Of a stretch of 64,000 nt of DNA, positions 1 to 64,000 are shown piece by piece. The notes below the pieces were generated by a model. The model worked only from the letters and a program-made list of their open reading frames with translations. It made no database searches and was not told the DNA's origin. Position numbers and translations under genes: made by a program. The stretch is taken from positions 868,001-932,000 of the forward strand of contig JAIWND010000008.1 in NCBI GenBank assembly GCA_025330725.1, written 5' to 3'. Numbering within the stretch: position 1 is the stretch's first letter; every line of letters starts with the position of its first letter. The stretch comes from Chlamydoabsidia padenii. Taxonomy: Eukaryota; Mucoromycota; Mucoromycetes; Mucorales; Cunninghamellaceae.

Positions 1-557
1 TCTCTGTGTGTTGCTTCAGGTTTGCTTGTACTAACTCAAATGGTCTAGATGATACTGGATAGGGTGGAACTCGGTAAGGAAAAAAAGGGGAAGGGGTTTC
101 ACTTGATTACTAACATCATACGCATGTTAAATCGGTGGGAAATCACAGTACGAATTACAGCAATCAATAAAACGACATTCTTTTGTGACAAGGCGACTGA
201 TCATATGTGCAGCATGACTAACGACGGAAACCGGCAACCATGACTATGATATATCAAATAAAGGGGGTGCGGGACAAATCATAATGGACATTATAGACAG
301 ATAGATATAGACTAGTTATTGATGTTTTTAAACCTTCCCAAACCAATAAAAGTTTTTTTAAACAATCGTTTTTTATTTATTTTTTATATACAAAGTAGTG
401 AGATGTATACCACAGAAGATAGACTACAAAGAATGATGATGGGTGAATGAATAAAGGGGGTAGAAGAGTGTGTGATATGTAGGGTAAACTAGAATGAATA
501 AAAAGCTATGAATAGTAAATAGGAGTGGGTGGGTGGGGGAAATTGATATCAAGTAAT
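1..557. other. Intergenic DNA, 3' flank of histone H2A
   Basis: No convincing gene. The only ORF of note (49-243, plus strand) has no recognisable domain and ordinary AT-rich composition. The stretch from about 340 to 540 is T/A-rich and would be the 3' untranslated region of the minus-strand H2A gene. A gene ending to the left of the window cannot be excluded. Confidence 0.5.
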
Positions 558-953
558 TTAAAGTTCTTGAGAGGCACCAGCCTTCTTGGACTTGGTAGGC
601 AAGAGGTTGGCGTGGATGTTAGGAAGGACACCACCTTGAGCAATGGTGACATGGCCCAAGAGCTTGTTGAGTTCTTCATCGTTACGGATGGCCAATTGCA
701 AATGACGAGGAATGATACGAGACTTTTTGTTGTCGCGAGCAGCGTTACCAGCCAATTCGAGGATTTCAGCAGTCAAGTATTCGAGCACAGCAGCCAAGTA
801 GACGGGAGCACCACCACCGATACGACCAGCAAAGTTACCCTTGCGCAAATGACGATGAATACGACCAACAGGGAATTGCAAACCGGCCTTGGAAGAACGG
901 GTTTGAGACTTGGAGCCAGAAGCAGATTTACCACCAGATTTACCACCAGACAT
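558..953 (-). CDS. Histone H2A (H2A.X-type tail)
   Basis: Core nucleosomal histone of 131 residues with no intron. The sequence shows the H2A fold from about residue 20 to 118: a basic glycine/serine-rich N-tail, the AGLQFPVGR helix entry, the acidic-patch region and the docking region ending in LLPTK. The last four residues are SQEL, the SQ-[E/D]-hydrophobic motif whose serine is phosphorylated by ATM/ATR-type kinases at DNA breaks in yeast H2A and animal H2A.X, so this canonical H2A probably also serves as H2A.X, as in other fungi. It is divergent from H2B at 1516, and the two share the 954-1515 promoter, an arrangement that keeps dimer partners co-expressed. The start is set by the MSGGK opening typical of fungal H2A. 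Confidence 0.97.
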
Positions 954-1073
954 GTTGTTTTATAATGTTATTTTGAGAGAGAGAAAAAAAAAAAAAGGAG
1001 TTGGGAGGAAAAGAAGAAGAAGGGTAGTAGTTTAGCTCGTTTGCCCCATTATAAATATTCATTTTGAAATCCC

Positions 1074-1113
<40 letters not shown>

Positions 1114-1515
1114 GAGAAAGGAAAAAAAAAGAATCGGGATTTGAAGTTACCGCGTGTGAATGCATGCCTTGGTGGGCGAGCTTGATAGGTGAGGTTCATG
1201 ATGATTTTTTTTTATGCTGGTATTAGTTTCAAAGTGAATGAAATCGCCGTGATTACGTGTTGTTTTCGCGTTAACAATGGAAGCTTGGAATCGAGATAGG
1301 TAAAGTGATGTGTAAGGGTACCTTTGAATGGACCTTCCAAAAAAAAAAAAGGAAGTACCGCGTGGTCGGAATATGAAAGACGTTTCCTTCGTGTCTCACA
1401 GTTCAAGTCACAAGGTATATAAAACCACGTTTCTCAACCCAAAATTTTCCTCTTTCTCTTGCTTTCCTTTTTTTTTTTTTTACACTCACCCACTTACATC
1501 TCTATTATATATACA
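954..1515. promoter_or_regulatory. Bidirectional H2A/H2B promoter
   Basis: This interval lies between two divergent histone start codons. A TATA-like element (TATATAAAA, 1416-1424) lies about 95 bp before the H2B ATG, and an AT-rich TATA-like stretch (1048-1057) lies about 100 bp before the H2A ATG. Between them are two copies of the window-wide motif in opposite orientation: 1062-1076 (complement of ATCGGGATTTCAAAA, pointing to H2A) and 1134-1145 (TCGGGATTTGAA, pointing to H2B), separated by a run of 37 T (1076-1112). Each copy is oriented toward the gene on its side. A nucleosome-excluding T tract between two activator sites is the simple reading, but this is inference. Confidence 0.75.
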
Positions 1516-1875
1516 ATGGCTCCCGCTGGTAAAGCTCCTGCAAAGACTGTCGAAAAGAAGACCAAGGCTGATGGCAAGAAGAGAAAGGTGTCTCGCAAGG
1601 AATCTTATGCCTCCTACATTTACAAGGTCTTGAAGCAAGTCCATCCTGATACTGGTATCTCCAACAAGGCCATGTCCATCTTGAACTCCTTTGTCAACGA
1701 TATCTTTGAACGTATTGCCACCGAAGCCTCCAAGTTGGCTGCCTACAACAAGCGCTCCACTATCTCTTCTCGTGAAATCCAAACCTCTGTCCGTCTCATT
1801 CTTCCTGGTGAATTGGCCAAGCATGCTGTGTCTGAAGGTACCAAGGCTGTCACCAAGTACACCTCTTCCAAATAA
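1516..1875 (+). CDS. Histone H2B
   Basis: Core histone H2B, 119 residues, no intron. The N-tail begins [10 protein letters not shown] and is lysine-rich. The histone fold starts at the [20 protein letters not shown] segment, which is nearly invariant in fungi, followed by the [11 protein letters not shown] helix and the ERKL-type C-terminal helix ending AVTKYTSSK, including the lysine that is ubiquitylated in yeast (K123 equivalent, in the AVTKYT motif). The longer open frame begins at 1459, but the ATG at 1516 is preceded by a pyrimidine-rich leader and gives the conserved protein start. A CAA-rich run follows the stop codon (about 1877-1910). Confidence 0.97.
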
Positions 1876-2164
1876 ATAACAATAACAACAACAACAACAA
1901 CAACAACAATAGCAACAATATCTGTAAAAGGGTCAACTAGTTTAGTAGTGTTATTCCCTTGCTCTTATCATGTCCATTACCCCCTCATTGCTTAGTTTAT
2001 AGTATCATCATCCCTCTTCCCCTTATTCATTCTCTACTTCTCACCTCATGTACAGACTTTTTTTAATTATCTTTATGCTTCAAATAAAACACAAAAAACA
2101 ATATATAAAGCACATACCTAATTATCCTGTCTTTTATAATTGATTTTGTTACTTGAATCTTTGT

Positions 2165-2905
2165 ATGTATGGCTTTGTCTTCTCTTTGTCTAGGTAAGAC
2201 TCTAGTATGTGAATAGATACTATCATACCCCCAAATGTCAAATGGAGAAAATAAATTACCAAACAGTTAACATAGTATTGATGTATACATGATAGTTATC
2301 TTTATTAATTAATTTAATTGTTAAACACTTTATATGCTAATGACTAAAAAAGTCTACACTAATAAAAAAAGTTTACTACTACTATAATAAAGTCTATCCA
2401 TTTGTGTATTGATTTTGTCACATAGTTCACCATGAAGTCTTCATTATCGAGTTCAGTCTCCCTTTTTTTTTCTCCATAATAGAGAAAGATCATGTTGGTG
2501 CATTCCGTGTTGCAAAGAAGTCTACCCATTTGTTTTGTTGTTGTCACATAGTCCATCCTAAAATCATTAATACCGAGATTAGTCCATCATGGAAGCCTTT
2601 ATTATCGAGTCCAGTCCCATACAGTTTTTCCCCCATAACAGAGAAAGATCATGTAGGAACATTCCGTAAAGTAAAGAGGATTCAATTTCAAGTATTGTCA
2701 CAAGGTCCACCGTAAAGTCGTCATTACCGAGTCCAGTCCCATAATGTTCTTTTCCATAACAGAGAAAGATTGTGTTGTTGAATTTCGTAAGGTGAAGAGT
2801 GGATGATGCCAGAGTTTCATTCACGAGTACAAGATCGGCATTAGAATAACTATAAAGACAAAAAAGTAATGAGGATTCAGTTTCAAGTTCCATCGAGACC
2901 AAGCT
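2165..2905. repeat. Left arm of a diverged long inverted repeat
   Basis: The reverse complement of 6535-7085 can be aligned along this segment by eye with only scattered mismatches and small indels: shared blocks include GTCTAGGTAAGACTCTAGTA and GTATTGATGTATACATGAT. Inside the arm a module of about 110-130 bp (with a CCATAA-AGAGAAAGATC core followed by CATTCCGT) is repeated about three times, at roughly 2430, 2600 and 2730. It codes for nothing convincing. With the right arm it brackets a 5-kb island containing the reductase gene and a tandem array. Confidence 0.8.
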
Positions 2906-3013
2906 TTACTTACTGGAGAAGGAGAGCAATCGAATGGGTGCATGAATCAAAAAGGGAGGAAGGAAGAGAAGAAAGGACTCCCCCCAAAAAACCATGATTT
3001 CGTGATTCCCACA

Positions 3014-3027
3014 CCGGGATTTGAAAT
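3014..3027 (+). promoter_or_regulatory. Recurrent motif copy, CCGGGATTTGAAAT
   Basis: Exact copy of the GGGATTTGAA core found throughout the window. It lies inside the repeat island, just past the left arm and downstream of the reductase gene, so it has no obvious gene start next to it. Confidence 0.5.
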
Positions 3028-3057
3028 GTAGCAACAATGACAAAGGACCTTGGTGAA

Positions 3058-3180
3058 TTGAGTTTAAAAATAAAAGCCAGTGTAGAAGCCAGTGTAGAGG
3101 CCAGTGTAGATTGAGCTTGAAAATAAAAGCCAGTTTTGAGGCCAGTGTAGATTGAGTTTAAAAATAAAAGCCAGTGTCAT
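3058..3180. repeat. Short nested tandem repeat
   Basis: A unit beginning TTGAG(T/C)TT(A/G)AAAATAAAAGCCAG starts at 3058, 3111 and 3152, and within it a shorter GCCAGTGTAGA block is itself duplicated. The changing unit length (53 then 41 bp) comes from loss of inner copies. It lies just outside the 3' end of the reductase gene. Confidence 0.75.
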
Positions 3181-3554
3181 CTTGAACTCCCCTAATCTAC
3201 GGTTAAAATAATTTCCCAGCCCAAATTCGGGGCTTAAATTCAAAAGCAGATTCTGCATGAATTTCTTGATTAGGCGAACCGTCTTTCACGGTCAGGGCAA
3301 GTCTATACGACGAGCAATTTACGTTTGAATAAAAAAAAAAATACAAAATATTTTCACCATAATGTGGTCTCCTACCATGGTCTTTTTATTTTACTGCCAA
3401 CACTTACCCTCCAGAACTCGCCAGACCTCTACGTCCCCACATTTGCTCCCCCCCTTGGTGTAATCATTGACATCAAAGTGTTATTAAATAATCATATTAA
3501 AAGTATTATCATTTGATTTGAGATTGCTTTTTGCAACCAAAAGCGCATTCTCAT

Positions 3555-4797
3555 CTATACATCTTTCATAACTAAACGAGGGTAATAGTGGGTTTCTAAA
3601 GCTTCGATTTCCTCAGGGGTCAATTTCAAATTTATACCAGCCAACAAATCATCCAAATGCTTTTCACTTTGAGCACCCACAATAGGAGAGGTCATCACCG
3701 GTTTTGATAATAACCAAGCTACAGCGACCTAAGTAGAAACAAAAAAAGTCAATACCATAGGCAGAAATGAGTCGTTGTTACCTGAGCAGGAGTTACACCA
3801 CGTTTTTCGGCAATGTCTACTAACTGACCCACAATCATATCATTTTCGTTATCTTCTCTAGCCTTATATAATTGCTTAAATCTATTTGCCATAATCTTCG
3901 AACGAGTAGTGTCTGTCGTATTCCTTTTACGGGCCAAGAGCCCACCAGCTAAAGGAGACCAAGGAATCATGGCGATCCCAGAATCCAAACAGTAAGGAAT
4001 CATTTCCCGCTCTTCTTCCCGATAAAGCAAGTTGTACAGGTTTTGCATGGACACAAACTTGGTCCAACCATTCTTCTCGGCGATTTGATTAGCCTTTTGG
4101 AATTGCCAGGCGGAGAGCGAGGAGGCACCAATGTAACGCACTTTACCAGATTGCACAATGTCATGAAGCGCACGCATGGTTTCTTCCAAAGGAATATCTT
4201 GCTTGAATCGATGAACTTGGTACTTTTAAAAAAGAGAAGAGGATGAGAAAAAAAAAAAGAATAGCATGAATTTCCAAAGTTCAAATCCCGACTCACCAAA
4301 TCGATATAATTTAAACCAAGACGTTCCAAAGAGGCATCGATGGCATCAAACAAATGCTTACGGGAGGCACCAACCTCATTGATGTGATTAGGACCTTCGA
4401 AAGGTTTCGGGTTTATACCATGTGCAGGAGTAGGAAGGACGGCACAAGCTGCTTTGGTGGCGACAACAATTCGGCCTCGAGGCATGTTGAATTGTTTGAT
4501 GGCCTTGCCCAACACACGTTCACTTTCACCATTAGAGTATATATCTGCAGTATCAAAAAAGTTGATCCCCTTTTCATATGCCTTGCCAATAATTTCAATG
4601 GATTCCTTTTCATTCAAGACCCAGGGCTGCCATTCGGAGCTGCCGTAACCCATACAGCCAAGGCAAAGTCGAGAGACCTATCAAAAAAAAAAAAAGGGAA
4701 GGGGTTAATAAAGGGCTCATCGAGTATCTTACAGCGAGCTTACCATTAAGCCGGTGTTACCAAACCGTACGTATTGCATTTTCGAAGCGCCAGACAT
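3555..4797 (-). CDS. Aldo-keto reductase, four exons
   Basis: NADPH-dependent oxidoreductase of the aldo-keto reductase superfamily, closest in style to fungal YajO/YPL088W-type enzymes that reduce aldehydes. Exons on the minus strand are 4797-4744, 4677-4297, 4222-3782 and 3728-3555, all joined in phase 0 to give 349 residues, the normal family length. The protein opens MQYVRFGNTGL. The catalytic tetrad is present: Asp and Tyr in GINFFDTADIYSNG, Lys in VVATKA, His in YQVHRF. A cofactor-binding ending, SPIVGAQSEKHLDD, follows the last intron. The gene lies between two inverted repeat arms, so it may have been moved with them. A copy of the window-wide motif lies at the 5' end of intron 2 (4280-4292). 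Substrate unknown. Confidence 0.9.
4280..4292 (-). promoter_or_regulatory. Recurrent motif copy at an intron donor
   Basis: On the minus strand the second intron of the reductase gene begins GTGAGTCGGGATTTGAAC, so the motif overlaps the 5' splice site. It is one of the ten exact GGGATTTGAA cores. Its location inside a gene may mean that not every copy is a promoter element. Confidence 0.45.
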
Positions 4798-5483
4798 TTT
4801 TCCGTTTTTCTTATTATAGGTAGATAATAACCAAGAAGAGAAAAGTAAAAAAAAAAATAAAACTCGACATTTTATACATTCATGAATGTAAACTTGATTG
4901 TAGTGGTGACGATTGCGATACTTCATTTGGTAGGCACTGACGCGGACACTACAAACTGGTATACATTCTTGATATGGTGAACACTGACGTTTCAGATCAA
5001 AATAGTATTACACTCAGCATTTTCAAATTTTCCCTTTAATGATCGAAAACTACTCAGCACATTTGTGTATGAGGTTGCATGACTGTCGGAATTTGAAACA
5101 AACACCCGCTTTTGACGATCGATGACTGTACGTCATTCTCTTGCTTTATGATTGTAAAAAATATGGAGCATATCGAGCATAAATCTAAAAACAAAGTATT
5201 TATGCATACTGAAACACTTGAATCAGATAACCAAGACTTCCTTTCGTACTTTTGGCATTGCAATCTGAACTTTCATTGTTTCTTCTCCATCTTATAAACG
5301 CTATTGCAATACAAAAGTAATAAATAGACATATAGGTATGAGGAAAAAAAAACATTCTTGTGTAAAATTCATTTAGCATTAGGGGTTTTGCTTTATTCAT
5401 GCCTTTACATTGAATAAAGTAACCCTTTCACACCCGATGATTGGGACGAATGAAATGCTAAGCGCACGGAAAGTGCTCACGTA
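4798..5483. other. Intergenic DNA 5' of the reductase gene
   Basis: Presumed promoter of the minus-strand reductase gene. A diverged motif copy (GTCGGAATTTGAAA) lies around 5085-5098, about 290 bp from the start codon. No other gene is supported. Confidence 0.4.
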
Positions 5484-6380
5484 ATTTTGGGAGAGCACTA
5501 CTCGCTCAATTGTCAACGGATGCTAATGATTAAAGTGGCGATGTGAATACTATAGCATGTTTACCACATAAATCACCGCAAAAGCCAAGCTCCAAGACCC
5601 TTATGTCGGTCAGTCCAGACTTGCGATGGCTTTTACCTGTCATTTGCAAGAAAGAAAATTGACAGACAAGAGTAATTTGTTTAAACCCCCGCTTACCCTC
5701 GCCTTGAATCTTGAGAGTGCTCTACTAGCTTAGTGAACAAGTGATGCTAATGACAAAAGTGACCATGTGCATTCCTTAGCCTATTTCCAACAAAGTTTAC
5801 ATAATGACCAATATACCAAGTCCATTGTATGTATCAGTCTAGCCTCAAGATCGTTTTAACCTGACTTCTGTAAAAAAAGTTGCAGAATAAAAAATTGACA
5901 CACAAGACAAAACTTATTTCAAAACCCGCTTACCCTCGCCTTGAATCTTAAGAGGACTCTACTAGCTTAATGAACAAGCGGTGCTAATGACAAAAGTGAC
6001 CATGTGCATTCCTTAGCCAATTTCCAACAAAGTTTACATAATGACCAATATACCAAGTCCACTATATGGAACAGTGTAGCCTCAAGATCGTTTTACCCTG
6101 ACTTTGTTAAAAAAAAGAGACAGAACGAAAAATTGACATACAAGACAAAACTTACTTCAAAACCCGCTTACTCTAGCTTGGAATCTTAAGAGAGCTCTAC
6201 TGCCTTAATGAACAAGCGATGCTAATGACAAAAGTAGCCATGTGCATTCCTTAGCCTATTTACAACAAACTTTACATAATGGCCAATGTACCAAGGCCAT
6301 TGTGTCGGTCAGTCCAGACTTGCGATGACTTTTACCTGTCCTTTGCGATTAAAGATTATTCAAACACCGATTACCAAAAT
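5484..6380. repeat. Tandem array with a 237-238 bp unit, about 3.8 copies
   Basis: The phrase GCTTACCCTCGCCTTGAATCTT starts at 5691 and 5928 and, slightly diverged, at 6166, giving a constant spacing of 237 and 238 bp. A partial, more diverged copy precedes 5691. All copies carry the blocks GATGCTAATGA-AAAAGT, CATGTGCATTCCTTAGCC, AACAAA-TTTACATAATG and AAAATTGACA-ACAAGACAAA. The two end copies share GTCGGTCAGTCCAGACTTGCGATG, which the middle copies lack. There is no open reading frame through the units. It looks like minisatellite DNA built by local duplication inside the repeat island. Confidence 0.85.
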
Positions 6381-6534
6381 CTCGCGTGCCTAGCAATTCC
6401 CAAAATCAGGGGCACCCTTCAAAATGTTTATTTTGGCCGAATCTCAATTTCTTTCTTCCCTTTTTCATTCACTCTCTCTTTATCTCTCCAATTTAGACGA
6501 TCCACAACTTTAATGACGGTCGCCTGTAGGCTCA

Positions 6535-7190
6535 AAGGTGTATGGTGGGATTCTTTCTCTGTCATGAAAAAGAACGTTATGGGACTGGACTCGGTAAGGC
6601 TAACTTTATGGTGGACCGTGTGAAAATACTCGAAACTAAATCTCTTTACCTTTTTGCCTTTATAGTTATGCTAATGGTGATCTTGTACTCCTCCACTCTT
6701 CACCTTACGGAATGCACCGACAGGATCTCTCTCTATTATGGAAAGAAAAGGGGACTGGACTCGGTAATGAAGACTTCATGGTGAACTATGTGACAATATC
6801 CATACACAAAGGGATAGACTTTATCATAGTAGTAGTAGGCTTTATTATAGTAGTAGACTTTATTAGAGTAGTATCAAGTTTTTTTTATTAATATAGACTT
6901 TTTTTCAATTATTAGCATATGGAGCGTTTAACAATTAATTAATAAATATAACCATCATGTATACATCAATACTATGTTGTAATTGTTTGGTAGTTTATTG
7001 TCTACATTGGACATTTGGAGGATATGATAGTATCTATCCCAGTACTAGAGTCTTACCTAGACGGCCCAAAAAAGCAAAGACATACCCCTCAAGAAGCCAT
7101 ATAACCAAGACGAGACGTAAAAGAGTGGATGGAGATGCAAGATTGGCATTGGGATTTAGTTCTTCGAGACCAAGTTTTACTTTCTAATAA
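6535..7190. repeat. Right arm of the long inverted repeat
   Basis: Inverted relative to 2165-2905 over about 550 bp (6535-7085). The outermost part (about 7115-7190, with TTCGAGACCAAG-TTTACTT) matches the left arm's inner end in direct orientation, so the arms have been rearranged. The arm holds its own two copies of the CCATAA-AGAGAAAGATC module on the opposite strand. No target-site duplication was found by eye. Confidence 0.8.
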
Positions 7191-7863
7191 AGGGGGAAGA
7201 GTCAAAATTTTATTAAGGCTAGTCAGATCTAAAAGAGATGTTAGTAGACGCCGCAAACATCGATACAGGTTATATAGGCAGCCAAACGATAGTGAATACC
7301 AAACCGTGGTGTGGACCAAAGCCTTGGTGTTAAGAAGCAGGTGACATGTAAAGACAGAATGGGGGGAGGGGTTGAGAATGACAGTAAGTGTTGTTTGGTT
7401 GATCAAGTAGTGTTGGAAGTGAAAGGTATCTTTTTGTTTTTCCTTTCGTCGTTATATGATGGAGTGATCAGGGCCATGTCGTCACAGGTTTGTGCTATTG
7501 AATGGATAGGTTCACCATGATTGTATTAGGATCGTGATCATCTTGGCCCAGTATCATGAGTTAAAAAAAAAAAAGGACGAATGAAAGGAGACATGAGGTT
7601 CAAAGATTTTTTTTTAAAAAAAAGATATAGTTCATTTATTTATCACTAGACTATTTGTAGGGTTGGTGGTACTATACTAAGGTTGGTATCTGACAAGATG
7701 AAGGTGGGGAATAAAGATCAAGAAAAAAGAGTTGAGATAAACCCGCCAGTCGGGAATTGAATTCAAATATCGTCCCGCCCTACAACGCATGATACTTGGA
7801 TCAAACATTCATTTTTTATTTTATTATCAAGTGTTAACACCAAAGGTTCCCTATCATCTACAT
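7191..7863. other. Intergenic DNA between repeat island and RPN1
   Basis: No gene recognised. A diverged motif copy with an internal palindrome (GTCGGGAATTGAATTCAA) lies near 7750. The last 60 bp are T/A-rich and are the likely RPN1 3' untranslated region. Confidence 0.4.
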
Positions 7864-10800
7864 TTATTCTGTATCTTCTTCCATATAATCGGCATTCTTT
7901 TTCAACAATACAATGCCTTCCAGGACTGGGGCCAAGGAAATGACTAGATCAAAGAAGAAGTTAGTATTTTTTTTTTTTCTACAGTGTTACTTTGTTTTAC
8001 TTACATTCTTCTGTAGCCAGTTCAGCACGTTCAGAGTGAGCCAATAGTACAGGTGTAGAATGTGTTTGGAAGCCAGTAATAGTCTTTGGTCGACCGGCTT
8101 GACCTACGACATCTACTGCTTGACCTACACGGACCGTCACTGGTAAGTTGTCGAGTTCGCCATCAAATGTAATCAAGAATCGAGGATACATCGCCGTTAC
8201 CAGAGAATACAATAAATAATGCCATTTACCAAAGATAACTACAGGAGTAAGAAAAAAAAAAAAGGGGGGGGAAGGGGTGAGTCATTCCATTACGAACATC
8301 AGTACATGCTATTAATACTTACATGGTTTGTGATCTGTAAAGGTGATAATACTTGTCATCAACCCCGCCAATGCCACAGGAGACATGATTTGTCGATCGG
8401 TATGGAATGGATTTAAAGTCATCGTACCCTTCGCCATGTGTAGTAAACCTTGAGCAATGCGTACCATGAAGAGACTGGAAGGTTCCTTGTGATAATAGCT
8501 GGCTAATTGGCGAAGCATTTGCGCAAGTCGAGCATTGTTTGTGCCTGCACCAACCAAGCCCATAGCAAAGATGGCGCTGACAGCAACTTCTGTATCGTTG
8601 TCGTGAGAGTATTTGCTGAGAGTATCCAGTACTGTCACTTGAGGATTGGATGCACATAATAAACCAAGAGCCAAAGGAACTGCCTTGCGAATAGTAGGTT
8701 CACCATAATGCATCTAATAAAGTACATCAATTATCAGTTCCCCCTTATTTGTTTGTTTAGTTTGATCCTTTTTTCTTTCTATTCCTTACCAAATGGTTGA
8801 ATGTGCGCATAGACATTTCAGTTCCAACATCTTCACCCATAGCAATCAGAGCCACACCAATAGTTGCAAACGCTTGATGAGTATCGTCCTCCTTTTCCTT
8901 GTCCAAATGATCATTGCAGATATGTAACATTTTTTGCACCTTGAGTACATTACCGGTACCAGCAAAAGAAAGTATTTCCACCAATACTTCGGCTTGTTTA
9001 CCCAGAGGATGTTCGATGGCCTTGAGGGTTTCCAATGTTGCGTCAGATGCTTCTTGTTTCCCGAGGAATAAGAGACCGAGACCGAGCGCCATGAATCGAG
9101 ACCAAGTTTCCTTGAGGTATTTATCTTCACGTTCCATCATTGTTTGTAGGATAGTGCTGGTAATATCGCCATGACAGGTACCCACGAACACCATACCAAG
9201 AGCCAGGGCAGCCACTGAGGATAATTCCATAGACAAGCCGGTGTCGCTAACAATAGGTAACAACAATTCCGCTATTTCTTCACGAGCTGACCCAGCATAA
9301 GCAATACCTAGACTGATCAAGAGAATGGATGTGTTAATATAACCCCTACTACTAATCACACATCGACCTTACCCAAATATAGCAGCGTGCCGGACATGAG
9401 CATTGCCACCTTCAATAGATTCGGATAATAAGGCCAAAGCAGGATCAGATTCTTCTCGAACACCCGAATTCAAAATACCAATAGCCAAAAGAGCACCAGC
9501 CTAATCAAAAACAAGAAGTTAGTTTATTCGATCATTTCCGTATGTTACCACTTTTTATCTATTTTCTTTTTCTTTCTTTCTTACCTTGATGTTATCATCA
9601 TTGGAATACATATACTTGTCAATCAGTGTCAGACCCACTTCAATGTCCCACAAAGAAATCATACCTAAAGAGGCAGTAGCGCTAGTCATCCCATGATCCT
9701 TTGTCTTGTAAATCCAGGAGGAAGAGTTTTCATCATTCGTAATCATCAGTTTGTCGTTCCCAAAGGCAGCATTGACAAAGGCATTTACAAAGGTAGAAGC
9801 AAGATTGTTGCGTGCAGAATCCACATTGGTATTAAATGATGTACCTATAATACAATGATACCCCGTTAGCCTATTTTCCAATCGTTCCTTCATTCCTAGT
9901 TTTTGTGACGCAGACTTACGATGATTTTCCAGATGACTCTTGTAAATATCTTCAGGTACCTTGGGTTCCAAAACATCCAGTTCACGAGCAAGAGAGATAA
10001 AGTATCGAGATAGATGAGTGTTATTCAAGCATTCGCCAAGTTCCACATCGTCAGTTTCGATTTGAATTTGTTGTCTGGCCAATTGGAAAGCCATTTGTTT
10101 CTTGAGAAGCCTAATTAATAAAATAATAGATAAGAGTGAATAAAGCTATTGTCTTTTTGTGTGTGTGTGTGTGGGGAGAAGGAGGAGGAGGAGAGGAGGA
10201 ATGGTAAAGCTACTTACGGATCAGGGCAAGATTCAAAGTCTTCCTTGATAGAGTTCATGTCACCCATACGAATAGATAGATTTAAAGCTTGAGCATATTT
10301 TTCTTGTTGGCGATAAATAGTTCGGACGGTTCGAATAAAGGCGACATCATCAGGAGGAGCGAGCAAATTGACACATCTATCATACAGTAGCAAAAGAGAA
10401 AGAGAGAAAGAGAGAGAGAGTGTGTGTGCGTGGTTAGCATATCCATTATATATACACTGTTTTAATAATATCCATCATCTTACCCCACCATGTACAAGCA
10501 AACGCGTTCATAAGTATCCTTATCAACGAATCGAGGCAATTGATCCATAGCTTCCAGTTCCAACAACAAGTCCACAGCATCTGCTTCCCCATTGTGTTTC
10601 AAAAAGAAAGGTACGATCTTCAAGGCCAGATCCAAAATGTCGGTTGTCGATTGTTCCGTCCCCATACGAGCTTCGTATTCTTGGCTGATTTCACCGGCCA
10701 AATGACGCACATATTCATGTCCCCATGAGCCAAAGTCTTCTTCCGCCGTTCCATCTAGTCGATATTTCAAACAAGCCCGTTCACCTTCTTCAGCATATGT

Positions 10801-11382
10801 CATGGAGAGCACTGAGAGAATGTCAGAGAAGAGATTCTATACAAACATCTTGTTAGTTTTCACTAGTTATCTATTCCCTTTTATCTTTTTTTCTCTTTGT
10901 CCATAAATTTAGATAGTCCTTACCTTGTCTTCTGAAGAAGTCCATGTTTCATACACTGATTTCAAAGTGGAATAATGAGGACTGAGGAATTTGAGAGGTT
11001 TTGGTACCGAGGTCATGGAGCTGGTGGATGTTCGGATCAGTGTACGAAGTTGTTCCAAAGCTGGACGATGTAGACTGGTTTGTGCATCCTAAGTAATAAA
11101 GTGAGTTGGAGGGGTTAGATCCGTCAGCACACTTGCCCACATGATATTTACCTGGACTCTTTCAACAAGTAATTCCAGTTCACTTTTCAATTGTTGATCT
11201 TCTTCAGACTTTACAAAAGAGTAAAAAGTACAAGTTAGTCACATATTCAGTCTATTGATTCTTCTTTTAGTATTACTTACCAGTTCTTCTTCCTGGTCCT
11301 TCTTGTTCTTCGTCTTATCATCTGTTGGTTTTTTGTCATTGGTGTCAGTAGGAGGTGGGTTGTCTTTGGGTTGGTCGGCCAT
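7864..11382 (-). CDS. RPN1: 26S proteasome regulatory subunit RPN1 (PSMD2)
   Basis: Large scaffold of the 19S base, which docks ubiquitin receptors and shuttle factors such as Rad23 and Dsk2 and the deubiquitinase Ubp6. The gene has about a dozen exons with short introns. The N-terminal exon (11281-11382) is hydrophilic ([11 protein letters not shown]). Next come the conserved [29 protein letters not shown] segment and a region with [28 protein letters not shown], which matches RPN1 orthologues closely. The middle and C-terminal exons carry the PC (proteasome/cyclosome) repeats, seen as Gly/Ala-rich pairs of helices such as [26 protein letters not shown] and [12 protein letters not shown]. 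The protein ends ADYMEEDTE. Start and stop are clear. It is an essential housekeeping gene and nothing looks broken. Confidence 0.93.
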
Positions 11383-11735
11383 GATTCAATAGTGGTGGTA
11401 AATATGTATATAATTAAAATTAAGGTACAAGCAACCGAAAGAGAAGTGGGATAAAGAGACATTGCGCGTACTCGTATTTTTATTTTTTCAAAGGCAGAGC
11501 TTGCGTGTCTAGAAAAAAAAAAAAAAAAATCTTGCCCCTCCATGACGTTATGGCGCTGACAAGCGGACATTGAATGTTACCAACATTTGGTTGGCCGACA
11601 ATTCAGGGGACACATCAATGCAAAATAGACATGATTTATTATTAAATAATATGATACAATAGCAAAAGTTAAAATAAAAACTAAATCAGGAGGTTTAAAA
11701 AAAAAACTATACAACTAGAAGGAGGAAGCAAATAA
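11383..11735. other. RPN1 promoter and 3' flank of the coiled-coil gene
   Basis: The part next to RPN1 would be its promoter and contains a run of A (about 11511-11529) that is a T tract in the gene's direction. No clear copy of the window-wide motif is present; only a weak match (GCGGACATTGAATG, near 11563) was seen. Confidence 0.4.
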
Positions 11736-13148
11736 CTATCCAGACAAGCGATTCTTCCAACCTTTCCAAAAGGATTTTTGTCGCCCCAATCCTTTTCCAT
11801 CAAACGAAGATCCTAGATTATAGTGAAGAGAAGGATCATGGAGAAGCATATCTTGTACCGAGTCACCACCTACAAGTTTTTGATGATGAGCCACCGAGTC
11901 GCGCAAACAGCCAATAGGAGAAGAAGAGGGAGTCAAGAGAAGAGTGCTTCGAGGAGAGGAATTGGATGTTGTTGATGATAACGATGAAGAGGATGATGAT
12001 GGTAATAATGGCAACTTTTGTTTTGGTGGAGGTGTTTGAGGAGGTGAAATTGATCTTGAAGAAGGAGGTTTTGTCAAAGGAGCTGATTGATGATGGTGGT
12101 GATTAAATTGTTGTATATTGTTGACATTAACCCAATCAATTAAGGATAAAGTAGATAGGGATGTGGTGGAGGTGCAAGAGGAAAAGGAGGAGCCGGTGGA
12201 AGAAGAGGAGGTCGTTCTGGGATGATGTCGGGGTTGTTGTTGTTGCCCTCCCTCCGTGTTGTATAATAGTTGATGTGTCAGTTCCTTCACTTTTTCGACT
12301 AGTATATCCCGCTCTTCAGCCATTAGAGTCACGAGATCTTCCTTGTCGTCCAATTCCATTCTTTGTAATTCCAACTGAGATTGCAGTAATATGATTTGTT
12401 GTTCCTGTGATGTCAAAGATGCAGGCTTGTTGTTGTGTTCAATGGCATTGATGAGCTTTTCTTGGTTTTTGACAATAGAGGCCAGGAGGTTCGTATAAAG
12501 TCGATTGTGTTCGAGTTCACCTACGTACTTGTTGATCATCCATTGAGTACCGATATCACATGCTGCCAACTGTTGTTGTAAATCTGCAATCTGTTGTTGT
12601 TGTTGATTCTGAGCAGAAGCCTGTTGATGATAAGTGTTGATGATATCTTCCTGATCGTCATTTGTCAAGTGTTGGGAGGGTCCTTGACATGTGGCGTCAC
12701 TGTAAATGTCACTGATATCAAACCAGCAAAAGGAGGAAGGACCAGGTGGCAAAGTTGATATTTCCTTTTTTGTCAAAGATGCACATGCTGGTGATTCAGG
12801 GGTGGTTTTGATCTTCCATCCATCAAGTTGTTGCTTTAAATGATCCCTTTCTATAGTCACTTTTTCCAATTGTTGTATGAGGGACGTCTTTGTAGTGTTG
12901 GTGTCAATAGGTGTGAGATGATGAGATGATAAGTGTCGACTTGGTTTTGGATTTGATACTTCTTGACTTGATCGTTTTGGTGCTTTATCTGTATTGATGG
13001 TAGTATTGGTTGAAGAAGACCCAAACTGGCTGCGAAGAGAAGCAATGTCGGGACCTGGTTTACTGCGTCGATTTAGAGTAGGTTGCGTGCCCTTTGTACT
13101 ACTACTTTGTTGGTTTAAAGCAGCAATAACAGCTTGTACATTACTCAT
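11736..13148 (-). CDS. Coiled-coil, low-complexity protein of unknown function
   Basis: Single-exon protein of 470 residues with no family I recognise. The first 90 residues are polar and Ser/Thr-rich, beginning MSNVQAVIAALNQQ. Heptad-like coiled-coil segments follow at about residues 88-112 (SLIQQLEKVTIERDHLKQQL), 180-200 (glutamine-rich), 205-245 and 248-295 (ILLQSQLELQRMELDDKEDLV). After residue 300 the protein is dominated by Ser, Pro, Thr and His runs. It ends in a short basic/aromatic tail (SFWKGWKNRLSG) that could be an amphipathic or peptide-binding motif. The composition suggests a cytoskeletal or scaffold role, but that is a guess. The ATG at 13148 is the first in frame, and a motif copy lies 131-144 bp upstream. 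Confidence 0.7.
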   Translation of the reverse strand: MSNVQAVIAALNQQSSSTKGTQPTLNRRSKPGPDIASLRSQFGSSSTNTTINTDKAPKRSSQEVSNPKPSRHLSSHHLTPIDTNTTKTSLIQQLEKVTIERDHLKQQLDGWKIKTTPESPACASLTKKEISTLPPGPSSFCWFDISDIYSDATCQGPSQHLTNDDQEDIINTYHQQASAQNQQQQQIADLQQQLAACDIGTQWMINKYVGELEHNRLYTNLLASIVKNQEKLINAIEHNNKPASLTSQEQQIILLQSQLELQRMELDDKEDLVTLMAEERDILVEKVKELTHQLLYNTEGGQQQQPRHHPRTTSSSSTGSSFSSCTSTTSLSTLSLIDWVNVNNIQQFNHHHHQSAPLTKPPSSRSISPPQTPPPKQKLPLLPSSSSSSLSSTTSNSSPRSTLLLTPSSSPIGCLRDSVAHHQKLVGGDSVQDMLLHDPSLHYNLGSSFDGKGLGRQKSFWKGWKNRLSG

Positions 13149-13278
13149 GATGTTGTTGGTTATTTTTTATTAAAAAAAGTAATGAGAATTATTAAAAATG
13201 ATGAAAGAAAGGAAAGAAAGAGAGAGAAAAAGAAAAAAAGGGGAGTCGGCATTTTTAAATGAAAAAAAAAGTGGAGCA

Positions 13279-13292
13279 TTTCAAATCCCGAC
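13279..13292 (-). promoter_or_regulatory. Recurrent motif copy, 131-144 bp upstream of coiled-coil gene
   Basis: On the minus strand this reads GTCGGGATTTGAAA, an exact copy of the consensus, oriented toward the gene. Confidence 0.65.
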
Positions 13293-13833
13293 ACTGACAT
13301 TACAGTTTAATGCTATCCGGGAGATGTAATGACTTGTCTTGGAAAGAAACAAGTTTAAGAGTCAAAACGTGCATGGTATGGCGTTCTATTGAGGTAAGAA
13401 CAAATCAGTAATGATTTGGCTGAGATGCAGCACAATACAAATGATATACATGCATTTTGCTTTACGATCGGTTCTTTCTCGACGCATGAATTTGACCTTT
13501 ACCCTTTTGATGCTATTGTTCTTACATTACAACTAAAATCAGACGTTTAGTACTAAAAATTCGCATTGTGATTATATCATATGTAAATTAGTTGGCAGAG
13601 GAAAAAAAAAAAAGAAACAGAAAAGGGAGGTCAGAATAACCAAGTCTGCTTTACGCACAGTTTCAGGGGAGGCCTTTTCTTTTATAGAGCGATTCATGTA
13701 TGTGCAGTACAGACAACAAAGATGGATCTATTTAACTTTTTCCTCCCTTCTTCTCCTTTCCTCTTCTCGTTATCCTCACTAGGTGGTATGATATTCGGTT
13801 GGTATTCTTGGGTGTTGTCAGTGGCCAACAATA

Positions 13834-13846
13834 TCGGGATTTCAAT
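13834..13846 (+). promoter_or_regulatory. Recurrent motif copy, 81-93 bp upstream of MDM12
   Basis: TCGGGATTTCAAT, one base from the consensus, oriented toward MDM12 and followed by a T-rich leader. Confidence 0.65.
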
Positions 13847-13926
13847 TTTGGATTTTTGATAATGTTTGCTTTTTTTTTTTTTTTTCTCTCCAAAGCGGTC
13901 TTTTTTTCCTTCATTAGCTATAGATT

Positions 13927-15282
13927 ATGTCTTTTGATATCGATTGGAACAAACTAGACGATGAATTAGCAGGATATGTACAGCAATTCCTTAATCGACA
14001 CTTTCAGACAATCAACAAACCGGCGTTTATAGGCGATATTAATGTCACTTCTTTTGATTGGGGAACAACAGCACCGACGATTGAAATAGTAGACATCACC
14101 GACCCTTTACCAGAATTTTATGAACCTGAAGATGCCGAAGACGACATTGATCACAATGATGTTGTCGCCTCACCAATCAAGAAGACACCTAACAACAGCA
14201 ACAACAACAGTATGACGGGAACAACAACACCAGGAACAGCCCAAGTAACTCATGGACCCTTGTCTTCTTCTCCAACACATACCGGCGATCCTTTATTCGA
14301 CTCTTTAGAAAATTCCACTAAACATCAATATCCAGAAAGACATTCGTCAATCATGTCTTATTCTGGTGCTCAACAACAGCAACAACAACAACAACGTATT
14401 CAGTTGATGCATCATTCCTTCCACCGATCACCCTTGGTGGCACCCCAACATCCTTTTAACAATAGCACCATACCACCCTCGTCTCGAAGTGTCAGTTACT
14501 TCTCACCAGGACCGACTTCACCCTCTACAAGTACTTACTTTGACCAACGATTTGCCTCACTCTCTTTATCACCGGGCGATACACAAGTCATGGATTGGAT
14601 TGACGGAGAAGATCACAGGTTGCTGAATACTGACAATACGGCAGCAAACACTACAGCAGCAGTAGCACCACCACCACCACCACCACCAACAGCACCTTCG
14701 ACAACACAACCTGATGATACACAAATGGATTTCCAGGCTCATCTCTTGATCTCATATAAAGGCGATATGAGCATGACAATCTTGACGGAATTACGAATGA
14801 ATTACCCTAGCATGATCTTTATGTCTTTACCCATACAACTCAGGGTCCGTAGTGTGGAATTCGAAGCAACTGCTCTGGTGGCCTATATACAAAGTATGAA
14901 ACGAGTTTGTGTATCCATGTTGGAGGCGGATGATGATAACTTGGTCTCTTTACGTGGGAAAAGTGCCGTCGGATTGGAAAGGTAAAGATAAATAAAAAAA
15001 AAAAAGGAGGTAGGGGGTAGGAAAGGTATAAGAACTGGAACTGACACTTGATCATAGTCTTTTGCGACAAGTGCAAATCGAATCAGTAGTAGGTGATAAA
15101 CAAAAACATGGCAAGTCAATTGTAACTCATGAAGACCATCCATATATTAACTTGACTTTTTATCTCTTATAGTGCTCAAGAATGTGGGCAAAATCGAAAG
15201 GTTTATTGTTGATCAACTACGGAAAATGCTCGATGATGAATTGGTATTCCCAAGCTATCAATGCGTGGAACTTGGCCCTTAG
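13927..15282 (+). CDS. MDM12: MDM12, ERMES complex lipid-transfer subunit
   Basis: Cytosolic SMP-domain subunit of the ER-mitochondria encounter structure, which bridges Mmm1 in the ER and Mdm34 in the outer mitochondrial membrane and carries phospholipids. Exons are 13927-14981, 15058-15110 and 15173-15282, giving 405 residues. The family signature is at the N-terminus: MSFDIDWNKL, then FLNRHFQ, then VTSFDWGTTAP and DITDPLPEFYE. A low-complexity insert of about 170 residues with poly-Gln and poly-Pro runs interrupts the SMP fold, as is common in fungal Mdm12. The fold resumes at DFQAHLLISYKGDMSM and ends at KIERFIVDQLRKMLDDELVFPSYQ. Intron 2 (15111-15172) begins GCAAGT, a GC-AG intron that keeps the frame exactly. 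Confidence 0.92.
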
Positions 15283-15699
15283 TTTATAGTTATACATATA
15301 TTTCTCATTAATAAATAAATACCACCACATACTTGTTTTTTTTTTACTTGATGACTATATTTGGGGGTGCGGTGATACAATGTGGGGAGGGGGGTCGAGT
15401 ACCTGCATGATATGCCACACATACAATGATGCTTTGATGTAGTAAAAACAATGGACATTCATCTTGTTTTAGTAGATTCGTCATACCCATGCAATAGGAT
15501 TATCATCCTGTTTTTAAAATGGAAATGGCTCCCCTTCATGCAAAAGGTTAATTATTAAAGGGGGGGATTTTTTTTTTCATCTTTGCATGATCTTCCGTTA
15601 GGTAGATACCCATGATCATTATATAAAAAGTCATCAACAATGTTATATATATACATACATTTTATTGGAATAGACAAACTAAAAGGCATTGACAAACCA
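15283..15699. other. Intergenic DNA, convergent 3' ends
   Basis: Contains the MDM12 3' end with AATAAATAAAT around 15310-15320 and the 3' side of the unknown minus-strand gene. No further feature recognised. Confidence 0.4.
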
Positions 15700-16281
15700 T
15701 CATCCAAAAGTGTTGTAGCGGGATATCGGGGTTTGAAATATACGGGAAAAGAAAGTAAACGGACCCCTTTTGCCACTGGGATTCGCAGAAGAAGAAAAAA
15801 AGAAACTGGACCAAAAGAAAGAGGGTGCAAAATGACTAAAGAGGCTGGTAAAAGACCATTGGATATAATGAAGGATGCTGTATGAAAGTTGAAAAGAGGG
15901 AGAAACAAGAAGAGGGAATGATTTTTGCATAGGTGTTGGTATAGTAATCAGTAGATCATCTTGTTCTATACTGGAAGATATTTCGCTCGGTTGTGGTTGT
16001 GGTGCAGATGGAGGCGGGTAATGCTGAGCCCGCTCAGCGCCCATTATCGGCGTTTGAAAATCATCGGCTGGATGAGCCAGCATGCGCATGGAGAAGGATT
16101 CCTCAGGATTGAGAACCCGCTTGGCCTTCTTCATGGTGTGCTGAATCATGAGTCGCTCCCTTAGATGATAATGAGGTTTTTTCCGACGATCATCAAAGTT
16201 TATTTTTTTGGTGGCCAGAGTATAAGCTTTATTTGCAATTTGTCGAGGGGATCGCGCCTGTCGGGTTTGCGTTGAATTCAT
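15700..16281 (-). CDS. Small protein of unknown function, 3' end uncertain
   Basis: An open frame of 193 codons. The first 80 residues look like genuine protein: a basic stretch (MNSTQTRQARSPRQIANKAY) and a charged, helix-prone part (RLMIQHTMKKAKRVLNPEESF). The last 70 residues are Phe/Ser-rich and less protein-like, so an unrecognised intron may remove them. Two diverged copies of the window-wide motif fall inside the frame, at 16047-16061 and about 15725-15738, and both read FQTPI on the minus strand. That is unusual if the whole frame is coding. No family recognised. Confidence 0.45.
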   Translation of the reverse strand: MNSTQTRQARSPRQIANKAYTLATKKINFDDRRKKPHYHLRERLMIQHTMKKAKRVLNPEESFSMRMLAHPADDFQTPIMGAERAQHYPPPSAPQPQPSEISSSIEQDDLLITIPTPMQKSFPLLVSPSFQLSYSILHYIQWSFTSLFSHFAPSFFWSSFFFSSSANPSGKRGPFTFFSRIFQTPISRYNTFG

Positions 16282-16803
16282 GGTATATAGAAAGGGAAAA
16301 AAAAAAAAGGGGAGGGGGATGTGGGGAAGAAAATGACACTATGAGAGGTGTCCTTTTTATAATGTAGTTTGGTTGCCTGTAACGGATGATATCGGAAGAC
16401 AACATATGAATGATAATGACTTGTTAAGCGTTCCATGATGACATTGGTAGCTCATTCTGACATTGAAATTAAGCCGATCAAATGTGGGGTATGGAAAGAC
16501 CTGCATTTTATGGATCCTATCCCACGCTGCTTCAGAAAAAAAAAAAAAAAAAGGATCCTGGGTCCTTTTTTTTGACCCCCTTCCTAACCTATTTGAGACA
16601 AACACACACAAAAAAAGCAATAACCAAAGACAAAACAATGGCAGTTTATTCATTAGTAGTAAAAGATATAAAGAGGTGTATCACTATACTATCTAAAGTT
16701 AAACAGGAAGACGTCATAAGTTGGCATAAGATTCGATCTAAGTAAAGATATAAAGTAAGTTAGATATGCATCCTGTGTTCCCTCCCCCCCTTTTGATTGA
16801 TAC

Positions 16804-17384
16804 CTATACACCAAATACGTCTATATTAAAATCAAGTAAGACCAGATTAGACTTACCTTGTATAAGAGACCACAATAAAACCAAATGAAGAGATTTGACG
16901 ATAATTACCTTTATCTAATAAGTACACCCTTTTCAACCCCACTATTGACATCAAGTGCACAATCAAAAAAAAAAAAAAAGTGCTGTAACTAGAATGGTTA
17001 GCTATTACCAAAAGATCCACTTGGTTTCTTTAATACAGTCCGCTTGTGTAATAAATACAGTGATAGCCCAGGGTTGTAATACCTTGTCGTTCCTGTATCA
17101 TAATGAAGTATTAGTAGGAAGAATATCAAAAAGAGGATGAGGGATAGACTTACTTTGTTATTGTTCTGAGACCACCAAAATATAGAACCAAACAACATGA
17201 TCAATAGTGTAACGATGTATGAGAGTCCGAAGGATTACAGCAAGTTGTGTTCGTTTCCCCCGATTGCACTGAGCAATGTTCCTAGAATACCAAAACTATG
17301 TTGTGTTAGTATTCAGAAAATAGAAACAGTAGTAGTGGGTAAGTATACATGGAGCAAACATACCTGAGGATAGAGTTGTTTCAT
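16804..17384 (-). other. Possible small multi-exon gene, structure uncertain
   Basis: Reading the minus strand, consecutive donor/acceptor pairs join frames encoding a hydrophobic stretch (LLIMLFGSIFWWSQNNNK) and a basic stretch (LLHKRTVLKKPSGSF), then a short exon (GLKRVYLLDK) and an ending DVFGV-stop at 16804. An ATG at 17384 opens MKQLYPQ directly before a GTATGT donor. The exon between has a stop in the frame needed, so the 5' structure is unresolved or the gene is broken. If real it would be a single-pass membrane protein of under 100 residues. No family recognised. Confidence 0.28.
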
Positions 17385-17446
17385 TCCAACAGAGAGAAAA
17401 GAAAAAGGGAAAGAAGGGAAAAATGTCACCAAGATGAAACTCGGAC

Positions 17447-17462
17447 ATTTAAAATCCCGATT
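17447..17462. promoter_or_regulatory. Recurrent motif copy (ATTTAAAATCCCGATT)
   Basis: Diverged at one position (AAAA for CAAA). It lies between the possible minus-strand small gene (start 17384) and the possible plus-strand spliced transcript, 63-78 bp from the former. Confidence 0.5.
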
Positions 17463-18505
17463 TCCTAATTTTTCCTCTCTTTCTTCTTTCTACTTCTATC
17501 TATACATTAATACTCTCGACTTGAACATTAGTACTTTACTTAGAATGTCTTGCATTATTAATCAACACCTCTTCTTTATTTATTTATAACACACACCTAC
17601 TGATGATCGTTAATCCCTTGTCGAATAGTAGACTACTTTACAGCAATCTTTAGGCAGAGGTAAAAACAACAACTGCTTCTTCTTTTGAATGATTGACCAC
17701 TTTTTTTTTTTTTTATCCTGTAGGTACCACTCAAGAAGCCTACTAAAGCAAATATAATCAAGTATAGCTACGAAAAAGCCAACACCCACTTTGCACCTTT
17801 GACTTTAGCATCTCGATTGTCTCTTCCTCAGTGAAGGTGAGATAGTTGTAACCTCACCCGGCAAAACAGCAAGGACTCACTCCTGGACAATACTTTTGTT
17901 TAGACACTCTTACCTGAATCGATGTCAGTATTCAGTTGCACAAGGTACTGGATTTTTATCTATGGTGACGGTTGTAATGCAAGGCACAGTAGGGTAAGAA
18001 AAAGAAGAAAAGGACGGTCAATGATAATATGATATACTAACCAATTATTGCTGATTGTAGGGAATAGAGATCTTTGATAACATAATTGACTGTGGATAAC
18101 TTGGACTTGGCTCGGGTGAGCAAAGGTCTTCAGTTGGTGGGGGAACACGCTATGGAACACGGTAGGTATTGCTGGTTAGATGTTAACCATTCATCAAGAT
18201 GCCTCTGAGACTAACATCTCTTGTGTTATTGGAGAATACTGTGCTGCTATGGCTGTACATCCACAATCAACTACAACAATCTGGTCTTAACTGGTTTTAG
18301 AATAGTCTTTTTATTTTATTTTACGTTTTATATTAATTGTATGTATAGTATTTTATGTACTTTTGTGTTTTACCTCACTTTTAATAAAATACACTTGATG
18401 AAAATCCGTCCTTGATGTGATTCATGCATCGGTTTAATGATTAAACTCCGAATATGTCCTCTTTTTGGGTTGTCAGTGTGATGTAAGATTTGATACTCTG
18501 TGGGT

Positions 18506-18541
<36 letters not shown>

Positions 18542-18734
18542 ATGAACTAGCTCATCGTTTAGAAATTCAAATCAGTATGCGTATATGTCTTGTAAAAACA
18601 TGTTGGTCTAAATATGATAATATAAAACACAAGACGAACTTTGAAATTTTGATTGAACTGTTTTTCTTTTTCGATGACATACATCATATGAGAAAAGTCT
18701 TGATGAATGTCCCTAAGCAAAGAGAGCGTCTTTA

Positions 18735-18749
18735 GTCGGGATTTGAAAT
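18735..18749 (+). promoter_or_regulatory. Recurrent motif copy, 283-297 bp upstream of the CENP-P-like gene
   Basis: GTCGGGATTTGAAAT, an exact copy of the consensus. A second, diverged copy in opposite orientation (TTTTCAAACGCCGA, 18934-18947) is closer to the start codon at 19032. Confidence 0.6.
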
Positions 18750-19031
18750 AGCCTTTTGCATATGCATGTCTTTTTAGCCAGGGCGAGGACTTGCCTTTTA
18801 TCACAGACATAACATGGCATTAGTATAAACTATGATATTTCTGTAAAGTTTTATACTTTCAATCTAATGGTTGATGAACATAAAAGTCATTGTATTTGAC
18901 CAGTGATTTCCCCTAGCAGGAAGGGGAGGAAAATTTTCAAACGCCGATGGTGGGACATCATTTTCTCATTTTTATTTTTTTTAGAGAATACGCTTTTCTT
19001 CTATTTCTTCCCTCTCCAATTATACTTATCC

Positions 19032-20492
19032 ATGTCGAATAACAATAGATTTCGCCACGCAAGTGGAAGATACCAACAAAATCTACTACAATCTAAACAC
19101 GACTCTATTGAAAAACAAGTGGAGGCCGAACTGGTAATGTATAATCCCACTCTAAAGATCAATGTCATATTCACTCCTTTTTTTTTTAATCAACCTAGAT
19201 TAAGAAATACCAAGAGCAAAAAGAACACGATCAAAAGCAAAAGCAAAAGCAACAGCAACAGCAAAAACGGAGGAAACGTAACTATGACGACCAGGACCAA
19301 GACACAATTACAGAACAAGATCGAGATGACCTGTTGAAGGAAATTGAACGGGTGAAACAACAAATCAAGATCTCGCAAGGTCAAGTGAACGACTTGAAGA
19401 GTGAACTGAACAAATGGCAACATAAACAAAGTGATGATCAAACCCCACAAGAACTCACACCAGCTGATCTAGACTTTGTCGTGTAAGTGGGGACTCTATA
19501 ATAAACAAATAACTATATCTACTCACTTTCTTCTTTTTCTAGTGAATACTTGCTTGAAATGGGACAAATGCCACTAGATGAAAACGCAGCAGGACTCGAT
19601 CAACGCGAATTTCCCGAAACCACTCCATCGATGAAAACCAAAGCCATGGAACATCCTGACGTGGTGGCTCAACGCAACTTTTCCAACATGACATTCACCA
19701 AATTGGAAAATACCTATGTGAACACTGGTAGAGTATCTTATCGCCAGTGTCATTTGGAGGGATCTGCTTATAACATTCCTTTCACTATGACTTTTAATGT
19801 GGATGCTACTTTGGAAATCACCTCTTTGGACTTTGATGTGGGGGCAAATTTGAAGGTGGATGCCAATACCCTGTTATCAAGGTAACTTGTAGGAAATAAT
19901 CGACATGGATTATTACTAACATGTGCTGTTTTTTTTATCTCTGTAGAATCAAGCAAGAATGTAATTTGATGGCCTTGTTTAGGTTAATCCTGCATTATGG
20001 GCAGCTTGAAATCGCGAAGAAAAAGACCTTTGATTACCTGAAACAGTATTATGAAGGAACAAAAGTGGATACTCATTGGGATGATGAAAGCTCAACTATG
20101 ACATTCTCAACAAGGTAAGTATGATGGGGATGATATGGATGATACATTGTGCTAATTATGTTAATTGTAGGGACAATCAAATGAAGGTGAAACTAGCTTG
20201 GTCAAACGATGAAATAAATGCATCTCAGTATAATATGTTGGATGTCGATATCTGTGGTTACGTTAAGCCTTCTGTCCAATTTACAGCAATCAATGCTTGT
20301 AAGTAAAGTATTTATTAAATAGATTTACTGGAAACGAACTTTGTATTATCAAACATATTAGGTCCTTCTGCAAAGCTGTCTTTGTTGTTAGACAAGGTGC
20401 CTGAAAATTTTAACACTTTATCTGATCAAGTTGGTGTCATTCAAGCGACTAAACTCATGATTGGTTCCATCCTACAGGAACGTCTTCAATAA
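19032..20492 (+). CDS. CENP-P/Ctf19-like inner kinetochore protein
   Basis: About 385 residues in five exons. The N-terminal third is a charged, Gln/Lys-rich coiled coil (IERVKQQIKISQGQVNDLKSEL). The C-terminal part matches the layout of vertebrate CENP-P, with tandem RWD-like folds: a strand with CHLEGSAYNIPFTMTFNVDATLE, then SRIKQECNLMALFRLILHYGQLEIAKKKTFDYLKQYYEG, which I align to the CENP-P segment with LFMFFRSLHFFVEWFEYRKRTFKHLKEKY, and finally a helix (VIQATKLMIGSIL) aligning with its C-terminus. CENP-P is a COMA/CCAN subunit at the centromere. The match is by eye; a different RWD-domain kinetochore protein is the alternative. The start at 19032 follows a T-rich leader. Confidence 0.6.
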
Positions 20493-20675
20493 CATATGAC
20501 ATATTAAATAGCTATCTCTTTTACTCTAGTTGTCCTATCCCCCCCTTTTTTTTTTACTAACTAATAAAACTTTGCTGTATACTATTCCATCCAACAATGT
20601 GTGATTTAAACTTCCGCCATCGGCTATTTAATCTCCTTTTTATTTTTATTTTTTTGGGCCTCGTCCTTCTTCTTA

Positions 20676-21397
20676 ATGCTTAATCCTGATCTAATTGCGC
20701 ACGATTTGGCCCAAGCACAATTCGTCTTTGAGTGCAAGGATTGTGGAAGCGATAATGTTGACTGGCGATACAACAATAAAGCGTAAGTCAATAAAGATTC
20801 CTGGATACTCACTCACCCTTTCGTTATAGGAGATGTTTTGACTGTGGCTATGAATTCACCTGGGAACCAGTCAAGGTCGATCCGAACAAAGTCCTATTAA
20901 TACAACAACAACGGCTACAAGAAGCAACTTTACAATCCGCAGGGTCCAACAAGAAGGTACAGGAATGGATGGAACAAATACCTAAAAGATCTAAAGCCCA
21001 ATCAAAGACTCGACGATTAAAGCCTCGGCAACATAAACTACGATCAAAGGCTCGGCGACGGGAAAATCTACTTTTACCAAAACGACGAAAAGTGGTTGAC
21101 GAAATACAACAAGAACAAGAAAAGACTATTCAGCAGCACAACAGTACCACTAGTGATAAAACGGACCTACAGCCAACCACAGATCTTGACACCGAATTGT
21201 TTCCCTCTGGTCTTGATATTCCACCATTTGATCCTTTATCTCACCACTCAGCCCCGTTACCTACGATGAATCCTACCTTGGTTAAACTCTCTCAGCAGTA
21301 TCGACAACAGACTGCAGACTTGATGAAACGCTACCCAGGTATCTTTGACGCACTACCCGATAACATCTTGGAGAACTTGTCCAAACCGTTTTACTGA
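20676..21397 (+). CDS. Zinc-ribbon protein of unknown function
   Basis: About 227 residues in two exons, joined inside the metal site. The N-terminal half has a C-x2-C-x14-C-x2-C zinc ribbon (ECKDC ... ARCFDCGYEF). It is followed by a strongly basic, nucleic-acid-binding-like region (RRLKPRQHKLRSKARRREN, around residues 95-120) and an acidic, proline-rich segment. A C-terminal helix pair (LSQQYRQQTADLMKRYPGIFDALPDNILENL) ends the protein. The sequence suggests a nuclear DNA- or RNA-binding role, but no family was recognised. It begins only 184 bp after the CENP-P-like gene on the same strand, with its own motif-like site (ATTTAAACTTCCGCC, about 20604-20618). Confidence 0.7.
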
Positions 21398-21838
21398 TAC
21401 GACCAACAGCTATCACGACCGACCTTTTACCACACACCTTACTTGACAGTACACTAGTAGCATACCTACTTGATCTCTTTAAATATAGTCATTAGTGTAG
21501 TTTAATGGTTTAATCATGTATATATAATAAAAAACGGTGTTGGTTTGAATTTACTTTTATTTTTATTTATTTATATATATGTATGTGGACTTGAATAATG
21601 ACTAGATCTTTGTTTTACAATGCTTTATTGATGTTTCTTTATATATGTATATGGTACCATGGGCTTGACATTGTAGGCTGCACCAGCCGCCGGGTCTTGA
21701 AAAGAGAAGAAAAAATTCAGGGGAGCCATTTATTTGTTTCTTTCTTTTACAATCCATTCTCACTCCATCCTTCACTTCAATGACTGAAATAAAGTGGTAA
21801 TTCTTCTCGGATCCAGCTCCCTCTTTCTCTTCACAAGA

Positions 21839-22151
21839 ATGAAAATACTCAATAACAATAAACAATGGCTTGAAACAAACCTGGAAAAAGGCAAGTAAAA
21901 CAATATCGGTACCATTTTTTTTTTTTTTTTGAAACTTGCACATAGAGTGAACATACTCATCTCCTTGTTACTTATTTCTATTACTACTAGGAAATATCAC
22001 CAAATATGCATTGTCATCAAGTGATAAAAAGTGCCAAAGATTAGGACTCTCGGATAAAACGAATTTTGTTGGACAATGGGCTCACGATGGAAAGACGGTC
22101 TGGACTCACCCAACGACTACAGCTCTGTCACCCTTTGGTCTAGTGATTTGA
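21839..22151 (+). CDS. Tiny two-exon ORF, possible relic of a kinase-like gene
   Basis: Exons 21839-21890 and 21991-22151 join in frame across a GC-AG intron (donor GCAAGT) to give 70 residues. AATAAA follows the stop at about 22165, and a pyrimidine-rich leader precedes the ATG. The layout NNNKQWLETNLEKGNI ... LGLSDK ... QWAHDGKTVW resembles, weakly, the start of the N-lobe of tyrosine-kinase-like proteins that are abundant in Mucoromycota, but the glycine loop and catalytic lysine are not convincing and the chain stops there. It could be a relic, a short orphan gene, or a chance frame. Confidence 0.35.
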
Positions 22152-22446
22152 TCCTTTTAACTTGAATAAATCCTTAATGTAATTATAGAACATGATTTTA
22201 TTAAATAAACAATGTGGGTGGATTGACGGGCAACAAATTAAAATGCTTGTAAGGTGGACGGGATAGGAAAGTGATTAGCTCCTTCCCTTCTTTAAGGAGT
22301 ATCTTGTTTACTTTGTCTTTTACATAAATCTCACTAGTCTTTATAACCCCCTTTTTGATCATATGAAAAAAAGTCATTCTTTCTTCTTCTTCAAATCGTA
22401 TTTAAAAGAAAGATAGAATTAATATACATTACTTGTTGCAACAGAT

Positions 22447-23742
22447 ATGAATTTGTTTCGATCCCGTATTATATTAAGAAGAGTGTTGATCACTGCCTTC
22501 TTCATCATTACGCTACTAGCAGTCATTGGTATGTATATCCATTATCACCAATACAGGAACAACTTTATACATACACTAACCATTCATCATATCGAAACAA
22601 AAAAGTACCTACATGGAATATATATATGGGTGAAGGAAGGTAAAACTGGGAAATGAAAAAGACCTCCTGTATCTTATGTATATACTAAAGCCATTCTTTT
22701 TCAAATACAAAGGGAAACGTTCTTGATCGATTATACAAATCCTTCAAGTAATCAAAGCCAATCAATGATGGTTGATGCATCTATATTAGATGTCGACTTT
22801 AACAAAAAAACATACCTTATTCATTTTATTTTGAAACCGAATGGTTCACTCGTTAACTCACAGGGGCAATTAACGTAAGCATCAACCTAAAAATGGAAAC
22901 AAATCAGCATGAATGTCGGCGTTTAAAATGGTTTCCATTGTCCTGTCTTTTATCAATAGGTACGACACCGTGCTATCCATATCACCTTCACAGCAAAAGT
23001 ACATATATCATGCAGGCGAAACATTTATTTCGTTACAAGTACAGCTTCATTATGATGATGGTAACCCCATTGATTATCCTTTCGATCGATATACTGGGTC
23101 TTTTCAACTAGAAGCCAACACCATTCTCCCTCCCAGCAATGACATCAATGCGACCATGTCAGTCGATCCTACCACCAATTCAAAAAATAATCAAACTCAA
23201 TGGATTCCACTTTCTTTTCGCCTCGAAGCAAGTCTTACCTCTTTCAGTTTCGAGCCCACGTTTAGCACGCTTAAACGGAGTTTGAATCTCAAGATAATCA
23301 CGGCACGTTCCACCACCACCCTTGGATTCAGCATCTTTATGTGCTTACTGATGTGGGCTCTATCGCTTGTCATGGCTATCTTTGGCTACCAAGTACTTTT
23401 CCACCGTCGATCGGTCGATGTCCATGCTTGCATGTTGGGTATCACCATGTTGTTTGCCCTCCCCGCTTTAAGATCTGCACAACCAGGTATTCCCGACGTA
23501 GGATGTATCTCAGATGTCCTGGGATTCTATTGGTAAGTGAAACAGAAAGAGGTTGTTTCAGGCAAATAAACATTTTTTTTTTCTTTCTCAGGAACATGGC
23601 TATCATCGCTCTAGTAAGTATCACCATGTTGGCCTGCTGGATTGCAAGATGGGGTCCAGATGAAGAGAAACAACCAACACATATCACTACTACTGATTCG
23701 AAAATGACATCAGTCCAACATATTGAACGTTTTGATCCTTAA
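22447..23742 (+). CDS. DUF4436-family membrane protein
   Basis: Multi-exon membrane protein of about 390 residues. The N-terminus is a signal-anchor (RVLITAFFIITLLAVIG, residues about 12-28). The middle is a soluble, non-cytosolic domain containing YPFDRYTGSFQLEA, the motif typical of DUF4436. At least three C-terminal transmembrane segments follow (FSIFMCLLMWALSLVMAIF; ACMLGITMLFALPALRSAQPGIPDVG; and the last exon, MAIIALVSITMLACWIA). The FALPALR-QPGIP-VG signature is diagnostic of the family, whose biochemical role is unknown. The first intron boundaries are not certain; the intron upstream of the main exon (about 22876-22960) contains a diverged motif copy (22916-22929). Confidence 0.82.
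22916..22929 (+). promoter_or_regulatory. Variant motif copy TCGGCGTTTAAAAT inside an intron
   Basis: Identical over 14 bases to the copies at 25526-25539 and 50840-50853, which lie upstream of the Nnf1-like and Grainyhead genes. Here it falls in an intron of the DUF4436 gene, where it could act as an internal promoter or be a chance or relic copy. Confidence 0.45.
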
Positions 23743-23794
23743 ACTTTTACCCATGCACAATAAAAAGAAAGGTCCAAATGGGGTTTGAATGCTC

Positions 23795-23808
23795 ATTTCA
23801 AATCCCGG
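23795..23808 (-). promoter_or_regulatory. Recurrent motif copy, 98-111 bp upstream of DUF4442 gene
   Basis: On the minus strand CCGGGATTTGAAAT with the exact core. Here the motif points away from the downstream gene and lies just past the DUF4436 stop codon. Confidence 0.6.
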
Positions 23809-23905
23809 CCACCGTCCCCACCCAAAATTTCCCTCGTTTTCGATTTCTCCCTTTCTCTCTTTTTCTTTCCCTTTTGAAATCAGAAAATAAAAAAAAGTAG
23901 GCGAA

Positions 23906-24884
23906 ATGACTTCCCAGCAGTCAGCTTTAGCTCAAGCATTATACCAACACTTTCAAGCAACTATACAACTCATCCAGGCAGCCTTGGCATTAGAATGGAC
24001 CATCTTGACACGATTTATTGTTGGGGTAATTGTGGCAACGATCCTTTCGATTCTATATCTGGTGTGGACCTTGCGTGATTCTCAACAACCTCTCCATGTC
24101 TGGGAAAAACTAAATAAACCATTGATCAAACTCTTCCGACCCAAGCTATTTGCCTTTTTACTGTCAGGAGTGAACCCTTATGTTGGCAGCATTGGTAACA
24201 TTTAAAAAGAAGAAGAAAAGTAGAGTAATCTTGTGTATGTATGATACTGACTTTTTCTTTTTTTTGTTGACTATAGATCTTCGTGTATCCACTTTCTCAA
24301 AAGGATTCTGTACCGGTATTATGCGTGTAAGTATGGGATTGTATAAGGAACACAAATAGGCTGCTTGGGATTTTTTTTTTTTTTTTTTTTTTTAAAAAAA
24401 AGATACTGTTTCGTAGGATCGACATAAAAACCGAAATCCATTTAAAAGGCAAGTCATTCAAAAAAAAAAAAAAAAGATAAAGGATCACTTGATATGTTTA
24501 TTCTAACCATCTTGTTTTACATGATAGTATTCATGCTACTGCTTTAGCCACTTTAGCTCAAACCGTGGGTGAATTGGCATTACTTAGTACCTTAAAACCC
24601 AAGGATCGTGCTATCTTGTCATCAGTGAAAATGGAGGTAATACCACAAATAAACTAGGTAAAATGGATGACTAACGATTCCAATCCTGTTTTTTGGGGGG
24701 ATGGAAACGGGTCTAGTTTAAGAAAAAAGCTAGAGGATTATTGACGGCATCTTCCGACTTTACACCACCATCAACAAACGAAGAATCGAACGAAGCAAAT
24801 ACGGTTGTAGTTATCAAGGATCGATTATTGGATACTGTCGCTGTGGCTCATCTTGTATGGAATGTCAAACGAAGTGAAGCATAA
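23906..24884 (+). CDS. DUF4442 hotdog-fold thioesterase-like protein
   Basis: About 240 residues in five exons. The N-terminus has one membrane segment (TRFIVGVIVATILSILYLVW, residues about 33-52). The rest looks like a DUF4442 hotdog domain: an entry with KLFAFLLSGVNPYVGSI, the central helix NPFKSIHATALATLAQTVGELALL that in the family faces the acyl-thioester pocket, and the strands FKKKARGLLTASSDF and the C-terminal RLLDTVAVAHLVWNVK. Family members are thioesterase-like; substrate unknown. Two introns contain facing T and A runs (24370-24392 and 24458-24475). The start follows a T-rich leader. Confidence 0.75.
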
Positions 24885-25673
24885 ATATCCTCCCTTGTCC
24901 ACTACCTATGTGTCATTTACTTTTAGATATATCTTCCCCTTTAGTATATAACTTGTTTTTATATATATATCTTGCATTAAACCAATCTCTTTATGACTAA
25001 AACGCAACCTTTTGACCTATACAAATTAATGTCATCGTAATCTGTGGGGATCCCTCATACCAAAGGTAAGTAGAAATAATAATGAATCATGAATGGAAGG
25101 ATATTCATTCGGTGGTGATACATATTATTCTGGGCTTTGGACAATGACGCATATCAGGTAAAAAATAGGTTAGTAAGTATTACTCACCAGAAATCCAGCG
25201 GGGCGGGGGGAGGGAGTCATACTTCCATTTATGAATAGGTAATCTACAGGAGCACTCAGGACAAACTATATTAAAAAATGATTAACGCTATATCTAATAG
25301 TTACATTATATATGGATGGATATTGATTAGTAAATTACTTTTATGCATATATACAAGAGGATAGGTTAACTGACTCTACGATTTTGACAAATGGGGCCTG
25401 TGCTGGGGTTTGTACCGAATAGTTTTTACCCTAATACAAAATAGGTTAGATATTATTCTCTTTACATAAGTTTTTATTAGTCCTCTTCTTATTGCTAATA
25501 AATTCGACACCCAAAAACCAACATATCGGCGTTTAAAATACACTTTGCCTGCTTGCGGCATGAAATGGGGAATGGGTGACTTTTTTTTTCCTCCCCCACC
25601 AGATTTAAAAGCCAAAATGATTATTTGTGCACCTCTTTCTTTCCTTCACCTCTCGCTTATATCCTTCACAGCA
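24885..25673. other. Intergenic DNA between DUF4442 and Nnf1-like genes
   Basis: No gene recognised. A G-rich patch (25198-25214) and a short AT microsatellite (about 24960-24970) are present. The variant motif (25526-25539) is the likely promoter element of the next gene. Confidence 0.4.
25526..25539 (+). promoter_or_regulatory. Variant motif copy, 135-148 bp upstream of the Nnf1-like gene
   Basis: TCGGCGTTTAAAAT, oriented toward the gene. Confidence 0.55.
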
Positions 25674-26469
25674 ATGCCCGAACAAAGTCTTATCGAACAA
25701 CGCAAAGAACGATTTTACAACCTTTGTAGCGAATACATTGATGAAATGGTGGTCATTTTAGGGTAACGACAAGAAAAGAAAAGAAAACAACACAATCAAC
25801 ATAAATCTAACGAACCCCTTTTTTCTAGTTACGAACAACTGGAATGGGCTTTCCCTCAAGAATATACCAAGGGTGCCGATCTCAAAGCTGCATCTGAACA
25901 AATGACTACTTATGCAAGACAACATTTACAGGTAATTAGTGAAAGCGACGATAATGAAAACTGACCCCTTCCTTCTTTCCTTTTTAAATACAGAATAGCT
26001 TTGATGCGATATGGGAAGAAGGAACTATAGTGAAAGGGTTAGAACAATTGGAGACGGCGCTCAACAATGACAATGACTATGATGAAACTAATCTCTTGAC
26101 GTTACCAAATGCTGGCTCTCGTACTGGACCTATCACAAAGTAAGTACTATAAAAATAAAATAAAAAGACAAACTAACCCTTCTCTTTTTTGATGATATAG
26201 ATTGGTGCCTACTCCGGAACAAGTGGTACGGGCGGTCATGTTCAAGTTGAAAATGAAAAAACTACAGGAACTACGTGAATTACAGGAAAAGGTAAATTAC
26301 AGCATAAAGTAATCAACTATTCTTACAACAATAACCCTTTGTATAGTTACGAAAAGAAAATCGACTCAAAATGATCGAAGTACAGCAAAAGCAAAAGGAA
26401 CTGGCTGAAGTAATGGCAACACCTACTCCTTCGATCAACCTGCCACCATTCGACTATGGCTCTCATTAG
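25674..26469 (+). CDS. Nnf1/PMF1-like Mis12-complex (MIND) subunit
   Basis: About 170-180 residues in five small exons, almost entirely helical. The order of segments fits Nnf1/PMF1: an N-terminal helix with RKERFYNLCSEYIDEMV, a helix around YEQLEWAFPQ, the block SFDAIWEEGTIVKGLEQLETAL, which parallels the human PMF1 segment containing EISEIKAEGNLEAVLNALDKI, and a final coiled coil (RAVMFKLKMKKLQELRELQEK). In the MIND complex this subunit pairs with Mis12 and links CCAN proteins to Ndc80 at the outer kinetochore. The identification is by pattern, so another coiled-coil protein remains possible. The ATG at 25674 is the first in a good pyrimidine-rich context. Confidence 0.6.
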
Positions 26470-26486
26470 TATATAGGAATACCACC

Positions 26487-26490
<4 letters not shown>

Positions 26491-26522
<32 letters not shown>
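26491..26522. repeat. (TA)n microsatellite
   Basis: Sixteen TA units in the 3' untranslated region of the Nnf1-like gene. Confidence 0.9.
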
Positions 26523-26523
<1 letters not shown>

Positions 26524-26981
26524 CAGTATTGGTAGATAGTAGTATAGTAATACCTCCCCCCCATATTTACACATGTAGTATTAGTATGGATTGTAATAAA
26601 GTTTTTATATATATTCATGTACTGTACAACATGTGATGTGGATCCTTATGATCTTTTCCTTTGGGAAATCTCTTGGGTTTGATTAGAGGATCTTATCAGT
26701 GAATGGATGAGATTGAAAGATCTGGGTTTGATTGGTCAAGGTTATATCTCAATTATGGTACAGTATCCACCTTGTCTTTGACTGATGATGATGGTGGTGG
26801 AAGAATGACCTGATTGTTGAACTTTTTTAGTATGGTGCATAGACATATATGCAAATAAAAGAATGAAACTCCACTCTTCATCATCATCACTTTGAGCCAT
26901 CAAAAATCGTAAAAGAGGCTGAATGGTGGTTAGTAATCTTCCATAAAGGAGATTTCTCTTCCGCTAGGGGGGAATACTGTT

Positions 26982-27074
26982 TGATAAGCGCAAAACAATC
27001 ATCTTATCAAATTATTACAAAACGGGCGCTTGCGGAGTTTTTGTGCCCTCGGTTAGTATCTGATGCGCTTATCA
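26982..27074. promoter_or_regulatory. Cluster of GATA-factor sites in the GATA gene's own promoter
   Basis: Three GATAA cores lie within 93 bp: TGATAAGCGC (26982-26991), ATCTTATCAA (27001-27010) and GCGCTTATCA (27065-27074). The first and last are a perfect 10-bp inverted repeat. They lie 250-340 bp before the start codon of a GATA zinc-finger protein, which suggests autoregulation. Confidence 0.6.
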
Positions 27075-27321
27075 TGAGCCAATGAAAACTGTGTTCATTG
27101 CCCGATCTATAAAAAACATTTTTTTTTTTTTCTTTTTCTTTTGCGTTTCTTTCTCCCCAAATCTTCTCATTGTCCGTGTTATTGTTTGGGTAAGTAAATA
27201 ATGATAAATACAGTTGTAACTATAATACCAATGAATGACTATTTACTAAACATACTTTTTCTTCTTCTTTTATTACTATGGCAGCACTCTTCTTCTCTGA
27301 TTCATTAAACACCTCGCCAAT

Positions 27322-28638
27322 ATGACGGTCAAATCTCCTCATTACAACAAACCATCAACGTCAACCAGTGTAGATTCTTGTCACAAGTGTCCGTTTATAT
27401 CAACCACCAACACCACCACGACTTTGGACATTTCCCAAGTACCGTCAACTGATCCAGCCGTTCCTTCGGCTTACCAAGTCCAGTCCTCCTCGTTGTCTTC
27501 TTTAGCAACCACTGGCTTCGACCAACGACTCTTCGAAACTTCCAACAAGAACAACAGTAATACTATCAACAAAGATGGTACTATGAATGGACTTGAACCG
27601 TGCAACTCCAGTGTTGCGACATCGGCTATTGGAACCACTTCTTTGACTTGTTGCTCGAATTGTGGCACCACCACCACTCCTCTATGGCGACGATCTCCTC
27701 AAGGCCAAACTATCTGTAATGCATGTGGACTTTATCTCAAAGCTCGGAATACAACACGGCCTCCTGGATTGAAACGCCATTTGACAACATCTTACACCGC
27801 AAGTACTTTTGGTTCCACCACTCCTATCAAGCGACGACCTTTAGCACTTGCTCCGGCTCCAATTGTGATAACAGCACCAATCTTTCGAGCGACACCTTCT
27901 TCTTCAACTCTCGTAGCACATTCTCCTCCTCCTCTCTGCAGCCCTTTGGATGATACTAGCTCGGATGATCAAGATGAATCATTGTCTTCTGATACGGATG
28001 GAGCAACAACACCTCGTGCTATGATCTGCTTCAATTGTAATACATCCACCACTCCTCTTTGGCGACGTGATGGTGCAGGTAACACTATCTGTAATGCTTG
28101 TGGACTCTATTACAAACTACACAATGTACATCGACCTATCACCATGAAACGATCCACCATCAAACGGAGAAAACGAGTAGCCGTACCAGCCATCATGACA
28201 ATGGAATCATCATCTACAGCAGGGAATAATAAACGACCATTGGATACCGACACAACAACACCTGTAACCAAGAAACGATCTATCGACACTGTGGGACTTG
28301 TGGCAGCACCCATGACTTTGCGCAACGTTGCTGAACCAGTGGAACCTGACGCCTTTCTCCATCGGTACCCTCTTCTTCCTTCACCACCATTACATCCTAT
28401 GAAATCATCCAACATTGCCGACTTGTTGAATCCACCTGATTGTCAAATATTGCCACCCATCTCATTACCTTCACCACCAATGGTCTCGTATGATACCATG
28501 CCATTCACCACCTCTCTGGAAGCTCATCGTCACGAATTACGTCGCAAGGTCTCGAATCTGACTTGTATGTTGACAAGGACCACTGCCATGTTGGAAAATA
28601 TCGATCAAGTCATGGCTGCCACTGGTGATCGGCACTAG
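27322..28638 (+). CDS. Two-finger GATA transcription factor, SreA/Fep1/URBS1 type
   Basis: 438 residues, coding part without introns. Finger 1 (around residues 110-135) is C-x2-C-x17-C-x2-C with [21 protein letters not shown]. Finger 2 (around residues 236-260) has [21 protein letters not shown] followed by a basic ending, [11 protein letters not shown]. These arms are characteristic of fungal siderophore/iron repressors (SreA, URBS1, Fep1), which bind GATA sites and repress iron-uptake genes when iron is plentiful. The cysteine-rich Fe-sensing stretch usually found between the fingers is absent: only one Cys lies between them. A C-terminal helical segment ([26 protein letters not shown]) could be the coiled coil seen in that family. 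Iron regulation is therefore likely but not proven. Confidence 0.85.
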
Positions 28639-29119
28639 CATAGTCTTTTATTATATATATATATATATATATACATAGTTTACTTGATTATCATCCTTCC
28701 CACTTTGTCTTCTTTAAATAAAGATTATCAATAAGATAATATACTCTTAAAACATTTGTGTTGGAACCCTCATCAGGGAAAGTCAGTCGATGGGTTTGGT
28801 GTGGTACAGGCTGACTACAACCATCTAAAATGCTGACCCTTTCTAAAAAGCAATCCTATAAATAGTCAGATCAAACATTGGAGAGAAGCACTTCCCGCGG
28901 AAAGGGAGTGCTATATTCTCACAGAGTCAACCAATCATTTTTGTCTATTGACTTCTTTAGGCGGGGTTTGACCTCCCCCCTTTTTTTAATTCTTTCCTGT
29001 TTTTTTTTTTCTTCTTCTTTCTCTTTCTCTTTGTTGTTGCTTGGTGTCTTAATCTATACCCTTTTTTATTTTATTTTAAAACTCTCTCTCTCATTTTGTA
29101 CAATACGTTGACTTCTCCA
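28639..29119. other. Intergenic DNA between GATA and bHLH genes
   Basis: GATA-gene 3' end with a short (TA)n run (28653-28673), then the bHLH promoter with a weak motif copy (GGCGGGGTTTGACC, about 28960-28973) and a T/C-rich leader. No other gene seen. Confidence 0.4.
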
Positions 29120-29972
29120 ATGAACTCCTTTTTAATGGAATACGACGAAAACTATGTGGCGGGACAACATAAAGCATCGAGCACGACCAGTCTGGACAGT
29201 GGCGATCATCCTCCGTCTCTTTATACAGGCCAAGCCAACTCTTGCTCCAGTCTCAGTGATCTCGATGAACCACTTGGTTTTATAGAAGGTAAAAAATAAA
29301 GTCTTGATTCTTACTCCCACAACCAAGTTAATGAACATCCCTATTTTTTCACTCTAGGTCACAATGAACAACAACAATCTACCTCCTCCGGCTCATGGTA
29401 CGACTCTTCAAGACTGGTGACTCAAAAAGTAAGGTTTTGATCTTTTCCGAAAACAAGGTTACTAAGATCTTTTCTCTTTCTAGGAACAGGTCGAATCGAA
29501 ATCCTTACCGAGTCTAGACGAAAAACGGGTCCATCATATCGCTTCAGAACACAAACGACGACAAAGTATTCGATCAGGATTGGCACGACTCATCGAATGG
29601 GTCCCTCACCTCAAACACAATAGTAAAAAAAGCACCATCCTCTTCAAAACAGCGGATTATATCAAACGAACACAGAAACGCAACATTGCCTTACGGAATC
29701 GGTTACTCTTACTCCAACATCGTATCCAAATCAAACAACTGGAACAACAAGTAGTGGAACAACAGGAATTACTATTACAACACAACATACCAGCCATTAT
29801 TGTCCCTCATGATGATGATGATGATATATCTTCTATTCCTTGTCTGAATATTCCTGCAGATGAAGAGTTTGGTAACGAATCCTTGCTGCGCGAACAATTC
29901 TTATGTTGTGGTAAACTGAAATTGGATCAACACCAGGCCGCCTTTGATATAGATAGATACCTTATGTTTTAA
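29120..29972 (+). CDS. bHLH transcription factor, E-box class B
   Basis: About 235 residues in three exons. The N-terminal half is polar and Ser-rich. The bHLH domain begins after RVHH and has HIASEHKRRQSIRSGLARL as basic region and helix 1. His, Glu and the Arg pair occupy the positions that contact CACGTG in class B factors such as Max and Pho4. Helix 2 is STILFKTADYIKRTQKRN, followed by a leucine-rich coiled coil (LRNRLLLLQHRIQIKQLEQQ) and an acidic tail with a poly-Asp run. Targets unknown. The ATG at 29120 is the first in the leader. Confidence 0.85.
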
Positions 29973-30450
29973 TATGACACCCTAGTTTATGATATCCCCT
30001 CCCCTTACCTTCATCCTATTGTATGTGTAATGTAAACTATTCTAATAAATAAAACTAGTTGATTACTTCTATTTGGGACTACTATACTGATAATCGGTGA
30101 AGAACATGTCACTCACCTTTTCTTTTTAATCTTCAGCTCCAACAGAACACTCATTAGCTTTTATAAAAAATAGCATTCATTGATTTTTAACAAAGTTAAA
30201 CCATTTTCCCATCTCGTTAATTAGCCCTTGGCTCTGTCACCCTATCCATGCACAGGCATTCGTTTCAAAACCCGATAATACTGAAGGTTCCTTCTTTCAC
30301 ATTTCAAGATGCCCCCCCACACACACACACAAAAAAAAAGAAGTAGATGTAAAAAGAGATTTATTTATAAATGTTTATTCATCTATTCTACAAAGTATCA
30401 CCTAAACCAAGGTATCATACCAATCATCCATCGAAGAGAGTGAAGCCATG

Positions 30451-31131
30451 TCAGTTAAACCGATCTATTATTACCATTTGGCCCCCTATCTTGTTCCAGA
30501 AGGGTAATTGATTAACCAACGTCCATATCACCGTATAATCATTCCAACACGAGTAATCACCTGTTTTTACGTGATCATTCCTTTCTATCTGGTAGATCAG
30601 CTGTCTATACTATAAGGACAAAGAGAGAGAAAGTTGCTGGGATGGTTTACCTGTACCTTAATAAGAGGATGCCCTCGTTTTTGTTGTTCCTATCCATTAA
30701 AGTCAGTTCATCTAAAAGTTGTTACAGTCTTATAAACCCTTCCCATTATTATACCAGAGTTGAGAGTTGGTTGTATTCCCCAAAGACACAAGCTTAACTT
30801 GTCAGAATGTCGAGCAAAGAGGACCAGAAAAGGTTGATGTTTAGTCAAAGTGGAAGATACAATGATAACTAAGTGGCGAGTTTGTCGCAACAATCCAAGT
30901 CTTGATATATTATAATATGTTTACTATCGGAGGTTATTCGCTGAAAGTCAATCGAGTTGGATACTTGATGGAAAGAAGAAGACGGAGAAAATCACTTTTG
31001 AAAAATTGAATATCAAAGAAATCTGGGGTAGATTCAAATCCCGCTTTTCTAAAAATAGCAAAAGCATGATGTATCTGCATTTTAAAATACTCACGTTTAT
31101 AATGGAGCATCGTTTCATTGGTAATGATCAT
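30451..31131 (-). other. Possible multi-exon gene, structure uncertain
   Basis: On the minus strand a 65-codon frame from 31131 (with MLHYKREYFKMQIHHAFAIF and FFDIQFFKSDFLRLLLSIK) looks protein-like. Further on, a frame reading EQQKRGHPLIKVQYRQLIYQ, then SCWNDYTVIWTLVNQLPFWN, and ending at a TGA at 30451-30453 is reached by splices with good donors, branch sites and acceptors. AATAAA lies shortly after. Between them two frames compete (one includes LVIIVSSTLTKHQPFLVLF), and I could not find one consistent set of exons. It may be a real gene, or one that is decaying. No family recognised. Confidence 0.3.
31032..31044 (-). promoter_or_regulatory. Recurrent motif copy (GCGGGATTTGAAT on minus strand)
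   Basis: Exact GGGATTTGAA core. It lies inside the possible minus-strand gene at 30451-31131 (read there as AGFES), so either that frame or the regulatory role of this copy is wrong, or both are right by chance. Confidence 0.45.
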
Positions 31132-31149
31132 GTGGTAATATGAACATTA

Positions 31150-31196
<47 letters not shown>

Positions 31197-31407
31197 GTCA
31201 GGCCCCGTTTATGCAGCATGAACTGACTTTTTATTCAGCGAAGATCGGTTACTGCCAATAGTAGCCATTTCCTGGGAATTTCATATCCAGCGCAGTGGCT
31301 GAGAGACCAGTGGCTTGATTGCCCTGACTGGATGAAAAAAATAAAGGTCCAGCCTTTTCGTCTCTCTTTTTCCCGCTATCAAATAATAAAGTTGACAAAA
31401 TTCGATC

Positions 31408-31551
31408 ATGGTCAGCGCTATTAACGTCAATCCAACTACTGAAGAAACCGAAAAGGTTATTGTAGAAACTCAAGTTGTGCCTGCTCCCATTCCCAAGGTG
31501 AATGTCTGGCAAGTCAAACAAACAGCTAAAACCAACCCTCTACCTGGTAAG

Positions 31552-31582
<31 letters not shown>

Positions 31583-34033
31583 AAGTGGATAATCCTGTTT
31601 AAACGAAGTTGATATATTGACTACTTTTTTAATAGAAAAAGAAGAATCCTCATGGCCTGCTCCAAAGGAAGCTTTGGAAAAACAAGACAAGGATGAAGTG
31701 AAAGAAGAAAAGATCATTGTACCTAAAGGTAAAGAGTAACAGAAGGTTGTAATTTATGCTTAAAACAAGTACTAAAGTTTACCTATATCTATTAGCTAAA
31801 GGTCGTGGTACTCCTTACACTCCTACCATCACACACTCTTCTTCAACACCTCGTCATACGTCTAATCGGGGAAACAGTGGCAACAAAAAACCAACAACTC
31901 GTAAACCTCGTCGTAATGCTCAACCTCCTAAAGAGAAAGAAACAAACGACAAGGAAGCAACAACTACTGAAACTGACAACACGAAGGAAAGCGTCAACGC
32001 TATCAAGGAAGAAGATGCTACTACTACTACTACTACTACTACTACTGCTGTCAAGTCTGATGCACCTACCTCTCAACCTACAACACCTACACCTCAACCT
32101 TTGAATAAAGAACACACCGCGACTCACAAAGAACGTAATCACTCATCCAATGTATCATCTAATTATCGTCGTGGAGCTCGTAACGGTCAAAACCGGTCTC
32201 ACAACAACAATAACAACAAAAACAACAATCGACGTCCTGTATATGTCCACGAAGATATGTTAAAGATGTATATCGCCCAACAAATCGAATATTACTTTAG
32301 CATCGACAACTTGTGCAAGGATATCTTCTTACGCAGCAAAATGGATAATATGGGTTATATCGACTTGGCTGTCTTGGCAAACTTCAACCGTGTCAAGGGA
32401 CTCTCTACTGATTTGGCTTTGATCCGTAATGCTCTTGCTCCTAGTCAAGTGGTTGAAGTCACTCCTGAAAACAAGATTCGAAAGCGTGAAGGATGGGAAA
32501 TGTGGGTCTTGCCTCCTCGCAGTGATCAAACTACTGGTACCACTACCACCACTACTACTACAACCTCCACCAACGACGACAAGAAGACACCTACCGCCGC
32601 CACCGTCACATCTACCACCCCTACAATCATCACACCAACTGTCAATAAACCTGCAGCTGCACCTATTCCCACCTTACCACCATCCATGAAAAAGATCAAT
32701 CCTACCACCACCACCACCACCAAACCCAAGAAGGATGAAGAAGACGATTTGTTTGATTTTGATGATGAATGGGTGGATGGTAGCCGACCTAACACTGTCC
32801 AGAAATACTACTTGTCGGACGATGACTCTGAATTTGACGATGAAGACGACGACGACAATGTGGACGACGATATGATTGCTCGCATTATGATTGTGACTCA
32901 ACGTAAACGGGATCGCTCTCACACCTCTTTTGATCGGGCCAAGATGAACGATGAAATCTCTGATATGATTAACGAAGGTCTCTATCAATATGAATCTGGT
33001 TTGGGTGGCTCTACCAAGACCAAGAATGAAAAGGTGGCTACTGTCGATCGTGAACACTTTAACAAGCAAAAGGAAGAATCAGCTTCAGTTTCCAACAATG
33101 TTGCATCTACTCCTACAGAAGTCAAGCCTATCAAGAAACAACAAACACCTCGATTCTATCCTGTCCAACCTGAATCACTTCCTACCAGCGCCTTTTACAG
33201 TGGTAGTCTTCGAGCCACACCTACATCCATTACTACTACTGACAACAACAGTAACAAAAAGGTGGATCATGCTGAAGTGGGTTGGGTTTTATCTGATCAA
33301 GCTTATCATCCTAACGACATTGCTTCCTCTCTCAGCAAATCTGTAGAATTGGGGTCATCTATGGACTTGGCTCACTCTATTCCCAATTTCCAACATCCAT
33401 CACACAGTCTGTTACGCGACAAGGGTTTTGCTCAACACAAGTATTACAAGTATCATGCCAAGGCTCTCAAGGAACGCAAACAACTCGGTGTCGGTCAATC
33501 TCAAGAAATGAATACCCTCTTCCGATTCTGGTCTCACTTTTTGCGTGATCACTTCAACAAGGGCATGTACAAGGAATTCAAGAAACTCGCTGTGGAGGAC
33601 GCCAATCAAGATTACCGCTATGGTCTCGAATGTATCTTTAGATTCTACTCTTATGGTCTGGAAAAGCGCTTCCGAAAGGAAGTGTTTGAAGATTTCCAAG
33701 AACTGACTCTGATGGATGTGGAACACGGTCATCTCTATGGTCTCGAAAAATTCTGGGCTTATTTGCATTATCGCAAGGAAAACAAAAAGACCAAACAATA
33801 CAAGGTGGATGATCGATTGAAGGAACTCTTGGGAAAGTATCATTCTTTAGATGACTTTAAACATGCTGGGTCGGTCAAGAAGGATGTGGATGGTCCATAC
33901 AAGGTGCCTAACCATGGTGTAAGTCATCTCTCCGCTCACAAAAGAAAATCATGATTCACTGATCCCTCTCTTTTTTTTTTTTTTTTTTACATAGAAACCC
34001 CGTGGAAGTATTAGTGGTTCCTTAGCCGCTTAA
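31408..34033 (+). CDS. La-related protein 1 (LARP1) with La and DM15 domains
   Basis: RNA-binding regulator that in other eukaryotes binds poly(A) and the 5' TOP/cap of ribosomal-protein mRNAs downstream of TOR. Exons are 31408-31546, 31636-31728, 31796-33918 and 33995-34033, giving 797 residues. A low-complexity Thr/Asn/Lys-rich N-terminal half precedes the La motif at about residues 240-320 ([19 protein letters not shown] ... DIFLRSKMD). An acidic stretch follows, and then the C-terminal DM15 repeats, which bind the cap, around residues 630-740 ([55 protein letters not shown]). Intron 1 contains a short (ACA)n run. Thr, Asn and Asp homopolymer tracts are encoded by triplet runs. Confidence 0.92.
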
Positions 34034-35169
34034 ACACATGATCTCTCTCTCTCTCCTTATACATACACAATCTATCTCTTACATCCCCTATACATTAAAA
34101 ACATTTCAAAAAAAAATAGAAAACCCACACAGCACATACATCTTATATACATATACTTTTGTGAACCTTTTTTTTTTTTTTTTTTTTTTTTATCATTATT
34201 TTTAGCTCTGTAGTCCTTTTTTTATATGACCCTTCATTCGATTTTTGTAATTCCACTTCCCTTTTATTTTTGTAGTACCCATTTTATTCAAAAAAGAAAA
34301 AAAAATATACTTGCTTCTTCATTTATATCTGTGTAATGAAATAAAAACCGCTTTTTTTTTAGACTATCATGCATCTTTACCCGATCTCCGCATGCGGACT
34401 TTTAAAAGTAAAATCAGGCACCACTTGTTTGATGATAGGTTGGAATGACATGTAGCTCATTGTGATATGAGCAGGTATTAATCATTTTAATCAATCCCAC
34501 ACCTTGTTGAGCTTGGTCTGATTGACACAAGTGCAGACAGGATATTTAAAGTACTTTTTCTGGATGTTCGCTCTAAAGATGAGAGCTCGACCATCATTCC
34601 ACATCCATCTTGACCTGACTGGCACGAAGATCTAGACTAGACAGACTTGGTTGAGACTACAGATGCATTACATTTATAAACCTTTGAGACTTGATGACGA
34701 TTGAGTGAGCAGTGCTCAGTTTAAGTGTATACAAGTAGGGTTTAAATAATGTCGGGGTCATGTTCAGGCGATATTCTTTACTATTGAGATTCCAATAGCA
34801 CAAATGTGTGTAGAATGGTTTGTGTCTCATTGTACGCACATACCATATTTAAATGAACAGTGGCCTCTATTTGTTTTATTCAATGGACCGATGGTGTCAC
34901 TATTATCTTGGGAAAAAGGAGGCGGAACGATCAGAATGCGTAATACACGTATGTGCTATGACAGATTATGTAATAAATCAGTTGGTTCACATTTTACACT
35001 GTAAAGTGAAGCTGGTTTTGCAGGAGAGTCATGACAATGGTGAACCCCCTTGCATTGCTCACTTGGATGGCAAATTAAGAAATATTCAAATTCCGATCCA
35101 ATGATCTTTCTTTTTCGATTTTTTTTTCTTCTTCTTCTTCCTCTTCTTCCTTCCTTTTTCATTTAACCG
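34034..35169. other. Intergenic DNA between LARP1 and the fucosyltransferase
   Basis: LARP1 3' untranslated region with a T tract (34167-34190). The last 90 bp are the promoter of the next gene, with a diverged motif copy in reverse orientation (TTCAAATTCCGATC, about 35086-35099) and a C/T-rich leader. Several ORFs of 60-83 codons in between have no protein-like features. Confidence 0.4.
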
Positions 35170-36655
35170 ATGACTTTGGCACCCATCCGGATTGTCCATT
35201 ATACAAAAGTATTTGGGTCTGTCTGGAATGATGGTAAGTACTTTACAGTAAATATAATTCAAGGACACTCGTTTGTATGCTAATGTTTTATGTATGACTA
35301 TACCTCAAAGGCCAAGACCGACGAATCTCTTGTCCCAAACCAACGGGCTTATACAAAGAACTTGATAATGACTCGTGGTGCTCTTTGACAGCCAATACCA
35401 GCAATATAAACGATGCTTCAGCCTTGGTTTTCCATGCTCACGACACAGATCTTAAACGACTACCTTATCATCAACGACATCCTCTTCAACCTTGGATTCT
35501 TGAAACCATGGAGTCACCCTTTAATCCTCCCTTCCGACGGGATCCTGACAAGATGAAGACGTTTGACTATTTGGCCTCCTATCACACCAAAAGTCGGTTT
35601 CTCATGTCCTACTTTTCACCCAATATCATGAACATTATTCGACAGCCTCTACCGGACGACTTTATACGGACAAGTAAACGACAAGGGGCGGCACCCATCT
35701 TGTGGATCGCTTCAAACTGCGAAGCTTGGAATGAACGACATGTATATATCAAGGAACTGATGAAGTATATTCAAGTGGACAGTTATGGCAGGTGTTTGAA
35801 CAACAAACCGTCACCAGGCGGGGAACAAGAACGGGCAGATCTACTTCGACAGTACAAGTTTTATTTGGCAGTTGAAAACTCCAACTGTGATAATTATGGT
35901 AAGTAGTGAAGGGAATGGGGCATACTAACTAATAGATATACCTATTCTTCTTCTTCTTTTTTATAGCTACGGAAAAGTTATTTGACACTTTTATGGCTTC
36001 AACTGTACCAATTGTCGATGGACCAATGACTTATCAGCCCTATTTACCTAATAACCGATCTGTGATTCGAATGGATGCCTACCCCGACCCAAGAAAACTC
36101 GCGGATTATATCAACTATTTGGACAAAAACGACACTGCCTATCTCGAATACATTGCACCTTTTAGGAATCAACACGTACCTGAGCAAGAACGACTGGATA
36201 TTGACTTTTATGATGCATGGGCCAATCGAACCAAATTTGATCTCTTCTCGGTATGGTGTGGTGTGTGTCATGGTGTGATGCCTTGGTGGTACCAACGATC
36301 TTTAAATGTGACAATGGATGGTTTCAGACCCGACCAATTGGATCATCTGCGTACTGATCAATCTTGTCGCCCTGAAGGGAAATGGTCTTATGCTGCTTTG
36401 GGTCCTCCTTACTTGCCCAATTGGCGCCCTAGCTTGCCTGACGAATTCACTCGACCGGATCATCCGAATCATCAACGACTGGCCAATTATTCTATTCGGG
36501 CTCTGGATTCTCATGGTTTGGATTCTTCTTCTCGGATCACTTGGATGGTGTTTTCTTTTTATTGTGTCCTCTTTACTGCCTTCTTGGGGTTGTTGTTATA
36601 CCGCCGTCCTATTAAAAAACACCTCTACTCAACTCCCTCTATTCCTTTATCATAA
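35170..36655 (+). CDS. GT10-family alpha-fucosyltransferase with a C-terminal membrane anchor
   Basis: Transfers fucose from GDP-fucose to glycans in the secretory pathway. Exons 35170-35233, 35311-35898 and 35967-36655 give 446 residues. Family motifs are clear: ILWIASNCEAWNERHVYIKEL, YIQVDSYGRCLNN, and the GDP-fucose-binding block YKFYLAVENSNCDNYATEKLF followed by FMASTVPIVDGP. Animal and plant enzymes are type II proteins with an N-terminal anchor, but this one has no hydrophobic segment in its N-terminal exon, and a single strong transmembrane segment near the C-terminus (WMVFSFYCVLFTAFLGLLLY, around residues 410-430) before a short basic tail. An undetected 5' exon with a signal peptide would reconcile this. 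Confidence 0.88.
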
Positions 36656-37013
36656 TTGTATATCATTTATTGTTGTTATTGTATTACTAGTCATTTTTTT
36701 TTGTAATAAAACTATTTGATTCTTATATTATATATGTATGTATGGTATTTGTGATGAATTTGACAGGTGTGATATAACTGGTGGGAAATGATCCGATCGT
36801 CAAGATCTGCGGGGGTTGAAATATGTGGGGGTTGAAGGGAAAAGGCGAGAGCCAAGGATAAAATTGCGCCATCGGATTGAATTTTTAATGGACGCTCCTC
36901 TTTCACTTGCTGATTCAAATCTAAAGGTAAGAACAAAAGAAGAAAAACCCATTATTTAGCTTTGTTAACCCCCCTTTTTTTTATTACTTTCTTCTTCCTT
37001 TATTTTACACATA
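36656..37013. other. MET10 promoter
   Basis: Contains the fucosyltransferase polyadenylation signal (AATAAA at about 36705), two GGGGGTTGAA phrases (36811-36836), and a weak motif copy (ATCGGATTGAATTTTT, about 36871-36886), then a T/C-rich leader just before the MET10 ATG. No classical Cbf1 CACGTG site was seen. Confidence 0.4.
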
Positions 37014-40000
37014 ATGTTTGCCTCCACAGCACTTATAGCGGCTTTGGTGAAAAGTCAATTCCCTACTAATAATGGCCACGACAAGCTCAACACCAAGACG
37101 ATTGAAAAAGTAGCTGTCTCTTTATCAACTGATCCTACTGTAGCTTTGGAATTCGACAACGATGCTTCAAGTACTACTGGTAGTCAAACTACGATTGTTG
37201 ACGAATCTGCTGGTATTCGCTTACAGTCTCGTATTACTCAGGTGTTACTCCAACTCTTCCAAGACAATGCTCAAGAAAAGACAAGGTTGATCAATGTGCA
37301 TCATGCGATCGACTATACCACTTATGCCTTGTCTGATATTGTGTTTGTCTATCCTGGTACTGCTACTTCTGCTGCTGCTGGTTATCTTGGTCAAGATCTC
37401 TTCCAATGGTCTTCCTCCCCCCAGCCGATCCTTAATGCCAAGGGTCAGTCTGTCAAGGTGGTGGCAATGGAAACTCGTGATGGTGCTCTTCAAGTCGTCC
37501 AAGGTGCTCTGGAACAACAAGATGGTGTCAAGGCTACTGTGCTTACTTCTACTCAAGCCTTGTACAGCATGGTGCCAAATATTCATCGATTGGCCAGTCA
37601 ACGTGTGCCTGTGGTATTTAATGTAGCTGCTCACACTGTAGATCAAGATCTCGTGGCTCAATCTCATGTTGATGCTGTGTTGGCCGCTCGTCAATCTGGT
37701 GCTATCCTTTTGGCGTCTACTACTGTCCAAGAAGCTCATGATCTCTCTGTGGTGGCTCATATCTTGGCTCATTCTTTACGCCTACCTGTCATTCACTACT
37801 TTGACGGTACTTTGGTGAATGATTATCAACAGGCTACTCTTCTATCTTATGCCGCATTGGATAAACGGGTGTCTGCTGATATCAAGGACGCTGGTGCTGA
37901 ATCTATTTTGGAATCTTTCAACTACAAGGCGTTTGATTATCAAGGTGATGAAAAGGCGGAAACGGTGTTTGTGACTTTGGCGGCTGGCTCATCTGGTCTC
38001 TCTACGTCTGTGAGTGGTACTAATAATAATGGTCTTGGTTTACTCCGTCTGCGTTTATATCGTCCTTGGAATGAAGCCTCCTTTTTAAAGACTTTGCCTA
38101 CAAGCACTCGAAGAGTTGTGGTGTTGGAAGAAGGTGATGGTTTGTTTGCTTACAATGGTCCTCTTTACTTGGATGTGGCGGCTGCCATTCGATTCGGTGA
38201 TTTTGGTGGCTCTCCTCGTCCTCGTGTGGTCACTGCTCAAGCTCCTTCTTTTGCTCATGTCAAATCATCCCAACTCTCTCTTTTGGCTCAACGTTCTACT
38301 TCTGCCTCCTTTGTTGATCTCTTGTCGGATGAATTCAAGGCTGCTGCTGTGGATGAAGAACTTGCTCACTCTAATGTCTTTGGTGCTTCCTTTTGGGATG
38401 TGGAACATGATGGATCTGCTACTGCTGCTTCTCATTTGGCTCAATTGGTGCATCAACAAGATCCCAAGCAAGCTGCAACTTATCGTGTGGCCCGTGATGC
38501 TTTCCGTCTTGGTGGTACTGCCGTCAACACTCGTCTTGTCTCTAACAGCACCGATCTTCGCCACAAGTCCGACTATATCTCTATTCACAATGTCGGATTG
38601 ATCAAGGAATACAATATCTTGGGTTCGGCTGTCAAGAAGGCAAAGGTGTTGGTGCACGGTCCTTGGAAACATGGTGATGAAATCGAAGCTCATCTGACGA
38701 ATGAATTCAAACTGGCTCTGACTCAATTGGATATTGAATTGTACACTCTGGATGCTGCTCGTATTGCTGAAGAACAAGGATTACATGCCAAGTCTAATCA
38801 TCTGGTCTATGAAGCTGCCTTTTTGTTATTGAACACTCCTCAAGTGGATGCTGCTGGTGTGCTGGCTGGTCTTTACGAAGAATTGGATCTTAGTGAACAA
38901 CAACAACAATCGGGTGGATCTGGTAACGACAACAAGCGGGACTTGCTTACTTTGGTGACAGATGTGGTTGCTGCCGTTCGAGGTGGACTTGTTCATGTGG
39001 AATTGTTGCCTCCTTGGACTATTTTGGAAATTAACGATGTGGTGTTGCCTTTGACTCCTGTGGATCGTGCTGCTGGTTTGGTGGACATTAACAAGGAAGC
39101 TGAAGACAATGATGTGGATACTCTTACTGGTGATGATGAAGGCTCTGCTGGTGAAGTGGCTACTTGGCATAAAGCTGCCTGGCAAGTAATGTTTAAGGAT
39201 GCTTATGGTACCAAAGAAGAAATCCGTCCTGACTTGCATGAATCCACCTACTTGGTCAAGCTCACTGAAAACCGAAGATTGACTCCTGCAAGCTACGATC
39301 GTAATGTTTTCCACATGGAATTTGATACCACTGAATCCAACCTCAAGTATGAACTCGGTGATGCTCTCGGTGTCCATGGTCTCAATGATGCTGAAGAAGT
39401 CAAGGCGTTTATCAAGTGGTATGGTCTGAACGAAAACGATGTGGTGTTGGTACCTTTGGGTGACTCTGGCAAAAAAGAGGTGCGTACTGTCTTCCAATTG
39501 TTTTCTCAAGTCTTGGATATCTTTGGTCGACCTAGCAAGAAATTCTACGAAGCCTTGGCCAACTATGCCACCGATCCCAAGGAAAAGGAACAACTCTTGT
39601 ATTTGGTGTCTGCTGAAGCAAAGGAAGACTTTAAGAAACGGGTGGATGAAACAGTGACCTATGAAGACTTGTTGCGTGAATTTACCTCGGCCAAGCCTTC
39701 TCTCGAACAGCTGGTGCATATTGTGGCTCCTATCAAGCCTCGTCATTACTCTATTGCCTCATCTCAAAAGATGCATGCCAACTCGGTCCATCTATTGGTG
39801 GTTGCTGTCGAATGGTCTAACAGTGCTGGCAAGGCTCGATTTGGTCAATGTACTCGTTATCTGTCTAATCTTCCTGTGGGATCCAATGTTACTGTGTCCA
39901 TCAAGCCTTCTGTGATGAAATTGCCTCCTTTGGATTCTCAACCTGTGATCATGGCTGGTCTTGGTACTGGCATGGCTCCTTTCCGTGCTTTTATTCAAGA

Positions 40001-40480
40001 ACGTTACTTGGCCAAGAAGGCTGGTAAGGAAGTTGGTCCTGTGGTGCTCTACTTTGGCTCTCGTAACCGTGGCAATGAATACCTTTATGGCGAAGAATTG
40101 GAAGCTTATCATCAAGACGGTGTCCTCTCTCGTATGGGTCTGGCTTTCTCTCGTGATCAAAAGGAAAAGATCTACATTCAACACAAGATGAAGGAAGATG
40201 CTGAAATGCTCCACGATTATCTCATCAACAAGAATGGTCACTTTTATCTCTGTGGTCCCACTTGGCCTTGTGGTGGTAAGAACAAAAAAAAAAAAAAAAA
40301 GTGGGATGTGGGGTAATAACGGATACTGACTGTACATTTTTTTTTTTATTTGTCCCTATAGATATCAAGGATGCTGTTGTGTATGGTCTCAACACTTATG
40401 GTGGAATCGACGAAAAGGTTGCCAGCGACTTGATTGAAGAATGGAAGGAAAAGGAACGCTACATTCTTGAAGTCTATTAG
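37014..40480 (+). CDS. MET10: Assimilatory sulfite reductase (NADPH) flavoprotein alpha subunit
   Basis: Supplies electrons from NADPH through FAD to the haemoprotein subunit that reduces sulfite to sulfide for cysteine and methionine synthesis. Exons 37014-40275 and 40362-40480 give 1126 residues. The N-terminal half is the pyruvate:ferredoxin-oxidoreductase-like part typical of fungal Met10 (DIVFVYPGTATSAAAGYLGQ, around residue 105). The C-terminal part is a ferredoxin-reductase module: the FAD-binding domain with the RHYSIASS motif (around residue 910), the glycine-rich NADP site GLGTGMAPFRAFIQE (around 985), LYFGSRN, and YLCGPTW. It ends in RYILEVY, which is conserved in reductases of this family. 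The flavodoxin-like FMN domain of bacterial CysJ is absent, as in yeast. The use of a small set of codons suggests high expression. Confidence 0.94.
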
Positions 40481-41808
40481 ACCCTCCCTTTTAGTATAGT
40501 GTATAACCCCTTTATTTGTTTAATTATAAATCTTACATATTACTTTGTTTATGTTGTCACAATTTATCTATCAATAAAAAATTAACTCATTTGCCATAGA
40601 ACTTTATTGTGTTTTGATCAGGGTCTTTATATTGTATACAGAGCTGAACTTTATATGTCTGTATGGTTGCATGTAAACCATTATACTTTAAATTATCATC
40701 AGATGTATCGACAATAACAACGCTCAGTACATGGGTGCATATGTACATTCATGCATAATTGTAATTTGAACCACCGAATTTTAAAATCCCGCCCACTTCG
40801 ATCGTCATTCTTCATTGTGAAACTTCACAGCCTCATTTTGTTAGCAGAAAAAGAAGAAGATAAAAGGAGGCTACGGAGACATTCTGTTTTTGTCAAAAAA
40901 AGGAAAGCTCAAATGATGATGTGTTCAAGACAATAAAAGGTGGGAAGCCTTATGATTGGACGTCATACATTACTCTTTCAGGAACCATGGAGTGACGTTT
41001 TCTTTTCCCATGAAGTGTGACCAAATGATTCCCACGCATAAAAAAAAAAGCCAACTATTTCTGTCACTTTTATGGAGGGCATTGATGCATTACAACTAGA
41101 TGTATACATACTGATTTGATTGGACATGATGACACTGTAAGAAAAAGACATGATGTAAGTCATGATTACTTGCCAATATGGCGGGAAAAGAATAAAGTGA
41201 TCGACCAGTAAGAATCCATATCGCAGCGTGTGATCATTATTAACCAGGAAACTCCTCCTTTTGGTGATTGTCGGGATCTGAAAATGCCCCCCCCTTCTCA
41301 CTCAGCACTTATGTAAAACCTAAAAAACTTATAATGACCAGATAGAATCAAGACACCCATATCAATTATAAATGATTAGTGTCACCATCAGGATAAAGAG
41401 ATGATGGTCGTTTTAGCTTTTACCTCCAAAAGGTAGAAAGTATGGTTACAATAATGACGAAATTCAACTTTTACTTGATGGGAGTATACTAGATTATGAA
41501 GAAGTATCAAACACTGTTCCTGTACTTGTAATATAACAGTCTATTGCATGCATACTACGTACATATTTCATTCCCCCCTCCCTATCGAAATCGATACATT
41601 CACCGTTTCCCGCAAAAAAAAATGCAAGACGGGATTTGAAAATATTCCCCATTTGAAACTGATAATGGCCATGTGATACACTTATCTGTTATTTGCCCAG
41701 ATTTGACTAGCCGCTATAAATAACCTTTTTTTTCGTGAATCGGCTCTCTTTTTTTTTTTTTTTATCTCTCTCTCTCTTTTCCCTCCCCCTCAATTCAATC
41801 TATTCACA
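40481..41808. other. 1.3-kb intergenic region with three motif copies
   Basis: Motif copies at 40778-40792 (ATTTTAAAATCCCGC), about 41270-41284 (GTCGGGATCTGAAAA) and 41629-41643 (ACGGGATTTGAAAAT). The last is the probable permease promoter element and is followed by TATAAATA (41716-41723) and a T run. The first two have no gene assigned near them, so short or non-coding transcripts may have been missed. A minus-strand frame at 40978-41301 is not convincing. Confidence 0.45.
41629..41643 (+). promoter_or_regulatory. Recurrent motif copy, 166-180 bp upstream of the permease
   Basis: ACGGGATTTGAAAAT with the exact core, oriented toward the gene and about 75 bp before a TATAAATA sequence. Confidence 0.6.
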
Positions 41809-43804
41809 ATGGAAGGTGGCGAAAAAAGTGAAATTGAATATACAAGTACGCATTCTAAACGGGAACATGGTGATGCATCTGAAGACTTTGATCCCTATCA
41901 AGCACAAACTCTGCACCGTCAGTTGAAAAACCGACACATTGCTATGATTTCCCTTGGTGGTGTTATTGGTAAGTAGAAAACAAAACAAAACAAGGTTTTA
42001 TTAAAATAATGTTCAATACGTCTTTATTAACATGTACTTTTATCAGGTACTGGTCTTTTCCTTGGTACTGCAAAATCACTTGCTCAAGGTGGTCCTGCTG
42101 GTTTACTCCTTGGCTTTATGGTGATGGGTACTATTGTCTTTGCAGTGATGAATTGTCTTGGCGAAATGGTTGCTTACTTGCCTGTCCCTGGTGGTCATAT
42201 CAAGCTGGCCGAACGTTTTGTCAGCCCTGCATTCTCGTAAGTTGAAAAAACAGAGAAAAGAAAAACCTTGTCCACTAACATGATGTTTTCTTGGGGGTTA
42301 ATAGTTTGGCTATGGGATATAACTATTGGTATAACTGGACGATTGTTCTTCCAACAGAACTGTCTGCTGCTGCTGTGCTGGTTAATTATTGGATTACTCC
42401 AGACCGAGTCAGTAATGCTGTTTGGATTATCATCTTCTTACTAATCGTGGTGGCAATTAACTTTTGTGGTGCCAAGGTCTATGGTGAAGCTGAATTCTGG
42501 TTTGCAAGTATAAAAATCTTGACGATTCTTGGCCTGATTATCCTTGGTATTATTATTGACGCTGGTGGTGCTCCTCCTAATCATGAAGTTATTGGAGTTA
42601 GATACTGGCAAGGTATGTAATGTCAGTGTAGTATGGGGCTTATTGTCACACAAATACTAATTCCCTCTCCTTTTTTTTTTCTTTGTTGTTTATAATTATA
42701 AATAATTAGATCCTGGGCCATGGGTACAATATCATGGTATTCCTGGTGCACTGGGTCGCTTTTTGGGATTCTTCTCGGTCCTTATGAACGCTGCCTTTGT
42801 AAGTACTATCTATACCAAAAGAAATAAAAGATAGAAACCAAGGAACAACAATACAGTTTCCGATCTAGCCGAAAATGATTACCCTATTAACTTTATAGCT
42901 ATTCAATTGTCCATAGTCATTCATTGGTACCGAAATTGTAGCCATTGCTGCTGGTGAAACAAGCAATCCTCGACGCAACATCCCCAAGGCTATCAACAAA
43001 GTTTACATCCGTATCATTCTCTTTTATGTACTTGGCACCTTCATCATTGGTCTTCTTGTCCCATCCAACGATCCTAAATTACTAGGCTCCGGCAGCAACG
43101 CCAACACCTCACCTTTTGTTATCGCCATCAACAATGCCAACATTCAAGCACTACCACATATCATCAACGCATGTTTATTGTCATCAGCATGGTCAGCCGC
43201 CTCTTCTGATCTTTACACATCATCTCGTGCATTGTATGGTTTGTCGATCGCTGGTAATGCTCCCAAGATATTTGCTCGTGTTAGTAAAAAGCAAGGTATC
43301 CCTTATGTGTCTTTGGTCTTTTGCTCCTTATTCTCTTTATTGGCATTTATGGGTATCTCTGAAGGGTCAAATACGGTGTTTGGATGGTTCCAGGGAATGA
43401 CTTCTATGTGTGGTATGATTACTTGGACATGTATTGGTATCACTTATATCCGATTCTATGCTGGGCTCAAGGCACAAGGTATCGATCGAAACACATTGCC
43501 TTTCAAGAGTCCATTCCAACCCTTCTCTGCCTACTATGTTGTCTTCTTTACCATCATCATCATCTTATTCTCTGGCTGGTCGGTGTTTTTGGATGGTAAT
43601 TGGGATACGGCTACCTTTGTGACCAATTACTTGCCTTTACCTGTCGCTATTATTCTCTTTGTTGGTGCTACCCTGTTAAGGAAATCCAAATTTGTCAAGG
43701 CTTCTGAAATGGACTTCCACTCTGGTATTGCTGAAATCGAACAAGAAGCCATGAATGAAGAAGTACCTACCACCTTGATGGGTAAATTCTTCGATTCTCT
43801 TTGA
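41809..43804 (+). CDS. Amino-acid permease of the APC/YAT family
   Basis: Plasma-membrane amino-acid/proton symporter of the yeast amino-acid transporter family (Gap1/Dip5-like), about 545 residues in six exons with a cytosolic acidic N-tail. The family opening [34 protein letters not shown] (residues about 40-73) is intact, with the unwound TM1 glycine motif that binds the substrate's alpha-amino and carboxyl groups. GETSNPRRNIPKAINKV follows TM6, and about twelve hydrophobic segments are visible in total. The C-terminus has a short soluble tail with acidic residues before MGKFFDSL. The specific amino acid cannot be told from sequence. The promoter carries a motif copy and TATAAATA. Confidence 0.9.
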
Positions 43805-44418
43805 TCTTCCCCCTATATGTTAGAGTAGTGTACCATTATTATCGTTGTTGTAATTAATGACAAATCAATCCCCTCTCCCTGCTTTTTTTATTTTTACTCG
43901 TGTATAATTATTAACCAATAAAAATCATAAATCTTGTATCAAATGACTTTATAAAACAGGGCAAGATTAATTTGCGTCAAAATAGAGTCGGGATTTTAAA
44001 ACCAGCTGACTGTGCTTGGTTGCATAAACTAAATCCTAAAAGTGGAAACAATAGAGTGATGCATGGTGGGTAAAGGACCCAATATGAAGATAAAAAAATC
44101 TTTATTTATAATAAATGGGGTTATTAGTATAATCTATATTGTAAGTATATCCTAAGTTTAATGTTTGGTAATCCAATATTGTGGGTGCAACTAATACGAA
44201 AGGATTAACTATTGAAAAAAAAAAGGAGTATGTGTCAATCAATTAGTCTTTTGTTCTTTCCCCTCCCACCCATCCTTACCTGTTGTGATCGAGTTTGCGC
44301 TACAGTTTCCAGTTATGTTGAATCCTGAGTGCTGTTTCCATAATCCTTTTTTTTTTTTATGACTTTGTAAGGTTAAATAAACGACAAGGTAATGTTGCGT
44401 CGCAGATGTGGTCAGGTC

Positions 44419-44449
<31 letters not shown>

Positions 44450-45380
44450 TCTTCACTGTGTGTCAGCTATTCCAGATTGTCGTGGGGTCGGTGATCAAGG
44501 TCGCCAATGAGTTTACCATATTGAGTGTGTGGATGGATGGAAGGAATAGGAAACTACTGGTAACATTAACAAAAGGTATGATGAGTATATAATGATCACA
44601 TATCAGCTTTATGGCTAACCTTGTTTACCTTTATTAAAGACCATCAGGGATTAAGGGTTTTAAATCAATTTGTAAAGAGAAAAAAAAAAAAAAAAAAAGG
44701 AAGGACGAGGGAAAGAAAAAAAAAAAAAAATGCTCCCATTCACTCCCCGACTTCAGGCGGGATGTGAAATTTTGAAAACTGGTGCTTGTCTTATCAAAAG
44801 AGTTGCTGATAAGTTTGGGACACTTTGTTCCAAATAACATACGATGCTTTAATAATCTGACTTGGTTGTATGATTTACGGGGATTTCTGTGTGATGATAT
44901 TAAGACAAAACGAAATGTCCTTAAAAGGATGGCAGGAGATCGAGATGCTTTGTGTGATGATGATAAGACGAGGGAAAAATAAGATCTCATATACACCTTA
45001 TCTTGTTTTGTTTTTTTCTGTCATCAAAATGGTAGAATCGTAAAGTGTCTTTTGTAAAGATACGATTCTATTCTTTTGTTGTTCTTATCAGCTTGAGGGC
45101 GGAATTCGAAAATGATAACATATTATTTTCTTGTACCCATCAAGTGATAAAGAACCATCCATTCTTTTTGTGCGGCTTTGCTAAATTGCCAATGCCCTTT
45201 TTTGATTATTGGTCATGTAGGACCAACTCCAAACACAAGACCCAAATATTTACCCCCACAAAATTAAAATCCCGATTCACATTGTGTAGCCAAAATGGAA
45301 GATCTCTTTATTGTATGAGCGCAAGTAAAGTAAATAGAGTCTATTAAGGTAAGATAATACTGTTCTATAGTTAATCTGTT
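43805..45380. other. 1.6-kb intergenic region, convergent gene ends
   Basis: The flanking genes end here, yet four motif copies are present: 43987-44000 (GTCGGGATTTTAAA), about 44757-44770 (GGCGGGATGTGAAA), about 45099-45112 (GGCGGAATTCGAAA) and 45264-45277 (TTAAAATCCCGATT). If the motif marks promoters, unrecognised transcripts start in this interval. ORFs on both strands (for example 44782-44982, plus) are short, with no family match. Confidence 0.45.
44424..44449. repeat. (GA)n microsatellite
   Basis: About thirteen AG units in intergenic DNA. Confidence 0.9.
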
Positions 45381-47263
45381 TTACTGGACCATAATGTTGC
45401 CGAGGGGTTGTTGTGGCGAGTTTCCATTGTCGTGTAGTGCCGCATCCAACAAGTTAAAGATCCCCAGTGCTGCCATGCCTTCCGCATCCGATTTCTTGGT
45501 ATTGTTTCGAGTCAGCACCAATTCCGCCCCTTGGACACCAAAGCGCACAGTTACTTGATAGTATGCCGTAGTATTGACTGCTGACTTTGTCAATGCAGCA
45601 TGTTCCGTCGATGTTTCGTAATATCCATTAGTGAGCTTGCCCGCGAGATTTTTCAAGTAGCCCTTAACATCATTTGGTTTTTGAGAGAAATGCTGCTTGA
45701 TTTTCGTTAATTTTTGTCGATCTCTTCCTGGTAAAAGAGAGATAATGTTGAATGCTATTGCCGATAGTTTATTATTGTGTAGTGATTGAGGTGAGATTGG
45801 CGACGGGAAAAGGTCAGGTCCCTGGTGAGCGCGTGTCATGCCATGGTCAAGTTGGAGATCCGTGCGCTGCTTCTTGTTGGTTCCACTGTCGGTGTCTTCA
45901 TTTATGACTTCATCTTCACACCTTTCCATTTTCAGTTCCGCCTGGATGCCATCCATGCCACTTGTCGGGGAAGGAGCAGGTGAAACAAGAGAATGTCCAT
46001 TTGTCACCAGAGGAGAAGCGGTGCCACGTCCAGAAGGGACGATGTTTGGTGTTGGTGCTGGTGGTTTTTCGTTGAATGAGAGTTTAGAAAAGTCAGAGAG
46101 AAGGACATGTGACAAAATGCTGATATGTTCATTGTCGTCGTCGTCGTCGTTGTTGTTGTCTTCGTTATCCATACCACCATTTGTTGTGACAGTGTCTTCC
46201 ATTGTACTGTCGAGTGTCCGCTTTTCAGGCAGTTGTGTCATGGGTATTGATTGTTGAATATTATCTTCGTATTGATGACGCTGGTCGATAGGTATAGAGA
46301 GTGTTTCTGGTTGCTGCAGAATTCGAATCCTGGGATCCTTATTGTCACAGTTTGGTGAAGGACTACAGTGACGTACCAAAGCATCGTTGTTGCGTAAATA
46401 AAAGTTGTCAATGTCATGTAAGACGCGGTTTTTGGCTTGTTTCTTGTTTTGACCCGTTCGACAGTGCTGCACAAATGGACTTTGGTGAGCAAGTTGGTAG
46501 ATAATAGAGCATTCCCATTTGTGTGGCGATTGATTGGTGTTGTCTTGGAGTTGCTTATATTCGACTGTTATGTTGCCGCCCCTTGATTTCACCATCGTTC
46601 CAAAGTTATATACATGTGCTATTGGGTCCGTTCTTGCAAAGTGTTTTCCAGTAAATATATGTTCCGCGAATAAAGGATACAAAAAGTTGTTCATCACTTG
46701 AGACCCATAATGAGTATTCAACGCACTATAATAACAATAACAAAAACGTTAGTTCACCATAATTATACTTGATTCATTTAGATCACTTACCCAACTAATA
46801 CCGCCAGTCGATCACTATTCCTACATTCAGCATCGTATAATGGTAGATTCAGTTGAAGGGATTCCGCCACCTTCACCAACGGTAACAAAGACATCGCCTG
46901 TAAAATAATCCTTTCCAAGAAGGTCGTGTTGAGTGAGTTATAGTTGATCAAGGCATATTCAGTTAGTGATTGATAAAAAGTCATGAATCCTATATTTCGA
47001 AGAGGCTACAAAGAGTGAGAGAGTTAGAGCAGTTATTCTTGATTGAAACAATCATTGTTTCGATTTACCTGTATTGTTGAGGAGACAGGCACGTCTTGTT
47101 GCCATTGTGCCAATTTGGTGTTGCTAAAAAAAGCAGGGAGGAGTAGACCATGTAGTTTATCCAAATCGACAGATGGTCCAGTTTGATCTTGAATACTTTT
47201 CAAAATGTAACAAAGATGCTGCTTGAAAAGCTCTTGTTCGTTGGCAAGGTTTAGTTCTGACAT
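45381..47263 (-). CDS. RNase III-like protein with two dsRNA-binding domains, R3B2-like
   Basis: About 583 residues in three exons. Residues about 66-165 form a degenerate RNase III-type domain: LTEYALINYNSLNTTFLERI, SLLPLVKVAESLQLNLPLYD, then SDRLAVLVGALNTHYGSQVMN, which aligns with the second RNase III motif (D-x-F-E-A-x-I-G-A), Asp kept but the catalytic Glu replaced by Ala. The ERLEFLGD signature is not recognisable. Two dsRBD-like regions follow: about 165-240 (FGTMVKSRGGNITVEYKQL ... KKQAKNRVLHDI) and about 480-570 (YYQVTVRFGVQGAELVLTRN ... KKSDAEGMAALGIFNLLDA), separated by a 230-residue acidic linker. This order matches Mucor R3B2, a noncanonical RNase III needed for the Dicer-independent RNA-degradation pathway. 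The alternative is the mitochondrial ribosomal protein mL44 family, but that has one dsRBD and a targeting peptide, not seen here. Confidence 0.62.
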
Positions 47264-47289
47264 GAAGCAGAGAAAGAAAGAGGTCGCAC

Positions 47290-47325
<36 letters not shown>

Positions 47326-47690
47326 AAAAAAAGAGACTTTTAAATTCGGAGATTCAATGCTAAAGATGTAAAAGTTGTTCATGCAATAAGTAAAAGATGG
47401 CAACATTTTATGTGCCACTGTAATATTCCCCGAAGCACATTAATAGAATCAACAATTATTGATGACAATGCTATAATATCAGCATTCACAATGGATGATA
47501 TGTTTTTATTAGTAAAAAAAAAAAAAAAAAAAAAAGGCATGAAGGGGGGATCATAAACTGCTTCAGATTTCCAAGAAGACTGACTAAATAGAGTAGAATA
47601 ATGCTAGTAAATATGTATGGGTATGTTTGGAGATAATATCACTAAAAGCTAGACTATGGCAAAAAAGGGGGGTATACAAAGAAGAAGAGA
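47264..47690. other. Promoter of the RNase III-like gene and 3' flank of the Grainyhead gene
   Basis: A run of 33 A (47291-47323), a T tract in the gene's direction, ends 28 bp before the start codon. A diverged motif copy (TTTTAAATTCGGA, 47338-47350) lies immediately beyond it, and another A run at 47514-47535. No further gene. Confidence 0.5.
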
Positions 47691-49004
47691 TTAAAGGTTT
47701 AAAATAAAGCGCACCATTCCATTCGAGATGATTTCCCACTTCACATTCATGACGGTCCGATCACGAAAGGTTTCCAAAACGCAGTCTTCAACCAGTACCA
47801 AGACTTGAGATGAGGATGATTGATTAGATGTTGTTGTCTTCTTTTGTCTGTGTTGTAATTCGGTGCTGTTCTTGTTTGAAGTAGGATCACGACGCCATAG
47901 CACCTCGGTTACACTGTTTGCCTGTAATGAGAATAACGCGCTAAGCTTGATTATAAGTTGCTGCACCGTAATTACATCTAGGTCGATTCGTTTGAGATCT
48001 GGTGATGATGATTGGTGTTTCTTTGTATCTACAAATAGAGTCAGGGCTTCATATACCGAGTAAAAAAAAAAAAAAAGATGAGTACAAACGTATGATTTAT
48101 CATCCAATTCCTATCAACTTACAAGATCGAGTACCTTGATGTTTCTTCATTGGGGGCGATTGGTCTTCAGAAGACGAGTGATCCAGAGCTGAAGCAACCA
48201 CGTGAGATCGAGATCGCTTCATGCCAAGGAAAGGAGACGATTTGGAAGATGTTTGATGTTGCCCGTATCCCAAAGAGGAAAGTGGCAATGATGGTGAAAT
48301 CAAGGGACTGCATCCAAGTGAAGAAGGAGTCGGAGAAGATGACATCTGAGACGAACAAGAGAATGTCGGTGGATAAAAAGATGACATGATGACCATTCCA
48401 TTGTCGTGTTGTTGATAATGATTGCGATTACCATCAGCAAGCACATGTGAGGTCGACACAGTAGACACAGATGATGATAAAGGCGATGTTGTTAAAGGAT
48501 AGGCGCTTGATAAGGTGGATGATGTCAAGTCATATGCAGCTGGAGATGTGATAATGCTGGAAGCCACTGTTGGTACTGGTAAAGTGGAGATTGGTGCCGC
48601 TGTTAATGCTATAGTTGAAGATATCGCTGCAGATGATGCCCTGGGAGGTGATGATGATGGTGACAAAGATGTTGATGATGGCATTAGAGAGAGATCTTCC
48701 TTGGCAATTTCGTCTTCTTCAAGCAAAGGTTCAAACAGACTATGAGGGAGTATCGGTCGACTATAGAAATGCCAAAGAGGATTCTGTAGTGGATTCCCAT
48801 CAGCTGAATAGTATACCAATGAATAGATTAGTACTATTACTATGCCAATTTGTCTTGTTTCTTCTGTTACCTTTCATCTTCTCCAGTTGTTTTGAGATCT
48901 GCTTGGCATCATCTTTGCTTTTTCGTTCGGCGCCCTAAAATGACAAATTGTTTAGTATGCATGAATATGTACGAAAGTGGGGCATAACTATGTGTGACCA
49001 ACCC

Positions 49005-49041
<37 letters not shown>

Positions 49042-50702
49042 CACTTTACCTTATCCCTGAAGAGTTTGATTTTACAGAATGACTTTTCCTTGTATGGCAC
49101 CAGATCGCCATCCGAGGAAGGAGTAGCCACGGACTCAACCAGAGCCCGCAGAGGAATCCCCTTGACACCCTTGATTCTTGAAAAGTCCGTGGACAGGCAG
49201 TTAAAACGAACAAACAAGGTGGCGCCCACATGAGATTGCCACTGGATGGTGATGGTATCAAATGAAGGATAATAGACATTGACCAGACCAGAAGATTGTT
49301 GAATGTCCAAGTCCAAAGCACGGGCTTCATTAGGGTGATCTTGTTGACTAAGCCAAAAGCGCCAATAGTTTTGAGAGGCGAGTCGATGGGCAGCTTCATG
49401 GAAGGTGATCGAGATAGTGCTGGTAATCAATGTGCTGGTTTTTGATGAGGTCGAGTGATCTTGAAAATGAAGTCCATATGCCTGTCCTCGGTTTAGATAC
49501 GTCAGTGATGATGATTCCCCGTATTTTTGTGCTGCAGCAGTGGATGCTTGTAGTAAAACTTGGTAGCGTAGTGGCGTTGGTGATCTATATATATATTGCA
49601 ATAAGGAGAATGATTAGTATATTACACGTGGTAGCCACCTTGTCATAAATATATATTTTACAGTAGCCATTGCTTTGTTCCAGCCCCCCTTTCCTTTTAA
49701 GTTTATCCCCCGCACGCAGGCACAAAGCACATACATATGACTCCCTTCCCCACCTTCACCCCGTAATGACACTGTACTCTTTTGATCCTTCCCCCCCTTT
49801 TTTTTCTTCTTCCCCTTTTATGTGTATAATCTTTTTTTTTTTTTTTTTTTTTTTTTTTGATATATGTTAACTTACGATGATGGTTCCACGATGTTAGTAT
49901 GTTGAGGTTGCTTGAGAGCCGATGTTGGTGATAATGAGGAGAATGCAGAGCCAGTTGGTGATAAAGATGACAATGAAGAATATGATGATTGTGAGAGATT
50001 AGGATGTTGATGCATAGTTGTTGACCATGGAGTTGATGATGATGTTGATGATGATGATGATAAAGAAGATACTGTGGTATCAGTGGTAGATGAGTTGTTG
50101 TATGACACCATTGATGATGATAGTCGACGTTGAGCAGTGATATTATATCCTTGGTGCATTGGCTGATGATACCGGGAGTGATCATGGTGTGAGTTTTGTT
50201 GTAAGATTCCATTTGCACTGTGGTGGCGAGGGTGACTCCGTTTAACAAGTTGGTTGTATCTTGGAAGACTTGATGGAGAAGCTGGCAAAAGATGCCCTGG
50301 AGGTGGTGGCAGATTAGCATAAAAAAGATCATTATCCATAGAATAACCCATACCCATGTCAGAATTAGTTGGATACTTTTGATTCCATAATGCTTGTGCA
50401 TAGTTATTGCTACGTTGACCTTTTGTTGAATTACACTGTGGAGAAGCCAAGTCGGTCAATTTTTGAGATGAAGAGAGTGATCCATGGACGAGTGCTGGGG
50501 ATGAGTTGGAATGGTCGTGAAGTAACATATCAGATTCCTGTTTGTATGTATGATCCATATTCGTTTTGATATAATGGTATTGACTATGCGAATAAAGATA
50601 TTGAAATAAAATTAAAAAAGTCCAGTTGAGTACATTCAATTTAGGAATTCGGTCTACTTACGTATCATACACAGAGTCCCCACAATGTTCACTGGCAATC
50701 AT
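47691..50702 (-). CDS. Grainyhead/CP2-family transcription factor
   Basis: Sequence-specific transcription factor with an immunoglobulin-like DNA-binding core shared with p53. In Neurospora its relative is linked to cell-wall remodelling and conidial separation. At least six exons. A tiny first coding exon (50662-50702, MIASEHCGDSVYDT) joins in frame to exon 2, whose alternative in-frame ATG is at 50558. Residues 1-240 are Ser/His-rich and disordered. The CP2 domain lies in the next exons: TYLNRGQAYGLHF, WRFWLSQQDHPNEARALDLD, GATLFVRFNCLSTDFSRIKGVKGIPLRALVE and CKIKLFRDKGAERKSKDDAKQI, all close to animal Grainyhead. A Ser/Pro/Thr-rich linker and a C-terminal domain of about 110 residues (YTKKHQSSSPDLKRIDLDVI ... 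VKWEIISNGMVRFILNL) follow. Confidence 0.87.
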
Positions 50703-50839
50703 TTGTATAGATGGATGTATAGTTTATACAAGTCAAGTTAAAAAACAAAAGTATGGATTCGAAAAAAAAAAAAAAAAGGAGCGGAAGAAAGAGGGAAAAA
50801 TGCAAAATGCGAAAAGACGAAAATAAATATGATCAATGG

Positions 50840-50853
50840 TCGGCGTTTAAAAT
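50840..50853 (+). promoter_or_regulatory. Variant motif copy, 138-151 bp upstream of Grainyhead
   Basis: TCGGCGTTTAAAAT, identical to 25526-25539 and 22916-22929. It points away from the gene, unlike most copies. Confidence 0.5.
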
Positions 50854-51800
50854 GCAGTTCAGATTTCTCTTTTGGGATATGACAGTATAACGGTGAACTT
50901 GATGCTTTTGAAAACCAGTGGGGGGGGGGAGTAATAGGGAATGGAGGCAATATGATCAAAAAAAGAACAAAGATGGGGAAATTGAACAAACCAAGTCGGG
51001 TCACTTTGTATGCGGGAAGTGGATTGTAAAGGAAAGAGAAAAAAGGGGCGATATGTAAAGAGGAAGAAGAGGGGATGAAAGGAGAATAAATAGAAAGACA
51101 GAAAGTAAAGACAGTTGATATTTGAAAATAAAATAAAAAAAGTAAGACAATATAAATGGCTACACCAGAAATAAATGATGCCATTTATCCTCTCCCTAAA
51201 CAACAAGAAAGTCTATATGCTTGGTCCTTTTTTTGGGCAAACCTTGATTTGATGGGAATCTTTTTCATTTGCACGCCGGTGAATGCTTTTTACGATACAT
51301 ACATGTCAATTGAAAACCCATAATCATTTTATCTTGACAAGGAGTGCAATCTGAAAGGAGAATCCATTTTTTTTTAGGGAGACATGGCACAATACAGCAC
51401 AATAAAACGTTCGCATGAACTAAAGACTGTCGGGTTTTGAATAATTGGGCAAAGTAACACACACTTTTTTTTTTGTTTTTCGGTAACAAAAAAGGAGATT
51501 AAGGAGGGGTGAACGAAGGAGTTGTGCTTATATCATATGCACTCTCTTCTCCACGATATATAAAGGGGAGGATGACCCAAGTGTACTGTTTTGTTGTCCC
51601 CTCTTCAATCGGATGGAAATAGGATGTCATAAAGAAGTGATTCTCTGAAGGGGGGAAGTTCTAAAGTTATGAATGGACTTCTTTGGCGGTGAAATCAATG
51701 ACAACAGTGATCAAAGGATAGTGGGACCAAACATATTGTCCTACCTGAATTCTTTCATTTTCAGGGAGATGTCAAGTTTGGATGATTCATGCGATACATG

Positions 51801-51814
51801 TTTCAAATCCCGAC
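51801..51814 (-). promoter_or_regulatory. Recurrent motif copy with adjoining T tract
   Basis: Exact consensus copy, GTCGGGATTTGAAA on the minus strand, directly followed on the plus strand by CC and a run of T. No gene start assigned nearby. Confidence 0.55.
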
Positions 51815-52070
51815 CTTTTTTTTTTTTTTTCTCTTTCGAACACCCAAAAGCATACCATTAGGTACCAATAATATCTATGCATTCTATCAAACATGGTGAA
51901 TTAACCTATTTAATCACAGAGGAGGGAAACGATATAATGTTTCTTTGTTTATTGAGATACAATTTATGTGTATGAATATGGCAATAATAATAAATAAAAT
52001 AAAAAAGGCTATAGGAGTAATACAACTATACTAGTGAGAAGTAAAATAAAAGTGAGAAGGTGAGCTATTT

Positions 52071-55000
52071 TTAGGTAGTGTCCACAAGTGAGTGTGATGC
52101 GGAGGATAAGGGAATAGTTGTGTTATGTTCCAAGTCGATTTCGAAGAGTCGTTCCCATTCAGTGGAAGGTATAAGAGAGCCAAAGAGCTGAGTCATAGTG
52201 TCGCCAAGCTATAGATAAAAAGAGAGATCAAAAGGTAAGAGAGAATCCTTCTTTTCTTTTCTTTTTGAAGTTTACCTTATCCAATTCCCTAATGATATCT
52301 TCCATCATGGTGACATAGGCGTAGTAAAACATATAGGCATGATCCTTTTCCAGCAAGTGTTGATGTTGTACGGTGGGCAGTTGCTGAAGATGCAATAATA
52401 AGCCTTGCCAAGCCTGTCGTGCCGGAGGAAAGTAAGGCGGAAGTGGTGTTTTCAGACGAAGCGCAGAAGCCAGGAGATAAAAGTAAAGTAACACATTACC
52501 CACCATTTCGCGCCGTTCATGACTGACAGGGATCACAAAGTCACGTTGCACACCATCAAACCAGGCATCCTTGAGTATCAGTGTCCGCATCGATAAAAAC
52601 TTGTCGACAATATTCTGGCACGAGTCCAACATGGTTCGATAAGTAGCCACCGGGAATTTGCCTTTCAAACGAGGTTCATTTGGTGTTTGCGATAACAAGC
52701 CTTGTAGGTCCAAAAGTGTGCGTTGCAATTCCAGTTCCAGATCCATAAAGTTTTTCGTGAGTATTTTCCGTTGTATGCTTGGTGTGAGACAATAGATCTG
52801 GGTGCCTGATCCTTTATCGTCGTCGTCGCTGTCGTCGTCACTGGTTCCATCTACCTTGTATTTGCCCTTGACCACTATCTGCTTGTCCGTAGGTCGTTCT
52901 GAGTAAACCGATACCAGTTTTTGATAGAGCCATGCCAACCGAAGTAAGAGATCCGACATGCCCTTTCGTAGTTCCACACGAGCTTCATAAGGCCAGATGT
53001 AAGCTGTTGCAATCAGACCCACAAATACACCAACCAAAATAGCAACACATCGTTGGAATGCCAAAAACCACACTTCAATCGTATCCGTATCACGATCATT
53101 GTACTTGTTGAGCATCACCAGGTTGTAAGCTAATAAAGTGAATTGACCAAATTTGCCATGTTTATGATTCAGAATCAACCAAAAGTTTGGGATGGAGAAG
53201 AGCCATGTAGCAATAGGAAGGATATACATGTTGCCGGGGAATAGTAGATACAGAATCACAGCAGAATAGCACCCGAGGATGGTCGAGAAGATACGATAAA
53301 TGGCAACAAGATTAGTTCCACCAACAGTAGGTGTCATCACGACCATCAACTAGATCAAAAAAGGTAAGTACAGAATAAAACAATATATGATTCTTTTTTT
53401 TTCGATCATCTTACCGTAATGAGTGCCCATTCCATTCTCCATTCACGAAACCATGGACCAGTAGATTCCAAAAATGCCGGTGTTGCCAATAGTGTTGCTG
53501 CCAGAGAAGCCTTAATTGCATAACGAATTTTCTGTTCCTTGAAGAGAGAAAATGCCTTCCACAGTCGAATAAAGAAGCGCCGCCATGCCGTTTTTGCCAA
53601 AGGTGTATGAAGAGTATTGGTCATATTCCTTTCATTGGGGATAAAGTTTCCAAAAGAGGGATCAAAGCTTGAATCTGTATATATATATAAACCCATAATG
53701 TTAGAGAATAGATACGTTACGTTACGTTACGTTAATTTCTTCCCCCCTCCCTTTACCTGACACTTTTTTATCTCGAGGATGCTTTGTAAAAAGACCACGG
53801 AGCCAACCTAGACGACTTTGTTGAGAGGATGTCAATCGTCCGACCGATTCCACCAAAGGGATAAGTTGACGAGCGAATTCCACCATATTAAAGACAAAAA
53901 AGTAGACCAAAAAGACTTCTTCCCCGGGCGCATCATCACCAAAACCACCGTCTTGCTGGATACGTCGTTGATGAAGATGTTGTAAAGCCTGTCGTTGAGC
54001 CACTTCAAACAGAGCAATCGCCTTTACCAGATTCGCCTTGAGAGTGTGTGCACTAGGGATTGATTTCTTGGTTCGTAAAGGTGAGACTAAAATACCAGTG
54101 TGGAAGTGTGATTGGAGGTGAAGCAGTGTTTGTTTGCAGGTGTAAGCCAATGACTTTAGAGGTTTCTTGATGCTTGCAATATAGTCCATCAAAATACTGT
54201 ATTCATAATCTTCTTCTTGTTGTTCATGAGCTTCAGGTCGTTGAGAATGTGGTTGATCATTCAAGTTTAATTCGGCAGGGAATGTTGATGAACGAGCAAG
54301 TTCATGACTTTGAGATCGTCGAGGTGCCACTGTTGTTTTCTTGCGTTTCAATTGATCTTGCATTTTGCGTCGTCGGTATCCAGCACGTACATTCCAAGTT
54401 TCAGTCGATCCAGATTGTGTTGCTGAGCCCACCAAAGTCTTTGCACGGTCCCGTTTACTTTTATCTTGAGGTTGCTGTTGTTGAGAGGAGTAGCGGCTGG
54501 GTTCTCTGTTGATGAGTTCGAATTGTAAACCACAGCTGCTGCGAAGACCACCAATATACTGTGCCAATCGTTGCATGTCACCTACAACGTGTTCATAGTC
54601 CTTTTCACGGCCTCGTATGTCAGAATTCCATAAGCGTTCCATCTTGGCTTCCTTGAGTGATTTTTGTAAAGAGGTAAAACTTGACCTATGGGCTTCAATG
54701 GCAGATTGTAGAGTTCGGTTGGCCTTGAATTCAGGTAGATCATCATCCAGCAAAAAGGTTTTGGTAAGTAGTTTCAATAGTACTTGATACGATGAGAGAG
54801 CCACTTCGATTTCCTTTCTATTCATTGTAGTAAAGAGTCAGTCGACAATCCAGCGTTTTTTTTTAAAAATGATCTTACCTAAGCTTCTTGGCAGCAGATA
54901 CGGGCCAAAAGAGAATACAACTTGTGACAGTAATTAATGTTCCCGTAGCAACCGCAGATGTAATTTGTTCAATCCTTGTTGTGTCAAAGTCCCCTAGATT

Positions 55001-56202
55001 TGCAGATCCTTCCCGTACCACAATGATGAAGATGATGATAAAACAAAGACTTGATGCTACAATAAGGAATACACGTGTCCAATTGTTAGTTGATTGTATT
55101 CCCTATATATATATCTGTTTTTCATTTTACCTGTAGCAACTGGTGGTTTGTTCCAGTGAGCTTTCAAAAAAGCAACGATAAAAGTCGACCCCGCCAGCCA
55201 GAATATCAAAGAGATCGCATGAGCCAAATCAAAATAACCAAGATCAACAAAGAAATCCGTTGTTAACATGGACCCCATACAGATAGCCAGAGCGAATAAA
55301 GTGTATCCCCAACCATAAGCAGCTGCTTCCACCATCCCACCGAGAGTTTTCGCAGGATTAAAAAAGACGGTAGCAGTGGCCACCAGGTGACTTGAAGTGT
55401 GGTTGTGACCAATCAGTGCATTGAGAGCAGGCACGAAAGTAAATAAGGATCCCAAAAAGTACGCAAAGCTGCATTTAAGAACCATTTTAGTTTGTGGGGT
55501 CAGGGACAAAGCGTGTAGACAACGAGAAAAAGCCAAAGGGATATAGTTATACCAACAAAGAGGTTGAGCCAAGGCCGTTTCGTCAACGACATGACATTTT
55601 TGTTTCCTCCTTCGTCGTCGTTGTTGTTGCTGTTGTTGTGTTTTCACTTGATGACTTGGTGGGAAGAATGGTTCGTCAGAGTCGGTATCACTTGAAGAGG
55701 ATGTTGAAGAGGATTCTGCACTGTTTGAATCGTCAGAGTGGGTATCAGATTTATTGTTTGTTGCAGAAGATAGATAGTCATATTGTTTCCCATTGAAGAG
55801 TAAAGGTGTTGATTCTGTGTTTCCTTCCCTATAATAGGTCACAGATAGGAGATAAAAGAGAGAGATACGTATATCAGTTATTTTTAGTTGTCCACTTGCT
55901 TTATCATTATTGCAAGTTTACCTGGAGATATGTGAAGAGTAACCACTATGGATGCTAGAGTCGTCTTGGTCAGGTAATGTTGATAAAGAGACAGACCTTT
56001 TTTGAATAGTACCGTCGTCCATGATTACTTCTATTTCGCTTGTGGCTGAGGGGGACCGAAGAGGTGGATACTGACCAAAAGAGTGGAAAGATGTGGTTGG
56101 ATATGACTGTGGTGAAGATGACAAGTGATGATTGTCTACAAGGTCAATAATAGGTGAAGTAGCATTGCGTGGTAATCGTTTTTGATCCGGAGGATCTTCC
56201 AT
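52071..56202 (-). CDS. Brefeldin A-sensitivity (BRE4)-type FUSC/DUF2421 membrane protein
   Basis: Large polytopic membrane protein, over 1000 residues, in about seven exons. The N-terminal 200 residues are cytosolic and Ser/Asp-rich with a poly-Gln/Arg stretch. A first membrane bundle follows in exon 2 (KCSFAYFLGSLFTFVPALNAL; YGWGYTLFALAICMGSML; AHAISLIFWLAGSTFIVAFL) and the next exon. A long soluble helical region of about 400 residues with conserved ALSSYQVLLKLL and PLKSLAYTCKQTLLHLQSHF comes next. A second membrane bundle follows (YAIKASLAATLLATPAFL; CVAILVGVFVGLIATAYIWP), then a C-terminal DUF2421-like helical domain. Yeast relatives (Bre4) affect ER-Golgi traffic sensitivity; plant relatives in the wider FUSC/ALMT group are anion channels. 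Substrate unknown. Confidence 0.82.
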
Positions 56203-56307
56203 TTTGATAAAACAGTGACAGATGCAAAAGAATGAAGAAGAGATAATCAAGAAAGAAAAAAAAAGAATCAGCTCTGTCCGGATTGAAATATGTTTGATTC
56301 TCTTTTA

Positions 56308-56323
56308 TTTTCAAATGCCGACC
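56308..56323 (-). promoter_or_regulatory. Recurrent motif copy, 106-121 bp upstream of the BRE4-type gene
   Basis: On the minus strand GGTCGGCATTTGAAAA, one base from the consensus and oriented toward the gene. Confidence 0.55.
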
Positions 56324-56826
56324 TGAGACCTTTCCATTTTTGAATGATTATTTTTCATTCGCAGCTTCATGATTTCATGCTGCTTGCTTTATTGTTTCCA
56401 TAGCAAGTCTAATACAGTGATGATGGAAAAGGACTGTGCGTATAACAAGAAGACTTGTTTATTATGAATCTTATGGATTGGGTTTTTGACTACTACTGTA
56501 CGATACTTACTGTGGACCAATATCTAGCCGAACATCCCATTACTGTTACTCATGCTGCTGCAAGTTGATTTATAAATAACTATTAAAGAAACCTATCTCG
56601 CTTATTTCCTTGGTATTGGCTTTTATTTAATTTGGTGCATAAAACAAAAGTGATCTAATATCTTCCTTTGCTAACCCTTTTGGTTGGCTCAGTTGGACTC
56701 CCAAATGACTTGATGTATATGGTGGATGGAAATGTACTTGGTTGATGATGCATTCAAAGGTAAGCTTTAGCTATTTTACAATTGCATTGTATCGAATAAG
56801 AAAAAAAAAAAGGGGGGGAAGGGTCG

Positions 56827-56841
56827 GTCGGGATTTCAATT
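56827..56841 (+). promoter_or_regulatory. Recurrent motif copy, 89-103 bp upstream of VMA22
   Basis: GTCGGGATTTCAATT, oriented toward VMA22 and followed by a T-rich leader, like the MDM12 copy. Confidence 0.65.
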
Positions 56842-56929
56842 TTAAACGACTACCTCGATTCTTTTTTTTTTTGTGTGGATTTGATTTTTCTTCCTTTCTT
56901 CCACATCTCCACCTGGACTTTTGTAAATA

Positions 56930-57788
56930 ATGGGCACCACCACTATTTTAGACGATGACGCTCGACTTGAAAAAGTATGCAAAGAACTGGACGACTTGAC
57001 GTTATTGTATCTCTCCAAATTAAATCAATATACCCAGAGTAGAGTAGCAACAAGCGACGCATTACAAAAGGTAAGGTCTTCCTGATTAATAGTGTGTAGA
57101 CAGATTAAACCAACAAACAAATGATACTTCTTTTATTAGGGTTATCTAGATTTAGCTCATGCCAAGTATACTATGGGTGCCAAAGCCATCTCTCACCTTT
57201 CATATGATGAAAGAATGAAAGCACAAGTGGATCTGTAAGTCTATATCAACAACAGAAAAGCCCCAGTCGACTCACTCATCTTGTTACTCACTCTTTAAAT
57301 AATACATAGCTTGGTGAATCATAATAATCAGTCGCCTTACACATTGACAAGATTACCTGCAAAAGATGACAAGGAATCAACTGACAAGGACGATAGCGGA
57401 CTTCGACAACGGAAGGAAAAGGGACAAACAAAGGATACTGACAGCGTGACGGAAAACAAAGGGGCCAAGAAGAAGGTAGTAAAAGTGAACGGGAATCCAT
57501 TACACTGGTTTGGTCTACTCGTCTCACCCTCTTTACGGACTTGTCAGAATCATTTTCAAGCAGGTAAAGTGACATGTAGAGAATCTAACCCGAGACTAAT
57601 CCATATATATATATATATATATTTGTTAAATAGCAACAACCCACCTGGTTGATTTGGCCAATATGGTCCATGATTTAAATGGCATGGAACAACAATACCA
57701 AACATTGAAGGAAGAAAAGAGTAAACTACTAGGACAACAACTGGACAAGACGACAGTATCATTATCAAAGGCAACCATAGTAGAATAG
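56930..57788 (+). CDS. VMA22: V-ATPase assembly factor VMA22 (CCDC115)
   Basis: ER-associated chaperone that, with Vma12 and Vma21, helps assemble the membrane V0 sector of the vacuolar H+-ATPase. Four exons, about 210-220 residues. The N-terminal helix (LEKVCKELDDLTLLYLSKLNQY) is followed by GYLDLAHAKYTMGAKAISHLSYDERMKAQV, which parallels the human CCDC115 block GWLSLAKARYAMGAKSV. A Lys/Asp-rich linker leads to NPLHWFGLLVSPSLRTCQNHF and the closing helix HLVDLANMVHDLNGMEQQY; human CCDC115 has the same NWFGILVPHSLRQAQ arrangement. The start at 56930 is the first ATG after the T-rich leader. No sign of damage. Confidence 0.85.
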
Positions 57789-57951
57789 ATCCATCACTTT
57801 TTTATATAATAAAAACTGTATATACAAATAATGTTTTGTTTATTTTATTGGCATTTTATCATTGGTGGGTTGGAGGGGGGATGATGCTATAGCTAATTAC
57901 TAAATGGCAGGTGTAAAAAAACAAAAAAAGGAGGGATGGGATTGTATTGAT

Positions 57952-58393
57952 CTACACGTTTTGTTCGGGATGGCGTAAAGAATGGAATGTCTCTTTATCG
58001 ACAAGCTATAGTTATTATCAAATAAAGAAGGATAAGTATGTTGTTAATGTCGTCAGACTTGAGTACTTTTTACCTGCAACTTTTGATCTTGGTCTCGAGA
58101 GACATCATTATATTCCATATGGGCACTAAAACAAATCAAAAAGTTAATCATCATCAGTGTATAAGAAGTATACTTACTCTTCGACAACAGCGATTTCATC
58201 AGCGTAGGTTCCCCAATTGGCGTGCCCGGCTCCAGACTTTTTGACAGGGCTACGGACATTATCATTCAATCCATTTCTTCAATTCGTATAAATTAGTCAT
58301 ATAATCAATCATACGATCATTTGGTTTGTATACTTACCTAGCAAAGTGTCGTTCTTGTTTGCCATTCTGGAGTTGGTCCTTGCTTCGAGTCAT
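57952..58393 (-). CDS. STF2/TMA10-like hydrophilin
   Basis: Small, very polar protein of about 86 residues in four exons. Yeast Stf2 and Tma10 stabilise the ATP synthase-inhibitor complex or ribosomes and protect dried cells; they share an N-terminal MTR opening and the motif KKQGSGKGNWGKPGDEIDD. Here MTRSKDQLQ opens the protein and VKKSGAGHANWGTYADEIAVVE forms the same block around residues 30-52. The C-terminal tail is charged (VSRDQDQKLQLVDKETFHSL). The gene order and intron phases (AG|A, GA|T, then phase 0) are consistent. The protein would have been missed by ORF length alone. Its exact yeast counterpart cannot be told apart. Confidence 0.75.
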
Positions 58394-59336
58394 GGTGAGT
58401 TGTGTAAAAAATGTGAGTGTGTGAATATGAAAAAAGTATGTGTGAGAAAAGTAAAAGAGAAACGGCTGAAAATAAATCAAATAAATGGAGCGCGAAAAAG
58501 TAGGGGGGGTCATGCTTGATGGTGTGATCTTTTCATTCAATGGGGTGGGAAAAGCGAAAAATCATGCGATATTTCAATCGCCGATTGAACATCCCGTAAC
58601 CCCACACTCACTCACAAAGTGGGGTTGGAAAAGAAACAAGTTGATGGATCATTCCCATTGATGGAATCCACTTTACCAACACATCATTCATCTATTGATT
58701 TCCCCTTCCAAGTGTTGAGGAAAATAAGAATCATCACATGGACATGTTCAAGTTTATAAGACTTGATTGGTGGGCGGTTATTTCTTACCTGGGAAAATAT
58801 AGTTTGCATGTAAAACGGAACCATTTATGATCACCTGGTGTCAAATCATCATCCTAACCAAAAGCAACCCTAGTTAGCTTTAGCCGACATATGAGCACCA
58901 ATCCATGTTGTACAATAGAATGACTGGTTTCTCGTTAATGGGGGCAGTAAGCGTAAAGAATGATTTTCCTTTTTCGGAACTTGAAAATCATTTCGTGTTT
59001 GAAGATGATTGAACGTCTTTATGCTAAACCGAAACATATCCGATATATATTGATGGGGTACATGTATAGTCATGTTGAGATTCGATATGTCGTCTGCCTC
59101 AAACCCTGTGTTTACACTTTTATAGAAATTCTACATATCCGTTTTCCATGTGTAGATACATTCAAGTAGATATAGTTTATATATGATATAGGGCCATGCA
59201 GCTGTCAAAAGTAATAAAAAAAAACACAGGACAGTCGGGATTTGAAAATAACCCTTTTGAAGTGATGTTTCAAAAAAGTTTTTATTTTTCCTCACCTCTC
59301 TCTTCCCCGTTTAACTTGCTGATCTATCCAGCATTG
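58394..59336. other. Divergent region, STF2-like and THUMP methyltransferase genes
   Basis: A diverged motif copy (TTTCAATCGCCGATTGAA, itself nearly palindromic, about 58571-58588) lies some 180 bp from the STF2-like start, and 59234-59248 is near the THUMP gene. The middle has no supported gene. Confidence 0.45.
59234..59248 (+). promoter_or_regulatory. Recurrent motif copy, 89-103 bp upstream of the THUMP gene
   Basis: GTCGGGATTTGAAAA, exact consensus, oriented toward the gene and preceded by an A run. Confidence 0.65.
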
Positions 59337-60970
59337 ATGGAAGGATCCACTATCCATATTCTATTCCATGTCCCTGAAGGTAATAGAAAAGAAAAAAGAA
59401 ACCACCAAGATACACTTTACGACCTGTCTAATCTTTTAATCCTTTAGGACTCGAACAAACTGCTATTGTGGATTTGAAGGAAACCATTTTCCCTTTCGAA
59501 CTCGCTGACCCTTTGGCGACTGTATTCATTGGTGAAGAACGAACAGGGCGGGCTCATTTATTCTCTAAACTCGAACAACAAGACGACATTAAACGATGGA
59601 TTCAATACTTACAGTCCACGGTACTACTTAGTGTTTACCACATGACGATCATTACCAAAACCACCACAGTACCTTTGACTGTATATCACGACGAACAAGA
59701 TCAAGAAGTACTTGGAAAATACCTTTATAACACCATTCAAGAAGCACCCTGGCAGCAATACATTCCTTCACTGAACAACAACACAGACAACACGCCTTGT
59801 TTCCGAGCAACATTTTATAAAGATCAATTACAACATGGCATCAAGACTCAAGAACTTGGTGGTTGGATGGGATATGCTTACAATCAACTTTATCCTGATT
59901 GGAAGGTTAGTTTGAAAACCTATGATTACGATGTGGTGGGTGTTTGGGGCCGAACTCGGGATGTAGCACTCTTGGGTCATTTTGGATTAGCAGATTTAGG
60001 CAATGCACCAAGTACAAACGACGAAGATCATCGACCGATTATACTCCATGTTGGCTTCAATATCCCTATGCCTGATACCAAATATAGAAATCGATTATAT
60101 TTGGGACGAACTAGTTTGAATCCTCCTATTGCTTATTGTCTTGTACGCCTGGCGAACCCATTACCTGGTCAAATCATCATGGATATGTGTTGTGGTACTG
60201 GTAAGTTAGTGAAAGGAATAAAAGTGAAAAAGTATCCAACTCTTATTCTTTTATATATATATATAATATAGGAACCATTCCGATCGAAGGTAAGAAAAAA
60301 TAAAAGGATATGATATATATGGATCTAACATAATATTTATCTTTTATAGGTGCAGGGAAGTATCCTAACACATTCTGGGTGGGTGGAGAAGGTAAGGAAA
60401 CGCTGAACAAAGAATCATAACTTTATTGATTAACCCTTTGTGATCTACAGTCAAGGTAAAAACATTGTGTCTCAAGGCAAAAGGGAATATGCAACACGCT
60501 GGTGTACAAAATGTTGATTTGTTGATCAGTGATGGCCGAAAATTGAATATCAGATCTGGATGCATTGATACCGTGATCTCAGGTACTTGCGCCCTGAAAA
60601 AAAAAAAAATAGAAATTAAGACCAATACTAATCAACGTTATATATAAATATATATATATATTATTAGATTGGCCTTGGGGTGTCCGTGAAGGATCATTTG
60701 CAACAATACAAAAGGTAAAAAGAAGACAAGATAAGATAAAATATGACTAATTGACTTTTTTCTTTGATTTAGCTTTATCCCAAATTCATGCGACAACTTG
60801 GACGAGTATTACGAAATGGTGGGAAAGGATATATCGTCTGCCAAGGAAACAAGCTAATGCAAAGGGTGTTGGACTATGATTGGGTAAAAGACCTTTTTAG
60901 AATAGACGAAATTATAAATATAGCAATAGGTGGTTTGGGTGTTTGTGTCTACATTTTAATAAAGAAATAG
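59337..60970 (+). CDS. THUMPD2/3-like RNA guanine-N2 methyltransferase
   Basis: SAM-dependent methyltransferase of the THUMP/Rossmann type that makes m2G in tRNA or snRNA. At least seven exons: 59337-59378, 59448-60200, a microexon 60272-60289, one from 60350, and further short ones. The N-terminal part opens MEGSTIHILFHVPEGLEQTAI, the entry typical of THUMP methyltransferases (a VPEGLE-like phrase). The methyltransferase domain begins near YLGRTSLNPPIAYCLVRLA. Motif I is DMCCGTG, continued by the microexon's TIPIEG. The catalytic motif IV is SDWPWGVREG in place of the NPPY or DIPFG of relatives. The ending (LRNGGKGYIVCQGN) is the usual C-terminal strand pair. The upstream in-frame ATG at 59262 is less likely. 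Confidence 0.78.
60272..60289 (+). other. 18-nt microexon of the THUMP methyltransferase gene
   Basis: Sequence GAACCATTCCGATCGAAG lies between AG (60270-60271) and GT (60290), with introns of 71 bp and 60 bp on either side. It keeps the frame (G|GA ACC ... GAA G|GT) and encodes the six residues following DMCCGTG in SAM motif I. Confidence 0.8.
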
Positions 60971-61471
60971 TTGTTTGTGTGTTTATCATCTCATGTTATC
61001 AAATGGTGTCTCGATATCTATATTTGATTGGCTGGTTATAACCAACGTGTGCTGTTGTTTTTGGTCACAAGGGATTATAATAGTTTGAACGAGGACCTCA
61101 TGATGACACTTTTTATTGCCAATGCCTTCTCCTTTTCTTTTCACCTGACAGGGTAAATAAAAAGATGATCTTTTTGGGGTTTTCTACTCCTTACATGCAA
61201 ACTGATAGTGCGTGATAGATCTGCCTTGGTTCACATCAAGAGAGGCGGATAGTCCAGCCGATCGGATTTTCAAATATCCCGTTGATCCAATCAGGACCAC
61301 ACGTGTCGAATATGAATCAATACTATTGGCGACTTCATTTCTAATTGTATATCATCTCTTTAAGGCTGACCCATTGGAGAAAGAATAAAATAAAACGATC
61401 ATCAACGTCTTTTTTTTTTTTTTTTTTTCTTTCTTTCTTGCTCTCTTCTCTTTCTTTTTATTCCATCATCC
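60971..61471. other. Promoter region of the second bHLH gene
   Basis: A CACGTG E-box (61300-61305) lies about 170 bp before the start, a CCAAT box at 61288-61292, and a palindromic motif-like stretch (ATCGGATTTTCAAATATCCCG, 61261-61281) just upstream. A T run (61411-61428) precedes the leader. Confidence 0.5.
61300..61305. promoter_or_regulatory. E-box CACGTG upstream of a class B bHLH gene
   Basis: The palindromic hexamer recognised by class B bHLH proteins. The gene it precedes encodes such a protein, so self-regulation is possible but not shown. Confidence 0.5.
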
Positions 61472-62230
61472 ATGTCTCCACCTACTTCACCCATATCACC
61501 ATCATCATCTGTAACCTCCACTTGTCCTTCCAAAAAACGCCGACGATCCTCGGCGGATGAAGTACATCGAGCTCATCCTAAATTTTCTCCATTGGTGGCA
61601 TTACCTCCTCCAATGGTTTCATACGCCGCCCCCAATGTGGCCTATTATCCTGTCTACACCAATCATAACGGTCAATTCTATATTGCTTCACCACCCTTAG
61701 ACCCCACCCCCAAACTCTTACCAAAGCTACCCACTGATCCACCCACACCTTCCTCACCATATACTTTTTATCATCCATACCAATTATCACCACCACCCAC
61801 CACCGCGCATGAACGAGAACAAGCACGCAAAGTGTCACATAGCGCTATCGAGCGCCGACGCCGAGAACGCATTAATGACAAGATCATGCAACTGAAACAA
61901 TTGATACCCACCTGTGCCAATCAAGATAACCTCCACAAGATGTCTATTTTACAAAGCTCGATTGATTATATCACTTATCTAAAGGATGTTTTACAACAAG
62001 TCGGCTCGTTGGGTGATGTGGATGACAAAATGCATAAAGTTAAAACCCCGAAATCCATGCTTCCAAAAGAAGTCGAGCCCTATACCAGTCAATTCAATGC
62101 CAACCAGCCTACTACACAACAATGTTTAAAACCAATGGATATCATTATGTCTGGTTCAAAGAAACAACCTTCTTCCTCGGATTTGCCATCCCCGACAAAA
62201 AGTATGAGTGTAAAAGACTTGTTATGTTGA
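61472..62230 (+). CDS. bHLH transcription factor
   Basis: 252 residues, one exon. The first 110 residues are Pro/Ser/Tyr-rich with a basic patch (KKRRRSSADE). The bHLH domain occupies about residues 120-175: VSHSAIERRRRERINDKIMQLK as basic region and helix 1 (His, Glu and Arg at the CACGTG-contacting positions) and MSILQSSIDYITYLKDVLQQV as helix 2, which reads on into a short coiled coil. The tail carries a Ser-rich stretch and SMSVKDLLC. It resembles fungal bHLH regulators of growth or lipid genes in general layout, but I cannot assign an orthologue. Confidence 0.88.
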   Translation: MSPPTSPISPSSSVTSTCPSKKRRRSSADEVHRAHPKFSPLVALPPPMVSYAAPNVAYYPVYTNHNGQFYIASPPLDPTPKLLPKLPTDPPTPSSPYTFYHPYQLSPPPTTAHEREQARKVSHSAIERRRRERINDKIMQLKQLIPTCANQDNLHKMSILQSSIDYITYLKDVLQQVGSLGDVDDKMHKVKTPKSMLPKEVEPYTSQFNANQPTTQQCLKPMDIIMSGSKKQPSSSDLPSPTKSMSVKDLLC

Positions 62231-62553
62231 TTAATACCTTTATTCTTTTCTTCATTTTATTGTAATGCGCATATCATATTCATTCAAAGTAAATAAACAT
62301 TTGTTGTAATGTATATCCATATTGGTCTTTATCTTATGCAAAAGTCAAAGGGTCAGAGTGGGGTCAAATGTTCACGCGGCGCTTAAAAAGTTGCATGATT
62401 TTGGATGTCCTGGTTTTTTACACATATCTTTTTATTACAATAGGTCAATAAAAGATAGATAATAATGATAATAACACAAATAGATAAGGATAACATACAT
62501 AGAATAATTAACTAGACTACACTACTAAATAACTAGGATGGAGTGGAGAGGGA
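62231..62553. other. Short convergent intergenic region
   Basis: 3' ends of the bHLH gene (AATAAAC near 62292) and the kelch-type gene. Nothing else recognised. Confidence 0.4.
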
Positions 62554-64000
62554 TCAATGTCGTTGTTCTTCATCACCAGGAGCATGTAGTCCACGCATAC
62601 GAGACCAGATATCTTCATGTCGAGCCATTGGTTTATCATCAGACGCCAAAGATCGTTCATTGTCCTGAATTAACTGTCGTTCCCATTGATCATGATCGGT
62701 TGCCGTATAAGTCTTGAGTCCACCTTGATTCCCTGCAGATCCTTCTTGCGTCGTGTTGTTGTTGTAGGTAAAAAGAGGATAATCGTTTCTTGGTGGAGGA
62801 GCACCGGGTGATGTAGTCATTGTGTTCGATGAAAGTGCACCAGGCATCCAACGAGGGTTCAATTGTCGAGCCTTGTTACGACGACGATAAAAGAAGAAGC
62901 CACCCACAAGACAGGCAATGACAAAGAGTGGTACAGCGACACCAATCCCTCCTTTTTCGGGTGTGGTCAGCGCATCATGATGAGCATTGGGATTACTAAT
63001 AACCGAAGTGTCGTATAGTTTAGGTGCGTCGCCAGATAGTTGATGGGTCGCAGGTAATGGAGGGAAGGAGTAGGTACAGCTTGGTGATGTTGATACACTG
63101 GAAGGTGAGTAGTCGCCAGGAATAGATGTCACCCATGTCCATGTATCGGTATCCAAAATAGCTACATCACTGCTGGGGAGAGGTGTTTGACCGTCGTGTC
63201 CATTGACACCTAGCATGGTGACCATATATTTGCCGTACATATATGCCTGGTGCGCGGCTCGTCCGTTTGAGTGTCCGTTGATATATTGTTTACTCCATGT
63301 CAAGGTGCAGGTATCCAATACAGCCACTTCGTTCGTGACAGATGCAAGTGCATCGGCGATGATGCCTCCAAAAACAATAATGGAATGCCCGTCTTGTGCT
63401 GTAAAAAAGTTCAAAAATATTGTTAACCCATGTCCCACCATATTTTCATCTCCCCCCCTTCCCACAGTCCACCGGATCACTTACATGCGACAGCTGAGAA
63501 TCTATAATGTATATATATATATAATTAAGGTGAGTACGTTGGATTCTTTTATGTTGCGTTATTTTATTAACACCTTACCCACTTCTTGCGGATGGGATAT
63601 CACCAATGGTTTCCATTGATATAGCACTATTGGATGAGATGTCAAATACTATTGAAAAAGAAGTTGTTAGTATGTTTCTTCACTTGTCCCTTTTTCTTCT
63701 TCTTCTTTACCGAATGCACTAGCAAAGTCAATGATCATTTCTGTTGACGAGTTTACAGCAATATAACCACCAAGAGAGAATAACTTGTTATTACTATATT
63801 GGATAAAGTGATGCAGATTAGTACAGGAGAGTGGGTTCAAATCATAATATACACTTACACCAAAGTGGTCGAATGACCAAACCGACCAACAGGAGTACCA
63901 TAAGGTGAGTTGATGGAAATTTGATCGATAGATATAGAAGCCACGTTGTTATTGAATTGGTATGAGTAGATGGTATTATAAGCCCTGATAGCATAATTCT
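62554..64000 (-). CDS. Kelch-type single-pass membrane protein, 5' end outside the window
   Basis: Partial gene on the minus strand; the start lies beyond 64000. The exons seen encode kelch-like beta-propeller repeats: SIIVFGGIIADALASVTNEV followed by LDTCTLTWSKQYINGHSNGRAAHQAYMYGKYMVTMLGVNG, then ILDTDTWTWV, each with the G-G and Y/W spacing of kelch blades. One transmembrane segment follows (GGIGVAVPLFVIACLVGGFFFY), then a basic stop-transfer RRRNKAR and a Pro/Asn-rich cytosolic tail of about 110 residues ending GDEEQRH. Such proteins are common in Mucoromycota and usually carry an extracellular propeller. The ligand is unknown. Confidence 0.75.

Follow-up and report, generated by a model that had tools for sequence, protein, structure and literature searches.

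A strict CGG-N2-TTT word upstream of about half of predicted genes in a Mucorales genome is a putative general promoter factor site

Introduction

The binding sites of the general regulatory factors (GRFs) of budding yeast (Reb1, Abf1, Rap1 and Cbf1) are short, strict words that occur in a large share of promoters, in either orientation and with poly(dA:dT) tracts nearby. A different type of site is that of yeast Stb5, CGGNSTTATA, a Zn2Cys6 monomer site in which a CGG triplet is followed by an AT-rich tail. GRF sites undergo replacement between lineages, according to part of one published account (PMC2897762). A composite of a CG-rich and an AT-rich half is also described for DREAM-type promoters of cell-cycle genes, where the published CHR consensus is TTYRAA and a 4-bp gap separates it from the CDE upstream (excerpt of PMC4974476). 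For the Mucorales, our literature search found little on promoter architecture. Here we analyze a word that an earlier note had described in a 64-kb window, that is, the whole stretch of 64,000 nucleotides of Chlamydoabsidia padenii DNA, as a possible core or proximal promoter element and putative factor site.

Materials and Methods

Genome-scale counts cover 34.2 Mb and both strands, with reversed patterns as controls; shuffled sequence served as the control for the window only. A detailed sample of 304 kb was analyzed with ab initio gene models made for this work. Gene-based counts rest on one gene-finder setting, the first of two tried, and distances are given to the predicted ATG, not to the transcription start. 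A Pfam family match was obtained for 37 of 70 scanned exons of predicted genes. We call a match to the relaxed consensus CGG-N-D-TTT-N-AA (CGGNDTTTNAA) a strict site.

Results

Ten exact copies of a 10-mer, GGGATTTGAA (Table 1), and seven diverged copies had been reported from the window, and all were recovered, within 1 bp and 2 bp respectively of where the earlier note had placed them. The base before GGGATTTGAA is C in all ten copies. With at most one mismatch, the 11-mer CGGGATTTGAA has 28 matches in the window, against a mean of 1.44 and a largest value of 5 in 100 dinucleotide-preserving shuffles; strict sites number 35. Genome-wide, CGGGATTTGAA occurs 3,811 times (1,902 + 1,909 on the two strands) and its reversed pattern twice (1 + 1), and CGGNDTTTNAA occurs 14,510 times versus 543. 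Comparison with shuffles and a genome-wide count had both been proposed as checks, and both speak for the word, with the genome-wide numbers far above their reversed-pattern controls. In the 304-kb sample, the word is the top-scoring non-repetitive 8-, 9- and 10-mer relative to Markov expectation. CGG, TTT and AA are almost invariant and positions 4, 5 and 9 vary, which we summarize as R-K-CGG-(G>N)-(A>G,T)-TTT-(G>A>C>T)-AA-W-W. The spacing is strict: CGG-N2-TTTGAA is found 96 times, and none of the remaining gaps between 0 and 12 occurs more than 6 times. Sequence information is restricted to about -1 to +14; the flanks of de-duplicated sites hold no conserved information, and a search for fixed-spacing dimers gave 6 close pairs without a pattern. 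A literature search with the 10-mer on either strand yielded no title on fungal promoters among the matches listed.

Table 1. Copies of the word in the 64-kb window and their context in predicted genes
Site	Position	Strand	Exact GGGATTTGAA copy	Context
CGGGATTTCAA	1064..1074	-		116 bp upstream of H2A ATG
CGGGATTTGAA	1135..1145	+	1136+	H2A-H2B divergent promoter; H2A ATG at 187 bp, H2B ATG at about 375 bp
CGGGATTTGAA	3015..3025	+	3016+	Inverted repeats on both sides; predicted start not near
CGGGATTTGAA	4280..4290	-	4280-	Predicted intron 4223-4296 of aldo/keto reductase gene
CGGAATTTGAA	5087..5097	+		>250 bp from predicted start
CGGGTTTTGAA	5918..5928	-		Repeat-borne, within 237-bp tandem repeat unit
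CGGGTTTTGAA	6156..6166	-		Repeat-borne, 237-bp unit after that of 5918..5928
CGGTGTTTGAA	6359..6369	-		Repeat-borne, just past 237-bp tandem array
CGGGATTTGAA	13280..13290	-	13280-	137 bp upstream of single-exon gene 11736-13148 (-)
CGGGATTTCAA	13835..13845	+		87 bp upstream of MMM1-domain gene (13927; MDM12 in the earlier note)
CGGGATTTGAA	18737..18747	+	18738+	290 bp upstream of predicted gene 19032
CGGCGTTTGAA	18936..18946	-		91 bp upstream of predicted gene 19032; opposite orientation
CGGGATTTGAA	23797..23807	-	23797-	104 bp upstream of predicted gene 23906; opposite orientation
CGGCGTTTAAA	25527..25537	+		142 bp upstream of predicted gene 25674
CGGGTTTTGAA	30264..30274	-		3'-flank class, 297 bp downstream of predicted stop
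CGGGATTTGAA	31033..31043	-	31033-	About 370 bp upstream of La + LARP1 domain gene (31408); opposite orientation
CGGAATTTGAA	35085..35095	-		80 bp upstream of Glyco_transf_10 gene (35170); opposite orientation
CGGGATTTTAA	40781..40791	-		3'-flank class, 306 bp downstream of predicted stop; TGCATGAA close by
CGGGATTTGAA	41630..41640	+	41631+	174 bp upstream of amino-acid permease gene (41809)
CGGGATTTTAA	43989..43999	+		3'-flank class, 190 bp downstream of permease stop
CGGCGTTTAAA	50841..50851	+		144 bp upstream of predicted gene 47691-50702 (-); opposite orientation
CGGGATTTGAA	51802..51812	-	51802-	264 bp downstream of predicted stop of FUSC/BRE4-domain gene; CGCATGAAT, a near-match to the second word, starts 8 bp beyond
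CGGCATTTGAA	56310..56320	-		113 bp upstream of FUSC/BRE4-domain gene (start 56202)
CGGGATTTCAA	56829..56839	+		96 bp upstream of Vma22-domain gene (56930)
CGGGATTTGAA	59236..59246	+	59237+	96 bp upstream of predicted gene 59337 (THUMP in the earlier note; longest exon without Pfam match)
CGGATTTTCAA	61263..61273	+		204 bp upstream of HLH-domain gene (61472)

The 304-kb sample has 105 predicted promoters, of which 49 carry CGGNDTTTNAA 50-250 bp upstream and 56 have no strict site, so that the earlier description of the motif as present in most promoters was too strong. Between 60 and 180 bp upstream, 44 of the 105 promoters have a perfect site and a further 24 a one-mismatch site; with reversed sequence the numbers are 3 and 10. 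Site density in the sample peaks 80-120 bp upstream of the ATG at 5.8/kb (23 sites in 3.95 kb) and is low in exons at 0.075/kb (12 sites in 160.6 kb). Of 106 genes, 34 have a site whose centre is 70-130 bp before the start, compared to 7.3 +/- 2.6 (maximum 18) in 2,000 random intergenic placements, which bears out the claim that copies cluster upstream of genes. The claim that they mostly point to the gene does not hold generally, as orientations are split 12 same to 11 opposite at 80-120 bp and 24 to 18 at less than 200 bp from the start. These counts directly show what the word is, how strict and how abundant it is, where it lies with respect to predicted starts and that its two orientations are used equally.

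Sites are also found away from promoters. Intergenic regions contain a site in 23 of 24 divergent, 36 of 55 tandem and 10 of 25 convergent cases, and convergent regions are not empty, with a density of 0.97/kb versus 1.40/kb in divergent ones. From 400 to 3000 bp upstream the density is still high (0.45-1.29 sites/kb), away from starts it is 0.69/kb once repeat-borne sites are taken out, and 77 of 163 sites fall outside the promoter, 3'-flank and genic classes. Five of the ten exact copies (1135, 13280, 23797, 41630 and 59236) precede a predicted start by no more than 250 bp. Another (4280) is in a predicted intron, the one at 51802 follows a predicted stop, and the remaining three (3015, 18737 and 31033) have other locations.

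The histone genes provide a set of duplicated promoters in which the word is retained. Twelve histone promoters in three diverged clusters include seven with a strict site (at 96-148 bp), four with a one-mismatch site (at 110-174 bp) and one, that of H2A in the third cluster (C3), with neither. All 11 sites are oriented toward the gene, and the 200-bp upstream stretches share only 45-64% identity between clusters. Outside the histones, two older paralogues of motif-bearing genes lack a strict site up to 250 bp from the point where homology begins; for one query, no paralogue was found.

Outside promoters, copies are often accompanied by another word that is frequent across the genome, TGCATGAA (TGCATGAAT: 3,365 copies versus 50 reversed). 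TGCATGA occurs 150-350 bp after a stop codon at 20 of 57 eligible sites compared to 7.6 expected (P<0.0002) and is almost missing 0-150 bp upstream of starts. CGGNDTTTNAA and TGCATGAA form 18 pairs within 80 bp, compared to 7.6 expected (maximum 15 in 500 trials that kept the genic/intergenic split), and in 16 of these 18 the gap is at most 25 bp. With repeat-borne sites excluded, GCATGA lies within 35 bp of 9/18 3'-flank sites, 17/50 other sites and 4/46 promoter sites, versus 6.5% of random intergenic points. The 3'-flank excess of CGGNDTTTNAA itself is marginal (20/97 versus 13.0, P=0.03) and could come from unannotated start sites. One tentative interpretation, which we hold to be possible but doubtful, is that a single factor has two jobs in this lineage: alone, mostly 80-120 bp before the ATG, it would open promoters, and paired with TGCATGAA, usually within about 25 bp and 150-350 bp past the stop codon, it would mark 3' flanks, where the paired element may act as a roadblock terminator or as a boundary between adjacent genes.

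The narrow distance peak of the word lies near the TATA zone, and TATA words also peak there, at 60-100 bp, as would be expected if the word were a TATA-like or initiator-like core-promoter element that sets the start site rather than a proximal factor site. We consider this unlikely given that the two orientations are used equally (12/11 at 80-120 bp), that TATAWA stands 12-97 bp downstream of the site in 9 of the 11 site-bearing histone promoters, and that TATA is similarly frequent in promoters with the motif (8/46) and without it (13/59). The same numbers give no sign that motif and TATA are mutually exclusive, a relationship that we had entertained. Where a TATA word is present, the site stands upstream of it and of a T/C-rich tract before the ATG. 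Poly(dA:dT) tracts are present around the site.

The word could also be read as an E2F/LIN54 composite of the DREAM type, with CGGG as the E2F half and TTTGAA as the CHR. TTTRAA, which falls inside the CHR consensus, is present in 116 of 149 sites, the genome has six E2F/DP-family matches, and an adjacent E2F/LIN-54 hybrid motif is known from worm LIN-54 promoters (excerpt of PMC3093354). However, CGG-N4-TTTGAA occurs only twice versus 96 times for N2, where part of the literature gives a CDE-CHR gap of 4 bp (PMC4974476), TTTYAA is found in 33 of 149 sites, and the E2F word TTTSSCGC is as frequent as its reverse (22 versus 20). Searches for LIN54 and LIN9 with Pfam TCR, DIRP and the human LIN54 CXC domain gave no match, but positive controls were silent as well and absence is not implied. 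Overall, we regard a DREAM-type site as quite unlikely.

Repeats carry some copies, and a transposon or satellite family might in principle have spread the word. Flanks repeated elsewhere in the 304-kb sample, an assessment that misses low-copy families, are found at 30 of 163 sites. Of 17 aligned units of a dispersed 237-240-bp tandem repeat, 13 by visual count contain a strict site, and for a sister stretch at least 79 matching genome pieces were obtained (40 scored of 548 first-look candidates). Such an origin is nevertheless very improbable for the word as a whole: of the 47 sites that precede a start by no more than 250 bp, only 1 is in such a repeat, de-duplicated flanks are uninformative, and sites have a single preferred distance to the ATG. 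Within the 237-bp repeat, the site is not evidently more conserved than the rest of the unit. The promoter copies are not repeats, and the copies do not form the ends of one repeat family, a pattern that the earlier note had considered fatal to a promoter role.

Scattered TFIIIC sites (Pol III B boxes) on the complementary strand, the rival that the earlier note had raised from the similarity of TTTCAAATCCCG to GWTCRANNC, are hardly tenable and are rejected on sequence, since, of 149 sites, only 84 have G at the position of the invariant B-box C, only 8 have C at that of the invariant G, and 3 fit the full consensus in register. Loose A-box words, also suggested there as a check, accompany 1 of the 149 sites on the expected side and 3 on the opposite, control side. 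B-box words are mildly enriched in the sample (179 versus 97 reversed), to which these sites possibly contribute a part, and ARAGORN with the bacterial code, which could miss intron-bearing tRNAs, found no tRNA genes in the 304 kb.

Discussion

The counts, the upstream clustering and the non-repeat nature of the copies support the original view of the word as a promoter element. Based on these data, we propose that it is probably the site of one abundant sequence-specific protein, a general promoter factor that acts in the manner of yeast Reb1 or Abf1. This protein would bind the word within 250 bp before the ATG of about half of genes, mostly at 80-120 bp and in either orientation. By analogy with Reb1 and Abf1, the bound protein may keep the proximal promoter free of nucleosomes, perhaps aided by poly(dA:dT) tracts, and the initiation machinery could then assemble on the open promoter just downstream.

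The position of the word suggests that one protein helps to activate a large part of the genome. Because a single strict word recurs in almost half of the promoters sampled, it can serve directly as bait for the main promoter factor of the lineage, and it offers a clean way to ask whether promoters are opened in the GRF manner beyond the Dikarya. The word can also be used as a feature for start-site annotation and in expression constructs. As to the identity of the factor, a telobox was tried and rejected.

Among known systems, the Pol III B box and extra-TFIIIC sites resemble the complement of the word in letters, but their invariant positions are not kept here. The DREAM CDE/CHR has a similar CG-rich half followed by TTTGAA; it belongs to cell-cycle genes and has a gap of 4 (excerpt of PMC4974476), whereas the present word is found at about half of predicted genes with a gap of 2. 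In sites of the Zn2Cys6 type, CGG and two free bases likewise precede an AT-rich half. The tail of the Stb5 site is unlike that of the word and CGGNSTTATA is not enriched (3 versus 4 reversed), and we take this likeness only as a lead to the protein class. With the yeast GRF sites, the word shares its shortness and strictness, its presence in a large share of promoters, its use in either orientation and the nearby poly(dA:dT), a likeness of sequence pattern and position. The sites of Reb1, Abf1, Rap1 and Cbf1 differ from it in sequence, and the words for Reb1, Abf1, Cbf1, Rsc3 and Rap1 show no excess in the sample; the site is therefore not simply that of one of these five factors. Given that yeast GRFs are replaced between lineages, as part of the published record describes (PMC2897762), the word could be their early-diverging counterpart.

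The CGG word

The recurring 10-mer that the earlier note had reported ten times in the window is indeed there, every exact copy at its reported position, and because C precedes each of the ten we define the word as CGGGATTTGAA. Allowing up to one mismatch, it occurs at 28 places in the window versus 1.44 expected from shuffles. In the 34.2-Mb assembly (95 contigs), there are 1,902 + 1,909 exact copies versus 1 + 1 for the reversed pattern (the letters of the word in reverse order), and the relaxed consensus CGG-N-D-TTT-N-AA (the strict site) occurs 14,510 times versus 543 for its reversal. Positional statistics were computed on a 304-kb sample made up of two stretches, C1:1-200000 and C78:828001-932000 (C1 and C78 are contigs of this assembly), or ~0.9% of the genome. 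The window itself corresponds to C78:868001-932000. No non-repetitive 8-, 9- or 10-mer in the sample scores higher relative to Markov expectation than the word's core. By single-substitution counts, CGG, TTT and AA are almost invariant, with preferences of G>A>T,C at position 4, A>T>G and no C at position 5, and G>A,C>T at position 9. The logo, built from the 149 sites left after dropping 14 with similar flanks from the 163 strict sites in the sample, extends from R-K ahead of CGG through W-W behind AA and no further. The gap between CGG and TTTGAA is exactly two (N2 is seen 96 times, each alternative between 0 and 12 is seen 0-6 times). Of the homopolymer tracts around the motif in the sample, A7 is biased toward CGG and T7 toward the opposite end, in overlapping counts to which a small number of long tracts contributes heavily.

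Position relative to predicted genes

Genes here are predictions throughout, made with a purpose-built HMM gene finder. Of its 115 models, 93 reach 450 coding bases or more, and 105 or 106 (the number varies with edge rules) reach 300 or more. Pfam families matched 37 of 70 scanned exons, at E up to 1e-4 for one set and up to 1e-5 for the rest. Exons of the sample, 160.6 kb in total, hold 12 strict sites. Upstream of predicted ATGs, site density is 0.24/kb at 0-40 bp and 0.96/kb at 40-80 bp, reaches 5.82/kb at 80-120 bp, and then runs at 2.11/kb (120-160 bp), 2.20/kb (160-200 bp), 0.98/kb (200-300 bp) and 1.13/kb (300-400 bp). A site is centred 70-130 bp upstream of 34/106 genes versus 7.3 +/- 2.6 when equally many sites are scattered randomly over intergenic DNA (maximum 18 in 2,000 trials). 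Of the 93 larger genes, a site is found in the 200 bp upstream for 42 and in the 200 bp past the stop for 10; sites are present in 23/24 divergent, 36/55 tandem and 10/25 convergent intergenic regions. Sites 80-120 bp upstream lie in the same orientation as the gene 12 times and in the opposite one 11 times. Counted back from the ATG, T/C-rich tracts are most frequent at 20-80 bp and TATA words at 60-100 bp; a promoter thus typically reads site, TATA (if any), pyrimidine tract, ATG.

Among the genes whose start has a site within 250 bp are the histones and those with PIGA, Ric8, DAHP synthase, Tom22, TrkH, syntaxin-18, COPA and CSN8/PSMD8/EIF3K domains; the GATA gene, one of two HLH genes, a PPR gene and a HAMP-domain gene lack one at that distance. 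Based on these lists, the site-bearing set may have a housekeeping bias. The nearest named relatives of the window's GATA protein are from Chlamydoabsidia, Halteromyces and Absidia (45-51% identity), which makes a Mucorales fungus close to these genera the likely source. Separately, CCAAT occurs 951 times in the sample versus 405 reversed, and CCAAT boxes may therefore be a further element in this genome.

Histone promoters

The genome has three histone clusters, each H3-H4 plus H2A-H2B, with H4 identified by its N-terminal word. Seven of the 12 promoters carry a strict site 96-148 bp upstream, and another four a site with a single mismatch at 110-174 bp; the H2A promoter of the C3 cluster has neither. 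The best site is oriented toward the gene in 11/11 site-bearing promoters, and in nine of these it is followed, 12-97 bp downstream, by a TATAWA word. In gapped alignments the 200 bp upstream are 45-64% identical between clusters, and thus these promoters share little but the site. Evidence against retention comes from two older paralogues of genes carrying the motif, whose starts have no strict site nearby. The three clusters, together with six E2F/DP-family matches in the genome, suggest duplicated genome segments.

Coordinates of histone clusters and of example TGCATGAAT copies (C1, C3, C31 and C78 are contigs of the assembly)
Feature	Location
Histone cluster	C78:864470-869797
Histone cluster	C3:539430-542661
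Histone cluster	C31:166143-169175
TGCATGAAT example	C1:42175-42183
TGCATGAAT example	C1:69569-69577

Sites outside promoters and a second word

By location, the 163 strict sites divide into 47 that precede a start by no more than 250 bp, 20 at 150-350 bp past a stop, 19 genic and 77 elsewhere. Flanks are repeated in 30, many within a dispersed 237-240-bp tandem unit, and only one of the 47 promoter sites lies in a repeat. Once repeat-borne sites are set aside, the zone 400-3000 bp ahead of starts still has 0.69 sites/kb, well above exons. Known starts therefore leave a large intergenic population unexplained; it could reflect missed genes, non-coding transcripts or some other role. The 237-bp unit is dispersed through the sample, and a sister unit occurs at many places in the genome. 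Between 2188 and 7062 of the window, an aldo/keto reductase gene is enclosed, along with a tandem array of the 237-bp unit, by long, imperfect inverted-repeat arms located within 2188-2873 and 6552-7062.

Away from promoters, the CGG word is often paired with TGCATGAA, which likewise occurs throughout the genome. Genome-wide, TGCATGAAT has 1,652 + 1,713 = 3,365 copies versus 19 + 31 = 50 reversed. Pairs of the CGG word and TGCATGAA within 80 bp number 18 versus 7.6 expected with the genic/intergenic split preserved (maximum 15 in 500 trials). On C1, same-strand pairs within 40 bp number 5 among the matches listed (100 and 67) versus 0.4 under uniform placement, a count also reached in at least one of 3,000 random trials; four of the five fall outside the sample. 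TGCATGA peaks 150-350 bp past predicted stops (20/57 versus 7.6) and is almost missing 0-150 bp upstream of starts. Excluding repeat-borne sites, GCATGA lies within 35 bp of 9/18 3'-flank, 17/50 other, 4/46 promoter and 1/19 genic sites. For the CGG word on its own, the excess in 3' flanks is marginal (20/97 versus 13.0, P=0.03). A bolder reading, in which one factor recognising the CGG word would both open promoters and, where the word is paired, mark 3' flanks, we consider rather improbable.

Comparison with known elements

The CGG word is probably a promoter element like those of general regulatory factors such as yeast Reb1/Abf1. In the simplest account, one abundant DNA-binding protein would open the proximal promoter; protein binding, nucleosome depletion and an effect on expression are what we infer for the word. 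Scattered TFIIIC sites, offered by the earlier note as a rival to a promoter element, are excluded by sequence. No description of such an element was found in the open PMC literature, and the 6mA motifs in Mucorales given in PMC11258239 (AAA6mACA, VATB) differ from the CGG word. As protein classes, Zn2Cys6 and LIN54 drew support from none of the tests run. The word resembles Zn2Cys6 monomer sites in its CGG triplet and AT-rich tail. The likeness to LIN54 (PMC4974476) is in the TTTRAA half of the word.
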